Source: Sphingomonas sabuli
GTDB lineage: Bacteria; Pseudomonadota; Alphaproteobacteria; Sphingomonadales; Sphingomonadaceae
DNA: 64,000 nt
Direction: 5' to 3'
Assembly: GCF_014352855.1 (NCBI RefSeq)
Contig: NZ_CP060697.1
Span: 1,488,001-1,552,000 of the forward strand
Of the stretch, positions 1-64,000 are shown one piece after another. Within the stretch, counting starts at the first letter, position 1; each line of letters starts with the position of its first letter. The position numbers and the translations under genes were made by a program. The notes beneath the pieces are model-generated. The model was not told where the DNA came from. It worked only from the letters and a program-made list of their open reading frames with translations, and ran no database searches.

Positions 1-258
1 GCCTTGAGCCAAACCGTGCCGGCGACCGCCCCGACCGCGGTGTTCGCGAAGGTCCCGCCCGGTGACTATGCGGTATCCGTGTTCCATGACGAAAACGGCA
101 ATCGCAAGCTCGACACGATGGTCGCCATACCGCGCGAAGGCTTCGGCTTTTCGCGCAATCCCAAGCTTCGCTTCGGCCCGCCGCGGTTCAAGGCTGTTGT
201 CGTTCATATCGGTCCGGGATCCGACCACGTCCCGATCCGAATGCAATATCTCCTTTAG
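1..258 (+). CDS. DUF2141 domain protein, C-terminal part (cut by window start)
   Basis: The frame is open from base 1 and stops at 258, so only the last 85 or so residues are present and the true start lies to the left. The visible part has the features of the DUF2141 family: a VPPGDYAVSVFHDENGN-type stretch, then a segment with G-F-G-F-S-R-N followed by P-R-F. Family members are small secreted or periplasmic proteins of unknown function. The gene converges on the GH97 gene, with 27 bases between the two stop codons. Nothing here ties it to the sugar locus. Confidence 0.7.
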   Translation, partial: ALSQTVPATAPTAVFAKVPPGDYAVSVFHDENGNRKLDTMVAIPREGFGFSRNPKLRFGPPRFKAVVVHIGPGSDHVPIRMQYLL

Positions 259-285
259 ACGCCCCCGCGTGCGGCGATGGCCGGG

Positions 286-2388
286 TCAGCAGCCCTTGCC
301 GGGCGCCAGCCGCATCGCTGCCCCGCCGCCCGAAGCCAGGAACAGGTCCAGCCGATCCCCCTTCCGCACGGTCCGGCTGTCGTAGGCAATCTTGTGCCGG
401 GCTTCGGTAAGATAAGTGGAATCGGGCGCGTCCTTGTAGATCGTGGCGCAATAGGTCTTGCCGGGATCGAGGAAGCCGAAATCCAGGTTCAGCGTGCGCG
501 CGGTCGCGTCGTTGACGCCGCCGGCGTACCAATCCTGGCTGTTGCGGTCCTTGCGCGCGAACATAGCATATTCGCCGATCGCGCCGGCAATCAGGTGACT
601 CTCGCTCCAGTCGGCCGGGACCTTGGAGATGAATTCCAGTTCGCGCGGATGAGCCTCCAAGTTCTCGATGAAGTCGGCAGCCATCTGAATCGGCGAATAG
701 ATGGTGACGTAGAGGCCCAGCTGCTTGGCCAGCGTCGAGGCAAGCGGATTGCCGTTGCTGCCGACCAGGCTGAGCACGCCCGGGGTGAAATCCATCGGTC
801 CTGACAACATGCGCGTGTAGACGAGGTTGGCCTCGTGGTTGGGCGGATTCCCGAACGGCTCCCAGCTATTATATTCCATGCCGCGCGCACCTTCGCGCGC
901 CACCCAATTGGGATAGGTGCGGCGCAGGCCCGTGTCCTTGACCGGTTCGTGCGGATTGACCGCGACCTTATACTTGGCGGCGGTCTTCACGACGTCGAGA
1001 TGATGGCGCACCTGCCGCTGGCCGTCATGATATTCCATCCGGACCTCACCTGGCCGGTCGCCCGGCGCGATGATCCCGCCGAGGTCGGCAACATATCCGG
1101 TCTTGGTCACGTCGATGCCAAGCGCCGCATTCTGCGCGAAAGCGGCGTCCAGCTGGCGTTCGTAGACCGCAATGTTGCCACCCGTTTCGTGGTGGCCGAT
1201 CAGGTGCACGCCCTTGGACTTGGCATAGGCCGCCAGCCCGCGCAGGTCGAAATCGGGCACGGCCTCGGTAAAGCTGAACTCCTCCCCGGTGCCGAACCAG
1301 TCGCCGTTCCAGCCCTTGTTCCAGCCTTCGACCAGGACGCCGCGAAAGCCGTGGCGCGCGGCGAAGTCGATGTAATCCCGGGTCCGCGCCGTCGTCGCGC
1401 CGTGGGTCGGCCCTTCGGCCCACGACCATTTGCCGGAAATCATGCCCCACCAGATGCCGACATATTTGGCCGGCTTGAACCAGCTCACATCGCCCAACTT
1501 GTTCGGCTCGTTGAGATTGAGTTCGAGGTCGCTTTCGACCAGCTGCGGCAGCGTGTCCGCAATGCGGATCGTCCGCCACGGCGTGTTGAACGGCGCGGTC
1601 CGCGTCACCCGCGGCCCTTCGCTCGACGGCGCCAGCGTGGTGCGGAACCGCCCGCCGCCATACCCTTTCAGCCAATAGCCTGAATAATCGACCAGCGCGG
1701 CTTCGTGGATCGACACATAGGGACCGCCGGCCAGTTGCATCGTCACTGGCGTATGCACCGTGGGCACCGCGGCAATCGGCGTCTTCTGGTAAAGCTGCTC
1801 GTAGCGGTTCCACTCCCCGCCCGGGATCCACCAGGCATTGCCTTCGGGCGGCAGCACGAACTCCGTCAATTCGTCGGCGATATTGACCGTTTTCAGGCTG
1901 GCCTGGTCGGGAAATTCGTAACGGAAGCCGACCCCGTCATCGAACAACCGGAAGCGCACCGCGATGCGGCGCTGGCCGGGCTCGTCGCGGCGAAATCGGA
2001 CCAGCAATTCATTGTGCCGGTCGGTGACGAACCGGCGCTCGCCCCACGGTTGTTCCCAGCGGCTGTCGGCGCTCTTCGTCTCGGCGCCTTCAAACCGCAT
2101 CTTGCGATACAAGGCATATTGGTCGGTCAGATTGAAACCCAGTCGCGAGGGCTCAACCACTGCTTTGCCCGCGCGCTTGACCGCGTAAAGCATGTGGCCG
2201 TCATTGTCGGTGGTGATCTGAAGTACCGTCCGGCCATCGGGCGATGCGGCGCTAGCCAACACGGCGCCCGGTTGCGTCGCCTGCGCCAGCAATGGGGCGT
2301 CGCCTGGCGCGGGATCCTGTGCGGCCATTGCCGGCCCCGACAGGCCGGACGTCGCGACGACCGTAAGCAGTGCCGCCATTGCTTTCAT
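286..2388 (-). CDS. Glycoside hydrolase family 97 (alpha-glucosidase/alpha-galactosidase type), secreted
   Basis: Predicted 700-residue periplasmic exo-alpha-glycosidase of the SusB type. The start at 2388 is preferred over the longer open frame because GGAGGTGA lies just upstream and the product then begins with a signal peptide (MKAMAALL... ending GPAMAA). An N-terminal beta-sandwich precedes a (beta/alpha)8 barrel. Candidate catalytic glutamates are E401 (HHETGG), E481 (NPHEPV) and E505 (ARGMEYNSW). The 24-residue spacing of the last two matches that between the base and acid glutamates of inverting SusB, as I recall it. This favours an inverting alpha-glucosidase over the retaining Asp-nucleophile branch. 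It is divergent from a GPH sugar transporter, with a LacI operator-like palindrome 45 bases upstream. The exact substrate is not readable from sequence. Confidence 0.88.
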   Translation of the reverse strand: MKAMAALLTVVATSGLSGPAMAAQDPAPGDAPLLAQATQPGAVLASAASPDGRTVLQITTDNDGHMLYAVKRAGKAVVEPSRLGFNLTDQYALYRKMRFEGAETKSADSRWEQPWGERRFVTDRHNELLVRFRRDEPGQRRIAVRFRLFDDGVGFRYEFPDQASLKTVNIADELTEFVLPPEGNAWWIPGGEWNRYEQLYQKTPIAAVPTVHTPVTMQLAGGPYVSIHEAALVDYSGYWLKGYGGGRFRTTLAPSSEGPRVTRTAPFNTPWRTIRIADTLPQLVESDLELNLNEPNKLGDVSWFKPAKYVGIWWGMISGKWSWAEGPTHGATTARTRDYIDFAARHGFRGVLVEGWNKGWNGDWFGTGEEFSFTEAVPDFDLRGLAAYAKSKGVHLIGHHETGGNIAVYERQLDAAFAQNAALGIDVTKTGYVADLGGIIAPGDRPGEVRMEYHDGQRQVRHHLDVVKTAAKYKVAVNPHEPVKDTGLRRTYPNWVAREGARGMEYNSWEPFGNPPNHEANLVYTRMLSGPMDFTPGVLSLVGSNGNPLASTLAKQLGLYVTIYSPIQMAADFIENLEAHPRELEFISKVPADWSESHLIAGAIGEYAMFARKDRNSQDWYAGGVNDATARTLNLDFGFLDPGKTYCATIYKDAPDSTYLTEARHKIAYDSRTVRKGDRLDLFLASGGGAAMRLAPGKGC

Positions 2389-2432
2389 TTTCACCTCCGC
2401 AAGCCCGATCTGGACAATCATTCTTGCCAGCG

Positions 2433-2446
2433 TGAAAGCGGTTACA
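2433..2446. promoter_or_regulatory. Degenerate LacI-type operator between GH97 and the GPH transporter
   Basis: TGAAAGCGGTTACA matches 12 of 14 positions of the perfect palindrome TGTAACCGGTTACA found at 6250 and 14373. It sits 45 bases upstream of the GH97 start and about 90 bases upstream of the divergent GPH transporter start, so it could act on either gene. That the local LacI protein binds it is an inference. Confidence 0.55.
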
Positions 2447-2536
2447 GCGAGAGTCAATTCGGTGCCGCGAAGGAGAAATCCGATTCCGCGAAAGACCGCC
2501 TAGGCAAGGCTGCCCCCGACGCTTTATCCCGGTCAG

Positions 2537-3898
2537 ATGCAGCCCCCCGCTTCTGCCGCGCCGGCTCGTCCAGGCCGCCCGCAACTCCTCCTGTTCGCGT
2601 TCGGGGACTTCGCCTTCAATCTTTACTGGCAGAGCGTGATGCTCTTCCTGCTATATTATTACACCGACGCCATCGGCCTTCCGATCCACGTCGCCGCGAC
2701 CATCTACCTGATCGCATCGGTGTGGGACGGGATCGCCAACTTCCTCGCTGGGATGATCATCGACCGCCGTGCCGACCGCATCAATTTCGGCCGGCTGATC
2801 GCGGTCGGTGCAATTCCCATCGGCCTGTGCTTCATCCTCACTTACTTTCCGCCGCCCACCATCGGCTTGTGGGGCGTTGCGCTCGTGCTTGGCGCGCACA
2901 TCCTGTTCCGCACCGCTTATGCCGGGTTGAACGTGCCCTATCTGGCGATGTCGGCGCGGATCAGCGCGCACCCGCACGACCGGTCGTTCGTCGCCGGCGC
3001 CCGGATGATGTTCGGTACCGCTGCAGCGGTCGTCGTCGCGCTCGCGACCGTCCAGCTCGGCGCCGCGATCACCGGGTCGAGCGGGGCGCGCGCGTTTTTC
3101 GGTGCTGCGCTCGTTTTCGCCTCGCTAGGCGCCGTCATCCTGATCGTCGTCGGCCTTGCCTATCGCGATGCCGTCCGCCCGCCGCCGCCCGGTCAGGGCT
3201 GGGGAACGACATTGACCGCACTGGCCCGCAACCGCGCTTTCGTCGCCCTCAACATCGCGACGATGGCGATGATCGTTGCCGTCACCGTGCTCGGCAAATC
3301 GGTGCTCTATTATTTCAAATATCTGCTCAACGATCCCGCCGCCGGCCAGCTCGCGCTCGCGGCGATGGGAATTGTCAGCGGCATCGCCATTCCGTTATGG
3401 ATGCTGATCGGACGGCGCATCGGGCTGCGCCGGCTGTGGCTGGTGGCGACAGGCTTCGGCATGGCCGGACTGACCTTCTTCGCCGCGGTCGAGCTGCGCA
3501 CGCCAATTGGCATGCAGACATTCCTGGTCGGGATGCAGGTCGTCATCGTCGGCCTCAACTTCGTGTTCTGGAGCCTGCTGCCCAACACCATCGAATATGG
3601 CGAGCGCACCACCGGCGTGCACGTCGAGGGCGCGGTGTTCGGTGTCGCCGCGCTGCTGCAACGGATCGCGATCGGCATCGCCACCGCCATCCTCGGCTAC
3701 GGCTTCGCGTCGGCGGGCTATGTGCCGAACGTCCAGCAGAGTGCGGAAACGCTGCACGGCATGCGGCTGACCGCCGCGCTGGTGCCGCTCGCGTTTCTGG
3801 CTGTGTCTTATGTCGCGATGCTATTCTGCCCGATCGGCCGACGCACCGCCGCCAATCCGGACGACGAGCAGGCGATGCGGGAGATTGCGCCGATCTAG
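2537..3898 (+). CDS. GPH-family sugar:cation symporter (MFS)
   Basis: A 453-residue inner-membrane protein with about 12 hydrophobic segments. It resembles the glycoside-pentoside-hexuronide:cation symporter family (MelB/XylP-like): an N-terminal FGDFAFNLYWQSVMLFLLYY segment, then a D-G-x-x-N-F-L-x-G loop (IASVWDGIANFLAGMIIDR), and NTIEYGERTTG in the second half, as expected for this family. It would import the mono- or oligosaccharides released by the surrounding hydrolases. Transcription is divergent from GH97. The gene overlaps the end of the convergent GH3 gene by 4 bases. No strong ribosome binding site is visible before the ATG. Confidence 0.87.
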   Translation: MQPPASAAPARPGRPQLLLFAFGDFAFNLYWQSVMLFLLYYYTDAIGLPIHVAATIYLIASVWDGIANFLAGMIIDRRADRINFGRLIAVGAIPIGLCFILTYFPPPTIGLWGVALVLGAHILFRTAYAGLNVPYLAMSARISAHPHDRSFVAGARMMFGTAAAVVVALATVQLGAAITGSSGARAFFGAALVFASLGAVILIVVGLAYRDAVRPPPPGQGWGTTLTALARNRAFVALNIATMAMIVAVTVLGKSVLYYFKYLLNDPAAGQLALAAMGIVSGIAIPLWMLIGRRIGLRRLWLVATGFGMAGLTFFAAVELRTPIGMQTFLVGMQVVIVGLNFVFWSLLPNTIEYGERTTGVHVEGAVFGVAALLQRIAIGIATAILGYGFASAGYVPNVQQSAETLHGMRLTAALVPLAFLAVSYVAMLFCPIGRRTAANPDDEQAMREIAPI

Positions 3899-6186
3899 GC
3901 GGTCAGTTCGAACTGCCCGCTGACGCCCGGGCTTTCGGCGGACGGCGCGATGAACACGTCGAACAGGCCGGGTTCGACCATCGGCTTGTCCTCCGGCCCG
4001 ATGAACGACAGGTCGCGGCTGTTGATGGTGAATTCGACCACCTCCGACTGGCCCGGGGCAAGCGTAATCTTGCGATAGGCCTTCAGTTCGCGGACCGGGC
4101 GGGTGACGCTTGCGGTACGGTCGTGGACGTAAAGCTGCACGACCTCCTGCGCCGCGCGTCGGCCGGTATTGCTGATCCGCGCCGCGACCTTGACGGTCCC
4201 GCCCATCGGCACCGACGGGGCGCTAAGGCGGAAATCCGAATAGCCGATCCGGCCGTAGGTCAGGCCATGGCCGAACGGGTATAGCGCCTCATTAAGAATG
4301 CCGCGGAAATGCGCCTTATACTCGTCCGGCTCGGGCTTGCGATTGGGCCGGCCGGTGCGCTTGTGCGCGTAATAATAAGGCTGCTGGCCGCTTTCCTGCG
4401 GGAAGCTGATCGGCAGCCGCCCCGACGGGCTTTCGACGCCGAACAGGATGTCGGCGATGGCAGTGCCGGTTTCGGTGCCGAGGAACCAGGTGACGAGGAT
4501 GGCCGGAGCATCGCGCACCGCCCCGCTGAGCGCCAGCGCGCGGCCGTTCTTGAGCACGACGACGGTCGGCTTGCCGAGCTTGGCGATGGCTTCGGCCAGT
4601 TCCTGTTGCGGCGCCGGGACGACAATGTCGGTCCGCGACTGCGCTTCGCCAGACATGTTCTGCGCTTCGCCGATGGCGAGCACGACGATGTCCGCGCGTC
4701 GGGCGACGTCAAGCGCGGCGGCGATGCCGCCGTCGAGCGGCTTTTCGACGCCCGAACCTTCCGCGGCAATGACCGACGCCGGATTGGCGACCGCGGCCTT
4801 CATGCCAGTCAGCAAGTCGACCGCCTTTTCATCGTCGCCATAGACGCACCACGGCCCAATAAGGTCGTGCTGGCCGCTTGCGAACGGACCGATGACGGCA
4901 ATGGTCTTGCCCGACCGCGGCAACGGCAGCAGGTCGCCGTCGTTCTTCAACAGGACGATCGACTTGCGCCCCGCTTCGCGCGCGAGGGCGCGGGTCGCTG
5001 GCAGCATCGAGCGCGCCATTTCTCGCTTGGGATCGATCCGGCCGAACGGATTGTCGAACAGGCCGAGCATCGATTTCAGCGTGAGCACGCGGCGCACCGA
5101 TTCATCGAGCCGCGCCACTGGCACCGCGCCGTCGCGGACCAGCCCGGGCAGGAAGTCGCGATAGAGCCCGCTCTGCATGCTCATGTCGACGCCGGCAAGG
5201 AAAGCTAGGCGCGCCGCGTCCCGCTTGTCCTTGGCAAAGCCGTGTTCGATCATTTCCTCGTCGCCGGTATAGTCCGACACCACGAAACCTTCGAACCCCC
5301 ATTCGCCGCGCAACACGTCCTGCATCAGCCAGCGATTGGCCGTCGCGGGGATTCCGGAAATCTCGTTGAACGAGGCCATTACCGACAGCGCGCCGGCGTC
5401 GATCGCCGTGCGGTACGGTGGCAGATACACTTCGCGCAGCGTGCGTTCGGAAATGTCGACCGTATTGTAGTCGAGGCCGGCTTCCGCCGCGCCATAAGCG
5501 GCGAAATGTTTGACGCAGGCGAGCATGTGCCGGTCGGATTTCAGGCTGGTGCCCTGGAAACCGTGGACCCGCGCGGCAGCGAACAAATTGCCCAGCAACA
5601 CGTCTTCGCCGCCGCCTTCGACGCCGCGGCCCCAGCGCTGGTCGCGGGCGACGTCGACCATCGGCGCGAAATTCCAGTCGATGCCCGCGCCGGCCGCTTC
5701 GAACGCCGCGGCTTCGGCAGTGCGCCGCGCCAGATCCGGTTCGAAGCTGGCGACTTCGGCCAGCGGCACCGGAAAGATGGTGCGGTGGCCGTGGATAATG
5801 TCGGCCGCGAAGATCAGCGGAATGCGCATGCGCGATTCGCGCACTGCCGCTTCCTGCATGATGCGCGACATGACCGCGCCGTTGCCGTTGAAGACGCCGG
5901 TCAGGCGACCTTGCCGCGCTTCCGCTACCTGCTGGTCGAAATTGGCCCCGGCGCCGGCGGGGTTGAGCGAGGCCGCCTTGGTACCGCCCCAGGCCGAAGC
6001 CATCAGGCTGAGCTGCCCCGCTTTTTCTTCCAGCGTCATGCGCGAGATCAACGCATCGACCATCGGCGGGACCGGCGCCTTGGCGGCGATTTCGGCAAGA
6101 GCGCGAACCGGACTGACCAGCCAGGCGGCGACCGCGCCGCCCCCGATCAGCGCCGCACGACGAGATATCTTCAATCGACCTTCCAT
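3895..6186 (-). CDS. Glycoside hydrolase family 3 beta-glucosidase (BglX-like), Tat-exported
   Basis: A 763-residue enzyme beginning with a twin-arginine signal (KISRRAALIGGGAVAAWL), so it is likely folded before export. It has the full GH3 layout: N-terminal (beta/alpha)8 barrel, alpha/beta sandwich and C-terminal FnIII-like domain (VVQLYVHD...). The nucleophile is predicted as D305 in GFVVSDYTGDEE. The sugar-binding KSDRHMLACVKHFAAYG segment is present. The ATG at 6186 was chosen over an in-frame ATG 48 bases upstream because it places the Tat motif at the N-terminus. GH3 enzymes of this type release glucose from beta-linked gluco-oligosaccharides. Next to the GH144-type enzyme it may act on beta-1,2-linked products. 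A perfect LacI palindrome lies 64 bases upstream, between it and lacI. Confidence 0.92.
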   Translation of the reverse strand: MEGRLKISRRAALIGGGAVAAWLVSPVRALAEIAAKAPVPPMVDALISRMTLEEKAGQLSLMASAWGGTKAASLNPAGAGANFDQQVAEARQGRLTGVFNGNGAVMSRIMQEAAVRESRMRIPLIFAADIIHGHRTIFPVPLAEVASFEPDLARRTAEAAAFEAAGAGIDWNFAPMVDVARDQRWGRGVEGGGEDVLLGNLFAAARVHGFQGTSLKSDRHMLACVKHFAAYGAAEAGLDYNTVDISERTLREVYLPPYRTAIDAGALSVMASFNEISGIPATANRWLMQDVLRGEWGFEGFVVSDYTGDEEMIEHGFAKDKRDAARLAFLAGVDMSMQSGLYRDFLPGLVRDGAVPVARLDESVRRVLTLKSMLGLFDNPFGRIDPKREMARSMLPATRALAREAGRKSIVLLKNDGDLLPLPRSGKTIAVIGPFASGQHDLIGPWCVYGDDEKAVDLLTGMKAAVANPASVIAAEGSGVEKPLDGGIAAALDVARRADIVVLAIGEAQNMSGEAQSRTDIVVPAPQQELAEAIAKLGKPTVVVLKNGRALALSGAVRDAPAILVTWFLGTETGTAIADILFGVESPSGRLPISFPQESGQQPYYYAHKRTGRPNRKPEPDEYKAHFRGILNEALYPFGHGLTYGRIGYSDFRLSAPSVPMGGTVKVAARISNTGRRAAQEVVQLYVHDRTASVTRPVRELKAYRKITLAPGQSEVVEFTINSRDLSFIGPEDKPMVEPGLFDVFIAPSAESPGVSGQFELTA

Positions 6187-6249
6187 GTCCCCCAGCCTCA
6201 TGGATTCGCGGAGTGGCAACGCTGCCCTTTCCATCCGCCCCGGTCAATG

Positions 6250-6263
6250 TGTAACCGGTTACA
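6250..6263. promoter_or_regulatory. Perfect 14-bp LacI-type operator between GH3 and lacI
   Basis: TGTAACCGGTTACA is a perfect palindrome with a central CG, as is typical of LacI/GalR-family operators. It lies 64 bases upstream of the GH3 start and 84 bases upstream of the lacI start. It could therefore repress both divergent units, including autoregulation of lacI. The same 14-mer recurs upstream of the TonB receptor at 14373. Confidence 0.75.
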
Positions 6264-6346
6264 AATTTTACTCGCGACTCGCTTTTCGGGACGTTTCCGG
6301 CGCTTCCGGCGATGGCGTTGGCGGGCCGGTTGGAATAAGGTTTTGC

Positions 6347-7336
6347 ATGGCCAACGTCACCATTCGCGATGTCGCCCGGCAAGCCGAAGTATCGGTTGCC
6401 AGCGTGTCGCGCGTGATCAACGGTGGCGACAGCGTCAGCGACGCGGTGCGCGACCGCGTCAACGGCGCCATTTCCAGCCTTGGCTATGTCCCTCATGCGG
6501 GCGCGCGCAGCCTCAGCCTTGCGCGGACCAACGCCATCGGCGTGATGCTGCCCGCGGTGCACGGCGAGTTCTTTTCCGAGATCGTCCGCGGCATGGACCA
6601 GGAAGCGTCGCGCCACGGCTACCTGCTGCTGCTCAGCAACCTGCCCGCCGGCAGCCGGCAGGCGCAGGATGCGCTCAACGCGATGCGCGGGCGGGTCGAC
6701 GGCATGGTCATGATGGCGCCGCACCTTGACGCCAAGGAACTGAGCGAGACGTTGCCGCCGCGCATGGCGACGGTGCTGATCAACAGCCGTTCGCAGTCGG
6801 GCGCGGTCGGCGCGATCCATATCGACAACGCCCATGGCGCGACGCTCATCGTCGACCACCTTGTCGCGCAAGGTCGCCGGTCGATCGTCCATATCGCCGG
6901 TCCGCACGACAACGTCGACGCGCAGGAACGGCTGGCGGCCTACAGAACGGCCATCGCCCGCCACGGCCTTGAACCGATCGTGGTGCAGGGCGACTTCCTG
7001 ATCGAATCCGGCGGCACTGCCTTGGCGAAGGTCTTGCGCGACGGCACCAAGTTCGACGCCGTCTTCGCGGCCAACGACAATATGGCGATCGGCGCGTTCG
7101 AGGCGCTTAAGGCCGCCGGGATCAGCGTCCCGTCGCAGGTCGCGGTGACCGGCTTCGACGACATTCCGCTGGCCCAGCACCTTGGCATCACCACGGTGCG
7201 CGTGCGCATTTCCGAAATCGGCGAACGCGCGCTGTCGATGCTTTTCGCGACGCTCGCAGGCGGCGGCGATCACGAAGACGAATATCATCGGCCGGAATTG
7301 GTGATCCGTTCAACCACGATGGAGCATTCGGCATGA
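6347..7336 (+). CDS. LacI-family transcriptional regulator of the glycan locus
   Basis: A 329-residue repressor. The N-terminal helix-turn-helix reads TIRDVARQAEVSVASVSRV and is followed by the hinge helix around GYVPHAGARSLS. The rest is a periplasmic-binding-protein-like sensor (FFSEIVRGMDQEA, VFAANDNMAIGAF, VTGFDDIPLAQHL). The ATG at 6347 puts the HTH at the extreme N-terminus; the longer upstream open frame is antisense to GH3. The stop overlaps the next start by ATGA, so it is co-transcribed with the GH144-type gene. The effector is probably a sugar released by the locus. The perfect palindrome upstream and its copies make this the likely local regulator. Confidence 0.92.
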   Translation: MANVTIRDVARQAEVSVASVSRVINGGDSVSDAVRDRVNGAISSLGYVPHAGARSLSLARTNAIGVMLPAVHGEFFSEIVRGMDQEASRHGYLLLLSNLPAGSRQAQDALNAMRGRVDGMVMMAPHLDAKELSETLPPRMATVLINSRSQSGAVGAIHIDNAHGATLIVDHLVAQGRRSIVHIAGPHDNVDAQERLAAYRTAIARHGLEPIVVQGDFLIESGGTALAKVLRDGTKFDAVFAANDNMAIGAFEALKAAGISVPSQVAVTGFDDIPLAQHLGITTVRVRISEIGERALSMLFATLAGGGDHEDEYHRPELVIRSTTMEHSA

Positions 7337-8769
7337 CACCAGCGCTCAACCGGCGCGCGCTGCTTGGCGGAATGACCACGGCCGCGGCCGCTGCGTCATG
7401 GGGCTGCGCGACGCGCCCGCTGACACCCGGGGCCGGCACGGGACGGACGCTGCCTGCGTTCTACGAGGATATCGAGCGGCGCACCTTCAACTGGTTCTGG
7501 GAAACCACCAATCGCAGCAACGGTCTGGTCCCGGACCGCTGGCCGACCCCGTCCTTTTCGAGCATCGCGGCGATCGGTTTCGGGCTGACCGCTTATGGCA
7601 TCGGCGTGCATCGCGGCTGGGTCACGCGCGAAGCAGCGCGGGACCTGACGCTGACCACCCTGCGGACCCTGTGGACACTGCCGCAGGGACCGGCGGCGAC
7701 TGGCGTCGCCGGACATTCCGGATTCTTCTATCACTTCCTGCACATGGACAGCGGGCTGCGTTACAAGCAGACCGAATTATCCAGCGTCGACACGTCGCTG
7801 TTGCTGATGGGCGTGCTGTTCGCCGGCGCATTTTTCGATCGCGACGACCCGGCCGAAGCGCAGATCCGAAAGCTTGCCGACGACCTCTATGCCCGCGCCG
7901 ACTGGTCGGTTTTCTCAAGCGATGGCCGGCGCGGCATATCGATGGGCTGGCACCCGGAAACCGGGCTCATCGAACGTAATTGGGACGGGTATAACGAAGG
8001 AATGCTGGTTCACGTGCTGGCGCTCGGTTCGCCACGCTTCCCGGCCCCGGACGACAGCTGGGCCAACTGGATCCGGCCGATCCCCAATTTCTGGCGCGGT
8101 GCGGGTCCGACGCGGCGGATCGCGTTCGCGCCGCTGTTCGGACACCAGTACAGCCATATTTGGATCGACTTTCGCGGCATCCGCGACGCCGTCACGCGAG
8201 AGGCCGGCTTCGACTATTTCGAGAACAGCCGCCGCGCGACTTACGGCAACCGCGCCTATTGCGCGGCCAATCCGATGGGATGGCGCGACTATTCGAAGGA
8301 CCTGTGGGGCCTGACCGCCTGCGACGGGCCTGGCGGCTTCACGCTCGAGGTCGACGGACGGCAGCGCAAATTCTACGGCTATGCCGCGCGCGGACCGGTC
8401 GGCGAGCCGGACGGGCTGGACGACGGCACCATTGCCCCGACCGCTGCGCTGGGGTCTCTGCCCTTCGCGCCGGAGATCGTCATTCCGTGCGCCGAGGCGC
8501 TTCGAAGGCGGCCTGGCCTATACCGACATTACGGTTTTGCCGACAGCTTCAACCCCACGCTGACCCACGTCCCGCAGCCGCTCGACACTGGCTCGGTCCA
8601 TCCCTCGAACGGCTGGATCGCGACTGACTACCTGGGCATCGACCAAGGCCCGATCCTGTTGCAGGCGGCCAATTACCGCGACGATTTCGTCTGGAGCGTG
8701 ATGAGGCGCGTGCCGGCCATCCGCCGCGGACTTCAGCGCGCGGGATTCAGCGGCGGCTGGCTGGGCTGA
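7333..8769 (+). CDS. Glucoamylase-family (PF10091) / GH144-type endo-beta-1,2-glucanase-like enzyme
   Basis: A 478-residue protein. It starts with two arginines and a hydrophobic stretch ending in a cysteine (SWGCATRP), consistent with an exported, possibly lipid-anchored enzyme. The body carries recognisable blocks of the glycoamylase-like family: TELSSVDTSLLLMGVLFAG, RRGISMGWHPETGLIERNWD, FGHQYSHIWIDFRGI, ENSRRATYGNRAY and WGLTACDGPGG. Characterised members include GH144 beta-1,2-glucanases and sophorose-releasing enzymes, and a GH3 partner is often encoded nearby, as here. It is translationally coupled to lacI (ATGA overlap) and converges with GH43 with no gap. Substrate assignment is by family only. 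Confidence 0.85.
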   Translation: MTPALNRRALLGGMTTAAAAASWGCATRPLTPGAGTGRTLPAFYEDIERRTFNWFWETTNRSNGLVPDRWPTPSFSSIAAIGFGLTAYGIGVHRGWVTREAARDLTLTTLRTLWTLPQGPAATGVAGHSGFFYHFLHMDSGLRYKQTELSSVDTSLLLMGVLFAGAFFDRDDPAEAQIRKLADDLYARADWSVFSSDGRRGISMGWHPETGLIERNWDGYNEGMLVHVLALGSPRFPAPDDSWANWIRPIPNFWRGAGPTRRIAFAPLFGHQYSHIWIDFRGIRDAVTREAGFDYFENSRRATYGNRAYCAANPMGWRDYSKDLWGLTACDGPGGFTLEVDGRQRKFYGYAARGPVGEPDGLDDGTIAPTAALGSLPFAPEIVIPCAEALRRRPGLYRHYGFADSFNPTLTHVPQPLDTGSVHPSNGWIATDYLGIDQGPILLQAANYRDDFVWSVMRRVPAIRRGLQRAGFSGGWLG

Positions 8770-10602
8770 TCAGCGGATCGGCACCGTGGTGCTGAGCCGC
8801 GAAACGCCGGCGCGATTGAACGCTTCGACCGCGACATAATAAGGCACGCCTTTGTTAAGCGACCGCAGCTCCTTGGTCAGTTGAGCACCGGTGCCGAGCT
8901 CGTCCGCCCAGACCTGGTGGGTCAGGGTCAGGCGGTCGGGCCGAATGCCGAAGCGGATGTTATAGCCGACGGCGCCGGGCACCTTTTGCCAGCTGATCGT
9001 CGCGTCTCGCGTGTCGGCATGGCGACGCGCCACGATCCTGGCGGGACGCGCGGGGTCGCGTTCGCTGCTGTTACCGAAGACGCGAAGATCGCTAATCGCC
9101 AGGTTCGCGCCGCCGATGTGACCGTGAACGTAACGGACGAAACGCAGCGTTTCGGGCTGCTTGAGTTCGAGATAGGCGTTGGGCCGATCGCGGCGCGGCG
9201 GCTCGGTCCGCGCGATTTCGTGCCAGTCCCGCCCATCGCGCGATCCTTCGATCCGGAATTCGGTGTAAATGTCGGGGGCATCGGCGAAGCGGCCGGATTT
9301 GTAATCGGCGAAGTTGACCTGAACCGCGCGAACCACGGCTTCGGTGCCCAGGTCGACCGTCAGGGTCTCGCCTGCATTCTTGGTCGCGGCGACCCAGAAG
9401 GTGCGCGGATTTTCGTCGGTCACCGTGCCGGCGGTGAAGGTATCCCGAGTGGACGAGGCGGTGGCCGCAGCGCGATAGGACAGCAGCATCCAGCCGGTGA
9501 ACAGGCTGTCCGGATCCTCCACCTTCGAAGTCGGCGCGAAGAAAGGGAAATCGGCGAAGCGCGACGTGAACGCCATCTGGCCGTCGGGATAGATCCGCCC
9601 GGGGATGAGATCAATGCGCCGTTCGAACGTCCAGTTGTAGCCGATCCACGGCGTGCCGCTGTTCCACCAATTTCCGTACCGGTCCTGAAAGCTTGAGCCG
9701 TGGCCAGCACCCTGGACGAAGCCGCCGGGCTTGTATGCGATCGGGTTGTAGGGCGCGTAGGTGAACGGGCCGAGCGGTTTGTCCGAGACGTAAACGCCGT
9801 TGGCGTAGGCGTTAAACTCGGTCCCCGGCGCGCCATACTGCAGATAGTAAGTGTCGCCGGCCTTGTTCATCCAGGCGCCCTCGACATAAGGCTTGGTCGG
9901 CTGGCCGTTGGCGAGAAGGCCGCTATGGTCCTGACCGAAGCGCTCCCATCCGTGGTCTTCGGGCTTGAGCACGAACAGATGTTCGGCCGGCGTCTGGTAG
10001 ATGATCCGCCCGCCTTCGAACGCGATCTTCCGGCCGTAGACCGGAAATACGTTGGACGATCCCCAATAAAGGTAGATCTGCCCGTCTTCCTTGAACAAGC
10101 CGGGATCCCACGGGCCTGGCGGGACCTCGTTGGGCTTCATCTCCTCGGGCGACTTGTCGGCGGTATTCGGCTGGGTGTCGATGCGGCGGACGAGATAGTC
10201 GAGCTTGCCCGTTTCCGGCGCATCGGAAACGTAGATCGACGTCGGCTGGGTGAAGCTGTGCGAGGGCTGGAGAATAAGCCGGTCGCCGTCCGACAGCAGC
10301 GCGGGAGCCACCACGCCGCCGTTCGGCCATTGGCTGGGCGTAATGAATGTCCAGGTGATGAGGTCGGTCGACCGCCAATAGCCGTCGGCGAGCGTCAGGA
10401 AGAGGTAATAGGCCCCCTTGTGATTGACGATCGCGGGGTCGGCGCCGGTGCGATAGGAAACGTCGCCGTTCACCTGCTCGAAATTGTAGCGATAGTCGAT
10501 GTCGACGGGGTTGATGATCGTGCGCTGCTGCGCGGCCGCCGACGCGCCTTGGGCAAGGCCGGCAGCCAGGGCGATCGCGGCGCTGGCGGTGCGAAAATTC
10601 AT
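8770..10602 (-). CDS. GH43-like hydrolase with F5/8-type C (CBM32-like) and FnIII domains, secreted
   Basis: A 610-residue protein with a signal peptide (to ASAAAQQ) and a five-bladed beta-propeller. Candidate GH43 acidic residues are the Asp in RTGADPAIV (base), the Asp in GPWDPGLFKED (pKa modulator) and the Glu in YVEGAWMNKAG (acid). A discoidin/F5-8C domain follows (from about residue 370, ASSTRDTFTAGTVTDENPRT), with the jelly-roll pattern DLGTEAVVRAVQVNF. A FnIII-like tail ends with GVPYYVAVEAFN. GH43 enzymes usually cleave arabinosides, xylosides or galactosides. It starts one base after the stop of the DUF6445 gene, so it belongs to the TonB-receptor transcription unit. Confidence 0.85.
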   Translation of the reverse strand: MNFRTASAAIALAAGLAQGASAAAQQRTIINPVDIDYRYNFEQVNGDVSYRTGADPAIVNHKGAYYLFLTLADGYWRSTDLITWTFITPSQWPNGGVVAPALLSDGDRLILQPSHSFTQPTSIYVSDAPETGKLDYLVRRIDTQPNTADKSPEEMKPNEVPPGPWDPGLFKEDGQIYLYWGSSNVFPVYGRKIAFEGGRIIYQTPAEHLFVLKPEDHGWERFGQDHSGLLANGQPTKPYVEGAWMNKAGDTYYLQYGAPGTEFNAYANGVYVSDKPLGPFTYAPYNPIAYKPGGFVQGAGHGSSFQDRYGNWWNSGTPWIGYNWTFERRIDLIPGRIYPDGQMAFTSRFADFPFFAPTSKVEDPDSLFTGWMLLSYRAAATASSTRDTFTAGTVTDENPRTFWVAATKNAGETLTVDLGTEAVVRAVQVNFADYKSGRFADAPDIYTEFRIEGSRDGRDWHEIARTEPPRRDRPNAYLELKQPETLRFVRYVHGHIGGANLAISDLRVFGNSSERDPARPARIVARRHADTRDATISWQKVPGAVGYNIRFGIRPDRLTLTHQVWADELGTGAQLTKELRSLNKGVPYYVAVEAFNRAGVSRLSTTVPIR

Positions 10603-10603
10603 G

Positions 10604-11290
10604 TCACTGTCCCCTGACGAAAAAGTTGGCGGTCAACCGGCCGGTGCGCGTATCGGGCGTCAGCGGCATGGCGTCGGTGATGATTCCGGAGTGCAGCAGG
10701 CTACCCTGGTATATCACCATCCGGTCCGGCACCGCGTCGACCGCACCGATCTGCTCGAAATGCGCATTTGACCCCTGGATATAGCCGGCCGGCTCTTCGC
10801 CCTTGCCGCCCTCGGCCTCGGCGAAGGCGACAAAGCGGTCGACGTTGGCGTCGTCGATCCGCTCGATCCGCGTGCTGCGCTGGCGAAAGAAGGCCGTGCC
10901 GCTGGGCGCGGGAATGCGCAAATAATGGAGCAGCGCGATATAATCCTGCTCGGTCGTGTCGAAATGCGGCGCGCGCTGCGGGACACGCAATTTTTCGGGC
11001 GGGCTGCAGACGATCGAGAAGCTGGCTTCGACCAGTTCGAACCGCTCGATGCCGAAGGCGCCGGCAATGAACGGCGCAGCTGCCTCGCAGCTTTTACGCG
11101 CATAGTCCCAAGCCGCGCCATCGTCGCTGCCGATGACCCGCCGGACGCCGGGATAATATCCGTGGTCGACCGGCGGAAATGGCGCCAGGTCGTCGGCCAG
11201 CGCGGCGATCGCGCCCGCGTCGCCGGAGAATTCGTCGATTGCCACGACCGCGCTTTGCGTATCGCCGAAGCGATGAAGGCTTGGCCTCAC
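10604..11290 (-). CDS. DUF6445 family protein (possible 2-oxoglutarate/Fe(II) oxygenase fold)
   Basis: A 228-residue cytosolic protein of the DUF6445 type. HFDTTEQDY (H-x-D) and a C-terminal YQGSLLHSG histidine could form the two-His/one-carboxylate metal site of Fe(II) dioxygenase-fold proteins; this is inferred from pattern and not shown. The GTG start has GGGAG four bases upstream. Members are commonly found beside TonB receptors and tryptophan-halogenase-like genes in sphingomonads and caulobacters, the same neighbourhood seen here. It lies 55 bases downstream of the TonB receptor and one base before GH43. Its substrate and role are unknown. Confidence 0.72.
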   Translation of the reverse strand: MRPSLHRFGDTQSAVVAIDEFSGDAGAIAALADDLAPFPPVDHGYYPGVRRVIGSDDGAAWDYARKSCEAAAPFIAGAFGIERFELVEASFSIVCSPPEKLRVPQRAPHFDTTEQDYIALLHYLRIPAPSGTAFFRQRSTRIERIDDANVDRFVAFAEAEGGKGEEPAGYIQGSNAHFEQIGAVDAVPDRMVIYQGSLLHSGIITDAMPLTPDTRTGRLTANFFVRGQ

Positions 11291-11345
11291 TGCACTCCCT
11301 GCCGGGAAGGCGGACGTTGCCGTCCCCCTTCCCCAGTCATCGCCG

Positions 11346-14300
11346 TCAGAACTTGTAGGTGAAGCCGGCCTGGAACTGACGCTGGTCGTTGCCGACCTGC
11401 CCGTTCTCGGTCAGCGGCGGCGGGTTGCCACCGCCCGCGCCCCAGCTCGAATAGGTGCGGTTGAGCCAGTTGAAGACATTGAACGCTTGGAAGTCGATCG
11501 TCGCTTCGTGACCCCACGGCGTCTTGAACGTCTTGGCGACGCGCATGTCGAGACGCTTGTAGGCAATGTCCTTCTTCGGGAAATAGACGCCGCCCATGTT
11601 GGCGTAGCAGCAGGCGCCCTGCGGCACCGGTCCGGTCAGCCCGGTCCATGGCGCAACGATGTTGCCGAACGCCGGACCCGACGACAGGTTGAGAATGCCC
11701 GACACGGTGAAGCCGAACGGAGCGCGCCAGTTGACCGAGGTCACCGACCGCCACTTGGCAATCCCGTTGACGTAGTTCCAGCCGTAGGTGTCGAGGTTCG
11801 GACCGTTGTAGAATTCGTCGCTGTTCAGCTCCTGCGCGACGTTGCTGCGAGCGCGCTGCAGGGTCAGCGCCTGGGTGAAGCCCCAGGTCGACTGCTCCGT
11901 AAACGGCTTCTCGATCTGCAGGAACAAGGCGTCGAGCCGGGCGCGACCATTGTTGAGACCGCGGTTCAGCTTGCCGTTGAAGCCGGGCAGCTGGCCGGTC
12001 GTCGCCGGGCAATTCGGGAACGGCCCGTTTGGCGTAAAGTCGATGATCCACTGATCGCCGCCGTTCATGCAGCCGTCCGGCGTCAGCACCACGGTGTACC
12101 AGCCGTTGCTGTAGAAGTTCGACCGCGCGAACATCGAGATGTTGTGCGATTCGATGTGGCTGTAGGTCAGCGTGGTGTTGATCTCGCCAAAGCGCTTGCG
12201 CACGCCAAGGTCGAACTGATCCGAATAGGGCAACCGCACCTTGTTCGGCAGAACCCAAACCGCGCCGCCGGTGAAGCCCTGGCCGGCCGCATAGGCCCGC
12301 AGCGCTTCGGGGTCGGAACAATAAGCGGGCGGAGCACCGCTCGCGCATTCCGTCAGCGGCACCGTCAGGACGACGTTTGCATTCTGCTGCTGTTCGATCA
12401 CGCCCTGGATGAACAGGTTGCGATCGTAATAGCGGCCGATACCGCCGAAGAAGATCAGGTCGCCGTCACCGCGGACGTCATAGGCTGCACCGATGCGCGG
12501 CTGGAACGCCCCGTAGAACGGCTTCCGGTTGCTGCCATTCGAAATGTAATCCTCGGGATCGATGCCGCGCGCGGCCCAGCCCGGATAATTACGCAGCGCG
12601 TCGGCAATGGCCGCGGGCGTAACGTAATTCTTGTTGTTGGGATTGCTTTCGAAGTCCCAGCGAATGCCGGCGTTGACGGTCCAATGGTCGTCCGGCTTCC
12701 ATTCGTCGGTGATGTAGATGCCAAGCTGCGTGCTCTTGGCCTTCAGGCCCGGCGCCGGGTTGACGTTGATACGCCCGGCAAACGGCGTTGCCGTGGTGAT
12801 GTCGAACGGACCACAAGAAGAGACGGTCTGGTCGCACGGATTGGAGACGAAATAGGTGCCGTTGAAATTGGCCGCCTCGATCCGGTTCAAGTTGTAAAAG
12901 ACCGCCTGGCCGCCGGCCTTGAGCGTGTGGGCGCCGCGACGCCAGGTGGCATCTTCGCGCAGCGTCAGGCTCTTGATCGTATCGTCCTGCTCGAAGCCGT
13001 TGGCGCCCAGCTCGACGATCCGCGACCCCGTGTCCGTCCCGTTCGACAGGACGTATTCGGGCCCGTCCGAGACGTTCGGCGCGCCCTGCGTCGCCTTGTC
13101 ATAGGAGATGTTGACGAAGTTGGTGAAGTCGCCGGCGCTGTGCCGCCACTGCAGCTGGTAGCGATCCTGGTTCGTTCGAAGCAGGTGGCCGTGTTCCTGC
13201 ACGGCGGTGCCGCCAAAGTCCGCAAGGTTGCTTTGCCGGCGGCGATACGCGCTCAAGTTGACCGTATCGTCGGGCGTCGCGAACCAGGTCAGCTTGCCGA
13301 AATAGAGTCGCTGCTTGAATTCGAGCGAAACCGCGCTGTTGATCTGGTCGCGGATGTTCTGCGGGATCACCGTCGCCACATCGTTGAACGTTGCCGGCGG
13401 ACGCTTCTGATTGGTCCCTTCGACCGCAACGTAGAAGCTCAGCTTTTCCGGGATGATCGGCCCGCCGAAATCGCCGCCGAACTGGGTGCGGCTGGAATCG
13501 CGCTTGGGCACGTTGTTCTTCTTGTCGAAATAGGGTCGTTCGACCATCCATTCCGGCTGCCAGTCGACGAACACCGACCCGTGGAACTTGTTGCCGCCGG
13601 TCTTGGTGATCGCGCTCAGCAGGGCCGACGCCGACTGGCCGTTTTCGGCACCGAAGTTCTGCGTCTGAAGTTGGTATTCCTGGATCGCGATCTGCGGGAA
13701 CGGGTTACCGAAATCGCCGAAGTTCTGCCCCAGCATACCGCCGTGGTTGATCGGGTTCTTGAAGCTCATCCCGTCGAGCAGGATGTTGGCGTTCTGCGGC
13801 GCGAGCGCGCCGGCCTGCAGCTGCTGTGCGCCGCTCGGCGAGATGAGTTCGACACCCGGAGCAAGCTGCGCGAAGCTGAGGAAGTTGCGCTGGTTCTGCG
13901 GCAGGTTTTCGATCTGCGACGGCGTGATGTTGGTCGACACCGCTTGCGGCGTCGACTGCTGCCGCACGCGCCGTCCGGTAACGACGATCGCGCCGGCTTC
14001 ACCGGTCGCGGTAGTCGTCGCCGCGGTTTCGAAATCGACGATCGACGTTTGCCCGATCAACAGCGTCGTCTGTTGCGCCGGCTTGCCGTCGACGGCAACC
14101 GAATAGGTCGACGGACGCAGCCCGTAGATGGCGTAATTGCCTTCCGCATCGACGGTGCCGGTGACGGTCTGGCCCGTGTTGGTGTCGGTCGCGACGACCG
14201 TGGTCCCGGCCGCGGCGCCATCGACATGGCCCTGCAGGTTGGCCGAAGAATCCTGTGCGAACGCAGGCTGGGCCATCATCAAGGCGACGACGACCGCCCC

Positions 14301-14348
14301 CGTTGAAACGCTCGAAATATACCGCCGCTTTGACTGAAACATGCTCAC
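11346..14348 (-). CDS. TonB-dependent receptor, Oar-like with carboxypeptidase-regulatory N-terminal domain
   Basis: A 1000-residue outer-membrane receptor. Order: signal peptide ending QPAFAQ, a CarboxypepD_reg/transthyretin-like domain (about residues 38-110, VDAEGNYAIYGLRPSTYSV), a linker with the TonB-box-like AIVVTGRRV, a plug (QNANILLDGMSF, NGQSASALLSAITKTGGNKF) and a long barrel ending in the terminal aromatic strand FQAGFTYKF. It probably imports the glycan substrate of this locus. GTG (14348) and ATG (14342) are both possible starts; GAGAGGG lies just upstream. A perfect LacI palindrome lies 25 bases upstream, where a bound repressor would block transcription. Confidence 0.9.
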   Translation of the reverse strand: MSMFQSKRRYISSVSTGAVVVALMMAQPAFAQDSSANLQGHVDGAAAGTTVVATDTNTGQTVTGTVDAEGNYAIYGLRPSTYSVAVDGKPAQQTTLLIGQTSIVDFETAATTTATGEAGAIVVTGRRVRQQSTPQAVSTNITPSQIENLPQNQRNFLSFAQLAPGVELISPSGAQQLQAGALAPQNANILLDGMSFKNPINHGGMLGQNFGDFGNPFPQIAIQEYQLQTQNFGAENGQSASALLSAITKTGGNKFHGSVFVDWQPEWMVERPYFDKKNNVPKRDSSRTQFGGDFGGPIIPEKLSFYVAVEGTNQKRPPATFNDVATVIPQNIRDQINSAVSLEFKQRLYFGKLTWFATPDDTVNLSAYRRRQSNLADFGGTAVQEHGHLLRTNQDRYQLQWRHSAGDFTNFVNISYDKATQGAPNVSDGPEYVLSNGTDTGSRIVELGANGFEQDDTIKSLTLREDATWRRGAHTLKAGGQAVFYNLNRIEAANFNGTYFVSNPCDQTVSSCGPFDITTATPFAGRINVNPAPGLKAKSTQLGIYITDEWKPDDHWTVNAGIRWDFESNPNNKNYVTPAAIADALRNYPGWAARGIDPEDYISNGSNRKPFYGAFQPRIGAAYDVRGDGDLIFFGGIGRYYDRNLFIQGVIEQQQNANVVLTVPLTECASGAPPAYCSDPEALRAYAAGQGFTGGAVWVLPNKVRLPYSDQFDLGVRKRFGEINTTLTYSHIESHNISMFARSNFYSNGWYTVVLTPDGCMNGGDQWIIDFTPNGPFPNCPATTGQLPGFNGKLNRGLNNGRARLDALFLQIEKPFTEQSTWGFTQALTLQRARSNVAQELNSDEFYNGPNLDTYGWNYVNGIAKWRSVTSVNWRAPFGFTVSGILNLSSGPAFGNIVAPWTGLTGPVPQGACCYANMGGVYFPKKDIAYKRLDMRVAKTFKTPWGHEATIDFQAFNVFNWLNRTYSSWGAGGGNPPPLTENGQVGNDQRQFQAGFTYKF

Positions 14349-14372
14349 AATGCCCTCTCCCCAAAAGGTGCA

Positions 14373-14386
14373 TGTAACCGGTTACA
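14373..14386. promoter_or_regulatory. Perfect 14-bp LacI-type operator upstream of the TonB receptor
   Basis: This is an exact second copy of the TGTAACCGGTTACA palindrome of the GH3/lacI intergenic region. It sits 25 bases upstream of the receptor start on the minus strand. It would link the receptor-DUF6445-GH43 unit to the same LacI regulon. Confidence 0.75.
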
Positions 14387-14500
14387 CAACAGAGTAGACC
14401 GGCACCGCCATCAAACAAGCCGAGCGAATCGACGGCTGTCAATTGCCAAATTGAAACTGCGGGATTTTTCGGCCGCGCTATGGCTCGAATGTGACTCCGC

Positions 14501-16078
14501 TCAACTGCGCGCGGGATAGTTGATGGTGAAATTCATGCGCGGCGGCGCGACTGGCGCAGCCTGCGGCGCGGCGCCTTTCAGCAACGACTCGATGACCGCG
14601 GCATGGTCCGGCAAATCTCTGGCGACATCACCGATGACGTCGGCCAAATCGTCGAGAAAGCCGAACAACGCATCGTCGTCCACGAATTGCGTGACCGGAT
14701 CGGCGCGCATGTCGAGGCCTTGCCCGATCAGCACCTGAACCCAGCTTTCCTCCGCAAACAGTTCCGCCGCCTGGTGCTTGAAGAAACGGCCCGACGACCG
14801 GAACAGGTCGAGCCGTTCGGCGAGCGTGTCCGGAACCGGCATTTCGCGCACATAATCCCAGAAGGGTTCGCCGCTGCGGCGCGTGACTTTGTAATGCGCG
14901 ATGACGAAATCGCGCACGTCTTCCATCTCGATCCGTGCCTGCAGGTTGAACTCGTCGACATCGGCCTGGCTGATGCCTTCGGCCGGGAACAGCGCAAGCA
15001 GCCGGTGCACCGCAGTCTGAATGAGGTGGATGCTGGTCGATTCCAGCGGTTCCAGAAAACCCGCCGACAGGCCGACGGCAAGCACGTTCTTTTCCCACAC
15101 CCGCACGCGCCGCCCGGGCTGAAAGCGCACCGGACGGGGATCGGCCAGCGGCTTGCCGTCGAGGTTAGCGAGCAGGACGTCGGCCGCCGCATCGTCGCTC
15201 ATCAGCGACGACGCATAGACATGGCCGTTGCCGATGCGATGTTGCAGCGGAATGCGCCATTGCCACCCGGCGGTACGGGCGGTGGCACGGGTGTAAGGCG
15301 TCAACGGCGAAACGCTTTCGCACGGCACCGCCTGGGCCCGGTCGCACAGCAGCCACTGGCTCCAGTCTTCATAGTCGACGCCCAGTGCCCCGCCGATCAG
15401 CAGGGCGCGCATGCCCGAACAATCGACGAAAAAGTCGCCGTCGACCGTGCGCCCGTCGGCCAGCGTGACCGACGCGATGCTGCCGTCGTCCGCCTTGGTG
15501 ACGTCGACGATCTTCCCCTCGACCCGCTCGACGCCACGCTCTTCCGATTTTGTGCGCAGCAAACGGGCGATCAGCGACGCGTCGAAATGATACGCGTAAT
15601 CGAGATCGGCGAGCGGCGATTGCGGATTGCGCGCGTCGGCAAAGGCAAATCGGTTTTCGAGCGCGGCAAGGCAGTTGAGCGAATAATGGTCGAAGCTCTT
15701 CACCCGGCCCGGGTCGCGCGCCCGAGCAGCCAGCCACAATTGATGCGGGTGCAGCCACAACATGTCGCGGCCGATCTTGCCGAAGCCGTGGATGTACGCT
15801 TCCCCCGGCGCGCCCCAGTCGACGAACTGGATGCCCATCTTGAACGTCGCCATGGAATGTTCGAGCACGTCGCGCAGCTCGATCCCGGCCAGCGCGAAAT
15901 AGTTGCGAATGTGCGGAATGGTCGCTTCGCCGACCCCGATCGTCCCGATCTCTTCGGATTCGACCAGCCGGATCTTCACCTTGCTCAGCCATTGCGACAG
16001 CACCGCGGCGGTCATCCAGCCGGCGGTGCCGCCGCCGACGATGGTGATGCTTCGTACCGGGTTATTGGGAGCCGCCAT
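14501..16078 (-). CDS. Tryptophan 7-halogenase-like FAD-dependent protein
   Basis: A 525-residue flavoprotein of the tryptophan halogenase family. The N-terminal dinucleotide-binding motif is GGGTAGWMTA (residues 15-24). The catalytic lysine is K80 in TFKMGIQFVDW, equivalent to PrnA K79. The family W-x-W-x-I-P motif appears as WQWRIPLQHR, and the conserved glutamate lies in FLEPLESTSI. So the residues needed for HOCl-type halogenation chemistry are present. Homologues beside TonB receptors in sphingomonads and caulobacters mostly have no known natural substrate; some tested members accept free indoles. It lies upstream of the receptor on the same strand with a 152-base gap that holds the operator, so it may be a separate unit. 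AAGGG precedes the ATG. Confidence 0.85.
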   Translation of the reverse strand: MAAPNNPVRSITIVGGGTAGWMTAAVLSQWLSKVKIRLVESEEIGTIGVGEATIPHIRNYFALAGIELRDVLEHSMATFKMGIQFVDWGAPGEAYIHGFGKIGRDMLWLHPHQLWLAARARDPGRVKSFDHYSLNCLAALENRFAFADARNPQSPLADLDYAYHFDASLIARLLRTKSEERGVERVEGKIVDVTKADDGSIASVTLADGRTVDGDFFVDCSGMRALLIGGALGVDYEDWSQWLLCDRAQAVPCESVSPLTPYTRATARTAGWQWRIPLQHRIGNGHVYASSLMSDDAAADVLLANLDGKPLADPRPVRFQPGRRVRVWEKNVLAVGLSAGFLEPLESTSIHLIQTAVHRLLALFPAEGISQADVDEFNLQARIEMEDVRDFVIAHYKVTRRSGEPFWDYVREMPVPDTLAERLDLFRSSGRFFKHQAAELFAEESWVQVLIGQGLDMRADPVTQFVDDDALFGFLDDLADVIGDVARDLPDHAAVIESLLKGAAPQAAPVAPPRMNFTINYPARS

Positions 16079-16155
16079 CCTGAGCCCTTGCGATCCTTTT
16101 CACGCCCGTGCGGCGCGCGCGCATGGAAGCGGGCGCGGCGGTGCGATGCAAGCGC

Positions 16156-16419
16156 CTAGGCGCTGGCGCGGTTTTTGCGAAAGATGGCGAAGATGATCAG
16201 CAGGAACGCGGTCAACCGGATGAGGAAGACGGAGCTGCGCTCTTCGAGCGGAAGGCCGCCGAGCGCGAGAACCGTCTGGCCCAGCCCGAGGAGAAAGAAG
16301 GCGAACGCGAACAGCAGGAACAAGGGATCGCGGACCTTGTCCCAGAAGCGCAGGAAGAACAGGCCGGAGATAACGAACCCGCAGGCCGCGACGCCGGAAA
16401 GGAAGCTAAGCAATTCCAT
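16156..16419 (-). CDS. DUF5985 family small membrane protein
   Basis: An 87-residue protein with three hydrophobic segments. The pattern GLFFLRFWDKVRDPLFLLFA, then a second helix, a short E-E-R-S loop and RLTAFLLIIFAIFRKNR, is typical of DUF5985. AAGGAG stands six bases before the ATG. It is the last gene of a three-gene minus-strand unit with a second DUF5985-like protein and a putative winged-helix protein. Function unknown. It ends 77 bases before the halogenase gene. Confidence 0.75.
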   Translation of the reverse strand: MELLSFLSGVAACGFVISGLFFLRFWDKVRDPLFLLFAFAFFLLGLGQTVLALGGLPLEERSSVFLIRLTAFLLIIFAIFRKNRASA

Positions 16420-16422
16420 CCG

Positions 16423-16698
16423 TCACTCCTTTTCCAAGTCCCAGATGAACCCGAACAGCAATACGGCAACCGCCGCCACGGCCAGCAGAAGGCGCCACAA
16501 TTGCAGGTCGAAATCGGGCACCACGAGCATGTCGACAACGAGCAGCAGGTTACTTGCTGCCAGCAGCACGAAACACAGGCAGCTCCACAACAGCAGCCGC
16601 GCGCCGCTGCGCGCATAGCTGCGCGCCAGCAGCCAGGCGCAGGCGCTGCTGGTCAGGAAACACAGCGTGTAGACGATGGTTGGAAAGAGGTCGGCCAT
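16423..16698 (-). CDS. Small membrane protein, DUF5985-like
   Basis: A 91-residue protein with three predicted transmembrane helices. It has the companion pattern of paired DUF5985 genes: TSSACAWLLARSYARSGARLL, LLAASNLLLVVDMLVVPDFD, then a final helix ending in FIWDLE. It lies four bases upstream of the other DUF5985 gene and may form a complex with it, an inference from pairing only. An in-frame TTG at 16704 overlapping the upstream stop is an alternative start. Confidence 0.68.
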   Translation of the reverse strand: MADLFPTIVYTLCFLTSSACAWLLARSYARSGARLLLWSCLCFVLLAASNLLLVVDMLVVPDFDLQLWRLLLAVAAVAVLLFGFIWDLEKE

Positions 16699-16700
16699 GA

Positions 16701-17066
16701 TCAATCTTTCCGCAATTTGAAGGCATCGGCGAACGCGGTGATCCCGCCGGCCGATGACGTGACGATCATACGCCGCACCTGATTGGGCTTGGACGCGTAC
16801 AGCCGTTCGGCATCGGCGACCAAGCGATCGACCGTATCCGACACGGGCGTATATTCCGCGCCGCCTTCCGACGTGCTGGCCAGTCCTCCGGCGATCAGAG
16901 AGTCGAGCGATTGGGACACCACCAATTCGCTGGCGCGCAAGGATTCGATCAATTCGCCACGCGACCAGGGCCGCTTGTCGCTCTTCAGAAGCAGGAGCAG
17001 CTCCAGCGTCCAGACAGACGGAAAGCTGGCACTGATGAAGCTGGAAAGATCGTCGCTGGAAGGCAC
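16701..17066 (-). CDS. Putative winged-helix regulator upstream of the DUF5985 pair
   Basis: A 121-residue soluble protein if started at the GTG at 17066; an ATG at 17156 in the same frame would add 30 poorly conserved-looking residues and has no ribosome binding site. The segment VWTLELLLLLKSDKRPWSRG, then ELIESLRASELVVSQSLDSL and IAGGLA, reads as a winged helix-turn-helix of the kind seen in small transcription factors. The C-terminal tail is helical and basic. It overlaps or abuts the next gene, so it forms one unit with the two DUF5985 genes. The regulatory role is inferred. Confidence 0.55.
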   Translation of the reverse strand: MPSSDDLSSFISASFPSVWTLELLLLLKSDKRPWSRGELIESLRASELVVSQSLDSLIAGGLASTSEGGAEYTPVSDTVDRLVADAERLYASKPNQVRRMIVTSSAGGITAFADAFKLRKD

Positions 17067-17259
17067 TGTGGCGTAATATGGTCCCGCTGAATTGAGCCCG
17101 GCACCTAACGGGGGCGGTGCGGGGTGATCAACCCATAGGTCGATGAATCGGGGCATTTTTCAGCGAGCGTAAAGCGAAACGTCTGATATGGAACGGGTCA
17201 CGGCCGCCGGGGGGAGGCAGGCCTCGCCACGGCGGGGCAGATCGAACACGGAGTGTTGA

Positions 17260-20200
17260 GTGAACGCCAAAACCTCTCGCAAATCCCTTGAGCGCCAGCA
17301 GCTCGTTTCGGCGCTCCGCGCCCTTCGCCGCGGCGATTTCAGCGTTCGCCTGCCCGAAGATTTCACCGGGTCCGACGGAGAGATCGCGAGCCTGTTTAAC
17401 GAGGTCGTTGCGCTCAACGAGGACATGACGGCCGAGTTCGAGCGGCTGTCCCACGTCGTCGGCAAGGAAGGCAAGATCACGCAGCGCGGGCGCGTCAAGA
17501 ATGCGCGCGGCGGGTGGGAAACCGCCGTCCGCTCGGTCAACGAGCTGATCGAGGACATGGTCCAGCCGACCGCCGAAGTCGCGCGCGTCATCGGCGCCGT
17601 CGCCAAGGGCGACCTGTCGCAATCGATGACCGTCGAAATCGACGGCCGCCCGCTGCGCGGCGAATTCCTGCGCATCGGCAAGGTCGTCAACACGATGGTC
17701 GAACAGCTTGCCTCGTTCGCGTCCGAAGTGACGCGCGTGGCGCGCGAAGTGGGTTCCGAAGGCAAGCTGGGCGGCCAGGCGCGGGTGAAGGGCGTTGCCG
17801 GCACCTGGAAGGACCTGACCGACAACGTCAACGCGATGGCGACCAACCTCACCAGCCAGGTGCGTAACATCGCCGAAGTGACCACCGCGGTCGCCTCGGG
17901 CGACTTGTCGAAGAAGATCACGGTCGAGGTGAAGGGCGAGATCCTGGAACTGAAAAACACCATCAATACGATGGTCGACCAGCTCAACTCCTTCGCATCC
18001 GAAGTGACCCGCGTGGCCCGCGAAGTGGGTACCGAGGGCAAACTGGGCGGCCAGGCGCGCGTCGAAGGCGTCGGCGGCACGTGGAAGGATTTGACCGACA
18101 ACGTGAACCTGATGGCCGACAATCTGACCGGCCAGGTGCGCAACATTGCCGAAGTGACCACCGCGGTCGCCTCGGGCGACCTGTCGAAGAAGATCACCGT
18201 CGACGTGAAGGGCGAGATTCTCGAGCTCAAGAACACCATCAACACGATGGTCGATCAGCTCAACTCGTTCGCATCCGAAGTGACCCGCGTGGCCCGCGAA
18301 GTGGGTACCGAAGGTAAGCTGGGCGGGCAGGCGCAGGTGCCGGGCGTCGCCGGAACCTGGAAGGACCTGACCGACAACGTCAACCTGATGGCCGAAAACC
18401 TCACCGGCCAGGTGCGCAACATCGCCGAAGTCACCACCGCGGTCGCCTCGGGCGATCTGTCCAAGAAGATCACCGTCGATGTGAAGGGCGAAATCCTCGA
18501 GCTTAAGAACACCATCAACACGATGGTCGATCAGCTCAACGGTTTCGCTTCGGAAGTGACCCGCGTGGCGCGCGAAGTGGGTACGGAGGGCAAGCTGGGC
18601 GGCCAGGCGGAGGTGCCCGGGGTCGCCGGAACGTGGGCCGACCTTACCGATAACGTGAATTCGATGGCCGAAAATCTAACCGGTCAGGTTCGTAATATTG
18701 CCGACGTCACCACCGCCGTTGCGCGCGGCGACCTGTCCAAGAAGATCACCGTCGAGGTGAAGGGCGAGATCCTGGCGTTGAAGAACACCATCAATACGAT
18801 GGTCGACCAGCTCAACGGCTTCGCTTCGGAAGTGACGCGCGTGGCGCGCGAAGTGGGCTCGGAAGGGAAACTCGGCGGGCAGGCCAAGGTGGAAGGCGTC
18901 GCCGGCACCTGGGCCGACCTCACCGACAACGTGAACCTGATGGCCGGCAATCTGACCGGGCAGGTCCGCAACATCGCCGAAGTGACGACCGCGGTGGCCC
19001 GCGGCGACTTGTCGAAGAAGATCACGGTCGACGTGAAGGGCGAGATCGCGGAGCTTAAGAGCACAATCAACACCATGGTCGACCAGCTTAACTCCTTCGC
19101 GTCCGAGGTTACTCGCGTGGCCCGCGAAGTGGGTTCGGAAGGAAAGCTCGGCGGGCAGGCAAAGGTCGAAGGCGTCGCCGGCACCTGGGCCGACCTGACC
19201 GACAACGTCAACGCCATGGCCGCCAACCTGACCGGCCAGGTGCGCAACATCGCCGAAGTGACGACCGCGGTGGCGCTGGGCGATCTGTCCAAGAAGATCA
19301 CCGTCGACGTGAAGGGCGAGATCCTCGAGCTCAAGAACACGATCAACACCATGGTCGACCAGCTCAACGGCTTTGCTTCGGAAGTGACCCGCGTGGCCCG
19401 CGAAGTGGGTACCGAGGGTAAGCTGGGCGGCCAGGCGCAGGTGCGCGGAGTCGCCGGCACGTGGAAGGACCTTACCGACAACGTGAATTCGATGGCCGAA
19501 AATCTAACCGGTCAGGTTCGCAATATCGCCGACGTCACCACCGCGGTGGCGAAGGGCGACCTGTCGAAGAAGATCACCGTCGAGGTGAAGGGCGAAATCC
19601 TTCAGCTCAAGGATACGATCAACACCATGGTCGACCAGCTGAACGCCTTCGCCTCCGAAGTGACGCGCGTGGCGCGCGAAGTCGGCACCGAAGGCAAGCT
19701 GGGCGGCCAGGCGCAGGTGCCGGGCGTCGGCGGCACGTGGAAGGACCTGACCGACAACGTCAACCTGATGGCGACCAACCTGACCAACCAGGTGCGCGGC
19801 ATCGCCGACGTCGTCACCGCGGTTGCGCAGGGCAATCTGAAGCGCAAGCTGACGCTCGCCGCCAAGGGCGAGATCGCGGCGCTGGCCGAAACCATCAACT
19901 TCATGATCGATACGCTGTCGACCTTTGGCGACCAGGTCACGAACATGGCGCGCGAAGTGGGTATCGAAGGCCGGCTGGGCGGCCAGGCCAAGGTGCCGGG
20001 CGCCGCGGGCCTGTGGCGCGACCTGACCGACAACGTCAACCAGCTTGCCGCCAACCTCACCAACCAGGTGCGCTCGATCGCCGACGTGGCCACCGCCGTG
20101 ACCAAGGGCGACTTGACTCGGTCCATCGCCGTTGAGGCGTCCGGCGAAATGGCCGCGCTGAAAGACAACATCAACGAGATGATCGGCAATCTCAAAGACC

Positions 20201-22641
20201 AGACGCTGAAGAATGCCGAGCAGGACTGGCTCAAGACCAACCTCGCCCGCTTCAGCCGGATGCTGCAGGGCGAACGCGACCTGACCACCGTGTCCAACCT
20301 GATCATGAGCGAGCTCGCGCCGCTGGTGAACGCGCAATATGGCGTCTTCTACGTCACCAAGCGCGACGAGGAGGACACCAAGCTTGAGCTGGTCGCCAGC
20401 TACGGCGCGGAAAATCCCGAGCAGCTGAAGAAGGAATTCGAGTTGCGCGAAGGGCTGGTCGGCCAGGCCGCCGCCGACAAGCGCCCGATCCTGCTCAAGG
20501 ACACGCCGTCGGATTTCCTCCGCATCGGCTCCGGACTCGGCCACGCCAAGGCCGCCAACGTGAACATCCTGCCCGCCCTGTTCGAGGACGAGGTCAAGGC
20601 CGTCATCGAACTGGCGTCGTTCAGCGAGTTCAACGAAACCCACCAGAACTTCCTCGACCAGTTGATGGAATCGATCGGCATCGTGTTGAACACGATCGCC
20701 GCGACCATGCGTACCGAGGGCCTGCTGACGCAGTCGCAGCTGCTTACGCAGGAGCTTCAGGCGCGCCAGACCGAACTGACCACCAAGCAGGAAGAATTGC
20801 ACAACACCAACGAGGAGCTGCAGGAGAAAGCGCAGCTGCTCGAGAACGAGAAGAAGCAGGTCGAAGCGAAGAATATCGAAATCGACATGGCCCGCCGCGC
20901 CATCGAGGAGAAAGCGGAGCAGCTGGCGCTGACGTCCAAATACAAGTCGGAGTTCCTGGCCAACATGAGCCACGAATTGCGCACGCCGCTCAACTCGCTG
21001 CTGATCCTGTCCAAGCTGCTCAGCGAAAATCCGCAGGGCAACCTCAACGCCAAGCAGGTCGAGTTCGCCAAGACGATCAACTCCGCCGGGTCCGACCTGC
21101 TCAGCCTGATCAACGACATTCTCGACCTGTCGAAGATCGAATCCGGAACGGTGACAATCGAGATCGGCGATATGCCGCTGGCGACGCTCAAGCAGCACAT
21201 GGAACGGACCTTCCGCCAGTTGGCCGCCGACAAGGAGCTCGATTTCAACGTCAACTTCGATCCCAAGCTGCCCGAGGCGATCCGCACCGACGAGAAGCGG
21301 CTGCAGCAGATCGTTCTCAACCTGCTGTCCAACGCCTTCAAATTTACCGCCAAGGGCGGCGTCACGCTGGACGTCAGCTGCGCCACCGGCGGCTGGAGCC
21401 CGACCCACCCGGTGCTGCGCAATGCCGATACGGCGATCGAGATTTCGGTCACCGACACCGGCATCGGCATCCCGGTCGACAAGCAGAAGCTGATTTTCGA
21501 GGCGTTCCAGCAAGCCGACGGTACAACCAGCCGCAAGTACGGCGGCACCGGCCTTGGACTTTCCATCAGCCGCGAGATCGCGCGCCTGCTCGGCGGCGAA
21601 CTCAAGGTCACCTCGAAACCCGGCGAAGGCTCGACCTTCTCCCTGTTCGTGCCGTTCAAGGCGTCTTCGGCCAAGCTGATCTCGGCACGGCCCGGAACGT
21701 TGGAGCCGGACGAGCACGGCACGTCGGTACCGACCGCTTTGCCGACCGGCTTCGAGGTTCCCGACGATCGCGACGACCTTGGCACCGACCCGTTCGTAAT
21801 GATCGTCGAGGACGATACCACTTTTGCATCCCTGCTGCTCGAGCTGGCCCGCGAGGTCGGTTTGAAGGGCGTCGTGTCCAGCGCCGGGGCGGGGACTTTG
21901 GCGCTTGCCCGCAAGCTCAAGCCGGGCGCGATCACGCTCGACCTTGGGCTCAGCGACATCGACGGGTTCGTCCTGCTCGACCTGCTCAAGCATGACCCGG
22001 AGACGGCGCACGTTCCGATCCAGGTGATCTCCGGCCGCGACCACATGCGCTCCGCGGTCGACCTTGGCGCCTTTGGCGTAACCGAAAAGCCGGCCAGCCG
22101 CGAAGATCTGTCGGCACTGTTCACCGCGCTGCGCAAGGAAGCGGAGAAGGCCGCCAAGAAGGGCAAGCCCAAGAAGAAGGCGGATGCGACCGAGACCGCC
22201 GACCGCAACGCGGTCGAACTGGCCAGCGCCAAAGTGCTGATCGTCGACGACGACATCCGCAACATCTTCTCGTTGACCAGCGTGCTCGAAAGCTACGGCG
22301 TCGAGGTGCTTCATGCGGAGCGCGGCCGCGAGGGCATCAACATCCTTGAAAAGACTCCCGACATCGACGTCGCGCTGATCGACATCATGATGCCGGAAAT
22401 GGACGGCTATGAAACGATGCGCGAGATCCGGCGCCGCCCCGACATCGGGGAACTGCCGCTGATCGCGGTCACCGCAAAGGCGATGAAGGGCGACCGCCAG
22501 AAGTGCCTGGATGCGGGCGCGTCCGACTATATCGCCAAGCCGGTCGACCTCGAGCTGCTGATGGCCCTGCTGCGCGTGTGGATCGCCCGGTCGCGCGAGA
22601 CGGCTCAAACCCCGCCCTCCGTCGTTGAGGCTGCAGAGTAG
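17260..22641 (+). CDS. Soluble hybrid histidine kinase with tandem HAMP array, GAF, HisKA, HATPase and two receivers
   Basis: A 1793-residue kinase with no signal peptide or transmembrane segment. Residues 1-1000 are mostly tandem HAMP-type units of 92 residues (GDLSKKITV...[16 protein letters not shown]). A GAF domain follows (about 1010-1150), then a coiled coil, HisKA with the phosphorylated histidine H1238 in [10 protein letters not shown], HATPase_c (N-box Asn N1358; G boxes TDTGIGIP and [10 protein letters not shown]), receiver 1 (Asp D1561) and receiver 2 (Asp D1708). The layout resembles group III fungal Nik1-type kinases, where poly-HAMP arrays sense osmotic or fungicide stress. GTG is the start, with GGAG nearby. 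The next hybrid kinase begins 10 bases after the stop, so the two are one operon. The signal is unknown. Confidence 0.9.
17608..20106 (+). repeat. Tandem HAMP-coding repeat array (276-bp units)
   Basis: Successive Gly-Asp-Leu (or Gly-Asn-Leu) codons at 17899, 18175, 18451, 18727, 19003, 19279, 19555, 19831 and 20107 are exactly 276 bases apart. The first unit (17608-17898) is 291 bases. This gives nine 92-97-residue units plus a partial tenth. The inner units are nearly identical in protein and DNA (for example LTDNVN and VAREVG(T/S)EGKLGGQA). The last two units (GNLKRKLTL..., GDLTRSIAV...) are the most divergent. The array lies inside the kinase gene and is not intergenic. Confidence 0.95.
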
Positions 22642-22651
22642 ACCTTAAGAC

Positions 22652-24703
22652 ATGGGGAAATCGGTGAAGACCGCGTCGGCAGAGCCGGTGACAACGACCG
22701 GATCGATTCCTGCTGCGGAGCAGGCCGAGCGGGCGCGCGTGCTGGTGGTCGACGACGACCAGCGCAACCTGCTTGCCGTGCGCACCGTGCTGGAGGATGT
22801 CGGCGAGATCGTCGAGGCGTCGTCCGGCGAAGAAGCGCTGCGCCATCTGCTCAAGGGCGAATTCGCGGTCATCCTGCTCGACGTGCTGATGCCGGGCATC
22901 GACGGGTACGAAACCGCCGAGATTATCCGCAGCCGCGAGCAGACCAAGCGAATCCCGATCGTATTCCTGTCCGCCGTCAACAAGGACGCCGAACACCTGC
23001 TGCGCGGCTACGAAATGGGCGCCGTTGACTATGTCTTCAAACCAGTCGACCCGGTCGTGTTGCGGTCGAAGGTGGCGGTGTTCGTCGACCTGTTCGCCAA
23101 GACCAAGGAGATCGAACGCAAGGCGCGGCATGAACAGGCCCTGCTCGACGCGGCATTGCGGGCCAACAGCGAGCGGTTGAAGGCGGAAAAAGGCCTTCGG
23201 CAGGCGGAGCAGCGTCAGGCCGCGATCATCCAGTCCCTGCCGATCGTGCTCTATCTCGAGCCGCTCGAATGCGAGCCGCGCTGTCCGAAGTTCGTCAGCG
23301 GCGACCTCCACGCGATGACCGGCTACAGCTTCGCCGACGTGATGGAGCACCCCGACCTGTGGATAGAACGGGTGCACCGGGACGACAAGGCGCAAGTCCT
23401 TGCCGCTCTGGAAGAGCGCAACCGCACCGGCCGACTGTCGGTCGAATATCGCTGGCGCTGTTCGGACGGGTCGTACAAATTCTTTCACGACCAGGCGGTC
23501 CTGCTCAACGACGGCGACGGCAAGCCGCAGGAGTTTGCCGGCACGCTGACCGACGTCACCGAGCGCCGGCTGCTCGAAAGCCAATTGGTCCAGGCGCAGA
23601 AGATGGACGCGATCGGCAAGCTGACCGGCGGTATCGCGCACGACTTCAACAACCTCCTGGCCGCCGTGCTTGGCGGGCTCGGCCTGATCGAACGCCGGGC
23701 CAAGCTGTCGGGCGACAACAAGCGCATCATGGTGATGACTAAGCGCGCCGCCGACCAGGGTTCGGAACTGGTGCGCCGCCTGCTCGCTTTTTCGCGCCAG
23801 CAGCAGCTGGAGCCGGCCGCGCTCGACCTCGAGGCGCTGCACGAAGGCGTCGACGACTTGCTTCGCCACACGCTGGGCGGGCTGGTCGAGCTCGACTGGT
23901 CGATCCCGGCCGACGCGTGGAAGCCCTTTGCCGACCAGGCGCAGCTTGAGCTCGCGCTGATGAACCTCGTCATCAACGCCCGCGACGCCATGCCCGAAGG
24001 CGGCACGATCCAGGTCGCGATCGAAAACCGCACCGTCACCGACGACGACCCCTTGCCTTTGAGCGAAGGCGATTACGTGTCGCTGGCGGTGATCGACAAC
24101 GGGTGCGGCATCGCGCCCGACATGCTCGACAAGGTGCTGGAACCGTTCTTCACCACCAAGGACGTTGGGAAGGGCACCGGGCTTGGATTGAGCATGGTCT
24201 ATGGCTTTGCCAAACAATCCGCGGGCACGCTCAGCCTGAGTAGTGAGGTGGGCAAGGGCACGCGCGCGGAATTGTGGCTGCCGCGCGCATCGCAGCATGC
24301 CCCCGAGCGTGACCGCCGCACCGATGAGGCAGAGCCCGAAGTCTTGCGGACCTTGAACGTCCTGTTGATCGACGATCACGCGGAAGTGCGCGGGACGACG
24401 GCGGCGATGCTGGCCGAGCTTGGCCATTCGTCGGTCGAGGCCGGCAGCGGCCCCGAAGCCCTCGCCATTCTTGAAGAGCAAGGCGACGAGTTCGACCTGA
24501 TCATCACCGATTACGCGATGCCCAAGCAGAGCGGGACCGAGGTCGTCCGCCGGTCACGCGAGATGAAGCCGGAGCTGCCCGCGATCATCATCACGGGTTA
24601 TGCCGACGAAGCCGAAATCGGCGCCCGGCCGGCGGAAGTCGCCTTGTTGATGAAGCCATTCACGCTGGCCCAACTGGCCGGCGTCATTCGCAGTTCGACC
24701 TGA
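22652..24703 (+). CDS. Hybrid histidine kinase REC-PAS-HisKA-HATPase-REC
   Basis: A 683-residue soluble kinase. Order: an N-terminal receiver (RVLVVDDDQ, Asp D77 in LLDVLMPG), a coiled coil, a PAS/PAC domain (about residues 195-310, ending DVTERRLLE), HisKA with H330 in GGIAHDFNNLLA, HATPase_c (NLVINARDAM, DNGCGI, GTGLGLSMVYG) and a C-terminal receiver (Asp D620 in IITDYAMP). The H-D-F-N-N box places it with sphingomonad and rhizobial PAS hybrid kinases. Ten bases separate it from the poly-HAMP kinase. The front receiver could accept phosphate from that kinase, an inference from adjacency. It converges directly on the next response regulator. Confidence 0.9.
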   Translation: MGKSVKTASAEPVTTTGSIPAAEQAERARVLVVDDDQRNLLAVRTVLEDVGEIVEASSGEEALRHLLKGEFAVILLDVLMPGIDGYETAEIIRSREQTKRIPIVFLSAVNKDAEHLLRGYEMGAVDYVFKPVDPVVLRSKVAVFVDLFAKTKEIERKARHEQALLDAALRANSERLKAEKGLRQAEQRQAAIIQSLPIVLYLEPLECEPRCPKFVSGDLHAMTGYSFADVMEHPDLWIERVHRDDKAQVLAALEERNRTGRLSVEYRWRCSDGSYKFFHDQAVLLNDGDGKPQEFAGTLTDVTERRLLESQLVQAQKMDAIGKLTGGIAHDFNNLLAAVLGGLGLIERRAKLSGDNKRIMVMTKRAADQGSELVRRLLAFSRQQQLEPAALDLEALHEGVDDLLRHTLGGLVELDWSIPADAWKPFADQAQLELALMNLVINARDAMPEGGTIQVAIENRTVTDDDPLPLSEGDYVSLAVIDNGCGIAPDMLDKVLEPFFTTKDVGKGTGLGLSMVYGFAKQSAGTLSLSSEVGKGTRAELWLPRASQHAPERDRRTDEAEPEVLRTLNVLLIDDHAEVRGTTAAMLAELGHSSVEAGSGPEALAILEEQGDEFDLIITDYAMPKQSGTEVVRRSREMKPELPAIIITGYADEAEIGARPAEVALLMKPFTLAQLAGVIRSST

Positions 24704-25060
24704 TCAGCTGGCCGCGCGGCCGCCGGTAACCTTGCGCACCGCAGCGACGAGTTCGTCCTCATTGATCGGCTTTTGCACCACCACGACATCGGGCGCGCGG
24801 TCGATCAACTCGTCGGCGTAGCCAGTGATGAACACGACCGGGATATCGCGCTTTTCGCAAATTGCCCGCACCGCTTTCAGCCCGTCGCCGGGCAGCAGGC
24901 GAACGTCGGCGGTCAGCAGGTCGATCGGCTGGCCGCCGGCACCCAAAACCGCCGCGTCTTCGGACCGCGCGAAGGAAAAGGACGTATAGCCCATCCGCTC
25001 CAGCATATCCTGAAGCGTTTGGGCGATCAGATAATCGTCCTCCATGATGAACGCGCGCAA
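24704..25060 (-). CDS. Single-domain response regulator
   Basis: A 118-residue stand-alone receiver with no output domain. The acidic pair is EDD (residues 7-9), the phosphoacceptor is D52 in LLTADVRLLPGDG, the switch Thr lies in VVFITGYAD and the Lys in VVQKPINEDEL. The TTG start is supported by AGGA seven bases upstream and by the position of the first beta strand. It converges with the preceding hybrid kinase with no gap. Single-domain receivers often shuttle phosphate or bind kinases; its partner is probably one of the two neighbouring kinases. Confidence 0.85.
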   Translation of the reverse strand: MRAFIMEDDYLIAQTLQDMLERMGYTSFSFARSEDAAVLGAGGQPIDLLTADVRLLPGDGLKAVRAICEKRDIPVVFITGYADELIDRAPDVVVVQKPINEDELVAAVRKVTGGRAAS

Positions 25061-25156
25061 TGCCTGTTCCTTTGTCCGCTTAACCGCTGGGTAAACGCGC
25101 TCCTATCATTCGGTTTCCGCCGCAGGGAGAACAATCGCCCGCGTCATGCCCGCCTG

Positions 25157-25837
25157 TCAGATTGCCGGACGGCGAAGGGCGCGGACCTTTGGCGGCGCCA
25201 CCCCGCTCGCTTCGACCAATTCGGGCACCGGTTCGTGCATGTGCATCAGGGAACTCAGCAGCGCTTCGTCCTCGCTCGAGCAGACGCCGAGCACCAGCGC
25301 TTCGTCACAGCCCTCGGCGGCGAGATAGGCGTGGCCCATTTTCGAATCGATGTAGATCGCTTCGCCGGTCTGCAGCGTAACCGGATCGTAGAATTCGGTG
25401 TGGACGATGATCGAGCCTTCGAGGACGTGAATATATTCCTCGCCATTGTGCGACACGAGATCGCCGAATTCGGACAGCGTCTTGGCGCGGATCCGGGTGA
25501 GGATCGGCACCATCCGCTTGTGGCGCAATTCGGTGCACAGATAATAATAATCGTAATTCGGCGTGTTGACCCGGATCGCATCCTCCAGGCGGCCGATGCT
25601 GCGCCGCGCCGTGACCGTCTCCGGCGGCTCGGTTTCCGCGAACAATTCCGAAATCGGGATTTCCAGATTTTCGCTTAGCTGGACGAGCTTGTCGTAAGTC
25701 AGCGTTAGTCTGTCGTTCTCGACCTTCGAGAGCGTCGAAAGCGGAATGCCGCTGTGCTCGCTCATGTCGCGCAGCGTCCAATTGCGATGCCGACGAAGCT
25801 CCTTGAGAATCTGCCCCAGTGTCGGACGCGTGCTCAA
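25157..25837 (-). CDS. XRE-family regulator with C-terminal cupin domain
   Basis: A 226-residue regulator. The helix-turn-helix (TLGQILKELRRHRNWTLRDM, then HSGIPLSTLSKVEN) spans about residues 5-60, and a cupin_2 sensor follows (EEYIHVLEGSIIVHTEFYDP, then GEAIYIDSKMGHAYL). Start: in-frame codons are open well upstream, but a TTG at 25837 with GGAG eight bases before it puts the HTH at the N-terminus. An upstream ATG would overlap the divergent operon. Regulators of this class control amino-acid and polyamine catabolism. Transcribed away from the D-amino-acid/peptide operon, it is the obvious candidate for its control. Confidence 0.85.
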   Translation of the reverse strand: MSTRPTLGQILKELRRHRNWTLRDMSEHSGIPLSTLSKVENDRLTLTYDKLVQLSENLEIPISELFAETEPPETVTARRSIGRLEDAIRVNTPNYDYYYLCTELRHKRMVPILTRIRAKTLSEFGDLVSHNGEEYIHVLEGSIIVHTEFYDPVTLQTGEAIYIDSKMGHAYLAAEGCDEALVLGVCSSEDEALLSSLMHMHEPVPELVEASGVAPPKVRALRRPAI

Positions 25838-25859
25838 CCTTCTGACTCCGACAGCAAGT

Positions 25860-25887
25860 TTGACAATTTTCTGATCAGGCTCATAAT
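25860..25887 (+). promoter_or_regulatory. Candidate sigma-70 promoter of the D-amino-acid/peptide operon with internal palindrome
   Basis: TTGACA at 25860-25865 and CATAAT at 25882-25887 are separated by 16 bases, giving a strong -35/-10 pair for the + strand. The palindrome CTGATCAG lies in the spacer at 25871-25878, a plausible site for the XRE-cupin protein. Transcription would start near 25894, with GGGAGGGG shortly before the ATG at 25962. Prediction only. Confidence 0.5.
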
Positions 25888-25961
25888 GGCCTAAATAGAT
25901 ATTCTGCGCATGATAAGGCGATTTGCGCGATTCGGGCAAATTCTCTGGGAGGGGAAAGCAG

Positions 25962-27962
25962 ATGCGGAAACTGGTCGCGTTCGTGACGGCATGTGTCGGG
26001 GCTATATGTTTGTCGAGCGCGGTTGCGCAATCGCCGGACCAGCGCGGCCCGCTTACTCCGGTCGCGGGCGATGGGCCCGGGACCAATTTGCCGACGACCC
26101 CGCGCCAAGGCCCGGAATCGCTGAGCAAGGAGGATGTCGACGCCTGGCTCGACGGCTACATGCGCTATGCGCTTGGCAAGAATGACATCGCCGGCGCCGT
26201 GGTCACCGTCGTCAAGGATGGCCAGCTTTTGACCAAGCGCGGTTACGGCTACGCGGACGTCGCCAGCCGCAAGCCGGTCAATCCCGATCTGACCCTGTTC
26301 CGACCGGGTTCGGTGTCGAAACTGATTACCTGGACCGCGGTCATGCAGCAGGTCGAACAGGGCAAGATCAACCTCGACGCCGACATCAACCAATACCTCG
26401 ATTTCAAGATCAAACCGTACCGGGGCCAGCCGGTCACGATGCGGCAGCTGATGCAGCATACGGCCGGGTTCGAAGAGCAGATCAAGGACCTGATCGGGTC
26501 GGACCGCAAAGGCATTCCGGAATATGACGAGTTGCTCAAGCGCTGGGTGCCGAACCGCATCTTCGCGCCCGGCACCACGCCCGCATATTCCAACTACGGG
26601 ACGTCGCTTGCCGGCTACATCGTCCAGCGCACGTCGGGCGAGAATTTCTACGACTATACCGACCGCCACATCTTCACCCCGCTGAAGATGAACCATTCGA
26701 CCATGCGCCAGCCGCTGCCGGCAGCGTTCCAGCCACTGATGGCGACGGGCTACAAGACGGCGTCCGGCGACCCGCTGAAGTTCGAAATCGTCGGCCCCTC
26801 GCCGGCGGGGTCACTGTCCTCGACAGGGACGGACATGGCGCGCTTCATGATCGCCCATCTCAACAACGGCGAGCTTGACGGCCAGCGCATCCTCAAGCCC
26901 GAAACGGCCAGGTACATGCACACCGCCGTGAAGCTGTACGTGCCGCCGCTGGACGGGATGGCGCTCGGGTTTTTCCAGACCAACGTCAACGGCCGGCGCG
27001 TCATCGCCCACCTTGGCGATACCGAAGGCTTCCATACCTCCTTGCACCTGTTCCTGGACGGCAACACCGGGCTTTACGCCTCGTTCAACAGCGGCGGCGA
27101 AGAAGGTGGGGTCAACGGAGTGCGGGTGGCGCTCTTCGAGCAATTCGCCGACCGCTACTTCCCGGGCAAGCCGGACATGAACCGCGTGCCGAAGGAGCAA
27201 GCGAAGAAGCATGCGGAGATGATGGCGGGCAACTGGGTCGCCTCGCGGCGCGCCGATTCCAGCTTCCTCAACCTCACGGCGCTGATCGGGCAAACCAAGG
27301 TGTCGGTCGACAAGGACGGCAATCTTGTCGCGTCGGGCCTGTCGCTGTCCGCGGCCAAACCCAAGTGGGTCGAGACCGAACCCTTTGTCTGGCACGACCT
27401 CAACAGCAACCAGCGGCTTGCCGCCGTAGTCAAGGATGGCAAGGTCCAGCGCTTCAGCGGATCGATCATGTCGGCCTTCACCGTGTTCGAACGGCCGGCG
27501 TGGTACAAGAACAGCGCGCTGGTCATGCCGTTGCTGCAGATCGCGATCGGCATCCTGCTGATCACCGCGATCCTGTGGCCGGTGCGCCATGCGGTTCGCC
27601 GTTACCACAAGGCCGAGTTTGCGCTGACCGGGCGAGAGTTGCTTGGCTACCGCCTGTCGCGCAGTGCGGCGGTCGCGATCCTGCTGGTGCTGGTCGGCTG
27701 GGCAGCCCTCATCACCGTGATGTTCGGCGAGCTCGAAAACACGGGCGGCAATCTCGATACGCTCGTCATCATCGTCCAGCTGCTGACGTTCGTCGCCTTC
27801 CTCGGCGGGCTCGCGATCTTCTGCTGGTATGCCTGGCAGGTGTGGACCGGCAAGCGGCGCTGGACGGCCAAGGTGTGGAGCCTTGCCCTGGTCTTCGCCG
27901 GCATCGTGGTCGTGTGGGTCGGCTTTGCCTTCCACATGCTCAGCATCGGTACCAACTACTGA
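25962..27962 (+). CDS. Serine hydrolase (class C beta-lactamase/D-aminopeptidase fold) with C-terminal membrane region
   Basis: A 666-residue exported protein. The ATG at 25962 is preferred because GGAGGGG lies upstream and the product begins with a signal peptide ending SSAVAQ. The beta-lactamase fold carries S117-V-S-K120 (nucleophile Ser, general base Lys), Y209-S-N211 and a third H-x-G-like site in AHLGDTEGFH. The last 150 residues contain several hydrophobic helices, so it is probably anchored with the catalytic domain in the periplasm. Members include D-aminopeptidases, DD-peptidases and esterases. As first gene of the D-glutamate/peptide operon it probably cleaves D-residue-containing peptides or amides. 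The next gene starts within its stop (ATGA). Confidence 0.85.
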   Translation: MRKLVAFVTACVGAICLSSAVAQSPDQRGPLTPVAGDGPGTNLPTTPRQGPESLSKEDVDAWLDGYMRYALGKNDIAGAVVTVVKDGQLLTKRGYGYADVASRKPVNPDLTLFRPGSVSKLITWTAVMQQVEQGKINLDADINQYLDFKIKPYRGQPVTMRQLMQHTAGFEEQIKDLIGSDRKGIPEYDELLKRWVPNRIFAPGTTPAYSNYGTSLAGYIVQRTSGENFYDYTDRHIFTPLKMNHSTMRQPLPAAFQPLMATGYKTASGDPLKFEIVGPSPAGSLSSTGTDMARFMIAHLNNGELDGQRILKPETARYMHTAVKLYVPPLDGMALGFFQTNVNGRRVIAHLGDTEGFHTSLHLFLDGNTGLYASFNSGGEEGGVNGVRVALFEQFADRYFPGKPDMNRVPKEQAKKHAEMMAGNWVASRRADSSFLNLTALIGQTKVSVDKDGNLVASGLSLSAAKPKWVETEPFVWHDLNSNQRLAAVVKDGKVQRFSGSIMSAFTVFERPAWYKNSALVMPLLQIAIGILLITAILWPVRHAVRRYHKAEFALTGRELLGYRLSRSAAVAILLVLVGWAALITVMFGELENTGGNLDTLVIIVQLLTFVAFLGGLAIFCWYAWQVWTGKRRWTAKVWSLALVFAGIVVVWVGFAFHMLSIGTNY

Positions 27963-28975
27963 TGAGGCAAAGGCTCGCCTTTCGGGTCGAGACCTTCCGG
28001 CTCGCCGCGCCCTTCCGCATCTCGGGCTATGTGTTCGAGGGCAGCGATGTCGTCGTCGTCGAACTGACCGACGGCGACCATCGCGGACGCGGCGAAGCAG
28101 GCGGCGTCTATTATCTGGGCGACGATGCCGCCAACATCGTCGCCACGCTGGACGCCAACCGCGCCGCGATCGAAGGCTGCGAAAGCCGCTCGGACCTGCA
28201 GCAGCTGCTTCCTCCGGGCGGCGCGCGCAACGCGGTCGATTGCGCGATGTGGGAGCTAGAAGCCAGTCGCCTGGGCCAGCCCGCGCACGCGCTGGCCGGC
28301 ATCGCCGAACCCAGGCCTTTGGTCACCACCTTCACGCTCGGCGCCGACGATCCGGCGAAGATGGCCGAAGGCGCACGGGGCTATGCGCAGGCCCGGGCGA
28401 TCAAGCTGAAGCTGACAGGCGACCTGGACCTCGACCTTGCCCGGGTGGCTGCGGTGCGCGAGGCGCGGCCCGATGCCTGGCTGGGCGTCGATGCCAACCA
28501 GGGTTTTGCCATCGGCGAACTGGAGGCGCTGGCCCGCGGCCTTGCCGACCTCGGGGTCGAATTGCTCGAACAGCCGCTGGCGCGCGGTCGCGAAGCCGAC
28601 CTCGAAGGCTTCGACAGCCCGATCCCCGTCGCCGCCGACGAAAGCGCGCTGTCGCTGGCCGACATGGCCTCGCTCCCCGGCCGCTTCGACGTGGTCAACA
28701 TCAAGCTCGACAAGTGCGGCGGGTTGACCGAAGCGCTCGACATCGCACGCGAGGCCCGCCGGCTTGGGCTTGGCGTGATGGTCGGCAACATGGTCGGCAC
28801 GAGCCTTGCGATGGCCCCCGCCTTCATCCTTGGCCAATATTGCGATTACGTCGATCTCGACGGGCCGACCTTCCTGACCGAGGACCGAAGCCCCGCCGCC
28901 CGTTATGACGGCGGCAAGATCTGGTGTCCCGACGAGGTTTGGGGCTCCCCGCAGGCCGTGGCTGCCGGCGCATGA
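27962..28975 (+). CDS. dgcA: N-acetyl-D-glutamate racemase DgcA-like / dipeptide epimerase (enolase superfamily)
   Basis: A 337-residue enolase-superfamily enzyme of the dipeptide-epimerase group. The acid-base and metal residues are all visible: K148-L-K150, metal ligands D177 (VDANQ), E203 (EQPL) and D226 (ADES), and the opposite lysine K248 in VNIKLDKCGG. DgcA homologues racemize N-acetyl-D-Glu to N-acetyl-L-Glu after acetylation by DgcN, and a DgcN-type gene lies 4.7 kb downstream in the same operon. A plain L-Ala-D/L-Glu epimerase is the main alternative, and both would fit D-Glu use. The start overlaps the preceding stop. Confidence 0.85.
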   Translation: MRQRLAFRVETFRLAAPFRISGYVFEGSDVVVVELTDGDHRGRGEAGGVYYLGDDAANIVATLDANRAAIEGCESRSDLQQLLPPGGARNAVDCAMWELEASRLGQPAHALAGIAEPRPLVTTFTLGADDPAKMAEGARGYAQARAIKLKLTGDLDLDLARVAAVREARPDAWLGVDANQGFAIGELEALARGLADLGVELLEQPLARGREADLEGFDSPIPVAADESALSLADMASLPGRFDVVNIKLDKCGGLTEALDIAREARRLGLGVMVGNMVGTSLAMAPAFILGQYCDYVDLDGPTFLTEDRSPAARYDGGKIWCPDEVWGSPQAVAAGA

Positions 28976-30300
28976 CGACCCCGTCGAACTGGTTCGGTCA
29001 GCCGCGTGGCCTGACGATCCTGTTCCTGACGAACATGTGGGAGCAATTCTCCTACTACGGCATGCGCGCGCTGCTGGTTTACTACATGACCACGACCCTG
29101 CTGTTCGATCAGGAGAAGTCGTCCAGCATCTACGGTTTCTACACCGCCTTCGCCTATTTCACGCCGATCATCGGCGGGACCATCGCCGACCGCTGGCTGG
29201 GCAAGAAACGAGCCGTGATCATCGGCGCGACGATCATGGCCGCGGGCCATTTCATGATGGCGTTCGAACCGGCTTTCTATTTCGCCCTGGCCACCATCGC
29301 GCTTGGCAATGGCCTGTTCCTGCCGACGCTGCCGGCGCAGATCAACGACCTCTATCATTCCGGCGATCCGCGCCGCCCGTGGGCCTACAACGTCTATTAT
29401 GTGGGCGTGAACGTCGGCGCCTTCCTGGCGCCGCTGATCTGCGGTTTCCTCGGCGAAACCTACGGCTGGCACTGGGGCTTCGGCGCGGCCGGTGTTGGCA
29501 TGCTGACCGGTCTCGTCATCTACCTGTGGGGCCAGCGCTACCTGCCGCCCGAACGCAGGGCCGATGCGCACCCCGCGACGCCAGCGCCAATCACGCACCG
29601 CGGGCGCAACACCTTCCTGTTGCTGCTGGGCATCGGCCTGGCGGTGACCGTGTTCCGCGGCGCCTATGAGCAGATCGGCAACACCTTCGCGTTGTGGATG
29701 CGCGACGATGTCGACCGCGTCATCGGCGGCATCGAGATCGGTGCGGCGATGTTCTTCTCGCTCAATCCGCTGCTGGTGATGATCATGACGCCTTTTCTGC
29801 TCGCGCGCTGGAAGCGGCAGGCGGAGCGCGGCACCGAATTGTCGGTGATGCACAAGATGGCGACCGGCGCCCTGATCGTCGCAGCCTCCTACCTCGTCGT
29901 GGCCGCCGCCGAAGCGGTCAGCGGCGCGGGCAGCGCGCACTGGCTGTGGCTGCTGTCCTTCTTCCTCATCTTCACGCTTGGCGAACTGTACATCCTGCCC
30001 AACGGGCTCGGCATCTTCGCCCGGCTCGCCCCCCCTAAGCTTGGGGCCAGCACGGTCGCGGCCTGGTATCTCGCGATCTTCGCGGGCAGCCTTGCCGCCG
30101 GGCAGGTCGGGCGGCTGTGGAGCCACGTCGACCACACCAGCTTCTTCCTGCTGCTGGCCGGCATCGCCACCGCCGCGGCAATGCTTCTGTTCCTGCTCGA
30201 CCGGCCGACCAAGGCGGTGCTTGCCGCCGCCGCGGACGCGGGACCGGACGAAGACCTGACCGATGTCGGCATCGGCCTTGCGAGGCAGCGCCATGGCTAG
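28972..30300 (+). CDS. POT-family peptide transporter (MFS) with variant ExxER motif
   Basis: A 442-residue inner-membrane protein of the proton-dependent oligopeptide transporter (PTR2) family with about 12-14 helices. TM1 reads TNMWEQFSYYGMRALL: the usual E-x-x-E-R-F motif is N-x-x-E-Q-F, so the first Glu and the Arg are replaced. FYTAFAYFTPIIGGTIADRW and the NVYYVGVNVGAFLAPLICG helix are typical of the family. It would bring di- or tripeptides from the periplasm to the cytosolic enzymes. It starts in an ATGA overlap with dgcA. Proton coupling may differ from classical members. Confidence 0.9.
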   Translation: MTTPSNWFGQPRGLTILFLTNMWEQFSYYGMRALLVYYMTTTLLFDQEKSSSIYGFYTAFAYFTPIIGGTIADRWLGKKRAVIIGATIMAAGHFMMAFEPAFYFALATIALGNGLFLPTLPAQINDLYHSGDPRRPWAYNVYYVGVNVGAFLAPLICGFLGETYGWHWGFGAAGVGMLTGLVIYLWGQRYLPPERRADAHPATPAPITHRGRNTFLLLLGIGLAVTVFRGAYEQIGNTFALWMRDDVDRVIGGIEIGAAMFFSLNPLLVMIMTPFLLARWKRQAERGTELSVMHKMATGALIVAASYLVVAAAEAVSGAGSAHWLWLLSFFLIFTLGELYILPNGLGIFARLAPPKLGASTVAAWYLAIFAGSLAAGQVGRLWSHVDHTSFFLLLAGIATAAAMLLFLLDRPTKAVLAAAADAGPDEDLTDVGIGLARQRHG

Positions 30301-30378
30301 CCCGCGCAGTTCAACAATTCGCACCGCAATTTTCGGGCGCCTTGGCGGCGTCCGGGCAATGAGAGAAGGGGAGTGGCA

Positions 30379-32682
30379 ATGAAAAATCTGGGATTCACCG
30401 CACGAACGGCGTTGTTCGCATCGGCCGGAATGGCAGCCATGCTGATGGCCGGCACGGCCCACGCGCAAATCCAGGAGCAGCAGCCGCCGCCGCAACAGGA
30501 CGATAGCGCAACCGATGCCGACCCGGCGGAAATCATCGTCACCGCGCAGAAGCGCGAGGAGTCCATCCTTGCCATTCCGCAATCGGTCAGCGTCGTCGGC
30601 GGCGACACGCTTGAGCGGCTCAACGCTAGCAGCTTTCAGGACTTCGCCGCGCTTGTCCCGGGCCTCAGCCTGACGGAAACCAATCCCGGCAACACCCGCA
30701 TCGTCCTGCGCGGCGTCAATACCGGCGGCGTCAGCCAGACGGTCGGTGTGTATGTCGACGAGACGCCGTTCGGATCGAGCAGCGGCCTGGTCAACGGCGC
30801 CATCCTCGCCGGCGACTTCGACACGTTCGATGTCGCCCGGCTGGAAGTCCTGCGCGGGCCGCAGGGTACGCTCTATGGCGCAAGCTCGCTTGGCGGCGTG
30901 ATCAAATACGTCACCAACGCGCCGCAGCTCGGCCAGAATGGTGGACGGGCGCGCGTGTCGGTCGAAAGCGTCAAGGGCGGCGAACTCGGTTTCAACGTGG
31001 CCGGCGTCGGCAATGCCGCGCTGGGCGACACGGCTGCCCTTCGCGTTTCCGGCTTCTATCGCAAGGAAGCTGGCTTCATCGACGCCGAGGCCGGCTGGTC
31101 GAACCTGCTCGGCTCCCCGTCGATCGGTGGCGACGACATCAACGACGCCAAGGTTTACGGCGGCCGTGCGCAATTGCTGTTCGAGCCGACCGACCTGTTC
31201 AAGGTCCGGCTGTCCGCCGTCACCCAGCAGATCCATTCGCACGCGTCGTCCGCGATCGAAGTCGACGACGACACGCTCGACCCGGTCGACGACCGGTACA
31301 TCCAGACGGTCTTCATTCCGGAGTTCAACAAGACGCGCTATACCGTGCTCAACGGCACGGCCGAATATGACTTCGGCTTTGCGTCATTGCTGTCCTCGAC
31401 CAGCTACGCGCGGCTCAAGCAGACCTTCCTGACCGACCTGACGACGACCTACGGCTTTGCCGTATCCTTCATCTTCGGTGGACTTGTCCGGCCGTTGGGC
31501 GCGCAGCAGGACCAGTTGACGGGTTTCAAGAAATTCACGCAGGAATTCCGACTGACGTCGCCTTCCGACGATCGCTTCGAATGGCTGCTCGGCGCTTACT
31601 ACACCAACGAGCGCGGCAAGATCGTCCAGGACATCAACGCCTTCGACGTCGACACCGACACACTTGCCACGGACATTCCAAACCTCGCCAACGCGACGCT
31701 GCCGAGCAAATATCGCGAAGTCGCCGGCTTTGCGAACGCGACCTTCCATTTCAACGAGACCTTTGACCTGACTGGCGGCGTCCGCCTCAGCCGCAACAAG
31801 CAGGAAGCGAGCCAGGTCCTGGACGGGCCGCTGGTCGGTGGGCTGACGACGTTCGACGATCTCAACTCGTCCGAATCCGTGTTCACCTATGCCCTTGCAC
31901 CGCGCTTCGAGCTGAGCCCGAACACCGCGCTCTATGCGCGCGTCGCGACGGGTTACCGGCCCGGTGGTCCGAACGTGCTGGCGCCCGGCGCACCGCCGGA
32001 ATTCGCAACTTATGACGCTGACCGGCTGACCAATTACGAAATCGGGCTGAAGACCGACATCGGGCGCCGGCTTTCGTTCGATATCGCCGGCTACATCCTT
32101 AAGTGGAAGGACATCCAGCTGTTCGTCGTCGAGGACGGTGTCGGGTTCAACGCCAACGGCGGCAAGGCCACGTCCTACGGCCTGGAATCGACCATGACCT
32201 ACCGGCCGTTCCGGGGCCTCCAGCTGCTTGGCAACGTCGCTTACGTTCACGGGGAGCTGGACGAGAACGCCGGCGCCACGGGCGGGCGCAAGGGCGATCC
32301 CCTGCCGTGGGTGCCGCGGCTGAGCGCCAGTCTCAATGCCGATTACGAATGGCCGATCGCTGTCGATACCCGCGCCTTCGTCGGCGGCGGCGTGCGCTAT
32401 GTCGGCAAGCAATACGCCAACTTCGACGCCGATTACCGCACCGCCAACGGCCGCCAGCGCCCGATCAATCCGTACGGGGTGCTGGACCTTCGCGGCGGCG
32501 TTGAATTCCGCAACTTCAACGTCGAGGCCTACATCCAGAACCTGACAGACTCGCACGGACTGACATCGGCGGACCTGCCGACCGACGCGTTTCTCGGCAC
32601 GCCCGTGCTGCCCAATGGCGCGGTCAGCGCCGCGGTCATTCGGCCGCGGACGATCGGGGTCACCCTCGGCATGGAGTTCTGA
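30379..32682 (+). CDS. TonB-dependent receptor of the D-amino-acid/peptide operon
   Basis: A 767-residue outer-membrane receptor with a signal peptide ending TAHAQ, a short acidic/proline spacer, the TonB box EIIVTAQKRE, a plug (IPQSVSVV, VDETPFGSSS, LEVLRGPQGTLYGASSLGGV) and a 22-strand-type barrel ending in GVTLGMEF. ATG at 30379 is preferred over GTG at 30373 because GGGGAG then lies five bases upstream. It follows the transporter by 78 bases and overlaps the next start. Its place between peptide transporter and D-Glu genes suggests it imports peptides or N-acyl amino acids too large for porins. The substrate is inferred. Confidence 0.9.
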   Translation: MKNLGFTARTALFASAGMAAMLMAGTAHAQIQEQQPPPQQDDSATDADPAEIIVTAQKREESILAIPQSVSVVGGDTLERLNASSFQDFAALVPGLSLTETNPGNTRIVLRGVNTGGVSQTVGVYVDETPFGSSSGLVNGAILAGDFDTFDVARLEVLRGPQGTLYGASSLGGVIKYVTNAPQLGQNGGRARVSVESVKGGELGFNVAGVGNAALGDTAALRVSGFYRKEAGFIDAEAGWSNLLGSPSIGGDDINDAKVYGGRAQLLFEPTDLFKVRLSAVTQQIHSHASSAIEVDDDTLDPVDDRYIQTVFIPEFNKTRYTVLNGTAEYDFGFASLLSSTSYARLKQTFLTDLTTTYGFAVSFIFGGLVRPLGAQQDQLTGFKKFTQEFRLTSPSDDRFEWLLGAYYTNERGKIVQDINAFDVDTDTLATDIPNLANATLPSKYREVAGFANATFHFNETFDLTGGVRLSRNKQEASQVLDGPLVGGLTTFDDLNSSESVFTYALAPRFELSPNTALYARVATGYRPGGPNVLAPGAPPEFATYDADRLTNYEIGLKTDIGRRLSFDIAGYILKWKDIQLFVVEDGVGFNANGGKATSYGLESTMTYRPFRGLQLLGNVAYVHGELDENAGATGGRKGDPLPWVPRLSASLNADYEWPIAVDTRAFVGGGVRYVGKQYANFDADYRTANGRQRPINPYGVLDLRGGVEFRNFNVEAYIQNLTDSHGLTSADLPTDAFLGTPVLPNGAVSAAVIRPRTIGVTLGMEF

Positions 32683-33746
32683 TGGCCAATGTGACTGCCG
32701 TCACACGTGAACCGTCCAGCGAACAGGAGCTGCCGCACCCGTACCTCCTGTTCCTGGGCGACACGGTGCATCCGGGGTTCGCCAAGACGGCGTTCGGCCT
32801 GAAGCAATGGGCGCCGGAGCTGTGCCTTGGCCAGTTTGCGCTGCCCAGCGCGCAGATCGACCTTGGCCTGCCCAACCTTCGGCCCGCCGAAGCGCGCGCG
32901 AAGGGTGCCCGCGCCCTGGTCATCGGGGTCGCCAATTCGGGCGGCTTCATCGCGGCGTCGTGGATCCCCGCACTGGTCGAGGCGCTGCAGGACGGGCTTG
33001 ATATCATCAGCGGCATGCACGCGCGGCTCGGCGATATCGCGGAGCTTCGCTACACGGCGGAACGGCACGGTCGGCAACTGATCGACATCCGCACCCCGCC
33101 GCCGCGGATTCCGATCGCCACCGGCCTCAAGCGCAGCGGCAAGCGGCTGCTGACCGTCGGCACCGACTGCGCCTTGGGCAAGAAATATGCCGCATTGTCG
33201 ATCGCGCGCGCCTTTGCCGAGCGCGGCGTTGACGCCGATTTCCGCGCCACCGGCCAGACCGGCATCATGATCGCCGGCAGCGGCATTCCGATGGACGCCG
33301 TCGTTTCCGATTTCGCTGCCGGGGCGGCGGAACTGCTCAGCCCGGACGCGGCGCCAGACCATTGGGACGTGGTCGAGGGCCAGGGTTCGATTCTTCATCC
33401 GGCCTACGCCGGCGTTTCGCTGGCCCTACTCCATGGGAGCCAGCCGGACGTGTTCGTCGTCTGTCACGACCCGGGCCGGACGCACCTGCTCGGCGACGAA
33501 CAGTTCGCCCTGCCCCCGGTCGAGGAGATTATCGATCTCACCGTCCGCCTCGGGTCGCGCACCAACCCGGCCATCCGTTGCGGCGGCATTGCTCTGAACA
33601 CGTCTAAGCTGGAAGCGCAGGAAGCCGAGGCCCTGTGCGCAGCGGAATCGCGACGGCTTGGCTTGCCCGTGGCCGATCCCATCCGGGGCGGTCCCGCCTT
33701 CGACGCGCTGATCGAGAATTGCCTCGCCGCGCCCGCCAGTAGCTGA
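32682..33746 (+). CDS. dgcN: DUF1611 / D-glutamate N-acetyltransferase DgcN-like
   Basis: A 354-residue cytosolic protein of the DUF1611 family. A P-loop-like segment reads TVGTDCALGKKYAALS in the middle, with RATGQTGIMIAGSGIPMDAV and GQGSILHPAYAGVSLALLHG further on, all hallmarks of the family. Characterised DgcN acetylates D-glutamate, giving N-acetyl-D-Glu for DgcA. Both partners occur here in one operon, which supports the call. The start overlaps the receptor stop (TGATG). It is one of the most diagnostic genes for the D-glutamate role of the cluster. Confidence 0.85.
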   Translation: MANVTAVTREPSSEQELPHPYLLFLGDTVHPGFAKTAFGLKQWAPELCLGQFALPSAQIDLGLPNLRPAEARAKGARALVIGVANSGGFIAASWIPALVEALQDGLDIISGMHARLGDIAELRYTAERHGRQLIDIRTPPPRIPIATGLKRSGKRLLTVGTDCALGKKYAALSIARAFAERGVDADFRATGQTGIMIAGSGIPMDAVVSDFAAGAAELLSPDAAPDHWDVVEGQGSILHPAYAGVSLALLHGSQPDVFVVCHDPGRTHLLGDEQFALPPVEEIIDLTVRLGSRTNPAIRCGGIALNTSKLEAQEAEALCAAESRRLGLPVADPIRGGPAFDALIENCLAAPASS

Positions 33747-33756
33747 GGATAGAAAT

Positions 33757-35364
33757 ATGCTGACAGCCGGCTTCAAGTTGCTCGCCCGCAGCCGCGCCCT
33801 CCTGCTCGTCACGGCCGCTGTCGCCACGCCCGCCTGGGCTGCTCCGCCCGATGGTTTCGCCCAGCGCGTCGAACAGGTCCGCACCAAGATCGGCGTGCCC
33901 GGCGTCGCCATCACGATCGTCGAGAACGGGCAGCCGACATTGGCCCAGGGTTGGGGCACGCAAATGGTCGGCAGTAACCGGCCGGTCGGCCCGCAAACCA
34001 TCTTCCAGACGGGATCGACCGGCAAGGCGTTCACCACCGCCGCGCTCGCCATCCTTGTCGACCAGGGCAAGCTGAAATGGGACAGCGCGGTGATCGACTA
34101 CATGCCGTGGTTCCGGATGTACGACCCGTGGGTCACGCGCGAGATCACGGTGCGCGACCTGCTGGTCCACCGCAGCGGGCTCGGCCTTGGCGCGGGCGAC
34201 CTGTTGTTCCTGCCGAACAGCGACCTGTCGCGGCGCGAGACCGTGGAACGGCTCGGGCGGATCAAGCCCGCGACCAGTTTCCGCAGCGGCTATGCTTATG
34301 ACAACGTCCTCTACATGGTCGCCGGCCAGCTGATCGAGGAAGTCAGCGGCCGCACCTGGGAGCAATTCGTCCGCGAGCAGATTTTCGCGCCCCTGGGCAT
34401 GAACGAATCCACCGTGTCCGACCGGGAATATCTGGCGACCGCGGACCGCGCGCACGCGCATGTCCGGTCGGACGGGCCAATCGTCGGGCTGGGCGCGCAA
34501 AAGCCGCTCGACGGCGATGCGCTGATCGCCGCCAATGCCGCGCCCGCCGGTGGCCTGTCGATCAGCGCCGACGACATGAGCCGCTGGCTGCAGGTGCAGC
34601 TCGCGCGCGGCAAGATTCCGGGCAGCGACCGGCGCTTGTGGTCGGAGGAACAGGCCGCGCAAATGTGGGACCCGGTGGTGATCCAGCCGATCGCGCCGGC
34701 CATCCCCGGGTTCGAAGCCGTGCAGCCCAATTTCGAAACCTATGCGCTGGGTTGGGACGTGCGCGACTATCGCGGGGCCAAGCTGATCTGGCACGGCGGC
34801 GCGGTCTTCGGATCGCTTGCCGCGGTCGCCCTGCTACCCGACCGCAACGTCGGCATCTACATCGCCGCCAACGCCAACGAAGGGCAGCTGGTGCGCGGCC
34901 TGCTGTACGAATTGCTCGATCATTATCTCGGCGCCCCCGCGGCGGGCTGGCCCGAAAAGTATGACGTGATCCGCACCAAGCGCATCGCCGATGCCGCCGC
35001 GCAGGTACAGCAGGAAGAGAAGGCTCCGGTGAAGGCTGGGCCGTCCCTGCCGCTCGACCGATATGCCGGCGACTTTACCGACCCGTGGTATGGCACGATC
35101 AACGTCCGCCGTGCAGGCCAAGGCCTGCACATCGAATTCCCGCATTCGACGGGGATGGACGGGCCGCTCACCCACTATCAATATGACACGTTCCGGACGA
35201 ACCCGACGCTGAAATGGGTGGAGCCGGCCTATGTCACCTTCTCGCTCGGCGCCAACGGCACGGTCGAGCGAGTGACGATGAAACCGGTTTCGCCGATCGC
35301 CGACTTCAGCTTCGATTTCCAAGACCTGTTGTTCACGCCGGCCGCCAAGGGGGAAGCCAAGTGA
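33757..35364 (+). CDS. Serine hydrolase (class C beta-lactamase-like) with DUF3471-like C-terminal domain
   Basis: A 535-residue exported protein (signal peptide ending TPAWAAP). The catalytic motif is S87-T-G-K90, followed by Y-D-N in RSGYAYDNVLYMVAG and the HGG triad in LIWHGGAVFGS. A beta-rich DUF3471-like C-terminal domain starts near residue 420 (LDRYAGDFTDPWYG). Related enzymes include D-aminopeptidases and D-amino-acid amidases. It is the second such hydrolase of the operon, 10 bases after dgcN, and its stop overlaps the next start (GTGA). The two hydrolases may have different peptide specificities. Confidence 0.85.
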   Translation: MLTAGFKLLARSRALLLVTAAVATPAWAAPPDGFAQRVEQVRTKIGVPGVAITIVENGQPTLAQGWGTQMVGSNRPVGPQTIFQTGSTGKAFTTAALAILVDQGKLKWDSAVIDYMPWFRMYDPWVTREITVRDLLVHRSGLGLGAGDLLFLPNSDLSRRETVERLGRIKPATSFRSGYAYDNVLYMVAGQLIEEVSGRTWEQFVREQIFAPLGMNESTVSDREYLATADRAHAHVRSDGPIVGLGAQKPLDGDALIAANAAPAGGLSISADDMSRWLQVQLARGKIPGSDRRLWSEEQAAQMWDPVVIQPIAPAIPGFEAVQPNFETYALGWDVRDYRGAKLIWHGGAVFGSLAAVALLPDRNVGIYIAANANEGQLVRGLLYELLDHYLGAPAAGWPEKYDVIRTKRIADAAAQVQQEEKAPVKAGPSLPLDRYAGDFTDPWYGTINVRRAGQGLHIEFPHSTGMDGPLTHYQYDTFRTNPTLKWVEPAYVTFSLGANGTVERVTMKPVSPIADFSFDFQDLLFTPAAKGEAK

Positions 35365-37106
35365 AGCCAAACAAGATCACCAGGCCGCTGGCCATCGCGT
35401 CGCTGATGCTGCTCGCCGGTTGTGCGACGACGACGGCGCCTGACCAGGTTGCGACCTACGACCTGTTGATCCGCAACGGCACGATCTACGACGGCACCGG
35501 CGGTGCCCCATACGTTGGCAACGTCGGCATCACCGGCGACCGCATCGCTTACGTCGGACCGCCGCGTCCTGCCCGGTCCGGACGGATGGTCGATGCGGGT
35601 GGGCTCGCCGTCGCGCCGGGCTTCATCAACATGCTCAGCTGGGCAACCGAATCGCTGATCGCCGACCCGCGCGCGCAAAGCGACATTCGCCAGGGCATCA
35701 CCACCGAAGTCATGGGCGAAGGCTGGTCGATGGGGCCGCAAACGCCGGAAATGAAAAAGTCGTCGATCGAGCAGCAGGGCGATTTCAAGTTCCCGATCGA
35801 ATGGACCACGCTTGGCGAATATCTGACCTACATGGAAAAGCGCGGAATCGCGCCCAACATCGCGTCCTTCGTCGGCGCGACCACGGTCCGCCAGCATGAG
35901 CTGGGCGAGCGCGACGTTGATCCCAACCCGCAGCAGCTGGACCGCATGCGCGGCCTCGTCCGCCAGGCGATGCAGGAAGGCGCGATGGGTGTCGGCAGTT
36001 CGCTCATCTATCCGCCCGCTGCCTTCGCCGAAACCGACGAACTGATCGCGCTGGTGACCGAAGCCGGCAAGTGCGGCGGCATGTACATCAGCCACATGCG
36101 ATCGGAAGGCGACCGCTTGGTCGAAAGCGTGGACGAGCTGATCGAGATCTCCCGCCGCTCGGGCGCGCCGGCCGAAATCTATCATCTCAAACAGGCCGGA
36201 CGCGCCAACTGGGGCAAGCTGGACGCGGTCATCGCGCGGGTCGAAGCGGCGCGGGCGCAGGGCCTCAAGATCACCGCTGACATGTATACTTATACCGCCG
36301 GCGGCACCGGGCTCGCCGCGTCCATGCCGCCCTGGGTGCAGGAGGGCGGCGTGGAGGCGATGCTCGAAAGGCTCAAGGATCCCAAGGTCGTCGCACGGGT
36401 GAAGGCCGAAATGGTCCGCCCGGGCAGCGACTGGGAAAATCTCTATCACCATGCCGGGCCGGACCGCGTGTTGCTGAGCAACATCGTCGACCCGTCGCTC
36501 AAGCCGTTGATCGGCAAGACGGTCGCCCAGGCGGCCAAGGACCGCGGCGTCAGCCCCGAACAGCTGGTAATCGATCTTACGCTGGCCGATCGCGGCCGCA
36601 TCGGCGCGCTCTATTTCCTGATGAACGAAGACAATGTGCGCCGCCAAACCAGCCTGCCGTGGATGAGCTTCGGGTCCGACGCCGAAGCCGCCGCGCCCGA
36701 AGGAATTTTCCTGAAGTCCAGCACGCACCCGCGCGCATATGGCAACTTCGCCCGCTTCCTCGGCAAATATGCGCGCGACGAAAAGACCGCGCCGCTCGCC
36801 GACGCGGTTCGCCGGCTGACCTCGCTACCGGCCGACAACCTTGGCATCCGCGATCGCGGCCGGCTGGCGCCCGGGATGGCGGCCGACGTGGTCATTTTCG
36901 ATCCCGCGACGATCGCCGACCACGCGACGTTCGAACAGCCGATGCAATATGCGACCGGCGTGCGCGACGTGTTCATCAACGGCGTTGCCGTCCTGCGCGA
37001 CGGCAACCACACCGGCGCGACCCCGGGCCGCTTCGTCAAGGGACCGGGCTGGACCGGCTGGCCCGGCGGCGGCGCGTGCGCGAACGGCGGCAAGCGCCCG
37101 CAATAA
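35361..37106 (+). CDS. D-aminoacylase-like amidohydrolase, lipoprotein, lacking the HxH metal motif
   Basis: A 581-residue protein of the N-acyl-D-amino-acid deacylase group. It carries a lipobox (LLAGC, lipidated Cys at residue 21), so it is anchored in the envelope. The amidohydrolase body is recognisable: IRNGTIYDGTGGAPYVGNVG, ISHMRSEGD, YHLKQAG, HPRAYGNFARFLG and GRLAPGMAADVVIFDP. The expected metal-binding H-x-H after PGFI is replaced by NMLSW (residues 90-94), and the Cys in the following TG-N-C-G motif by Glu 120. It may be a specialised or altered-metal subfamily. The GTG start overlaps the preceding stop. The probable role is release of free D-amino acids from acyl- or peptidyl-D-residues. 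Confidence 0.82.
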   Translation: MKPNKITRPLAIASLMLLAGCATTTAPDQVATYDLLIRNGTIYDGTGGAPYVGNVGITGDRIAYVGPPRPARSGRMVDAGGLAVAPGFINMLSWATESLIADPRAQSDIRQGITTEVMGEGWSMGPQTPEMKKSSIEQQGDFKFPIEWTTLGEYLTYMEKRGIAPNIASFVGATTVRQHELGERDVDPNPQQLDRMRGLVRQAMQEGAMGVGSSLIYPPAAFAETDELIALVTEAGKCGGMYISHMRSEGDRLVESVDELIEISRRSGAPAEIYHLKQAGRANWGKLDAVIARVEAARAQGLKITADMYTYTAGGTGLAASMPPWVQEGGVEAMLERLKDPKVVARVKAEMVRPGSDWENLYHHAGPDRVLLSNIVDPSLKPLIGKTVAQAAKDRGVSPEQLVIDLTLADRGRIGALYFLMNEDNVRRQTSLPWMSFGSDAEAAAPEGIFLKSSTHPRAYGNFARFLGKYARDEKTAPLADAVRRLTSLPADNLGIRDRGRLAPGMAADVVIFDPATIADHATFEQPMQYATGVRDVFINGVAVLRDGNHTGATPGRFVKGPGWTGWPGGGACANGGKRPQ

Positions 37107-37135
37107 GGGCCGCGCCTTGAGCGGCCGGAGCGCGC

Positions 37136-40100
37136 ATGCTTGAAGGCGGCGTGGCTGGCGGCTGGACATTCGCGATCGATCGCGGCGGCACTTTCACCGA
37201 CGTGATCGCCACCTCGCCCGGCGGCGAGACCGTGGTCGAGAAACTGCTGTCGGAAAATCCGGGCCAGTATGACGACGCTGCGCTGGAGGCGATCCGGCGC
37301 GTGCTGGCGCGATCCGGCGGCGGGACGGTCGAGGCCGTGCGCATGGGCACGACGGTCGCCACCAATGCCTTGCTCGAACGCAAGGGCGACCGCGTGGCGC
37401 TGGCCATCACGCGCGGCTTCGGCGACGCGCTACGCATCGGCTACCAGGCGCGACCCGAAATCTTCGCGCGCCACATCGTCCTGCCCGACCAGCCGTACGA
37501 GATGGCGGTCGAGATCGACGAACGCATCGGTGCCGATGGCGCGATCGTCCGCGCGCTCGACGAAGACCAGGCGCGGGCAGCCCTGCAGTCGGTACGCGAG
37601 GTTGGTATCGACAGCCTTGCCATCGTCCTCGTCCATGGCTGGCGCTTCACGCAGCACGAGGCGCGTCTGGCGCACATCGCTGCCGAACTCGGCTTCGCGC
37701 AAATCTCCGTCAGTCACGAGGTCGCGCCGCTGATCAAGCTGATCGGCCGCGGCGATACGACGGTGGTCGACGCCTATCTGTCGCCGGTGCTGCGCCGCTA
37801 CGTCGACCGCGTCGCCGCCGGATTGCCCAAGGCCGCGCGCCTGCAATTCATGCAGTCCAACGGCGGCCTTGCCGACGCCGGCGCCTTTCGCGGCAAGGAC
37901 GCAATCCTGTCCGGTCCGGCAGGTGGTGTCGTCGGCATGGTCGCGGCCAGTGCGCCGCATTTTGGCGATGGCGAGCCCCACCGACTGATCGGCTTCGACA
38001 TGGGCGGCACCTCGACCGACGTGTCCCACTATGCCGGCCGGTTCGAACTGTCCGACGAAAGCGTCGTCGCCGGCGTGCGCATCCGTGCGCCGATGATGCA
38101 CATCCACACCGTCGCGGCGGGCGGCGGAAGCATCTGCAGCTTCGACGGCATGCGCTTTCGCGTCGGCCCGCAATCCGCCGGCGCCCACCCCGGCCCGGCC
38201 TGTTACCGCAACGGCGGGCCGCTGACCGTGACCGATTGCAACCTGTTCCTGAAGCGCATCGATGCGGGCGCCTTTCCCGCCGTGTTCGGCCCGGACGGCA
38301 GGCAGCCGCTCGATCCCGAGGCGTCGCGGGCTCGGTTGCAGGAAGTCGCCGACGCGCTTGGCGGCGCCAAGACGCTCGAAGACATTGCCGACGGTTTCCT
38401 CGCCATTGCGGTCGACAACATGGCCAAGGCGATCCGCAAAATAAGCATCGCGCGCGGCCACGATGTCACCCGCTACACGCTGGCCTGCTTCGGCGGCGCC
38501 GGCGGCCAGCTTGCCTGCCGCGTCGCGGATGCGCTCGGCATCGAACGCATCCTCATTCACCCGCTCGCCGGCGTGCTGTCCGCTTATGGCATCGGCCTGG
38601 CCGACGTGAAGGTAATCCGCGAAGCCAGCTTCCTGCAGCCGCTCGGCAGCGACGTCGCCGAACCCCTCGCTGCGCTGGAAGCGGCGGCTTTAGGCGCGCT
38701 CATCGACCAGGGCGTTGGCCGCGACGCCGTCACGCTCATCCGCCGCGCACGCCTGCGCTATGCCGGGAGCGACACTACGCTCGACGTCATGCTGGCCGAC
38801 GCGGCGGCGATGCGCGCCGACTTCGAAACGCTGCACCGTGCGCGCTTCGGCTATCTGGACAGCAGTGCCGGGATCGTCATCGACGCCCTGGTCGTGGAAG
38901 GCGTCGGCCATCGCGGCACGAAGGCAACGGACACCGCTTCCGGGGTTGAGGGCGAGCCGGTCCCCGGCCCCGCCCTGATCGCCGAGGCGACGTCCACCAC
39001 TGTCGTCGAACCGGGCTGGACCGCGCGGCGCGCCGGTGACGGCACGCTGCTACTCGCCCGCACCGTGCCGGCCGAGCGCGCCTATGCCGCCGGGACCGAT
39101 GCCGACCCGGTGATGCTGGAGATTTTCAACAACCTGTTCATGGCCATCGCCGAGGAAATGGGCGTGGCGCTCCAGGCGACGGCGACCAGCGTCAACATCA
39201 AGGAGCGGCTCGATTTCTCCTGCGCGCTGTTCGACGCGAGCGGCGCGCTGATCGCCAATGCGCCGCACATTCCCGTGCACCTCGGGTCGATGGGCGAAAG
39301 CATCCGCCACATCATCGACACGCGCGGGCACGGAAAGGATGGGCGCGGCATCCGGAGCGGCGACGCCTACGTGCTCAACGACCCCTATCGCGGTGGCACG
39401 CATCTGCCCGACATCACGGTCATCATGCCGGTCTTCTATGGCGACGGCGACAGCGCGCCGTCCGCTTTCGTCGCCGCGCGCGGGCACCATGCCGATATCG
39501 GCGGGATCGCGCCGGGATCGATGCCGCCCGACAGCCGGTCGATCAGCGACGAAGGCGTCCTGATCGACAATGTGCTGATGGTCGACGCGGGCGAATTCCG
39601 CGAAGCCGCGATGCGCGCGCTATTGGCGACCGGCGAGCATCCGGCGCGCAACATCGACCGCAACATTTCCGATCTGCGCGCCCAGCTTGCGGCGTGCGTG
39701 CGCGGCGCGGAAGGATTGGTCGAAGCGGTCCGCGACTATGGCCGCGACGTGGTCGATGCCTACATGCGCCACGTCCTCGCCAATGCCGAGGAATCGGTGC
39801 GCCGGCTGCTCGGCCGGCTCGACGACGGCGATTTCGATTATGCGATGGACAATGGTGCGAATGTCGGCGTTGCCATTCGCATCGACAAGGCCAGCCGTTC
39901 GGCCGTGTTCGATTTCACCGGCACGTCGGCGCAACTGCCCGACAATTTCAACGCGCCCTTTTCGATCATCCGCGCCGCTTCGCTTTACGTACTGCGGACC
40001 CTGATCGACGATCCCATTCCGATGAACGACGGCTGCCTGCGCCCGGTCACCCTGATCGTGCCCGACGGCTCGATGCTCAGCCCCGGCTTTCCCGCCGCAG

Positions 40101-40648
40101 TCGTCGCCGGCAATGTCGAAACCAGCCAGGTCGTTACCGACACCCTGTTCGCCGCGACCGGGCGGCTGGCGCCGAGCCAGGGGACGATGAACAATTTCAC
40201 GTTCGGCAACGAGGCTCATCAATATTATGAGACCATCGCCGGCGGATCGGGGGCAGGCATCGACCATGACGGGACCAGCGCCGTGCAGACGCACATGACC
40301 AACAGCCGCCTGACCGACCCGGAAATCCTCGAGACCCGCCACCCGGTGCGGCTGGAGCGCTTCGCCATCCGCCGCGGGTCCGGCGGCGTTGGCCGCCACC
40401 GCGGCGGCGACGGCGTTATCCGCGATCTCGCTTTCCTCGAACCGATGCGCGCCAACATCCTAGCCAATCGCCGGGCAGTCGCGCCGCGCGGCATCGCCGG
40501 CGGTGCGGACGCCAGCCCCGGGCGCAACTGGGTCGAGCGCATCGACGGCACCATCGAGACACTGAGCGCCACGGCCTCGGCCGAGATGCAGCCCGGCGAC
40601 CGCTTCGTCATCGAAACGCCCGGCGGCGGCGGCTTCGGGCGCGCATGA
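37136..40648 (+). CDS. Fused hydantoinase A/B, 5-oxoprolinase family
   Basis: A 1170-residue protein joining HyuA-like (N-terminal hydantoinase/oxoprolinase, actin-like ATPase; [10 protein letters not shown] at 15-24 and [13 protein letters not shown] in the middle) and HyuB-like (about residue 650 on; [47 protein letters not shown]) halves, the arrangement of ATP-dependent 5-oxoprolinase. Such enzymes open 5-oxoproline to glutamate; N-methylhydantoinase and acetophenone carboxylase relatives are alternatives. GGAG is five bases before the ATG. Its place beside DUF969/979 and D-Glu genes favours pyroglutamate as substrate. Confidence 0.88.
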
Positions 40649-41358
40649 TGACCTATCTCCCACTGCTCGGCATCCTGCTCGTCGTGGTCGGCTTCGCGCT
40701 TCGGCTGAACCCGATGCTGGTGGTGACCGCGTCGGCGATCGTTACCGGCCTGCTTGGCGGGATGGACCTCATCGAAGTCATCTCAATCTTCGGCAAGGCG
40801 TTCAACGACAATCGCATCATCGCCATCGTGTGGATCGTGTTGCCGGTCATCGGCCTGCTGGAGCGCTTCGGCCTGCAGCAGCGCGCGGCGACGCTAATCC
40901 GGGGCTTCCGCAAGGCCAGCGTCGGCAAGCTGCTCGTGCTCTACCTGCTGTACCGCCAGGTCACCGCGGCCATCGGCCTGCATTCGACCGCCGGGCATCC
41001 GCAAACGGTCCGCCCGCTGGTGGCGCCGATGGCGCTGGCCGCTGCCGAAAAGCAGCATGGCGAGCTGGAGGAGGAGACGTCGGAAAAGGTAAAGGCCTAT
41101 GCCGCCGCGACAGACAATGTCGGCCTCTTCTTCGGCGAGGACATTTTCTTCGCCATCGGCTCGATCGTGCTGATCCAGCAGACCCTAGTTACCTACGGCT
41201 ACAATCTCGCCCCGCTGCAACTGGCCGTATGGGCGATCCCCACGGCCATCCTCGCCTTCCTTATCCACGGCTTCCGGCTGCTGCTGCTCGACCGCAAGCT
41301 TGCTCGCACGCATCGGCCGTTACCGCCGGTCGCGGAAGCCGCGGAGGTCAGCGAATGA
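40645..41358 (+). CDS. DUF969 family membrane protein (putative permease subunit)
   Basis: A 237-residue protein with about five hydrophobic segments. The family block [20 protein letters not shown] is present, with [20 protein letters not shown] at the N-terminus. DUF969 proteins are always paired with DUF979 proteins, as here, and are found beside pyroglutamate-related enzymes, so a permease for 5-oxoproline or a related organic acid is suspected. The start overlaps the oxoprolinase stop and its stop overlaps the DUF979 start. Confidence 0.85.
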
Positions 41359-42308
41359 TCACGCTGACCTGGCTCTACGGTCTTGCCGGCGCGATGTTCG
41401 CCGCATTCGCTGTCCTCAGCGCCTCCGACCGAAGCAACGGCAAGCGGTTTGGCAACGCCGCTTTCTGGGGGCTGATGGCGCTCAGCCTGCTGGCGGGCGA
41501 TTATCTTGGCGGATTCGGCAACGGTCTGCTGGTGCTCGGCCTGGCCGGACTTGCGGGTTTCGGGCTGATCGGCCGCAGCAATCCGCCCACGACCAGCGAT
41601 GCAGAGCGCGAAGGCTGGTCGACGCGGCTGGGCAACCGGCTGTTCCTGCCCGCGCTGATCATCCCCGCTACCGCCCTTTTCGGCACCCTGCTCTACAATT
41701 ACACGCCGGTCGGCGATCTGGGCTGGATTGAGGACAAGCGCGAAACCTATGTCCTGCTTGGCCTGGGCGTGCTGATCGCCATCGCCGTCATCTTCGTCTG
41801 GCTGAAACCGCCGGCGGTGGCGCCGTTGCAGGAAGGTCGGCGGCTGATCGACGCGATCGGTTGGGCGGCCGTGCTGCCGCAGATGCTCGCCGCGCTTGGC
41901 GTGCTGTTCGCCGCCGCCGGGGTCGGCACGATCATCGGCGACGTCACCGCGTCGGTCATTCCGGACGGCAGCGTCTTCCTGACCGTGCTTGTCTTCGCCG
42001 TCGGCATGGCGCTGTTCACGATGATCATGGGCAACGCCTTTGCTGCTTTCCCGGTCATGGCCGCGGCAATCGGCGTGCCCTTGCTGATCCAGGGCTATGG
42101 CGGCGATCCGGCGGTGATCGGCGCAATCGGCATGCTGGCCGGCTTTTGCGGTACGTTGATGACCCCGATGGCAGCCAACTTCAACATCGTCCCCGCCGCG
42201 TTGCTGGAGCTCAAGGATCAATATGGGGTGATCAAGGCGCAGGTGCTGACCGCCGTCCCCCTCCTCATCGGCAATATCCTGCTGATCTATTTCCTGGCGT
42301 TCCGATGA
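41355..42308 (+). CDS. DUF979 family membrane protein (putative permease subunit)
   Basis: A 317-residue protein with about nine hydrophobic segments. Recognisable blocks are AAVLPQMLAALGVLFAAAGV, MIMGNAFAAFPVMAAAIG and GFCGTLMTPMAANFNIVPAA. It partners the DUF969 protein encoded just upstream (ATGA overlap). Together they look like a two-gene inner-membrane carrier with 5-oxoprolinase as the cytosolic step. The transported molecule is not proven for the family. The stop overlaps the DUF2891 start. Confidence 0.85.
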   Translation: MITLTWLYGLAGAMFAAFAVLSASDRSNGKRFGNAAFWGLMALSLLAGDYLGGFGNGLLVLGLAGLAGFGLIGRSNPPTTSDAEREGWSTRLGNRLFLPALIIPATALFGTLLYNYTPVGDLGWIEDKRETYVLLGLGVLIAIAVIFVWLKPPAVAPLQEGRRLIDAIGWAAVLPQMLAALGVLFAAAGVGTIIGDVTASVIPDGSVFLTVLVFAVGMALFTMIMGNAFAAFPVMAAAIGVPLLIQGYGGDPAVIGAIGMLAGFCGTLMTPMAANFNIVPAALLELKDQYGVIKAQVLTAVPLLIGNILLIYFLAFR

Positions 42309-43267
42309 GCGGGCTGACGCAGGCAATGGCGGCGCAGATGGCGGGGATCGCGCTCGGCCATGTCGCCAGGCCCTATCCGTACAAGATGGACCACGTGCTG
42401 CTCGATGACGGCGACGCGCGCCCGCCGCGCGCGCTGCACCCGATCTTCTTCGGCAGCTTCGACTGGCACAGTTGCGTCCACGGCTGGTGGACCCTGCTGA
42501 CCCTGCGCCGGCTGTATCCCGACATGGCGGAGGCACGCGCCATTGCCGAACTCGCCGATGCCAGCTTCACCGCGCAAAAGGTGGCGGTCGAACGCGCTTA
42601 CCTCGACCGGCCGATGTCAGCGGGCTTCGAGCGGCCGTACGGCTGGGCTTGGCTGCTCTACCTGCACCTTGAAGCCACGCGCCACGGCGACCGCGACTGG
42701 GGCGAGCGCCTGCGGCCGTTGGCGGATGCGTTCGCCGACCGCTTCCGGCGCTACCTGGCGATCCTTACCTATCCGATCCGCGCGGGGACGCATTTCAACA
42801 CCGCCTTCGCGCTGATCCTGTCGCTACAATGGGCGCGGGCGTTCGATGCCGATCTCGCAGGGCTGATCAGGGAAAAGGCCCAGGGCTGGTTCAAGGGCGA
42901 TGAAGGCGCGCAGGCGTGGGAGCCGAGCGGTGACGATTTCCTGTCGCCGACGCTGACCGAGGCGGTGCTTATGCAGCGGGTGCTGGGCGATGGCTTCGAT
43001 CCATGGTTCGCGGGCTTCCTGCCGAACCGCGACCAGCGCCGCCCGGAAACCCTCTTCACCCCGGCAACGGTCAGCGACCGCAGCGACGGCAAGATCGCCC
43101 ACCTCGATGGATTGAACCTCAGTCGCGGCTGGTGCTGGCGGCTGCTGGGCGAGCCGCAGGTAGCGCAGGCGCATCTCGACGCGGCGATGCCGCACCTGTC
43201 CGGCGATTACATGGGCGAACATTGGCTGCAGAGCTTCGCCCTGCTTGCCCTGCTCAATGACATTTGA
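42305..43267 (+). CDS. DUF2891 domain protein
   Basis: A 320-residue soluble protein of the DUF2891 family. The characteristic FGSFDWHSCVHGWWTLLTLRR stretch is near residue 55, FERPYGWAWLLYLHLEA near 105 and HLDGLNLSRGWCWR near 265. Many Trp and His residues and a helical repeat pattern suggest an alpha/alpha-barrel enzyme, but no activity is known to me. It occurs as last gene of this operon and overlaps the convergent paaD stop by 14 bases. Co-occurrence with DUF969/979 and oxoprolinase suggests a role in the same pathway. Confidence 0.85.
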   Translation: MSGLTQAMAAQMAGIALGHVARPYPYKMDHVLLDDGDARPPRALHPIFFGSFDWHSCVHGWWTLLTLRRLYPDMAEARAIAELADASFTAQKVAVERAYLDRPMSAGFERPYGWAWLLYLHLEATRHGDRDWGERLRPLADAFADRFRRYLAILTYPIRAGTHFNTAFALILSLQWARAFDADLAGLIREKAQGWFKGDEGAQAWEPSGDDFLSPTLTEAVLMQRVLGDGFDPWFAGFLPNRDQRRPETLFTPATVSDRSDGKIAHLDGLNLSRGWCWRLLGEPQVAQAHLDAAMPHLSGDYMGEHWLQSFALLALLNDI

Positions 43268-43718
43268 AGCGGTCGAACGGCTCTAGACAGCTGTTGCAGC
43301 GCCATTGCGCCTTGCACGGAGTCGACCCGAAGCGGCTGATTTCCGCCGTGTCGGCCGACCCGCATAAAGGACATTCCGCCCGGTCCGACGGGCTGGGCGG
43401 CGCGACCCCGTACGCCTTCAGCCGCTCATGCCCCCGCGGCGTGATCCACTCGGTAGTCCAGGGCGGAAACAGCACGCGCTCGACATAGACGTCGCGATAG
43501 CCCGCGGCATCGAGCGCCTCGCGGATCATATGTTCGATTGCCACCGTCGCCGGGCAGCCGGTGTAGGTCGGCGTCACCTGCACGCGCGGCGGGTCGAGCC
43601 GGACACCGCGGACGATGCCAAGGTCAGTGATGCTGACGGCCGGGATTTCCGGGTCCGGGACCGTGTCCAGGACCGCCATGATCGCGTCTTCGTTCAGGGT
43701 CGCAGCAGCCGTCGCCAT
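43254..43718 (-). CDS. paaD: Phenylacetyl-CoA epoxidase accessory protein PaaD
   Basis: A 154-residue protein. The N-terminal MIP18/DUF59-type domain (VPDPEIPAVSITDLGIVRGV) is followed by a PaaD-specific C-terminal zinc-ribbon-like part with CPLCGS and CNSC pairs, ending in FDRFKCH. PaaD is linked to iron-sulfur maturation of the phenylacetyl-CoA 1,2-epoxidase. No paaA, B, C or E gene is in the window, so it is separated from its usual partners. It is the last gene of a minus-strand hppD-thiolase-paaD unit, nine bases after the thiolase. Confidence 0.85.
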   Translation of the reverse strand: MATAAATLNEDAIMAVLDTVPDPEIPAVSITDLGIVRGVRLDPPRVQVTPTYTGCPATVAIEHMIREALDAAGYRDVYVERVLFPPWTTEWITPRGHERLKAYGVAPPSPSDRAECPLCGSADTAEISRFGSTPCKAQWRCNSCLEPFDRFKCH

Positions 43719-43727
43719 GCGCGCATC

Positions 43728-44924
43728 CTACACCCGTTCGATGGCGAGCGCGATTCCCTGGCCGACCCCGATGCACATGGTGGCCAACGCGCGCCGGCCG
43801 CCGCTGCGCTGCAGCTCGAGCGCGGCGGTACCGGCCAGTCGTGCGCCGGACATGCCGAGCGGATGGCCGAGCGCGATCGCACCGCCGTTGGGATTTACCC
43901 GCGGGTCGTCGTCGGCGATGCCGAGCTTGCGCAGCACGGCAAGGCCCTGCGCGGCAAAGGCCTCATTCAACTCGATGACGTCGAAATCCGCCAGGGTCAG
44001 CCCAAGCCGTTTGACCAGCTTTTCCGAGGCCGGCGCCGGGCCGATGCCCATGATGCGCGGCGGAACGCCCGCCACCGCAGCGCCAAGGACGCGGGCGATG
44101 GGCTTGAGGCCGTTGCGCTCGGCGGCGTCGGCAGATGCGATCAGCAGCGCCGCCGCCCCGTCGTTGACGCCCGACGCATTACCCGCGGTGACGGTGCCGT
44201 CCTTGCGCACGATCGGCTTCAACGCCGCCAGCTTGTCGAGGCTCGTGGCGCGCGGATGTTCGTCCGTGTCGACCAGCATTGGATCGCCCTTGCGCTGCGG
44301 AATTTCGACCGCGACGATCTCTTCCGCCAGCCGGTCGTGCGCGGCAGCCGCTTTTTCCTGGCTGCGCAGCGCGAACTTGTCCTGGTCCTCGCGGCTGATG
44401 CCGAATTCCTGCGCGACGTTCTCGCCAGTGCTGGGCATGGTGTCGTCGCCATATTGGTCGCGCATCCGCGGATTGACGAAACGCCACCCGATGGTGGTGT
44501 CGTACATTTCCGCGTTGCGGTCGAATGCGCTGGTCGCCTTGGCCATGACGAACGGTGCGCGGCTCATGCTTTCGCTTCCCCCCGCGACGATCATCTCGCC
44601 CTCGCCGCCGCGGATTGCCCGCGCCGCCATCGCCACCGCGTCGAGGCCGGAGCCGCACAGGCGGTTGAGCGTGACCCCGCCCGAACTGTCGGGAAGCCCG
44701 GCGAGCAGGCCGGCCATGCGCGCGAGATTGCGATTATCCTCGCCCGCCTGGTTGGCGCAGCCGAGAATGACGTCGTCGATCTCGCCCCAGTCGACCTGCG
44801 CGTTGCGGTCGATCAGCGCGCGGATCGGGATGGCCGCGAGGTCGTCGGCACGCACGCTGCTGAGCGCGCCGCCGTAGCGGCCGATCGGCGTGCGGACATA
44901 ATCGCAGATGAAGGCGTCGGTCAG
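43728..44924 (-). CDS. pcaF: Acetyl-CoA acyltransferase, 3-oxoadipyl-CoA thiolase type (PcaF/PaaJ), CTG start
   Basis: A 398-residue thiolase if started at CTG 44924, which lies in a CTGA overlap with the HPPD stop. The only ordinary start in frame, GTG 44855, would remove the N-terminal strand and the conserved [10 protein letters not shown]. The nucleophilic Cys is in [12 protein letters not shown], the His in [17 protein letters not shown] and the second Cys in TMCIGVGQG. The long [20 protein letters not shown] insert is typical of PcaF/PaaJ. It would cleave 3-oxoadipyl-CoA to succinyl-CoA and acetyl-CoA, fitting the paaD neighbour. Confidence 0.88.
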
Positions 44925-46012
44925 AGGACGCCCCGGCGCATCTGGTCGAGCTCGATCGATTCGAACAGCGCCTTGAAATTGCCCTCGCCGAAACCTTCGT
45001 TGCCCTTGCGCTGGATGATCTCGAAGAAGATCGGGCCGATCACGTTCTGGGTGAAGATCTGCAGCAGCAGGCCCTGCCCTTCGGTGGGCGCGCCGTCCAT
45101 CAGGATACGGCGCTTTTCAAGCTCGGGAATGTCTTCCTCGTGGCCTTTGATGCGCTCCGGCAGCATCTCGTAATAGGTGTCAGGCGTGTCCTGGAATGGA
45201 ATGCCGCGGGCGCGGATCACGTCGACCGATTTGTAGATGTCGTCGGAGCCGAGCGCGATGTGCTGAATCCCCTCGCCCTTATATTCGCGCAGGAATTCCT
45301 CGATCTGGCTCTTGTCGTCCTGGCTCTCGTTGAGCGGGATGCGAATCTTGCCGCAGGGCGACGTCATTGCCTTGGAAAACAGGCCGGTCTGCTTGCCTTC
45401 GATATCGAAGTAGCGGATCTCGCGGAAATTGAAGAGCCGTTCGTAGAAGTCGGCCCAGGTCGCCATGTTGCCGCGGTTCACGTTGTGCGTGAGGTGGTCG
45501 ATATAGGTCAGGCGGCTGTCGGCGTCCCGTTCCAGCTCCCGCCAATTGTCGTGGAAGTCGAAGTCGGTGTCGTAGATCGTCCCGCCCTCGCTGCCATATT
45601 GGTCGACGAAGAACAGGCGCGACCCGCCGATCCCCTCGATCGCCGGAATGTCGAGCTCCCCGTCGCCCTTGGCGACGTGGACGTCCTTCGCGCCAAGCTT
45701 CAGCGCGCGTTCGTGCGCTTTCTTCGCGTCCTTGACGCGGAAGGCCATGGCGCAGGCGCTGGGGCCGTGGTCCCGGGCATAATGTTCGGCATAGCTGCCG
45801 GGTTCGGCGTTGATGATGAAGTTGCAGTCGCCCTGGCGGTGGAGGGTAACGTTCTTGCTCTTGTGACGGGCAACTTCGGGAAAGCCCATCTTGGTGAACA
45901 GGTCGCGCAGCAGGTCGATGTCGGGCGCGGTATATTCGACGAATTCGAAGCCGTCCGTGCCCATCGGGTTTTCAAGGCCAAGCGGGCCGACGTCCAAGGT
46001 GGCGGTTGCCAT
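44921..46012 (-). CDS. hppD: 4-Hydroxyphenylpyruvate dioxygenase
   Basis: A 363-residue Fe(II) enzyme converting 4-hydroxyphenylpyruvate to homogentisate in tyrosine breakdown. Iron ligands are visible: His in [12 protein letters not shown], His in [11 protein letters not shown] and Glu in [13 protein letters not shown]. The C-terminal [13 protein letters not shown] helix that closes the active site is present. The start at 46012 (MATATL...) has GGGAG upstream and is preferred to an in-frame codon 48 bases upstream. The gene is divergent from phhB across 140 bases. Thiolase follows in a CTGA overlap. Confidence 0.95.
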
Positions 46013-46152
46013 AAATCCAATCTCCCTTTGCGGCCCCAACTGCGCCCGCGAACGAGTCATTTCAAGGCAAGGGCCCGCCGTTTCTCGTGCGCGGGCGGCG
46101 CCACGTCGCGCGATTTCGTCTATCGCCGCCTTTGCAGGACAGGAGAATCGCG

Positions 46153-46425
46153 ATGGATGCGCCGGACGGCTGGGTTGAGGAAGACGGCGGCAAGGCGCTG
46201 CTGCGCAGTTTCACCTTCAAGGATTTCGAAAGCGCCTTCGCCTTCCTGACCCGGGTGGCGATGCACGCCGAAAAGGCCGATCACCACCCGGAGTTCACCA
46301 GCGTCTGGAACCGCGTCGATTTCCGGCTGACCAGCCACGATGCCGGGCGTATCACCGACCGCGACATCGCGCTGGCGCGGGCCATCGACGGGATCGCGGC
46401 GGATAGTCACGGGAGCCACACATGA
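46153..46425 (+). CDS. phhB: 4a-Hydroxytetrahydrobiopterin dehydratase (pterin-4-alpha-carbinolamine dehydratase)
   Basis: A 90-residue enzyme that recycles the pterin cofactor after phenylalanine hydroxylation. The family signature EKADHHPEFTSVWNRVDF, with the catalytic His pair and the following LTSHDAG, is complete. AGGAGA lies seven bases before the ATG. It is divergent from hppD, so both may respond to phenylalanine/tyrosine supply. Phenylalanine hydroxylase itself is not in the window. The stop overlaps the next start. Confidence 0.93.
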   Translation: MDAPDGWVEEDGGKALLRSFTFKDFESAFAFLTRVAMHAEKADHHPEFTSVWNRVDFRLTSHDAGRITDRDIALARAIDGIAADSHGSHT

Positions 46426-46907
46426 TCAGACCGACCCTGCGCCTTGCCCTGTTGCCCGCCGCGCTCGCGCTGGCCGCGGCGGCCCATCCGCCGGAAATCG
46501 AACAGCAGCTCGCTTTCCTCGCCGGCGACTGGACGATGGCGGGCAAGGAAAGCCAGTATCGCGACAATTGCACCTGGTTCGACGACCGCAGCTTCATCGT
46601 CTGCGACACGACCGACGGGCGGCCAGGCGGCCACCACAGCGTCGCGGTGCTCGGCTGGTCGAAGGCCGACGGGCATTTCACTTACCAGCAATATGACAAC
46701 AGCGGCCGCAGCCGGACCGAGCGCTGCTACCCCAACGACCGCAAGGGCATCACCTGCCTGGGGTCGCTGAAGACCGACGAGGGCTTCGTCGAAACGCGCA
46801 GCCACATCTGGCCCACCCCCACCGGTCTTGGCATCAGCCAGGACCGGGCCACGAATGGCGGCGCGTTCAAGGAGGTCGGCCGGGTCGATTATATCCGGCG
46901 GCGCTAG
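46422..46907 (+). CDS. Secreted DUF1579-like/lipocalin-like hypothetical protein
   Basis: A 161-residue protein with a signal peptide (LALLPAALALAAAAHPP). The body alternates polar and hydrophobic residues like a small beta-barrel: FLAGDWTMAGKESQ, CTWFDDRSFIVCDTTD, FTYQQYDNSGRSR. Four cysteines could form two disulfides in the periplasm. The overlap ATGA with phhB indicates one transcript. No function is known to me; the DUF1579-like label is from overall pattern. Confidence 0.6.
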   Translation: MIRPTLRLALLPAALALAAAAHPPEIEQQLAFLAGDWTMAGKESQYRDNCTWFDDRSFIVCDTTDGRPGGHHSVAVLGWSKADGHFTYQQYDNSGRSRTERCYPNDRKGITCLGSLKTDEGFVETRSHIWPTPTGLGISQDRATNGGAFKEVGRVDYIRRR

Positions 46908-46956
46908 CCCAAAGCCCCGGTGGAGCTTTTGGCGCGGGCCGTTATAGCCTGACGCG

Positions 46957-47472
46957 ATGCCCGCCGACGCTCATCCCCGCGAATATCGCAGCGGATCGGA
47001 CCTGCGCACGCTGCGCGATGCCCTGGGCTCGTTTGCCACCGGGGTGACCGTCGTCACCTGCGTCGATGCCGATGGCGTGCCGTTCGGGCTGACGGTCAAC
47101 AGCTTCACCTCCGTGTCGCTGGACCCGCCGCTGCTGCTGGTCTGCATCGCCCGCCAGGCGCGCTGCGCGGCGGAGCTGGCCGCTTCACCCAATTTCGCGG
47201 TCAACGTGCTGCAGACCGGCCAACAACCGGATTCGATCCGCTTTTCCACTCGCGACCAGGACCGGTTCGGAACGACGACCTGGGCGACCGGGGAGACCGG
47301 CGCGCCATTGCTGACCGATTCGCTCGCGGTGTTCGAATGCGAACGCCACGCCATCCACGACGGCGGCGACCACGACATCCTTGTCGGGCAGGTGGTGCGG
47401 GCAAGTTTCGACCCGAACATGGACCCGCTGCTTTATTTCCGCGGCAGCTATCGCCGGCTGCACTTCGGCTAG
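46957..47472 (+). CDS. Flavin reductase family protein (FMN-binding)
   Basis: A 171-residue split-barrel flavoprotein of the HpaC/flavin:NAD(P)H reductase type. Family motifs include ALGSFATGVTVVTC, GLTVNSFTSVSLDPPLLLVC and FNVNVLQ-like FAVNVLQTGQ, with the terminal PLLYFRGSYRRL. It supplies reduced flavin to a monooxygenase or halogenase, or acts alone. The local tryptophan-halogenase-like protein needs such a partner, but a link is speculative at 31 kb. The gene is monocistronic, converging with DUF808. Confidence 0.88.
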   Translation: MPADAHPREYRSGSDLRTLRDALGSFATGVTVVTCVDADGVPFGLTVNSFTSVSLDPPLLLVCIARQARCAAELAASPNFAVNVLQTGQQPDSIRFSTRDQDRFGTTTWATGETGAPLLTDSLAVFECERHAIHDGGDHDILVGQVVRASFDPNMDPLLYFRGSYRRLHFG

Positions 47473-47481
47473 ACGACGGTC

Positions 47482-48438
47482 CTAGTCGACGACCAGGTCT
47501 TCCGGGTGCTTCACGAACTGGCGCACGACCAGCACGATGATCCCGCCGATGAGGAAGCCGAAGATCGCCGCGCCAAGCGCGTTGACGAACCAGCCGACGA
47601 ACCCGGCCAAGGGACCCGCGGCGTGCGCCGCCATTTCGGCCAGGTGATGGACGGTCTCCGGAATGATGGTGGCGATGTGCAATTCTTCCAGGCCATGGAG
47701 CAGGATGCCGCCGCCGACCCACAGCATCGCCGCCGTGCCCACGGTCGCCAGCGTGGCCAGCACCGAGGGCACCACCCGCACCAGCGTTTCGCCGATCGAC
47801 CGGGCCGAGGCATTCTGCCGCCGCGACATGTGCAGGCCGATGTCGTCCAGCTTCACGATCAGCGCGACCGCGCCATAGACGCCGGCGGTGATGGCCAGAG
47901 CGACCGCGGCCAGCGCGAATCCGGTGGTCACCAGCGACAGATGGTCGAGTTCGGCCAGCGCGATGGCCATGATTTCCGCCGACAGGATCAAATCGGTGCG
48001 GATCGCGCCGCCGACCTGCATCTTCTCCAGCTCCTGCGGATCGGCCACCGCTTCGAGCAGCTTGTCGTGATGTTCGTGGTCGTGAAGCAGCTTCTCGGCG
48101 ATCTTCTCGGTGCCTTCGAACGCCAGGTAACTGCCGCCGATCATCAGCAGCGGCGTGATCAGGAACGGCGCGAAGGCGGTCAGCAGCAGTGCCGCGGGCA
48201 GCAGCAGGAACAGCTTGTTCTTCAGCGATCCCCACGCAATCTTGCCGATGATCGGCAATTCGCGTTCCGGCGCCAGCCCGACGACATAGCGCGGGGTGAC
48301 CGCGGTATCGTCGATGACCACGCCGGTCGCCTTCGTCGTCGCCTTGCCGGCGGCGGCGGAAACGTCGTCGAGCGATGCCGCCGCCAGCTTGGCGATGGTC
48401 GCGACGTCGTCGAGCAATGCTACTAGTCCTGAGGCCAT
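47482..48438 (-). CDS. DUF808 family inner-membrane protein (YedI-like)
   Basis: A 318-residue protein with about seven hydrophobic segments. Typical DUF808 pattern: N-terminal MASGLVALLDDVATIAKLAA, a repeated AGKATTKATGVVIDDTAVTP segment, then FEGTEKIAEKL and a His-rich HDHEHHDK stretch. The function of the family is unknown. It converges with the flavin reductase (9 bases between stops) and is divergent from serS with 55 bases. Confidence 0.88.
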   Translation of the reverse strand: MASGLVALLDDVATIAKLAAASLDDVSAAAGKATTKATGVVIDDTAVTPRYVVGLAPERELPIIGKIAWGSLKNKLFLLLPAALLLTAFAPFLITPLLMIGGSYLAFEGTEKIAEKLLHDHEHHDKLLEAVADPQELEKMQVGGAIRTDLILSAEIMAIALAELDHLSLVTTGFALAAVALAITAGVYGAVALIVKLDDIGLHMSRRQNASARSIGETLVRVVPSVLATLATVGTAAMLWVGGGILLHGLEELHIATIIPETVHHLAEMAAHAAGPLAGFVGWFVNALGAAIFGFLIGGIIVLVVRQFVKHPEDLVVD

Positions 48439-48493
48439 GGACGGCGCTTAGGCGAACTTGCCCTCGACACGCAATTCGCGCACTTGGCAGGCC

Positions 48494-49753
48494 ATGCTGA
48501 GCCTCGATTTCATCAAGACCAATCGCGCGGCCGTCGAACGGGCGGCGCGCGACAAGAACGTCACCATCGACCTTGGGCAGCTGCTCGACCTGGATACGCA
48601 GGTGCGCGCGCTCAAGACCGAAATCGACGGGCTGCGCGCCGAACGCAACGCGATCAGCGGCCGCTTCAAGGACGCCGCGCCGGAGGAGAAAGCCGAGCTG
48701 GGCCGCAAGGCAAAGGAAGCCGGCGCCCGCGCGTCCGAGCTGGAAAGCGGCTTGGGTGAAAAGCAGGCGGCTCTCAACGAGCTGCTGATGCTGGTGCCGA
48801 ACATCCCCTATGACGGCGCGCCGGTCGGGCCGGACGAAACCAGCAACGTCGTCATCAACACTGTCGGCGCAAAGCCGCAGTTCGACTTCGAGCCGCTCGA
48901 CCATGTCGCGCTGATCGAGAAGAACGACTGGGCCGACCTGTCGCGGATCACGCAGGTGTCCGGATCGCGCACCTATTGCCTCAAGGGCCGGCTGGCGCTG
49001 CTCGAGACCAAGCTGATGGGCTGGGCGCTGGAAAAGATCGCCAACGCCGGTTTCACCCCCATCACCGTCCCCGCGATCGCGCGCGAAGACGCTTTCCTTG
49101 CCCAGGGCCAATTCCCCGGTCACCGCGAGGAAACCTATCAACTGCCCAATGACGATCTGTGGCTGGCTGGGACCGCGGAAGTCGCGCTGACCTCCCTCCA
49201 TTCGGGCGAGATCGTCGACAACGACCGGCTGCCGATCCTCTACGCCGGCTATTCGCCCTGCTTCCGCCGCGAGGCCGGCAGCGCGGGCAAGGACGTACGC
49301 GGGCTGCTGCGCGTCCACCAGTTCGTCAAGGTCGAGCAATATGTGGTGTGCGAAGCTGACGAGGCGGTGTCCGCCGAATGGCATGCGCGGCTGCTCGGGC
49401 TGGCCGAAAGCCTGCTCGCCGACCTCGAGATTCCGTATCAGGTGATCGAAACCTCGACCGGCGACATGGGGCTGGGCAAGTATCGCATGAACGACATCGA
49501 AAGCTGGGTGCCGTCGCTGGGCAAGTATCGCGAGACGCACAGCTGTTCGACCCTGCACGACTGGCAGGCGCGCCGCGCCAACATCCGTTATCGCGACGCC
49601 GACGGAAAGGTGCGGTTCGCGCACACGCTCAACAACACCGCGCTGGCGAGCCCGCGGATCCTCGTCCCGCTGCTGGAAAATCACCAAACTGCCGACGGGC
49701 GGGTGAAACTGCCGCGAGCGATGCAGGACCTGATGGGGGGCGAATTCCTCTGA
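48494..49753 (+). CDS. serS: Seryl-tRNA synthetase
   Basis: A 419-residue class II synthetase that charges tRNA-Ser. The N-terminal coiled-coil arm (residues about 25-110) recognises the tRNA long variable arm. Class II motif 2 (FRREAGSAGKDVRGLLRVHQF region) and motif 3 (NNTALASPRILVPLLE) are complete, and TAEVALTSLHSGEI binds the seryl-adenylate. The ATG at 48494 gives the standard MLSLDFIK start; an in-frame codon 36 bases upstream is unlikely. The length is normal. The alpha/beta-hydrolase gene begins within the stop. Confidence 0.97.
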   Translation: MLSLDFIKTNRAAVERAARDKNVTIDLGQLLDLDTQVRALKTEIDGLRAERNAISGRFKDAAPEEKAELGRKAKEAGARASELESGLGEKQAALNELLMLVPNIPYDGAPVGPDETSNVVINTVGAKPQFDFEPLDHVALIEKNDWADLSRITQVSGSRTYCLKGRLALLETKLMGWALEKIANAGFTPITVPAIAREDAFLAQGQFPGHREETYQLPNDDLWLAGTAEVALTSLHSGEIVDNDRLPILYAGYSPCFRREAGSAGKDVRGLLRVHQFVKVEQYVVCEADEAVSAEWHARLLGLAESLLADLEIPYQVIETSTGDMGLGKYRMNDIESWVPSLGKYRETHSCSTLHDWQARRANIRYRDADGKVRFAHTLNNTALASPRILVPLLENHQTADGRVKLPRAMQDLMGGEFL

Positions 49754-50478
49754 GCGAGGATGGCGCCCCCAGCGCTGCCGCCCGGTTGCGGGAAGTCGGC
49801 GCGCTGGGCGCGCGCTTCTGGCGCGCTTTCGGTCACCAGGACGTGCGCGGGCCGGAAGACGGGATTCCGGCGCTGGTCATCCCCGGTTTCCTGGCCAGCG
49901 ATTACACCACCACCGAGTTGCGCCGGGCCATGGCCGAGGCAGGGTTCCGGGTGCATCCGTGGCGGCATGGCGTGAACCGCGGCGCCCATTCCGGCACGCT
50001 CGACGATTGCAAGCGCGCGGTGGACCTGTGCGGGTGCGACGGGCCAATGGTCGTCGTCGGGTGGAGCCTTGGCGGGCTTTTTGCGCGAGAGCTGGCCCGC
50101 GAGCACCCCGATTGCGTGCGCGCGGTAATCACTCTGGGATCGCCGGTGTGGGGCGACCGGCGCAAGTTCACCAACGTATGGAAACTATACGAATGGGTCG
50201 CCGGCCATCCTGTCGATGATCCGCCGATCGCCGACAGCGAAGACAAGCCGCCGGTCCCCACTCTGGCCATATGGTCGAGCAAGGACGGGATCGTCGGCGC
50301 CCCTAGCGCCCGCGGCACCGAGCAGACGCGAGACCAGGCCGTCGAGGTGGCATCGACCCACATGGGCTTTGCCGTGTCGAAACATGGCACTCGGGCGGCG
50401 GTGAGAGAGATCGTGCATTTTCTGGAGACGCACAAGGCGGATAACGGTGTGCGGCCGGGAAATTCGCCTAGTGCTTGA
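49750..50478 (+). CDS. Alpha/beta hydrolase (lipase/thioesterase-like), probable CTG start
   Basis: A 242-residue protein if started at the CTG overlapping the serS stop (CTGA). The only ordinary start nearby in frame is TTG 49786 with no ribosome binding site; GGGG lies upstream of the CTG. The fold is shown by LVIPGFLASDYTT (oxyanion strand), the nucleophile elbow GWSLGG (Ser), an Asp in IWSSKDGIVG, and a terminal His in VASTHMGFA. It is likely cytosolic, with no signal peptide. Related proteins are triacylglycerol-lipase-like or PGAP1-like esterases. The substrate is unknown. It overlaps the convergent TonB-like gene by 11 bases. Confidence 0.75.
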   Translation: MSEDGAPSAAARLREVGALGARFWRAFGHQDVRGPEDGIPALVIPGFLASDYTTTELRRAMAEAGFRVHPWRHGVNRGAHSGTLDDCKRAVDLCGCDGPMVVVGWSLGGLFARELAREHPDCVRAVITLGSPVWGDRRKFTNVWKLYEWVAGHPVDDPPIADSEDKPPVPTLAIWSSKDGIVGAPSARGTEQTRDQAVEVASTHMGFAVSKHGTRAAVREIVHFLETHKADNGVRPGNSPSA

Positions 50479-50818
50479 GCTTCCAGACCACGGCGGGCGG
50501 TTGCATGTGGGTAGGAACGGGATTGCCGTACGAGTCGGTTTTCGGAATGAATTTGGCGCGTCGCATGATCAGGGCGCAAGTCGTGTCGTCGAGCAATTTG
50601 TGACGGCTGCTCTCGACGATTGAGCACTTCTTCGGCAACCCGTCCGCGCCGATCAGCAGATCGACCACAACAGTGCCTTCCCAGCGGTTTTTCATGGCAT
50701 CGGCGGGATAATCGTGTCCGCTGAAAATATGACCGTCGCTTTCAGGCGGCGGAGGTCCCGCTGGCGGCGGACCGATAATGATGATCTGGGACATGGCTGC
50801 AAGGAATGCGATCAGCAT
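50468..50818 (-). CDS. TonB C-terminal domain protein, short
   Basis: A 116-residue protein with a short hydrophobic N-terminus (MLIAFLAAMSQIIIIGPPP) followed by a Pro-rich linker and one TonB C-terminal domain: DYPADAMKNRWEGTVVVDLL, ADGLPKKCSIVESS, then ALIMRRAKFIP. The long Pro/Lys periplasmic arm of true TonB is missing, so it probably does not span the periplasm to energise receptors. Such short proteins are common in sphingomonads. It is divergent from the SOS cassette with the LexA box between. Confidence 0.75.
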   Translation of the reverse strand: MLIAFLAAMSQIIIIGPPPAGPPPPESDGHIFSGHDYPADAMKNRWEGTVVVDLLIGADGLPKKCSIVESSRHKLLDDTTCALIMRRAKFIPKTDSYGNPVPTHMQPPAVVWKLKH

Positions 50819-50920
50819 GTCATGCGATTACGCCCCAGCTCCGGCAAGGGCAATGATGAGGCGGCTCGAAAGCAAGTGCGAGTCGCCCCATTGACTCCGC
50901 ACCCTGACTCGCGGGAATAA

Positions 50921-50935
50921 GAACAAACAAAGAAC
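50921..50935 (+). promoter_or_regulatory. LexA (SOS) box upstream of imuA
   Basis: GAAC-AAACAAA-GAAC is a direct repeat with seven bases between, the alphaproteobacterial form of the LexA box (GTTC-N7-GTTC on the other strand). It lies 9 bases before the imuA GTG. Repressor binding here would block the promoter until DNA damage. Confidence 0.85.
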
Positions 50936-50944
50936 AAAAGCGTT

Positions 50945-51658
50945 GTGAGTCGTGTGGCGAAAGGCTTGTCCCTCGTTGCCGGCGGAGCCTTCCGCGCGCT
51001 CCGGCCGGACCCTCAAGACCGTCTCCCCAGCGGGCCGGGCGAACGCTGGCGGCTGCCTGCGCCGCCCGGCCCCACCCTGTCCGAACTATTCGCCGTCAAT
51101 CCGCGCGACGGCGGCTGGGCGGGATTGCTGCTGCCGCAGATCGACGGGTCGAAGCCGGTGCTGTGGGTGCAGGACCGGATGGCGATCATGGAATCGGGGC
51201 GCATCTATCCGCCCGGTCTTGGCGGCATCGACCTCATCCATGTCGAGGCCCGCGACGCGCGGTCGTCGCTATGGGCGATGGAGGAAGGGGTAAGATGCGC
51301 CGGCCTGTCCGCGGTGATCGGCGAATTGTGGGGCGATCCGGCCGCGCTGGATTTCACCGCCACGCGGCGGCTGGCGGTTGCGGCCGAGCGCAGCCGCGTA
51401 CCCTGCTGGCTGGTGCGGCTGGGCGGCGTTCCGAACCTGAGCGGCGCGCGCATGCGCTGGCGGATCGCCAGCGCGCCGTCCCTGCCCAACCTGCTCGACC
51501 GGCGAGCGCCGGGACCGCCGGCATGGGCGGCGGAGCTGTTCCGCGCCCGCGGCCATCCCACCGGCAGCTGGACGCTGGCGCATGAGGCGGGTGCTTTCCA
51601 TCTGGTTTCCGGCGCTGGCGGTGGAACGCTGGGCGAAGGCGAGCGATTGCGCGCCTGA
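50945..51658 (+). CDS. imuA: ImuA, RecA-like protein of the SOS mutasome
   Basis: A 237-residue protein of the ImuA/SulA-like group. The C-terminal RecA-like fold shows LLPQIDGSKPVLWVQDRMAI and VIGELWGDPAALDFTATRRL, then VPCWLVRLGG. ImuA is required with ImuB and DnaE2 for damage-induced mutagenesis. The GTG start lies immediately after the LexA box and has no clear ribosome binding site, so a short or leaderless transcript is possible; an in-frame GTG four codons later is an alternative. imuB starts inside its 3' end with a 77-base overlap. Confidence 0.85.
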   Translation: MSRVAKGLSLVAGGAFRALRPDPQDRLPSGPGERWRLPAPPGPTLSELFAVNPRDGGWAGLLLPQIDGSKPVLWVQDRMAIMESGRIYPPGLGGIDLIHVEARDARSSLWAMEEGVRCAGLSAVIGELWGDPAALDFTATRRLAVAAERSRVPCWLVRLGGVPNLSGARMRWRIASAPSLPNLLDRRAPGPPAWAAELFRARGHPTGSWTLAHEAGAFHLVSGAGGGTLGEGERLRA

Positions 51659-53093
51659 AGAACCGGTCGTGCTGACCGTCGAGGGCGCCCACGGACCGAT
51701 CATCCATGCCGCCACCCCCGCCGCCGCCGAGCGCGGGGCGCGCGCCGGCGCCCGGCTGGCCGATGCCCGGGCGATCGATCCGCAGCTTGTCGCCATGCCT
51801 GCCGATCCGCCCGGCGACCTGGCGCTGGTCCGGCGGCTGGCCCTGTGGGCGCAGCGCTGGTCGCCGCTGGTCGAGGTCGACGGGACAGACGCGCTGCGGC
51901 TGGACATCAGCGGGGCGGCGCACCTGTTCGGCGGCGAACCGTCGCTGGCCGCCGACGTCCGCACCCGCTTTGCCCTTGCCGGGTTGACCACCCGCGTCGC
52001 CATCGCTCCGACCGCTGCAGCGGCCTGGGCGCTGGCCCATTACGGCAATGCGCCGGCGATCCTGTGCGGCAGGAATATCGGGCCGATGATCGCCGACCTG
52101 CCGGTTGCCGCCTTGCGTTTTTCGCCCGGCGCGGTGCGAACGCTGGAACGGCTGGGGCTGAAGACGGTCGGCGCGCTGGCGGGGATCGAGCGGCGCTCGC
52201 TGGCCCGGCGCTTCCGCGATGCCGACAACCCGGTCGATGCGCTGGACCGGGCGCGCGGCCGGACGCCCGAACCGCTGACCGGGGAAAAGCCCAACCCGCC
52301 GCCGCGCGCCGACCTCCGGCTGGAAGAACCGGCGGTCCATGTCGAGGTCGGCGGCCAGGCGCTCGAACGGCTGATCCCGCCGCTGGTCGAGCGGCTGGAG
52401 GAACGGCGGCTGGGCGCGCGGCGGCTGGCGCTGCACGGCTTTCGCGTCGACGGCAGCGTCGCCACCGCGTCGGTCGCCACGTCGATCCCCAGCCGCGAGC
52501 CCCGGCACCTGCGCCGGCTGCTGGCCGACAAGGCGGCGGCGCTCGATCCCGGCTTCGGATTCGACGCCTTCGCACTGGTCGCGGAATGGACCGAACCGCT
52601 GGGCGCTGCGCAGGACAGCTTGGTCGAGGAGCCGTCGGGCGAACGGGACATCGCCCGGCTGATCGACCGGCTGTCGGTCAAGCTTGGCGCCCGGTCGGTG
52701 CGGCGGCCGCAGCGCCACGAAAGCCATGTGCCGGAACGCGCCAGCGGCTGGCGCCCGGCGCTCGGCAAGGCGCAGCCGACGGCCACCCCGGACACCGCGC
52801 AACGGCCGCAACGGTTGCTCGACCGGCCGGAAGCGATCGCCGTCATCTACGCTACCCCCGAAGGCGTCCCGCGACGCTTCGTCTGGCGCCGCGCGGTCCA
52901 CGACATTGCCCGGGTCGAAGGGCCGGAACGGATCGCGCCCGAATGGTGGCGCGAACGGTCGACCGCGCGGCTGCGCGATTATTACCGGGTCGAGGATGTG
53001 GCTGGCCGCCGCTTCTGGATCTTCCGCGAAGGCGTGATCGGCGACGGTCGCGGCGGCATCCCCAACTGGTATCTGCACGGGCTGTTCGGATGA
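51582..53093 (+). CDS. imuB: ImuB, catalytically inactive Y-family DNA polymerase homologue
   Basis: A 503-residue Y-family-related protein. The expected first catalytic Asp after the N-terminal strand is replaced (LSIWFPALAVERW), as in known ImuB proteins that act as adaptors binding the beta clamp, ImuA and DnaE2. The palm and little-finger pattern continues (VEVDGTDALRLDISGAAHLF, RVAIAPTAAAAWALAHYG). The C-terminal region (RVEDVAGRRFWIFREG) is the protein-interaction part. It overlaps imuA by 77 bases, and its ATGA stop opens a nine-codon reading frame before dnaE2. Confidence 0.92.
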   Translation: MRRVLSIWFPALAVERWAKASDCAPEEPVVLTVEGAHGPIIHAATPAAAERGARAGARLADARAIDPQLVAMPADPPGDLALVRRLALWAQRWSPLVEVDGTDALRLDISGAAHLFGGEPSLAADVRTRFALAGLTTRVAIAPTAAAAWALAHYGNAPAILCGRNIGPMIADLPVAALRFSPGAVRTLERLGLKTVGALAGIERRSLARRFRDADNPVDALDRARGRTPEPLTGEKPNPPPRADLRLEEPAVHVEVGGQALERLIPPLVERLEERRLGARRLALHGFRVDGSVATASVATSIPSREPRHLRRLLADKAAALDPGFGFDAFALVAEWTEPLGAAQDSLVEEPSGERDIARLIDRLSVKLGARSVRRPQRHESHVPERASGWRPALGKAQPTATPDTAQRPQRLLDRPEAIAVIYATPEGVPRRFVWRRAVHDIARVEGPERIAPEWWRERSTARLRDYYRVEDVAGRRFWIFREGVIGDGRGGIPNWYLHGLFG

Positions 53094-53119
53094 ACATCAG
53101 GCAAAAGGCGCCTGGCTGA
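53090..53119 (+). other. Nine-codon ORF coupling imuB to dnaE2
   Basis: ATG at 53090 overlaps the imuB stop (ATGA). The frame encodes MNIRQKAPG, and its TGA at 53117-53119 overlaps the dnaE2 ATG (TGATG). This lets a terminating ribosome pass from imuB to dnaE2 by two reinitiation steps. It may be only a by-product of close gene packing. Confidence 0.4.
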
Positions 53120-56100
53120 TGCCGGAACAGGAAGGCTTTGCGCGGCTCAAGCTGGTGCGCACCGGCGACATGCCGCCCGCGCCGGTCGCGGCCGCGCCTT
53201 ATGTCGAACTTGGCGTTGCGACGCCCTTTTCGTTCCTGCGCGGGGCGTCGGACGCGATCGAACTGGTGCTGCAGGCGCTCAGCTTCGGCATGGATGCAAT
53301 CGGCATCGCCGACCGCAATACGCTGGCCGGCGTGGTCCGGCTGCACAGCGCTTGCGACGGGGCAGGCCTGAAGCCGCTGATCGGTTGCCGGCTGGACCTC
53401 AACGACGCGCCCAGCCTGCTTGCCTATCCGGTCGACCGCGAAGGCTATGGCCGGCTGTCGCGGTTGCTCAGCCTGGGCAAGATGCGCGCCGAAAAGGGCG
53501 AATGCGACATCGGCCTGATGGATGTCGCGGCCCACGCCGAGGGCGTCGCCTTCATCGCCTGGCCGGGCGACGATGCCGACGCGTTCGCCGCCGACCTTGC
53601 CCGGCTGCGCGCGGCGCTGCCCGCGCTGCGCCATGTCGCGGCATCCTATCTGTATCGCGGCGACGACCTTGCCCGTATCGAGCGGCTCGACCGCATCGCC
53701 CGCTCGCAGGGCTGCACCATCCTGGCCACCAACGACGTCCACTATCACGCGCCGGACAAGCGTCCGCTGCAGGACATCATGACCTGCATCCGCGAAAAGA
53801 CGACGATCGCCAAAGCGGGGTTTCTCCTCAACCCCAATGCCGAACGCCACTTGAAGGCGCCGGAGGAGATGGTGCGGCTGTTCGAACGCTGGCCCCACGC
53901 GATCGCCGCCACCCGTGCTTTTGCGGACGCCCTGGACTTCAGCCTTGAGGAATTGCGCTACGAATATCCGCGCGAGACGGTGCCCGACGGCCGCAATCCG
54001 CAGCAGCACCTGGAATTCCTGACCTGGGAAGGGGCCCGGCGGTTCTGGGGCGATCACATTCCCTACAAGGTGCTGACCCAGCTCAACCACGAACTGAAGC
54101 TGATCGAGCGGCTCGACTTCGCCCGCTATTTCCTCACCGTCCACGACATCGTCGCCTTCGCCCGCAGCCTTGACCCGCCGATCCTGTGCCAGGGGCGCGG
54201 AAGCGCGGCCAACAGCGCCGTCTGCTATTGCCTCGGCATCACCGCGGTCGACCCGGCGACCAGCGACCTGCTGTTCGAGCGGTTCATTTCCGAGGAGCGG
54301 CGCGAGCCGCCCGACATCGATGTCGATTTCGAACATGAGCGGCGCGAGGAAGTGATCCAGCACATCTATGAGAAATACGGGCGGGAACGGGCCGGCATCG
54401 CCGCCACCGTCATCCATTACCGGCCCAAGTCGGCGATCCGCGAAGTCGGCAAGGTCATGGGCCTGTCCGAGGACGTGTGCGCGGCAATCGCGTCCAATTA
54501 CTGGGGCAGCATGGAAGCCGAGGTCGCGGAAGAACGCGCCGCCGACGCCGGGCTGGACATGACCGACCCCCATCTGAAGCGGGTGATGAAGCTGGCCGAA
54601 CAGATGATCGGCATGCCGCGGCACCTGTCGCAGCATGTCGGCGGCTTCATCCTGACCGAACGGCCGCTGACCGAGACCGTGCCGGTCGGCAACGGCGCCA
54701 TGCCCGACCGCACCTTCATCGAATGGGACAAGGACGACATCGAGGAATTAGGCATCCTCAAGATCGACGTGCTGGCGCTGGGCATGCTGACCTGTTGCCG
54801 CAAGGCATTCGACCTGATTGCAAAGCACCATGGCGAGCAGTGGGAACTGGCAAGTGTCCCGCTGGAAGAGCCGGGCGTTTACGACATGCTGTGCGAAGGG
54901 GATTCGCTGGGCGTGTTCCAGGTCGAAAGCCGGGCGCAGATGAACATGCTGCCGCGCCTTCGCCCCCGCCAATTCTACGACCTGGTCATCGAAGTCGCGA
55001 TCGTCCGGCCGGGCCCGATCCAGGGCGACATGGTCCATCCGTTCCTGAAACGCCGGTCGGGAAAAGAGGCGGTGCTCTACCCCTGCCCAGGGCCCGACCA
55101 TGGACCGCCGGACGAGCTGGAGAGGATCCTCAAGCGCACACTGGGCGTGCCGGTGTTCCAGGAACAGGCGATGAAGATCGCGCTCGATGCCGCCAAGTTC
55201 ACCAGCGCCGAAGCCAACCAGCTGCGCAAGGCGATGGCCACCTTTCGCAGCCGCGGGACCATCGACCTGCTGCAGGACAAGATGGTCGGGCGGATGGTCG
55301 AGCGCGGCTACGATCCCGACTTCGCCGAGCGGTGCTTTCACCAGATCCGCGGCTTCGGCGAATATGGCTTTCCCGAAAGCCATGCGGCCAGCTTCGCGCT
55401 GCTCGTCTATGTGTCGAGCTGGCTCAAGTGGCGCTATCCGGCGGCGTTCGCGGCCGCCCTGCTCAATTCGCAACCGATGGGCTTTTACGCCCCCGCGCAG
55501 ATCGTGCGCGATGCGATCGAGCACGGGGTCGAGGTACGTCCGATCGACGTCAATCACAGCGAGTGGGATTGCACGCTGGAGGTTGTCGAAGAGCCAGAAG
55601 TCGTTCGCCCCGAGCGCAGCGCGGAGCGCGAAGTCGAGGGGCGTGAGCGCCGACGCCCCTCGACTTCGCTCGGGACGAACGGGAGTTCGCGCCAGAGAAG
55701 CTGGGGCTCCACCGCGATCGGGGGCAAGCCGTGGGCACCCGACAGCCTGCCGCCGCCGGCACCGCGCATGGCGCTGCGGCTGGGATTGCGGCAGGTCGAC
55801 GGGTTGCGGCTCGACGCAGCGACGCGGATCGTCGCCGCGCGCGGGGACCGCCCCTACACCGGGGTCGAGGACGTGCGCGCGCGGTCCGGCGCCGGGGTGT
55901 CGGAGATCACCCGGCTGGCCGAAGCGGACGCCTTCCGCTCGTGCGAGCTCGACCGGCGCGCGGCGCTGTGGGATTCCAAGGCGCTTCGCCAGGCCCCCGA
56001 CCTGCCGCTGTTCGCTGCGGCGGACGAGCGCGACGAGGGGTGGGAGGTAGAACAGGTGCGGCTGCCCGCCATGCGCCTGTCCGAACATGTGGTGACGGAT

Positions 56101-56613
56101 TACCAGACCACGCGGCTGAGCCTGAAAGCCCATCCGATGAGCTTCCTGCGCCCGCTTTACCGGCAGCGCGGATTCGTCACCGCGGGGGAGTTGCGCGGCA
56201 TGCGCTACGGGCGGCGGGTCAACCTGGCCGGACTGGTGCTGATCCGCCAGCGGCCGGGCAGCGCCAAGGGCGTGTGCTTCATCACCGTCGAGGACGAGAC
56301 CGGTGTCGCCAACCTGGTCGTGTGGCCCGACGCCTTCGACCAGTATCGCAAGGTGGTGATGGGCGCGCGCCTGCTGAGCGTCACCGGCATGGTCCAGCAT
56401 GACGAGGCCGTGATCCACATCGTCGCGGCGCGGCTGGAAGACGACACCGCCATGCTGGGGCACCTGTCGAGCGACTTCCTGCCGCGCATCCACGGCCGCG
56501 GGGATGGGGCCAAGAATTCAAGCTACGACCCGCGCGCCGACGCCATCCCGCCGCCGCGGCTGGGCCATCCGCGCAATGTCAGCTGCATTCCAAAGAGCCG
56601 CGATTTCCATTGA
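53119..56613 (+). CDS. dnaE2: Error-prone DNA polymerase DnaE2
   Basis: A 1164-residue C-family polymerase used in SOS mutagenesis. The PHP domain (YVELGVATPFSFLRGASDA, residue 30 on) is followed by the palm with catalytic aspartates D399, D401 and D403 in PPDIDVDFEHERR. The fingers (FGEYGFPESHAASFALLVY), a helix-hairpin-helix region (MALRLGLRQVDGLRLDAATR) and a C-terminal OB fold (VNLAGLVLIRQRPGSAKGV) follow. A typical DnaE2 is about 1080-1100 residues. The excess lies mainly between residues 820 and 885, where a palindromic repeat (55603-55680) is read in frame. The ATG overlaps the nine-codon ORF stop. Confidence 0.93.
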   Translation: MPEQEGFARLKLVRTGDMPPAPVAAAPYVELGVATPFSFLRGASDAIELVLQALSFGMDAIGIADRNTLAGVVRLHSACDGAGLKPLIGCRLDLNDAPSLLAYPVDREGYGRLSRLLSLGKMRAEKGECDIGLMDVAAHAEGVAFIAWPGDDADAFAADLARLRAALPALRHVAASYLYRGDDLARIERLDRIARSQGCTILATNDVHYHAPDKRPLQDIMTCIREKTTIAKAGFLLNPNAERHLKAPEEMVRLFERWPHAIAATRAFADALDFSLEELRYEYPRETVPDGRNPQQHLEFLTWEGARRFWGDHIPYKVLTQLNHELKLIERLDFARYFLTVHDIVAFARSLDPPILCQGRGSAANSAVCYCLGITAVDPATSDLLFERFISEERREPPDIDVDFEHERREEVIQHIYEKYGRERAGIAATVIHYRPKSAIREVGKVMGLSEDVCAAIASNYWGSMEAEVAEERAADAGLDMTDPHLKRVMKLAEQMIGMPRHLSQHVGGFILTERPLTETVPVGNGAMPDRTFIEWDKDDIEELGILKIDVLALGMLTCCRKAFDLIAKHHGEQWELASVPLEEPGVYDMLCEGDSLGVFQVESRAQMNMLPRLRPRQFYDLVIEVAIVRPGPIQGDMVHPFLKRRSGKEAVLYPCPGPDHGPPDELERILKRTLGVPVFQEQAMKIALDAAKFTSAEANQLRKAMATFRSRGTIDLLQDKMVGRMVERGYDPDFAERCFHQIRGFGEYGFPESHAASFALLVYVSSWLKWRYPAAFAAALLNSQPMGFYAPAQIVRDAIEHGVEVRPIDVNHSEWDCTLEVVEEPEVVRPERSAEREVEGRERRRPSTSLGTNGSSRQRSWGSTAIGGKPWAPDSLPPPAPRMALRLGLRQVDGLRLDAATRIVAARGDRPYTGVEDVRARSGAGVSEITRLAEADAFRSCELDRRAALWDSKALRQAPDLPLFAAADERDEGWEVEQVRLPAMRLSEHVVTDYQTTRLSLKAHPMSFLRPLYRQRGFVTAGELRGMRYGRRVNLAGLVLIRQRPGSAKGVCFITVEDETGVANLVVWPDAFDQYRKVVMGARLLSVTGMVQHDEAVIHIVAARLEDDTAMLGHLSSDFLPRIHGRGDGAKNSSYDPRADAIPPPRLGHPRNVSCIPKSRDFH
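55603..55680 (+). repeat. 78-bp palindromic repeat element inside the dnaE2 coding sequence
   Basis: The outer arms GTTCGCCCCGAG and CTCGGGACGAAC pair with one mismatch, and the inner arms CGAAGTCGAGGGGCG and CGCCCCTCGACTTCG pair exactly around a short loop at about 55642-55652. It can fold as a long hairpin. The 26 codons add residues 829-854, read as RPERSAEREVEGRERR and RPSTSLGTN. The element resembles the palindromic repeats scattered between genes in sphingomonads. It sits in the variable linker just before the helix-hairpin-helix region, where extra residues may be tolerated. Confidence 0.8.
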
Positions 56614-56712
56614 TCGGGGCAAGGCGCATTAATGATACAAATTGTCGCACCTATCCGCTACGCGAATAGCCGCGCCGGACCGCCCGCGTGCACAGGGAGT
56701 GTGACTTTCCGG

Positions 56713-58197
56713 ATGTCCAGCGACCGGCCGTCAATCGATTACCAGGGGCTGTTCGACGCCGCACCGAACCCGTACGTCCTGATGGCGCCCGACCTCACCA
56801 TCGTGACGATGAACGACGCCTATCTGAAGGCGACGATGCGCGAGCGCGACGATATCGCCGGCAAGTCGATGTTCGACACCTTTCCAAGCGATCCGGAATC
56901 GGAAAGCTACAAGCAGTTGCGCACGTCGCTGGAGCGGGTGGTCGAAACCGCCCGGCGCGACGAAATCCCGCTCATCCGCTACGATATCCAGCAACCGTCG
57001 GGCGAGTTCGAAGAACGCTATTGGAGTGCCACCCACACCCCCCTGCTCGATGACCGGGGCGAGGTCGCCTACATCCTCCAGCATACGGTGGACGTCACCG
57101 AGCTTCACCAGCTGCGCACGCTGGCGGCCAACGCCGGCAATCACGCGCGCGACGAATATGATGTGTTCCGCCGCGCATCCGCGGTGCAGGAGGCCAACCA
57201 GACGCTTGCCCAGGAAACCCGGCGGCTGCGGTCCATGTTCGAGCAGGCGCCCGGCTTCGTCGCCATCCTCGACGGTCCGGACCACCGCCTGCTGATGGCC
57301 AACAAGGCCTATCGGCAGCTGGTCGGCAACCGCGACATCATCGGCAAGCCGATCGCCCAGGCCCTGCCCGAAGTCGTCGACCAGGGCTTCGTCACGTTGC
57401 TCGACCAGGTGCGGTCGAGCGGCGAGGCGTTCGTCGGCGAGGGCGTCCCGGTATTCCTCGAACCGAGCCCCGGAGCGCCGCTGGAGGAACGGCTGCTGGA
57501 CTTCATCTACCAGCCGATCAGCGCCCAATCCGGGGAAGGCACAGGCGTCTTCGTCCAGGGCCACGACGTCAGCGAGCAGCATCGCATCAAGGCCCATCAG
57601 CAATTGCTGATCAACGGGCTGAACCACCGCGTGAAGAATACGCTGGCCATCGTGCAGGGGCTGGCAATGCAGTCCTTCCGCCCCGGGTCAGACCCGGAGA
57701 CGTCGCGGCGGGCGTTCGATGCCCGGCTCAACGCCTTGTCCACCGCGCACAATTTGCTGACCAGCCAGAATTGGGAAAGCACCGGCCTGTTCGACATGAT
57801 CAAGGCGGCGGTGTCGGCCGCCGCCGGCGACAATGCACAACGCGTGCGGTTGCAGGGCCCGGACATATCGCTGGCGCCGCAGACCGCCGTGTCGCTGGCA
57901 ATGGCCATCCACGAGCTGTGCACCAACGCGATCAAATATGGCGCGCTGTCGAACGACGTCGGCGTGGTCGACGTGCAATGGACCGCCGAGTCGGCCGAAG
58001 ACGGTCGGTCGACGGTGACCCTGGACTGGACCGAAAGCGGCGGACCGCCGGTCGCGCCGCCCGCGCGCAAGGGCTTCGGGACGCGGCTGATCGAACGCGG
58101 GCTGTCGGCCGAGTTGCGCAGCGACGTGGCCATCGAGTTTCTGCCCGGTGGGCTGCATTGCCGGATAAGCGCCCGGCTTCCGCGGGCAAGCGCATGA
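56713..58197 (+). CDS. HWE/HisKA_2-type sensor histidine kinase with PAS domains
   Basis: A 494-residue soluble kinase. The first PAS-like domain (YQGLFDAAPNPYVLM...VDVTELHQLR, about 8-140) precedes a second (MFEQAPGFVAILDGP..., about 175-300). The HWE kinase core follows, with H305 in LNHRVKNTLAIVQGLA, the N-box HELCTNAIKYGALS and the Trp-x-Glu of the family (LDWTESGG). Start: ATG 56713 begins right at the PAS region and is preferred to an in-frame ATG 81 bases upstream, but ribosome-binding sequence is weak for both. The stop overlaps the receiver gene start, so they form a kinase-regulator pair, possibly light or redox sensing. Confidence 0.85.
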   Translation: MSSDRPSIDYQGLFDAAPNPYVLMAPDLTIVTMNDAYLKATMRERDDIAGKSMFDTFPSDPESESYKQLRTSLERVVETARRDEIPLIRYDIQQPSGEFEERYWSATHTPLLDDRGEVAYILQHTVDVTELHQLRTLAANAGNHARDEYDVFRRASAVQEANQTLAQETRRLRSMFEQAPGFVAILDGPDHRLLMANKAYRQLVGNRDIIGKPIAQALPEVVDQGFVTLLDQVRSSGEAFVGEGVPVFLEPSPGAPLEERLLDFIYQPISAQSGEGTGVFVQGHDVSEQHRIKAHQQLLINGLNHRVKNTLAIVQGLAMQSFRPGSDPETSRRAFDARLNALSTAHNLLTSQNWESTGLFDMIKAAVSAAAGDNAQRVRLQGPDISLAPQTAVSLAMAIHELCTNAIKYGALSNDVGVVDVQWTAESAEDGRSTVTLDWTESGGPPVAPPARKGFGTRLIERGLSAELRSDVAIEFLPGGLHCRISARLPRASA

Positions 58198-58559
58198 TCG
58201 CGGGCCTGCGTATTCTCATCCTGGAAGATGAGCCGATCATCGGACTGGCGCTGGAAGCGATGCTGTCGGACGAGGGCGCGAAGGTCGTCTACGCCGAGCG
58301 TCTGGGCGAGGCGGAGGCGGTCCTGGACGGCGGGCAAATCGACGCCGCGATCCTCGACGTGAACATCCACGGCGCGACCAGCTACGGCGTCGCGGCACGC
58401 CTTGAGCAGTTGGCGATCCCGTACATTTTTGTCACCGGATATGGCGATCTTTGCCATCCGCCTGACTTCGCCGCGGTGCGGACAATCTCCAAGCCTTGCA
58501 GCGGGCACGAGATACGATCGGCGCTGGTCGCTGCTTCGGGCGCTTCGCAATCGAGCTAA
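58194..58559 (+). CDS. Single-domain response regulator paired with the HWE kinase
   Basis: A 121-residue receiver without output domain. The acidic pair is EDE after ILIL, the phosphoacceptor is D55 in AAILDVNIHGATSYG, the Thr lies in YIFVTGYGD and the Lys in ISKPCSGHEI. ATGA overlap with the kinase gene makes it the cognate partner. HWE kinases with small receivers often feed general stress or c-di-GMP pathways in sphingomonads; no direct target is visible. Confidence 0.88.
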   Translation: MIAGLRILILEDEPIIGLALEAMLSDEGAKVVYAERLGEAEAVLDGGQIDAAILDVNIHGATSYGVAARLEQLAIPYIFVTGYGDLCHPPDFAAVRTISKPCSGHEIRSALVAASGASQSS

Positions 58560-58624
58560 GCTGTTCATCTCGCAGCAATTTCAATGAACCATTGTCGCCA
58601 CAAAGCTTCGCTAGATGGCAGATT

Positions 58625-59020
58625 ATGAAACAGATGATTCTCAGCCTTGCGGCGCTCGGCCTGCTTGCGGGACCGGCGGTCGCGTCGGCCAAGAGCCCGC
58701 TTGAGGGCCGTTGGCGCAACGGCAAGATGGAAGTGCAAATCGCCCCGTGCGGGCAGAACCTATGCGGCACGGTGGTCAAGGCGTCGGCCAGGCAGCAGGC
58801 GCGGGCCGAACGCGGCAGCGACACCGACCTGATCGGCGCGCGGCTGATCACGGGCATCCATTCCACCGGGTCCGGCAATTACAAGGCGCGCGTGTTCGTC
58901 GCCGATCAGAATATCTATGCCAGCGGGACCATCCGGCAGGTCACCAGCAATCAGCTCAAGGTGAAGGGCTGTCTGATGGCGGTGATCTGCAAGTCCAAGA
59001 CCTGGGACCGAGTCCGCTAG
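58625..59020 (+). CDS. DUF2147 family secreted protein
   Basis: A 131-residue exported protein (signal peptide MKQMILSLAALGLLAG to ASAK). Typical DUF2147 features: SPLEGRWRNGKMEVQIAPCG, NLCGTVVKAS, KVKGCLMAVICKSKTWDRVR, with four cysteines likely paired in the periplasm. The ATG at 58625 was chosen because it opens the signal peptide. It converges with hutH, and the two stops overlap by four bases (CTAG). Function of the family is unknown. Confidence 0.85.
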   Translation: MKQMILSLAALGLLAGPAVASAKSPLEGRWRNGKMEVQIAPCGQNLCGTVVKASARQQARAERGSDTDLIGARLITGIHSTGSGNYKARVFVADQNIYASGTIRQVTSNQLKVKGCLMAVICKSKTWDRVR

Positions 59021-60525
59021 TCGAGGAAGTTCTGTCCGGTGCCGAGCGCGCCGTCCAGCACCGCCGCTTGCAGCGCCGCCATGTCGCCAGCCCAGTAACG
59101 GTCGGTCTCGAACGCGGGGCTGATTTCCCGCACCCGCGCATGCAGCGATTGCAACGCTGTCGACGTGGTCAGCGGGGCATGCAGATCGACCGCCTGCGCG
59201 GCGGCGATCAATTCCACCGCCACGATCCCGGCGCTGTTGCGCGCGACCTGCGTCGCCTTGCGCGCCGCATTGGGCGCCATCGACACATGATCCTCCTGCC
59301 CGGCAGACGTCGGGATGGAATCGACGCTTGCCGGGAACGCGAGGCTGCGGCTTTCCGCGACCAGTGCAGCCGCCGTCACCTGCGGGATCATCAGGCCCGA
59401 ATTGACGCCCGGATCGGTGACCAGGAATGGCGGCAGGCCGCTCATCTTCGGATCGATCAGGACCGCCGTGCGCCGTTCCGAGATCGAGCCGACCTCGCAC
59501 AATGCCATGGTGATGGTGTCGGCGGCGAAGGCCACTGGCTGGGCATGGAAATTTCCGCCGGAGATGGCATCGTCTTCATCGGGAAACAGGATCGGATTGT
59601 CGGTCACTGCGCCGGCCTCGATGGTCAGCGTGCGCGCGGCGTTGGCGAGCAGGTCGAGCGCTGCGCCCATCACCTGTGGCTGGCAGCGGAAGCTGTAGGG
59701 ATCCTGCACCCGGCCGCACCTGGCATGGCTGCCCACGATCGCGCTGCCGTCGAGAAGGGCGCGAATGGCGCCCGCGACGCGAACCTGCCCGGGCTGTCCC
59801 CGGAGGTCGGAGATGCGGGCGTCGAATGGCTTTGCCGACCCCTTGAGCGCGTCGACCGACAGGGCGCCGGCCGCGATCGCCGCGCCGAACACGCGTTCGC
59901 CGGTGAACAGGGCGTCGAGCGCGATGGCGGTGCTGGCCTGCGTCCCGTTGATTAGCGCCAGCCCTTCCTTCGGACCAAGCGACAGCGGCTCCCAGCCCAG
60001 CGCCTGCAACGCCGCGGCAGCGGGCATCGTGGTGCCCGCGACATCGATCGACCCGTGCCCCATCAGCGCGGCGATCAGGTGAGCGAGCGGGGCGAGGTCC
60101 CCTGACGCGCCGACGCTGCCCTGCGACGGGATGACGGGGATGGCGTCACGGTCGAGCAGGCCCTGCAATGCGTCGATGACGCTGGTGCGCACGCCCGAAT
60201 GACCACGGCCAAGGCCGAGCAATTTGAGGACGATCATCAGCCGCGTGACGTGACGCGGCAGCGGTTCGCCCAGCCCCGCGCTGTGCGACAGGATAAGGTT
60301 GGTCTGCAGGTCCGCCAGGCGATCGTCGGGGATGCGGGTGTTGGCGAGCAGGCCGAAGCCGGTGTTGATGCCGTAAACGCTTTCGCCGCCCGCGACGATG
60401 CGGTCGACCGCGGCAGCCGCGCTGGCGATCCGCTCCATCGCCGCCGAGTCGAGGCGGGCGTCCTCCCCGGCCCACAAGCGGCGCAGCGTGGGGAGATCGA
60501 TCGCGCGGGGGTCGAGGGTCAGCAC
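59017..60525 (-). CDS. hutH: Histidine ammonia-lyase
   Basis: A 502-residue enzyme deaminating L-histidine to urocanate. The self-forming MIO cofactor comes from Ala-Ser-Gly in QGSVGASGDLAPLAH. GGESVYGINTGFGLLANTRI at the N-terminus and GGNFHAQPVAFAAD near the middle are active-site segments. Start: GTG 60525 gives normal length; upstream in-frame codons to 60624 would overlap the acyltransferase stop. The gene is separated from hutU by the acyltransferase and the diguanylate cyclase, so the hut genes are not one unit. Confidence 0.93.
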   Translation of the reverse strand: MLTLDPRAIDLPTLRRLWAGEDARLDSAAMERIASAAAAVDRIVAGGESVYGINTGFGLLANTRIPDDRLADLQTNLILSHSAGLGEPLPRHVTRLMIVLKLLGLGRGHSGVRTSVIDALQGLLDRDAIPVIPSQGSVGASGDLAPLAHLIAALMGHGSIDVAGTTMPAAAALQALGWEPLSLGPKEGLALINGTQASTAIALDALFTGERVFGAAIAAGALSVDALKGSAKPFDARISDLRGQPGQVRVAGAIRALLDGSAIVGSHARCGRVQDPYSFRCQPQVMGAALDLLANAARTLTIEAGAVTDNPILFPDEDDAISGGNFHAQPVAFAADTITMALCEVGSISERRTAVLIDPKMSGLPPFLVTDPGVNSGLMIPQVTAAALVAESRSLAFPASVDSIPTSAGQEDHVSMAPNAARKATQVARNSAGIVAVELIAAAQAVDLHAPLTTSTALQSLHARVREISPAFETDRYWAGDMAALQAAVLDGALGTGQNFLD

Positions 60526-60559
60526 GGCACGGGCAACTGCCAGATTTGGCCCCGGCGGG

Positions 60560-61588
60560 CTAGCGCGAACCTTGCAGCGCGGGAGCGGGGTCGGGACGGC
60601 GCAGGCGTCGCGGCCATTGTTCAACGGTTACCCAGGACAGCCAGGCCAATCCCACGGAAGGCACCAGCACGAGAACGAACAGCGCCGCGCCGTCGAACCA
60701 GGGCCGCAGCGCGATCGTGATGGGATAATGCCACAGGTAGATGCCGTAGGAGAGCTTGCCGATGAGCAGCGCCGAGGAGGCACACAATGCTGGCTGCAAG
60801 GCGCCAAGTTGCCCCTGCGCCGCCGCTCCGACGAGCAGGGCCGCGCCAACTTCGGCCACGGGAAAGACGAGCGCGGCATCAGGTCCGAACCTGCCAAGCA
60901 CCGCGGCCAGCATCACCAGCAAGGCGCCCGTCAGCGCATGGGCGCGGGAGAAATCGAGCCGGTCGATCGCCAACGCCAGTCCGGCCCCGATTACCAGCCC
61001 GGTGCAGCGCGTGTCGGCACGATAATAGTACGTGCGCCAGTCGTCCCCGAAACCGGCGCGCCACCAGATGAGCGCGACATAAGCGACGGCGAGAACGTGC
61101 AGCGGCCGCCGGGACCGCAGCAGCAGCGGCAGCATCAACGGCCAAGCCAGGTAGAATTGCTCTTCGACCGCCAGCGACCAGCTGTGCTGCAGGTACAGGG
61201 GCCGGCCGAACGCCGCGAAGCTGTAATCGCTGACATAGAAAGCGGCGAGGAGAGCATCGCCGACGTGCGGCTGCCTCGGCCACAGCAACGGGGCGACCGC
61301 GAGATAAGTGGCGAGCATCAGCACCAGCGCCGGGCCAAGCCGCGCCAACCGCCGCCCGGAAAAGCGCAGGAGGCGGATGCCACCGGTCGCGTCCAGTTCC
61401 TGCTTCAGGACACGGGTGATAAGGAACGCAGACAGCACGAAGAAGACGTCGACGCCGACAAAACCGCCGGGGAGGACGCGCGCGTGAAAGGCCACGACCA
61501 GCAGAACGGCGAACGCCCGCAGCCCGTCGAGCGCGGGAATATATCCATTCAGGATCGGTTTGCCCGCTGCTTCTCCAGGCGCCGCCAT
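60560..61588 (-). CDS. Acyltransferase 3 family membrane protein (OafA/YrhL type)
   Basis: A 342-residue protein with about ten hydrophobic segments. The family start IPALDGLRAFAVLLVVAFHA carries the catalytic His, and GGFVGVDVFFVLSAFLITRV follows. HSWSLAVEEQFYLAWPLML in the middle and LSYGIYLWHYPITIALRPW near the end are further signatures. It moves acyl groups (often acetyl) to surface sugars or lipids. It lies between hutH and the divergent diguanylate cyclase. ATG 61588 is preferred to the TTG one codon upstream. Confidence 0.9.
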   Translation of the reverse strand: MAAPGEAAGKPILNGYIPALDGLRAFAVLLVVAFHARVLPGGFVGVDVFFVLSAFLITRVLKQELDATGGIRLLRFSGRRLARLGPALVLMLATYLAVAPLLWPRQPHVGDALLAAFYVSDYSFAAFGRPLYLQHSWSLAVEEQFYLAWPLMLPLLLRSRRPLHVLAVAYVALIWWRAGFGDDWRTYYYRADTRCTGLVIGAGLALAIDRLDFSRAHALTGALLVMLAAVLGRFGPDAALVFPVAEVGAALLVGAAAQGQLGALQPALCASSALLIGKLSYGIYLWHYPITIALRPWFDGAALFVLVLVPSVGLAWLSWVTVEQWPRRLRRPDPAPALQGSR

Positions 61589-61744
61589 CAATCGAAAAGT
61601 ACGGGAATCGGCCTAAATTTCCGTTAGCTCCATGCGCGGACCCCGCTCACCGCGCGGCGCATCGGTCGGAAATGTCGCATTTAGTCGTGTCCGAAACGGA
61701 GAAATCATTTATCCGTGGTCAGCGTAATTGCGGCAGGAAAGCGC

Positions 61745-62845
61745 ATGGCCAGAGATCGCGCCATTCGACCAAGGCCATCCGACAGCACCTATTTGGAGCT
61801 GGTGCGGAGCCTCTTCAGCACGCTTGCGCCAAGCGTGCTGATGAGCGCTCTGCTGATCGGCACGGCCGTTGCCGCAATCCATACCGATCCGCATCCGTGG
61901 ATCGTTGCCACCGCGGGTATTGCCACGGTCGTCGCGCTGCTGCGGCTTGCCCTGTTGTTTTCGCTTCAGCGCCGGGTCGACCACGAAAGCTTCGACCTGG
62001 CGGCGGCGCGACGCACCGAACTGACGTTCGGAATCACGCAGATCAGTTTCGCCGCGGCGCTCGGGGCGTTTGCCGCGGCCTGTTTCCTGATCTGCGAGCC
62101 GGCCCACCACATGATCATCGTGGCGCTGATCGTCGGTTATGCAGCCGGCGTCGCGGCAGGATTTTCGTTGCGGTTATGGATTGGCGTGCCCGCCATCCTG
62201 CTGGCCGTAACGCCGACGATCATGACCTCCGTCTACCTTGCCGACAACGCGCACCTGCTGCTTGCTGGTATCCTGCTGGTGATGATGGTCGGCGGCATAG
62301 GCAGTATGGTGCTGCGCTACCAGGCTGCGGTTGAGACCACCGAGCTGCGCCAGATGTTCGCCTCGCTTGCCCGCCGCGACCGCCTGACCGGACTGGCCAA
62401 CCGGCTCGGGCTGGAAGAGAGATTCGCGCACGGGATCAAAGACGGTGAAGTCATTCTACACTGCATCGACCTGGACCGGTTCAAGCCCGTCAATGATATT
62501 CACGGCCATATGGTGGGCGATCTGCTGTTGAAGGCGGTCGCAAGCCGGCTGGAACGCCTGATCCGGTCGCAGGACCTGGCCGTCCGGCTGGGCGGCGACG
62601 AATTCGCAATCTTGCAGGTCGGTGTGCAGCATCCCAACGAGGGTGAATTGATGGCGCGGCGGATCGAGCGCGCCATCGCCGCACCCTATGTGGTGCGCAA
62701 TTGCGACATCGAGATCGGCGCCAGCATCGGTTCGGCCAGCAGCGAGGAACATGGCGACGAACTCGACGACCTGCTCGAGGTCGCGGATCAGGCTTTGTAC
62801 GGCATGAAGGCCAAGCGCCGCGGCGGGGCCAAGCTCGCCGTCTAA
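61745..62845 (+). CDS. Membrane diguanylate cyclase (GGDEF)
   Basis: A 366-residue protein. The N-terminal half has about five hydrophobic segments (residues 20-190), and the C-terminal half is a GGDEF domain: RRDRLTGLANRLGLEERFAH, DLDRFKPVNDIHGHMVGDLL, and the intact active site RLGGDEFAIL, which makes c-di-GMP. There is no RxxD inhibitory site five residues before GGDEF. AGGA lies six bases before the ATG at 61745. It is divergent from the acyltransferase and converges with hutU. The input signal is likely sensed by the membrane part. Confidence 0.9.
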   Translation: MARDRAIRPRPSDSTYLELVRSLFSTLAPSVLMSALLIGTAVAAIHTDPHPWIVATAGIATVVALLRLALLFSLQRRVDHESFDLAAARRTELTFGITQISFAAALGAFAAACFLICEPAHHMIIVALIVGYAAGVAAGFSLRLWIGVPAILLAVTPTIMTSVYLADNAHLLLAGILLVMMVGGIGSMVLRYQAAVETTELRQMFASLARRDRLTGLANRLGLEERFAHGIKDGEVILHCIDLDRFKPVNDIHGHMVGDLLLKAVASRLERLIRSQDLAVRLGGDEFAILQVGVQHPNEGELMARRIERAIAAPYVVRNCDIEIGASIGSASSEEHGDELDDLLEVADQALYGMKAKRRGGAKLAV

Positions 62846-62867
62846 GACGGCCGGCCCACTCCGCGCC

Positions 62868-64000
62868 CTAATCGATCATCGGCAGGTCAAGGCCCTGTTC
62901 GCGCGCGCAATCTATCGCGATGCCATACCCCGCATCGGCGTGGCGCATCACACCGGTGCCGGGGTCGTTCCACAGCACGCGTTCAAGCCGGCGCGCGGCA
63001 TCGTCGGTGCCGTCGGCGACAATGACCATCCCGCTATGCTGCGAATACCCCATGCCGACCCCGCCGCCATGATGGAGCGACACCCAGGTCGCGCCTGATG
63101 CAGTGTTGAGGAGGGCATTGAGCAACGGCCAGTCGCTGACCGCGTCGCTGCCGTCCTGCATGCTTTCGGTTTCGCGGTTGGGCGAAGCGACGCTGCCGCT
63201 GTCGAGATGGTCGCGGCCGATGACGATCGGCGCCGAAACCTCGCCGTTGCGGACCATCTCGTTGAAGGCGAGGCCGAGGCGATGGCGCTGGCCGAGCCCG
63301 ACCCAGCAAATGCGCGCCGGCAGTCCCTGAAAGGCGATCCGCTCGCGCGCCATGTCGAGCCAGCGGTGGAGGTGGGGATCGTTGGGGATCAGCTCCTTCA
63401 CGCGTTGATCGGTGCGGTAGATGTCCTCGGGGTCGCCGGAAAGCGCGCACCAGCGGAAGGGGCCGATAGCGCGGCAGAAGAGCTGGCGGACATAGGCGGG
63501 AACGAAGCCGGGAAAGTCGAACGCATGTTCGACGCCTTGGTCGAGCGCTTCCTGGCGGATGTTATTGCCATAATCGAAGGTCGGCACGCCCATGTCCTGG
63601 AAAGCGAGCATCGCCTCGACATGGCGGGCCATCGATTGGCGCGCGGCAGCAACCACCGCGGCAGGATCGCGTTCGCGCATGTCCTGCCAATGCGCAACGC
63701 TCCATCCCGCGGGGCAATAGCCGTTGGCGGGATCGTGCGCGCTGGTCTGGTCGGTCAGCGCGTCGGGACGGATGCCGCGCTTGACCATCTCGGGCAGGAT
63801 TTCGGCGGCATTGCCGAGCAGGCCGACGCTGGTTGGCTCGGTGGCTGCAGCGATGATCTCCAGCGCTTCGTCGATGCTCGTCGCGCGGCGGTCGAGATAC
63901 CGTGTCGCCAGGCGCTTTTCGATCGAGCTTTCCTGCACTTCGATAGCGATACAGTGCGCGCCGGCCATCACCGCCGCCAGCGGCTGTGCGCCGCCCATCC
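62868..64000 (-). CDS. hutU: Urocanate hydratase, C-terminal two-thirds (cut by window end)
   Basis: The frame continues past the window end, so the N-terminal 180 or so residues of a roughly 555-residue enzyme are missing. The visible part contains [72 protein letters not shown] and [20 protein letters not shown], all urocanase blocks for NAD binding and catalysis. It converts urocanate to 4-imidazolone-5-propionate in histidine breakdown. Transcription is toward the diguanylate cyclase. Confidence 0.95.

What the first reader, a model, noticed from the sequence alone, without database searches (positions are those of the whole stretch)
25157..43267. Self-contained D-glutamate/D-peptide utilization operon with its own TonB receptor, peptide transporter and regulator
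Eleven + strand genes, most joined by ATGA, GTGA or TGATG overlaps, combine every step from outer membrane to cytosol: TonB receptor, two beta-lactamase-fold serine hydrolases, a D-aminoacylase-like lipoprotein, a POT peptide carrier, DgcN and DgcA (D-Glu to N-acetyl-D-Glu to N-acetyl-L-Glu), a fused 5-oxoprolinase, a DUF969/979 carrier and DUF2891. An XRE-cupin gene is divergent. DgcN/DgcA and oxoprolinase functions come from characterised homologues. That all act on one substrate class, such as gamma-D-Glu peptides of peptidoglycan or N-acyl-D-Glu, is inference. I know of no described system with this exact set, but could not search.
Basis: partly seen in the sequence, partly recalled or inferred. 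Interest (0 to 1): 0.85.

Follow-up and report, generated by a model that had tools for sequence, protein, structure and literature searches.

The report
D-peptide locus joined to oxoproline operon
A sphingomonad-type bacterium carries a recurrent gene set that looks built for taking up and breaking down peptides with D-amino acids, placed directly in front of a separate 5-oxoproline operon, so what looked like one eleven-gene system is better read as two units joined in this genome.

Summary
The eleven + strand genes and divergent regulator are real and tightly packed, but they are two units. Unit A (25157-37106: regulator, serine hydrolase, DgcA-like epimerase, POT carrier, TonB receptor, DgcN-like enzyme, second hydrolase, amidohydrolase lipoprotein) recurs in the genus, the family and other proteobacteria, often with M19 dipeptidases. 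It has a recurrent promoter/operator with one match in this genome. Unit B (37136-43267: fused oxoprolinase, DUF969, DUF979, DUF2891) is a separate recurrent operon. A and B were found adjacent only here among 71 genus, 249 family-sample and 289 class-sample genomes, fragmented assemblies permitting. The D-glutamate label is weakened: both Dgc homologues score below NCBIfam cut-offs, and the epimerase lies in a clade without the 'ISRG' arginine. Best reading: a utilisation locus for D-residue peptides, side chain unknown, here probably read through into a 5-oxoproline operon. No function was tested.

The parts
25157..25837 (-). XRE-cupin regulator of unit A (start TTG 25837 preferred)
   Evidence: HTH_19, HTH_3 and Cupin_2 above cut-off; divergent from SH1 in many relatives
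25859..25900 (+). recurrent promoter/operator of unit A, TTTGACAATTTTC..ATCAGG and following bases
   Evidence: 31 of 56 regulator-SH1 segments, shuffled control mean 0.45, max 2; one match in the own genome with up to 3 mismatches; sigma-70-like hexamers 25860-25887
25962..27962 (+). SH1: beta-lactamase-fold serine hydrolase; export signal and C-terminal membrane segments read by eye
   Evidence: PF00144 200.6 bits; translation
27962..28975 (+). DgcA-like epimerase/racemase of the enolase superfamily, clade without the ISRG arginine
   Evidence: NCBIfam DgcA 364.1 of 400; tree; model pLDDT 95.5, nearest 4gfi and 1jpd
28972..30300 (+). POT-family peptide:H+ symporter
   Evidence: TIGR00924 271.9 bits, over cut-off; PF00854
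30373..32682 (+). TonB-dependent outer-membrane receptor
   Evidence: PF00593, PF07715
32682..33746 (+). DgcN-like (DUF1611) enzyme, below the DgcN cut-off
   Evidence: NF041892 445.9 of 480; model pLDDT 92.1 matches 7xrj, N-acetyltransferase DgcN-25328
33757..35364 (+). SH2: beta-lactamase-fold serine hydrolase with DUF3471
   Evidence: PF00144, PF11954
35361..37106 (+). amidohydrolase, D-aminoacylase-like, without the HxH motif; lipobox LAGC read by eye
   Evidence: D-aminoacylase structures are the best PDB matches; ligand columns
37136..40648 (+). unit B: fused Hydantoinase A+B protein, probable 5-oxoprolinase
   Evidence: PF05378, PF01968, PF02538; operon recurs in relatives
40645..41358 (+). 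unit B: DUF969, part of a putative 5-oxoproline carrier
   Evidence: PF06149 299.4 bits
41355..42308 (+). unit B: DUF979, part of the same putative carrier
   Evidence: PF06166 397.7 bits
42305..43267 (+). unit B: DUF2891
   Evidence: PF11199 382.2 bits
43254..46060 (-). PaaD-like, thiolase and HPPD-like genes: a right flank of unit B shared with four relatives; not part of the operon
   Evidence: same genes after DUF2891 in G003, G046, G034 and G069

Best explanation
Unit A is a utilisation locus for peptides that carry D-residues. The TonB receptor takes the peptide across the outer membrane; exported serine hydrolases and the amidohydrolase lipoprotein trim it in the periplasm; the POT carrier imports a di- or tripeptide; in the cytosol the DgcN-like enzyme acylates the freed D-amino acid (or the epimerase takes the dipeptide directly) and the DgcA-like epimerase inverts the alpha-carbon, giving an L-product. 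The XRE-cupin protein controls the promoter in front of SH1. The side chain handled is probably not, or not only, glutamate. Unit B is a 5-oxoproline uptake and hydrolysis operon. In this genome unit A lies 29 bp upstream of unit B, so B is probably read from the unit A promoter. Shown: the genes, their order, the recurrence of A and of B as separate units, the recurrent promoter, and the clade and residue differences. Inferred: every enzymatic step, transport, co-transcription and the substrate.
For: Regulator-SH1-DgcA-POT-receptor-DgcN in that order in 9 of 16 genus loci fetched, and in whole or large part in many family and named loci. Census of 145 loci, of which 47 without a usable DgcA row were left out: of 72 loci whose epimerase lacks the arginine, regulator in 54, SH1 57, receptor 44, M19 44, SH2 42, POT 26; of 26 with it, regulator 0, SH1 0, receptor 1, M19 2, POT 1. 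Variants of unit A add M19 dipeptidases. Epimerase clade of 67 rows, support 100/100, none with the Arg. DgcN column 44 is Arg in 17 of 20 rows with an arginine-type partner and Ala in 27 of 32 others. In 10 of 10 proteins that I chose, NCBIfam cut-offs follow the split. Unit B complete and in order in 10 of 10 regions chosen for it and 9 of 14. A C. jejuni cj0552-4 (DUF969-DUF979-DUF2891) mutant lost use of 5-oxoproline as nitrogen source in a preliminary experiment (PMC12795558, passages). One operator match in the own genome.
Against: No substrate, expression or growth data. The census used identity to the window's own proteins (SH at least 40%, receptor 33%, regulator 40%), which favours unit A; weaker serine hydrolases occur in 11 and weaker receptors in 3 of the 26 arginine-type loci. 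The cut-off split has exceptions: by hand, DgcN is over the cut-off in 10 of 13 arginine-type loci (below in L042, L048, L067) and in 1 of 21 others (L065). The arginine does not divide the tree into two clean clades: 6 Gly rows lie outside the 67-row clade, one Arg row lies on the Gly side, and the deepest split is weak (48/95). Catalytic residues and DxD of DgcA are kept, so a reaction on Glu is not excluded. 95 of 147 DgcN rows were not classed. The positions of DgcA residue 22 and DgcN residue 44 relative to a ligand were not checked. An internal promoter for unit B cannot be excluded. Two 51%-identical oxoprolinases (L102, L108) stand without the three DUF genes. Units A and B co-occur in the genus and lie 22 kb apart in G009, 38 kb in G020 and probably about 10 kb in G048, so a functional or regional link may exist.
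Confidence: 0.55

Rival explanations
1. One reading: one D-glutamate system, in which gamma-D-Glu peptides of peptidoglycan are cut to D-Glu, which passes through DgcN/DgcA to N-acetyl-L-Glu, while 5-oxoproline is salvaged by the oxoprolinase part.
For: DgcN and DgcA are the best NCBIfam matches; KxK and DxD kept; units A and B co-occur in the genus, 13 of 13 against 29 of 58, and DgcN with DUF979 in the family sample, 35 of 67 against 57 of 182.
Against: Both enzymes below cut-off; epimerase clade without the ISRG arginine; neighbours differ from those of arginine-type loci. Adjacent to unit B in no other genome seen; in the class sample DgcN is in 72 and DUF979 in 8 of 289 genomes, only the window genome holding both.
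Confidence: 0.2
2. A dipeptide route without acylation: POT imports L-X-D-Y dipeptides, the DgcA-like enzyme epimerises the dipeptide itself, and the DgcN-like protein does another CoA- or ATP-dependent step.
For: DxD kept in 51 of 51 unit-A rows (that it binds the dipeptide amino group is recalled); nearest structures include dipeptide epimerases with bound dipeptides; POT carrier and M19 dipeptidases in many of these loci.
Against: DxD is also kept in 36 of 36 rows beside DgcN, so it does not separate the reactions; the DgcN model matches a structure named N-acetyltransferase.
Confidence: 0.15
3. The locus takes apart D-residue natural products, as the mlr cluster does for microcystin, rather than cell-wall peptides.
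For: Up to seven DgcN matches in one genome would fit many substrates; the mlr route uses a serine protease, MlrB, whose active site is said to be that of the beta-lactamase family, and a putative transporter, MlrD (PMC6914704, passages).
Against: No mlr protein was compared with SH1, SH2 or POT here; no substrate evidence.
Confidence: 0.15

Closest known systems
DgcN-DgcA D-glutamate pathway (Yu et al. 2023, ISME J 17:537; content recalled, title seen as a reference, text not held)
   Same: Homologous pair of DUF1611 enzyme and enolase-family racemase; DgcN model matches structure 7xrj.
   Different: Scores below cut-off, separate epimerase clade, and regulator, SH1, receptor and POT genes that the 26 arginine-type loci almost wholly lack at the thresholds used.
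L-Ala-D/L-Glu epimerase 1jpd (E. coli YcjG, recalled) and 4gfi (Agrobacterium)
   Same: Fold and catalytic residues.
   Different: IARG / ISRG loop replaced by ISGY in the window.
5-oxoproline genes DUF969-DUF979-DUF2891 (Campylobacter jejuni cj0552-4, PMC12795558)
   Same: Same three gene families in order at 40645-43267.
   Different: Preceded here by a fused oxoprolinase and by unit A.
Polysaccharide utilisation loci (recalled)
   Same: Works like one: receptor, exported hydrolases, carrier, cytosolic enzymes and regulator together.
   Different: Peptide-type, not glycan, enzymes among the genes identified.

Membership tests
DgcN-DgcA D-Glu pathway | DgcN over NCBIfam cut-off 480 | tested here: not met
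   445.9 bits; not a perfect marker, see L042, L048, L067, L065
DgcN-DgcA D-Glu pathway | DgcA over NCBIfam cut-off 400 | tested here: not met
   364.1 bits
DgcN-DgcA D-Glu pathway | ISRG-type loop as in arginine-type rows (my criterion, not a published definition) | tested here: not met
   Gly at residue 22
DgcN-DgcA D-Glu pathway | D-Glu acetylation and N-acetyl-D-Glu racemisation | not testable with these tools
   needs enzymology
5-oxoproline operon | DUF969, DUF979, DUF2891 together | tested here: met
5-oxoproline operon | oxoprolinase-family enzyme adjacent | tested here: met
   PF05378, PF01968, PF02538
5-oxoproline operon | hydrolysis of 5-oxoproline | not testable with these tools
   best PDB sequence match is an N-methylhydantoinase, next a chain named 5-oxoprolinase
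D-aminoacylase | HxH metal motif (ligand role recalled) | tested here: not met
   LSW in its place; absent in all 24 rows at 52% identity or more
D-aminoacylase | Cys metal ligand (recalled) | tested here: not met
   GEGW in its place; but only one row of the whole alignment (L065) shows Cys there, so this does not mark unit A
Dipeptide epimerase | KxK, metal ligands, DxD | tested here: met
   invariant in 51 unit-A rows

The most novel reading that the evidence does not exclude
Unit A is a widespread, undescribed class of D-peptide utilisation loci, analogous to polysaccharide utilisation loci, in which DgcN-like and DgcA-like enzymes have diversified away from glutamate so that different copies in one genome (up to seven DgcN matches) serve different D-amino acids, each with its own receptor, carrier, hydrolases and local XRE-cupin switch; in this species one such locus has captured a 5-oxoproline operon.
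Probability: 0.45. Interest if true: 0.7.

Novelty: new variant of a known kind. Interest (0 to 1): 0.5.

Why it matters
D-amino acids from cell walls and peptides are a large, slowly used pool of organic nitrogen. A common locus type that handles D-residue peptides outside the known D-Glu route would explain part of that turnover, would caution against automatic DgcN/DgcA naming in these bacteria, and gives defined genes to test.

Tried and rejected
Rejected: conserved adjacency of dgcN with oxoprolinase/DUF979. Rejected as a discriminator: the DxD motif, kept in both epimerase groups, and the D-aminoacylase Cys, missing in nearly all rows. Rfam and tRNA scans of the window gave nothing. GC content does not set unit A clearly apart (0.61-0.68 in 2-kb steps, neighbours 0.63-0.70). 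Terminator-like sites are not more frequent than in shuffles (11 against 12.4). Paper searches for a described locus: 'DUF1611' 2 papers, listing and abstract starts seen, unrelated; 'dipeptide epimerase' with 'TonB-dependent' 1 paper, passages seen, unrelated; a five-term search none. These cover only the held open library, so 'undescribed' is limited to that.
Full report
OBSERVATION. Family assignments agree at domain level. The own genome is 2.51 Mb in one contig and has one DgcN match. The genus is probably that of Sphingomonas caseinilyticus: the contig of L143 has the length of G010:C4 (181574) and G010 is in the genus; this is an inference.

TWO UNITS. In the genus 16 of 71 genomes have a DgcN match: 13 at 64-100% identity, the window's type, and three at 46-49%. 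I fetched 16 loci, two of them from G010. Regulator, SH1, DgcA, POT, receptor and DgcN occur in that order in nine (L019, L020, L021, L023, L025, L027, L028, L029, L030), some with genes split into pieces and some with a further gene between. L022, L024 and L031 end at contig ends, L026 has DgcN with two serine hydrolases only, L032-L034 are the 46-49% type. No oxoprolinase was detected in any of the 16; L024 has part of DUF2891 about 10 kb away on the other strand. An oxoprolinase of 50% identity or more is in 42 of 71 genomes. Ten regions chosen for it all show oxoprolinase-DUF969-DUF979-DUF2891 in order. Of 14 more, nine show the four genes (in L096 the last is cut), three are cut by a region or contig end (L095, L105, L106), and two 51%-identical oxoprolinases stand without the DUF genes (L102, L108). 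In four of these 19 complete loci (G003, G046, G034, G069) the operon is followed by PaaD-like, thiolase and HPPD-like genes as in the window; in the other 15 those genes were not detected, some of them near a region end. G003 and G046 hold the two oxoprolinases most like the window's (82 and 81%). So the right half of the finding sits at a site shared with close relatives, and unit A is what differs in front of it.

HOW RARE IS THE JOIN. By coordinates, no other genome of the 71 in the genus or of the 249 in the family sample, where 35 have both genes, has them adjacent on one contig; fragmented assemblies cannot be excluded. The nearest are 22 kb (G009), 38 kb (G020), about 25-36 kb in four genomes of one other genus (G154, G218, G268, G308), and G048 at about 10 kb by inference. 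In the class sample DgcN is in 72 and DUF979 in 8 of 289 genomes, both only in the window genome (E up to 1e-60). None of the 79 loci shows an oxoprolinase; L147 has a 39% DUF2891. G184 has a 51% oxoprolinase next to the regulator, convergent with it (L069, L102). Against mere chance neighbours: genus co-occurrence 13 of 13 against 29 of 58 (p = 0.0004), 10 of 10 against 20 of 44 at 90% completeness or more (p = 0.001), 9 of 9 against 17 of 28 when also 2.4 Mb or more (p = 0.025); family sample 35 of 67 against 57 of 182 (p = 0.002). These tests ignore relatedness.

UNIT A ELSEWHERE. The set recurs in whole or large part in Sphingopyxis, Sphingobium, Sphingosinicella, Novosphingobium, Altererythrobacter, Luteimonas, Pseudoxanthomonas, a Xanthomonas strain, Dyella, Rudaea, Povalibacter and Duganella (my removal of overlapping frames dropped some genes). 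The loci were found with a profile of this DgcN type, capped at the best 80, and the family loci were picked by me, so the counts describe these loci, not all genomes. Variants of unit A add M19 dipeptidases, an S9 peptidase (L074), a beta-lactamase-like enzyme (L023), or a membrane protein without Pfam match (L070). An M55 D-aminopeptidase (L042) lies in an arginine-type locus. Some genomes have seven DgcN matches (G154, G268, G308).

THE DGC QUESTION. Of 100 epimerase rows, 26 have Arg at window residue 22 (as in 4gfi and 1jpd), 70 Gly, 4 another residue. The window lies in a 67-row clade with support 100/100 (64 Gly, 3 other). Six Gly rows fall outside it, one Arg row (L183) falls on the Gly side, and the deepest split is weak (48/95). 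In a census of 145 loci, 47 had no usable epimerase row and were set aside; the neighbours of the other 72 and 26 differ sharply, with the caution that genes were scored by identity to the window's proteins and that at least four loci appear twice under G and record names (L029/L143, L073/L137, L074/L142, L082/L111). NCBIfam cut-offs follow the split in ten proteins that I chose; by hand, DgcN is over the cut-off in 10 of 13 arginine-type loci and 1 of 21 others. In the class sample 69 of 72 DgcN genomes are over it, the window genome not. DgcN column 44 follows the split (17 of 20 Arg, 27 of 32 Ala), with 95 of 147 rows not classed. That the loop arginine contacts the Glu side chain in L-Ala-D/L-Glu epimerases is recalled; the papers were not held. 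The amidohydrolase of unit A belongs to a group of 24 rows without the HxH motif, while those beside arginine-type epimerases keep it; some other relatives lack it too, and the D-aminoacylase Cys is missing in nearly all rows.

CONTROL REGION. A promoter/operator-like block is in 31 of 56 regulator-SH1 segments; 20 single-base shuffles gave a mean of 0.45 and a maximum of 2. The block was found in these same segments, some are the same region under two names, and two were too short to hold it (lengths 0 and 7). It has one match in the own genome.

STRUCTURES. The DgcA model (pLDDT 95.5) is closest to 4gfi and 1jpd; the DgcN model (92.1) to 7xrj, named N-acetyltransferase DgcN-25328, then to two DUF1611 structures, and much more weakly to P-loop enzymes such as a pseudomurein peptide ligase and dethiobiotin synthetase.

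UNIT B. In C. jejuni a cj0552-4 (DUF969, DUF979, DUF2891) mutant lost use of 5-oxoproline as nitrogen source in an experiment its authors call preliminary (PMC12795558, passages). A table in PMC10040529 lists hydantoinase B/oxoprolinase, DUF969, DUF979 and DUF2891 clusters among those co-occurring with halotolerance in Pontixanthobacter and Allopontixanthobacter (one passage).

VERDICT. Real, recurrent and worth testing, but best read as two systems side by side, with the D-glutamate label not earned by the sequences.

Noticed in passing
window 17260-22641 and 22652-24703: A 1793-aa kinase-like protein with a long array of near-identical repeats (read from the translation, not domain-scanned), followed by a hybrid kinase; homologues of the pair lie beside unit A in G069 (L020) and beside unit B in G002 (L093).
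   Followed up: partly
G154, G268, G308: Seven DgcN-family matches per genome; the seven G268 loci have differing neighbourhoods.
   Followed up: partly
L070:10474-11571: Membrane protein (GGGYATGRE motif) with relatives in 45 of 72 loci of the non-arginine type; no Pfam match; not seen in the window operon.
   Followed up: no
DgcN model mf2c996957ca3: Beyond DUF1611 structures the listed matches are P-loop and ligase-type folds; no GNAT protein is among the 50 listed, although DgcN is described as a GNAT relative (recalled). The Walker-A-like residues G160-D162, G166 and K167 are invariant.
   Followed up: partly
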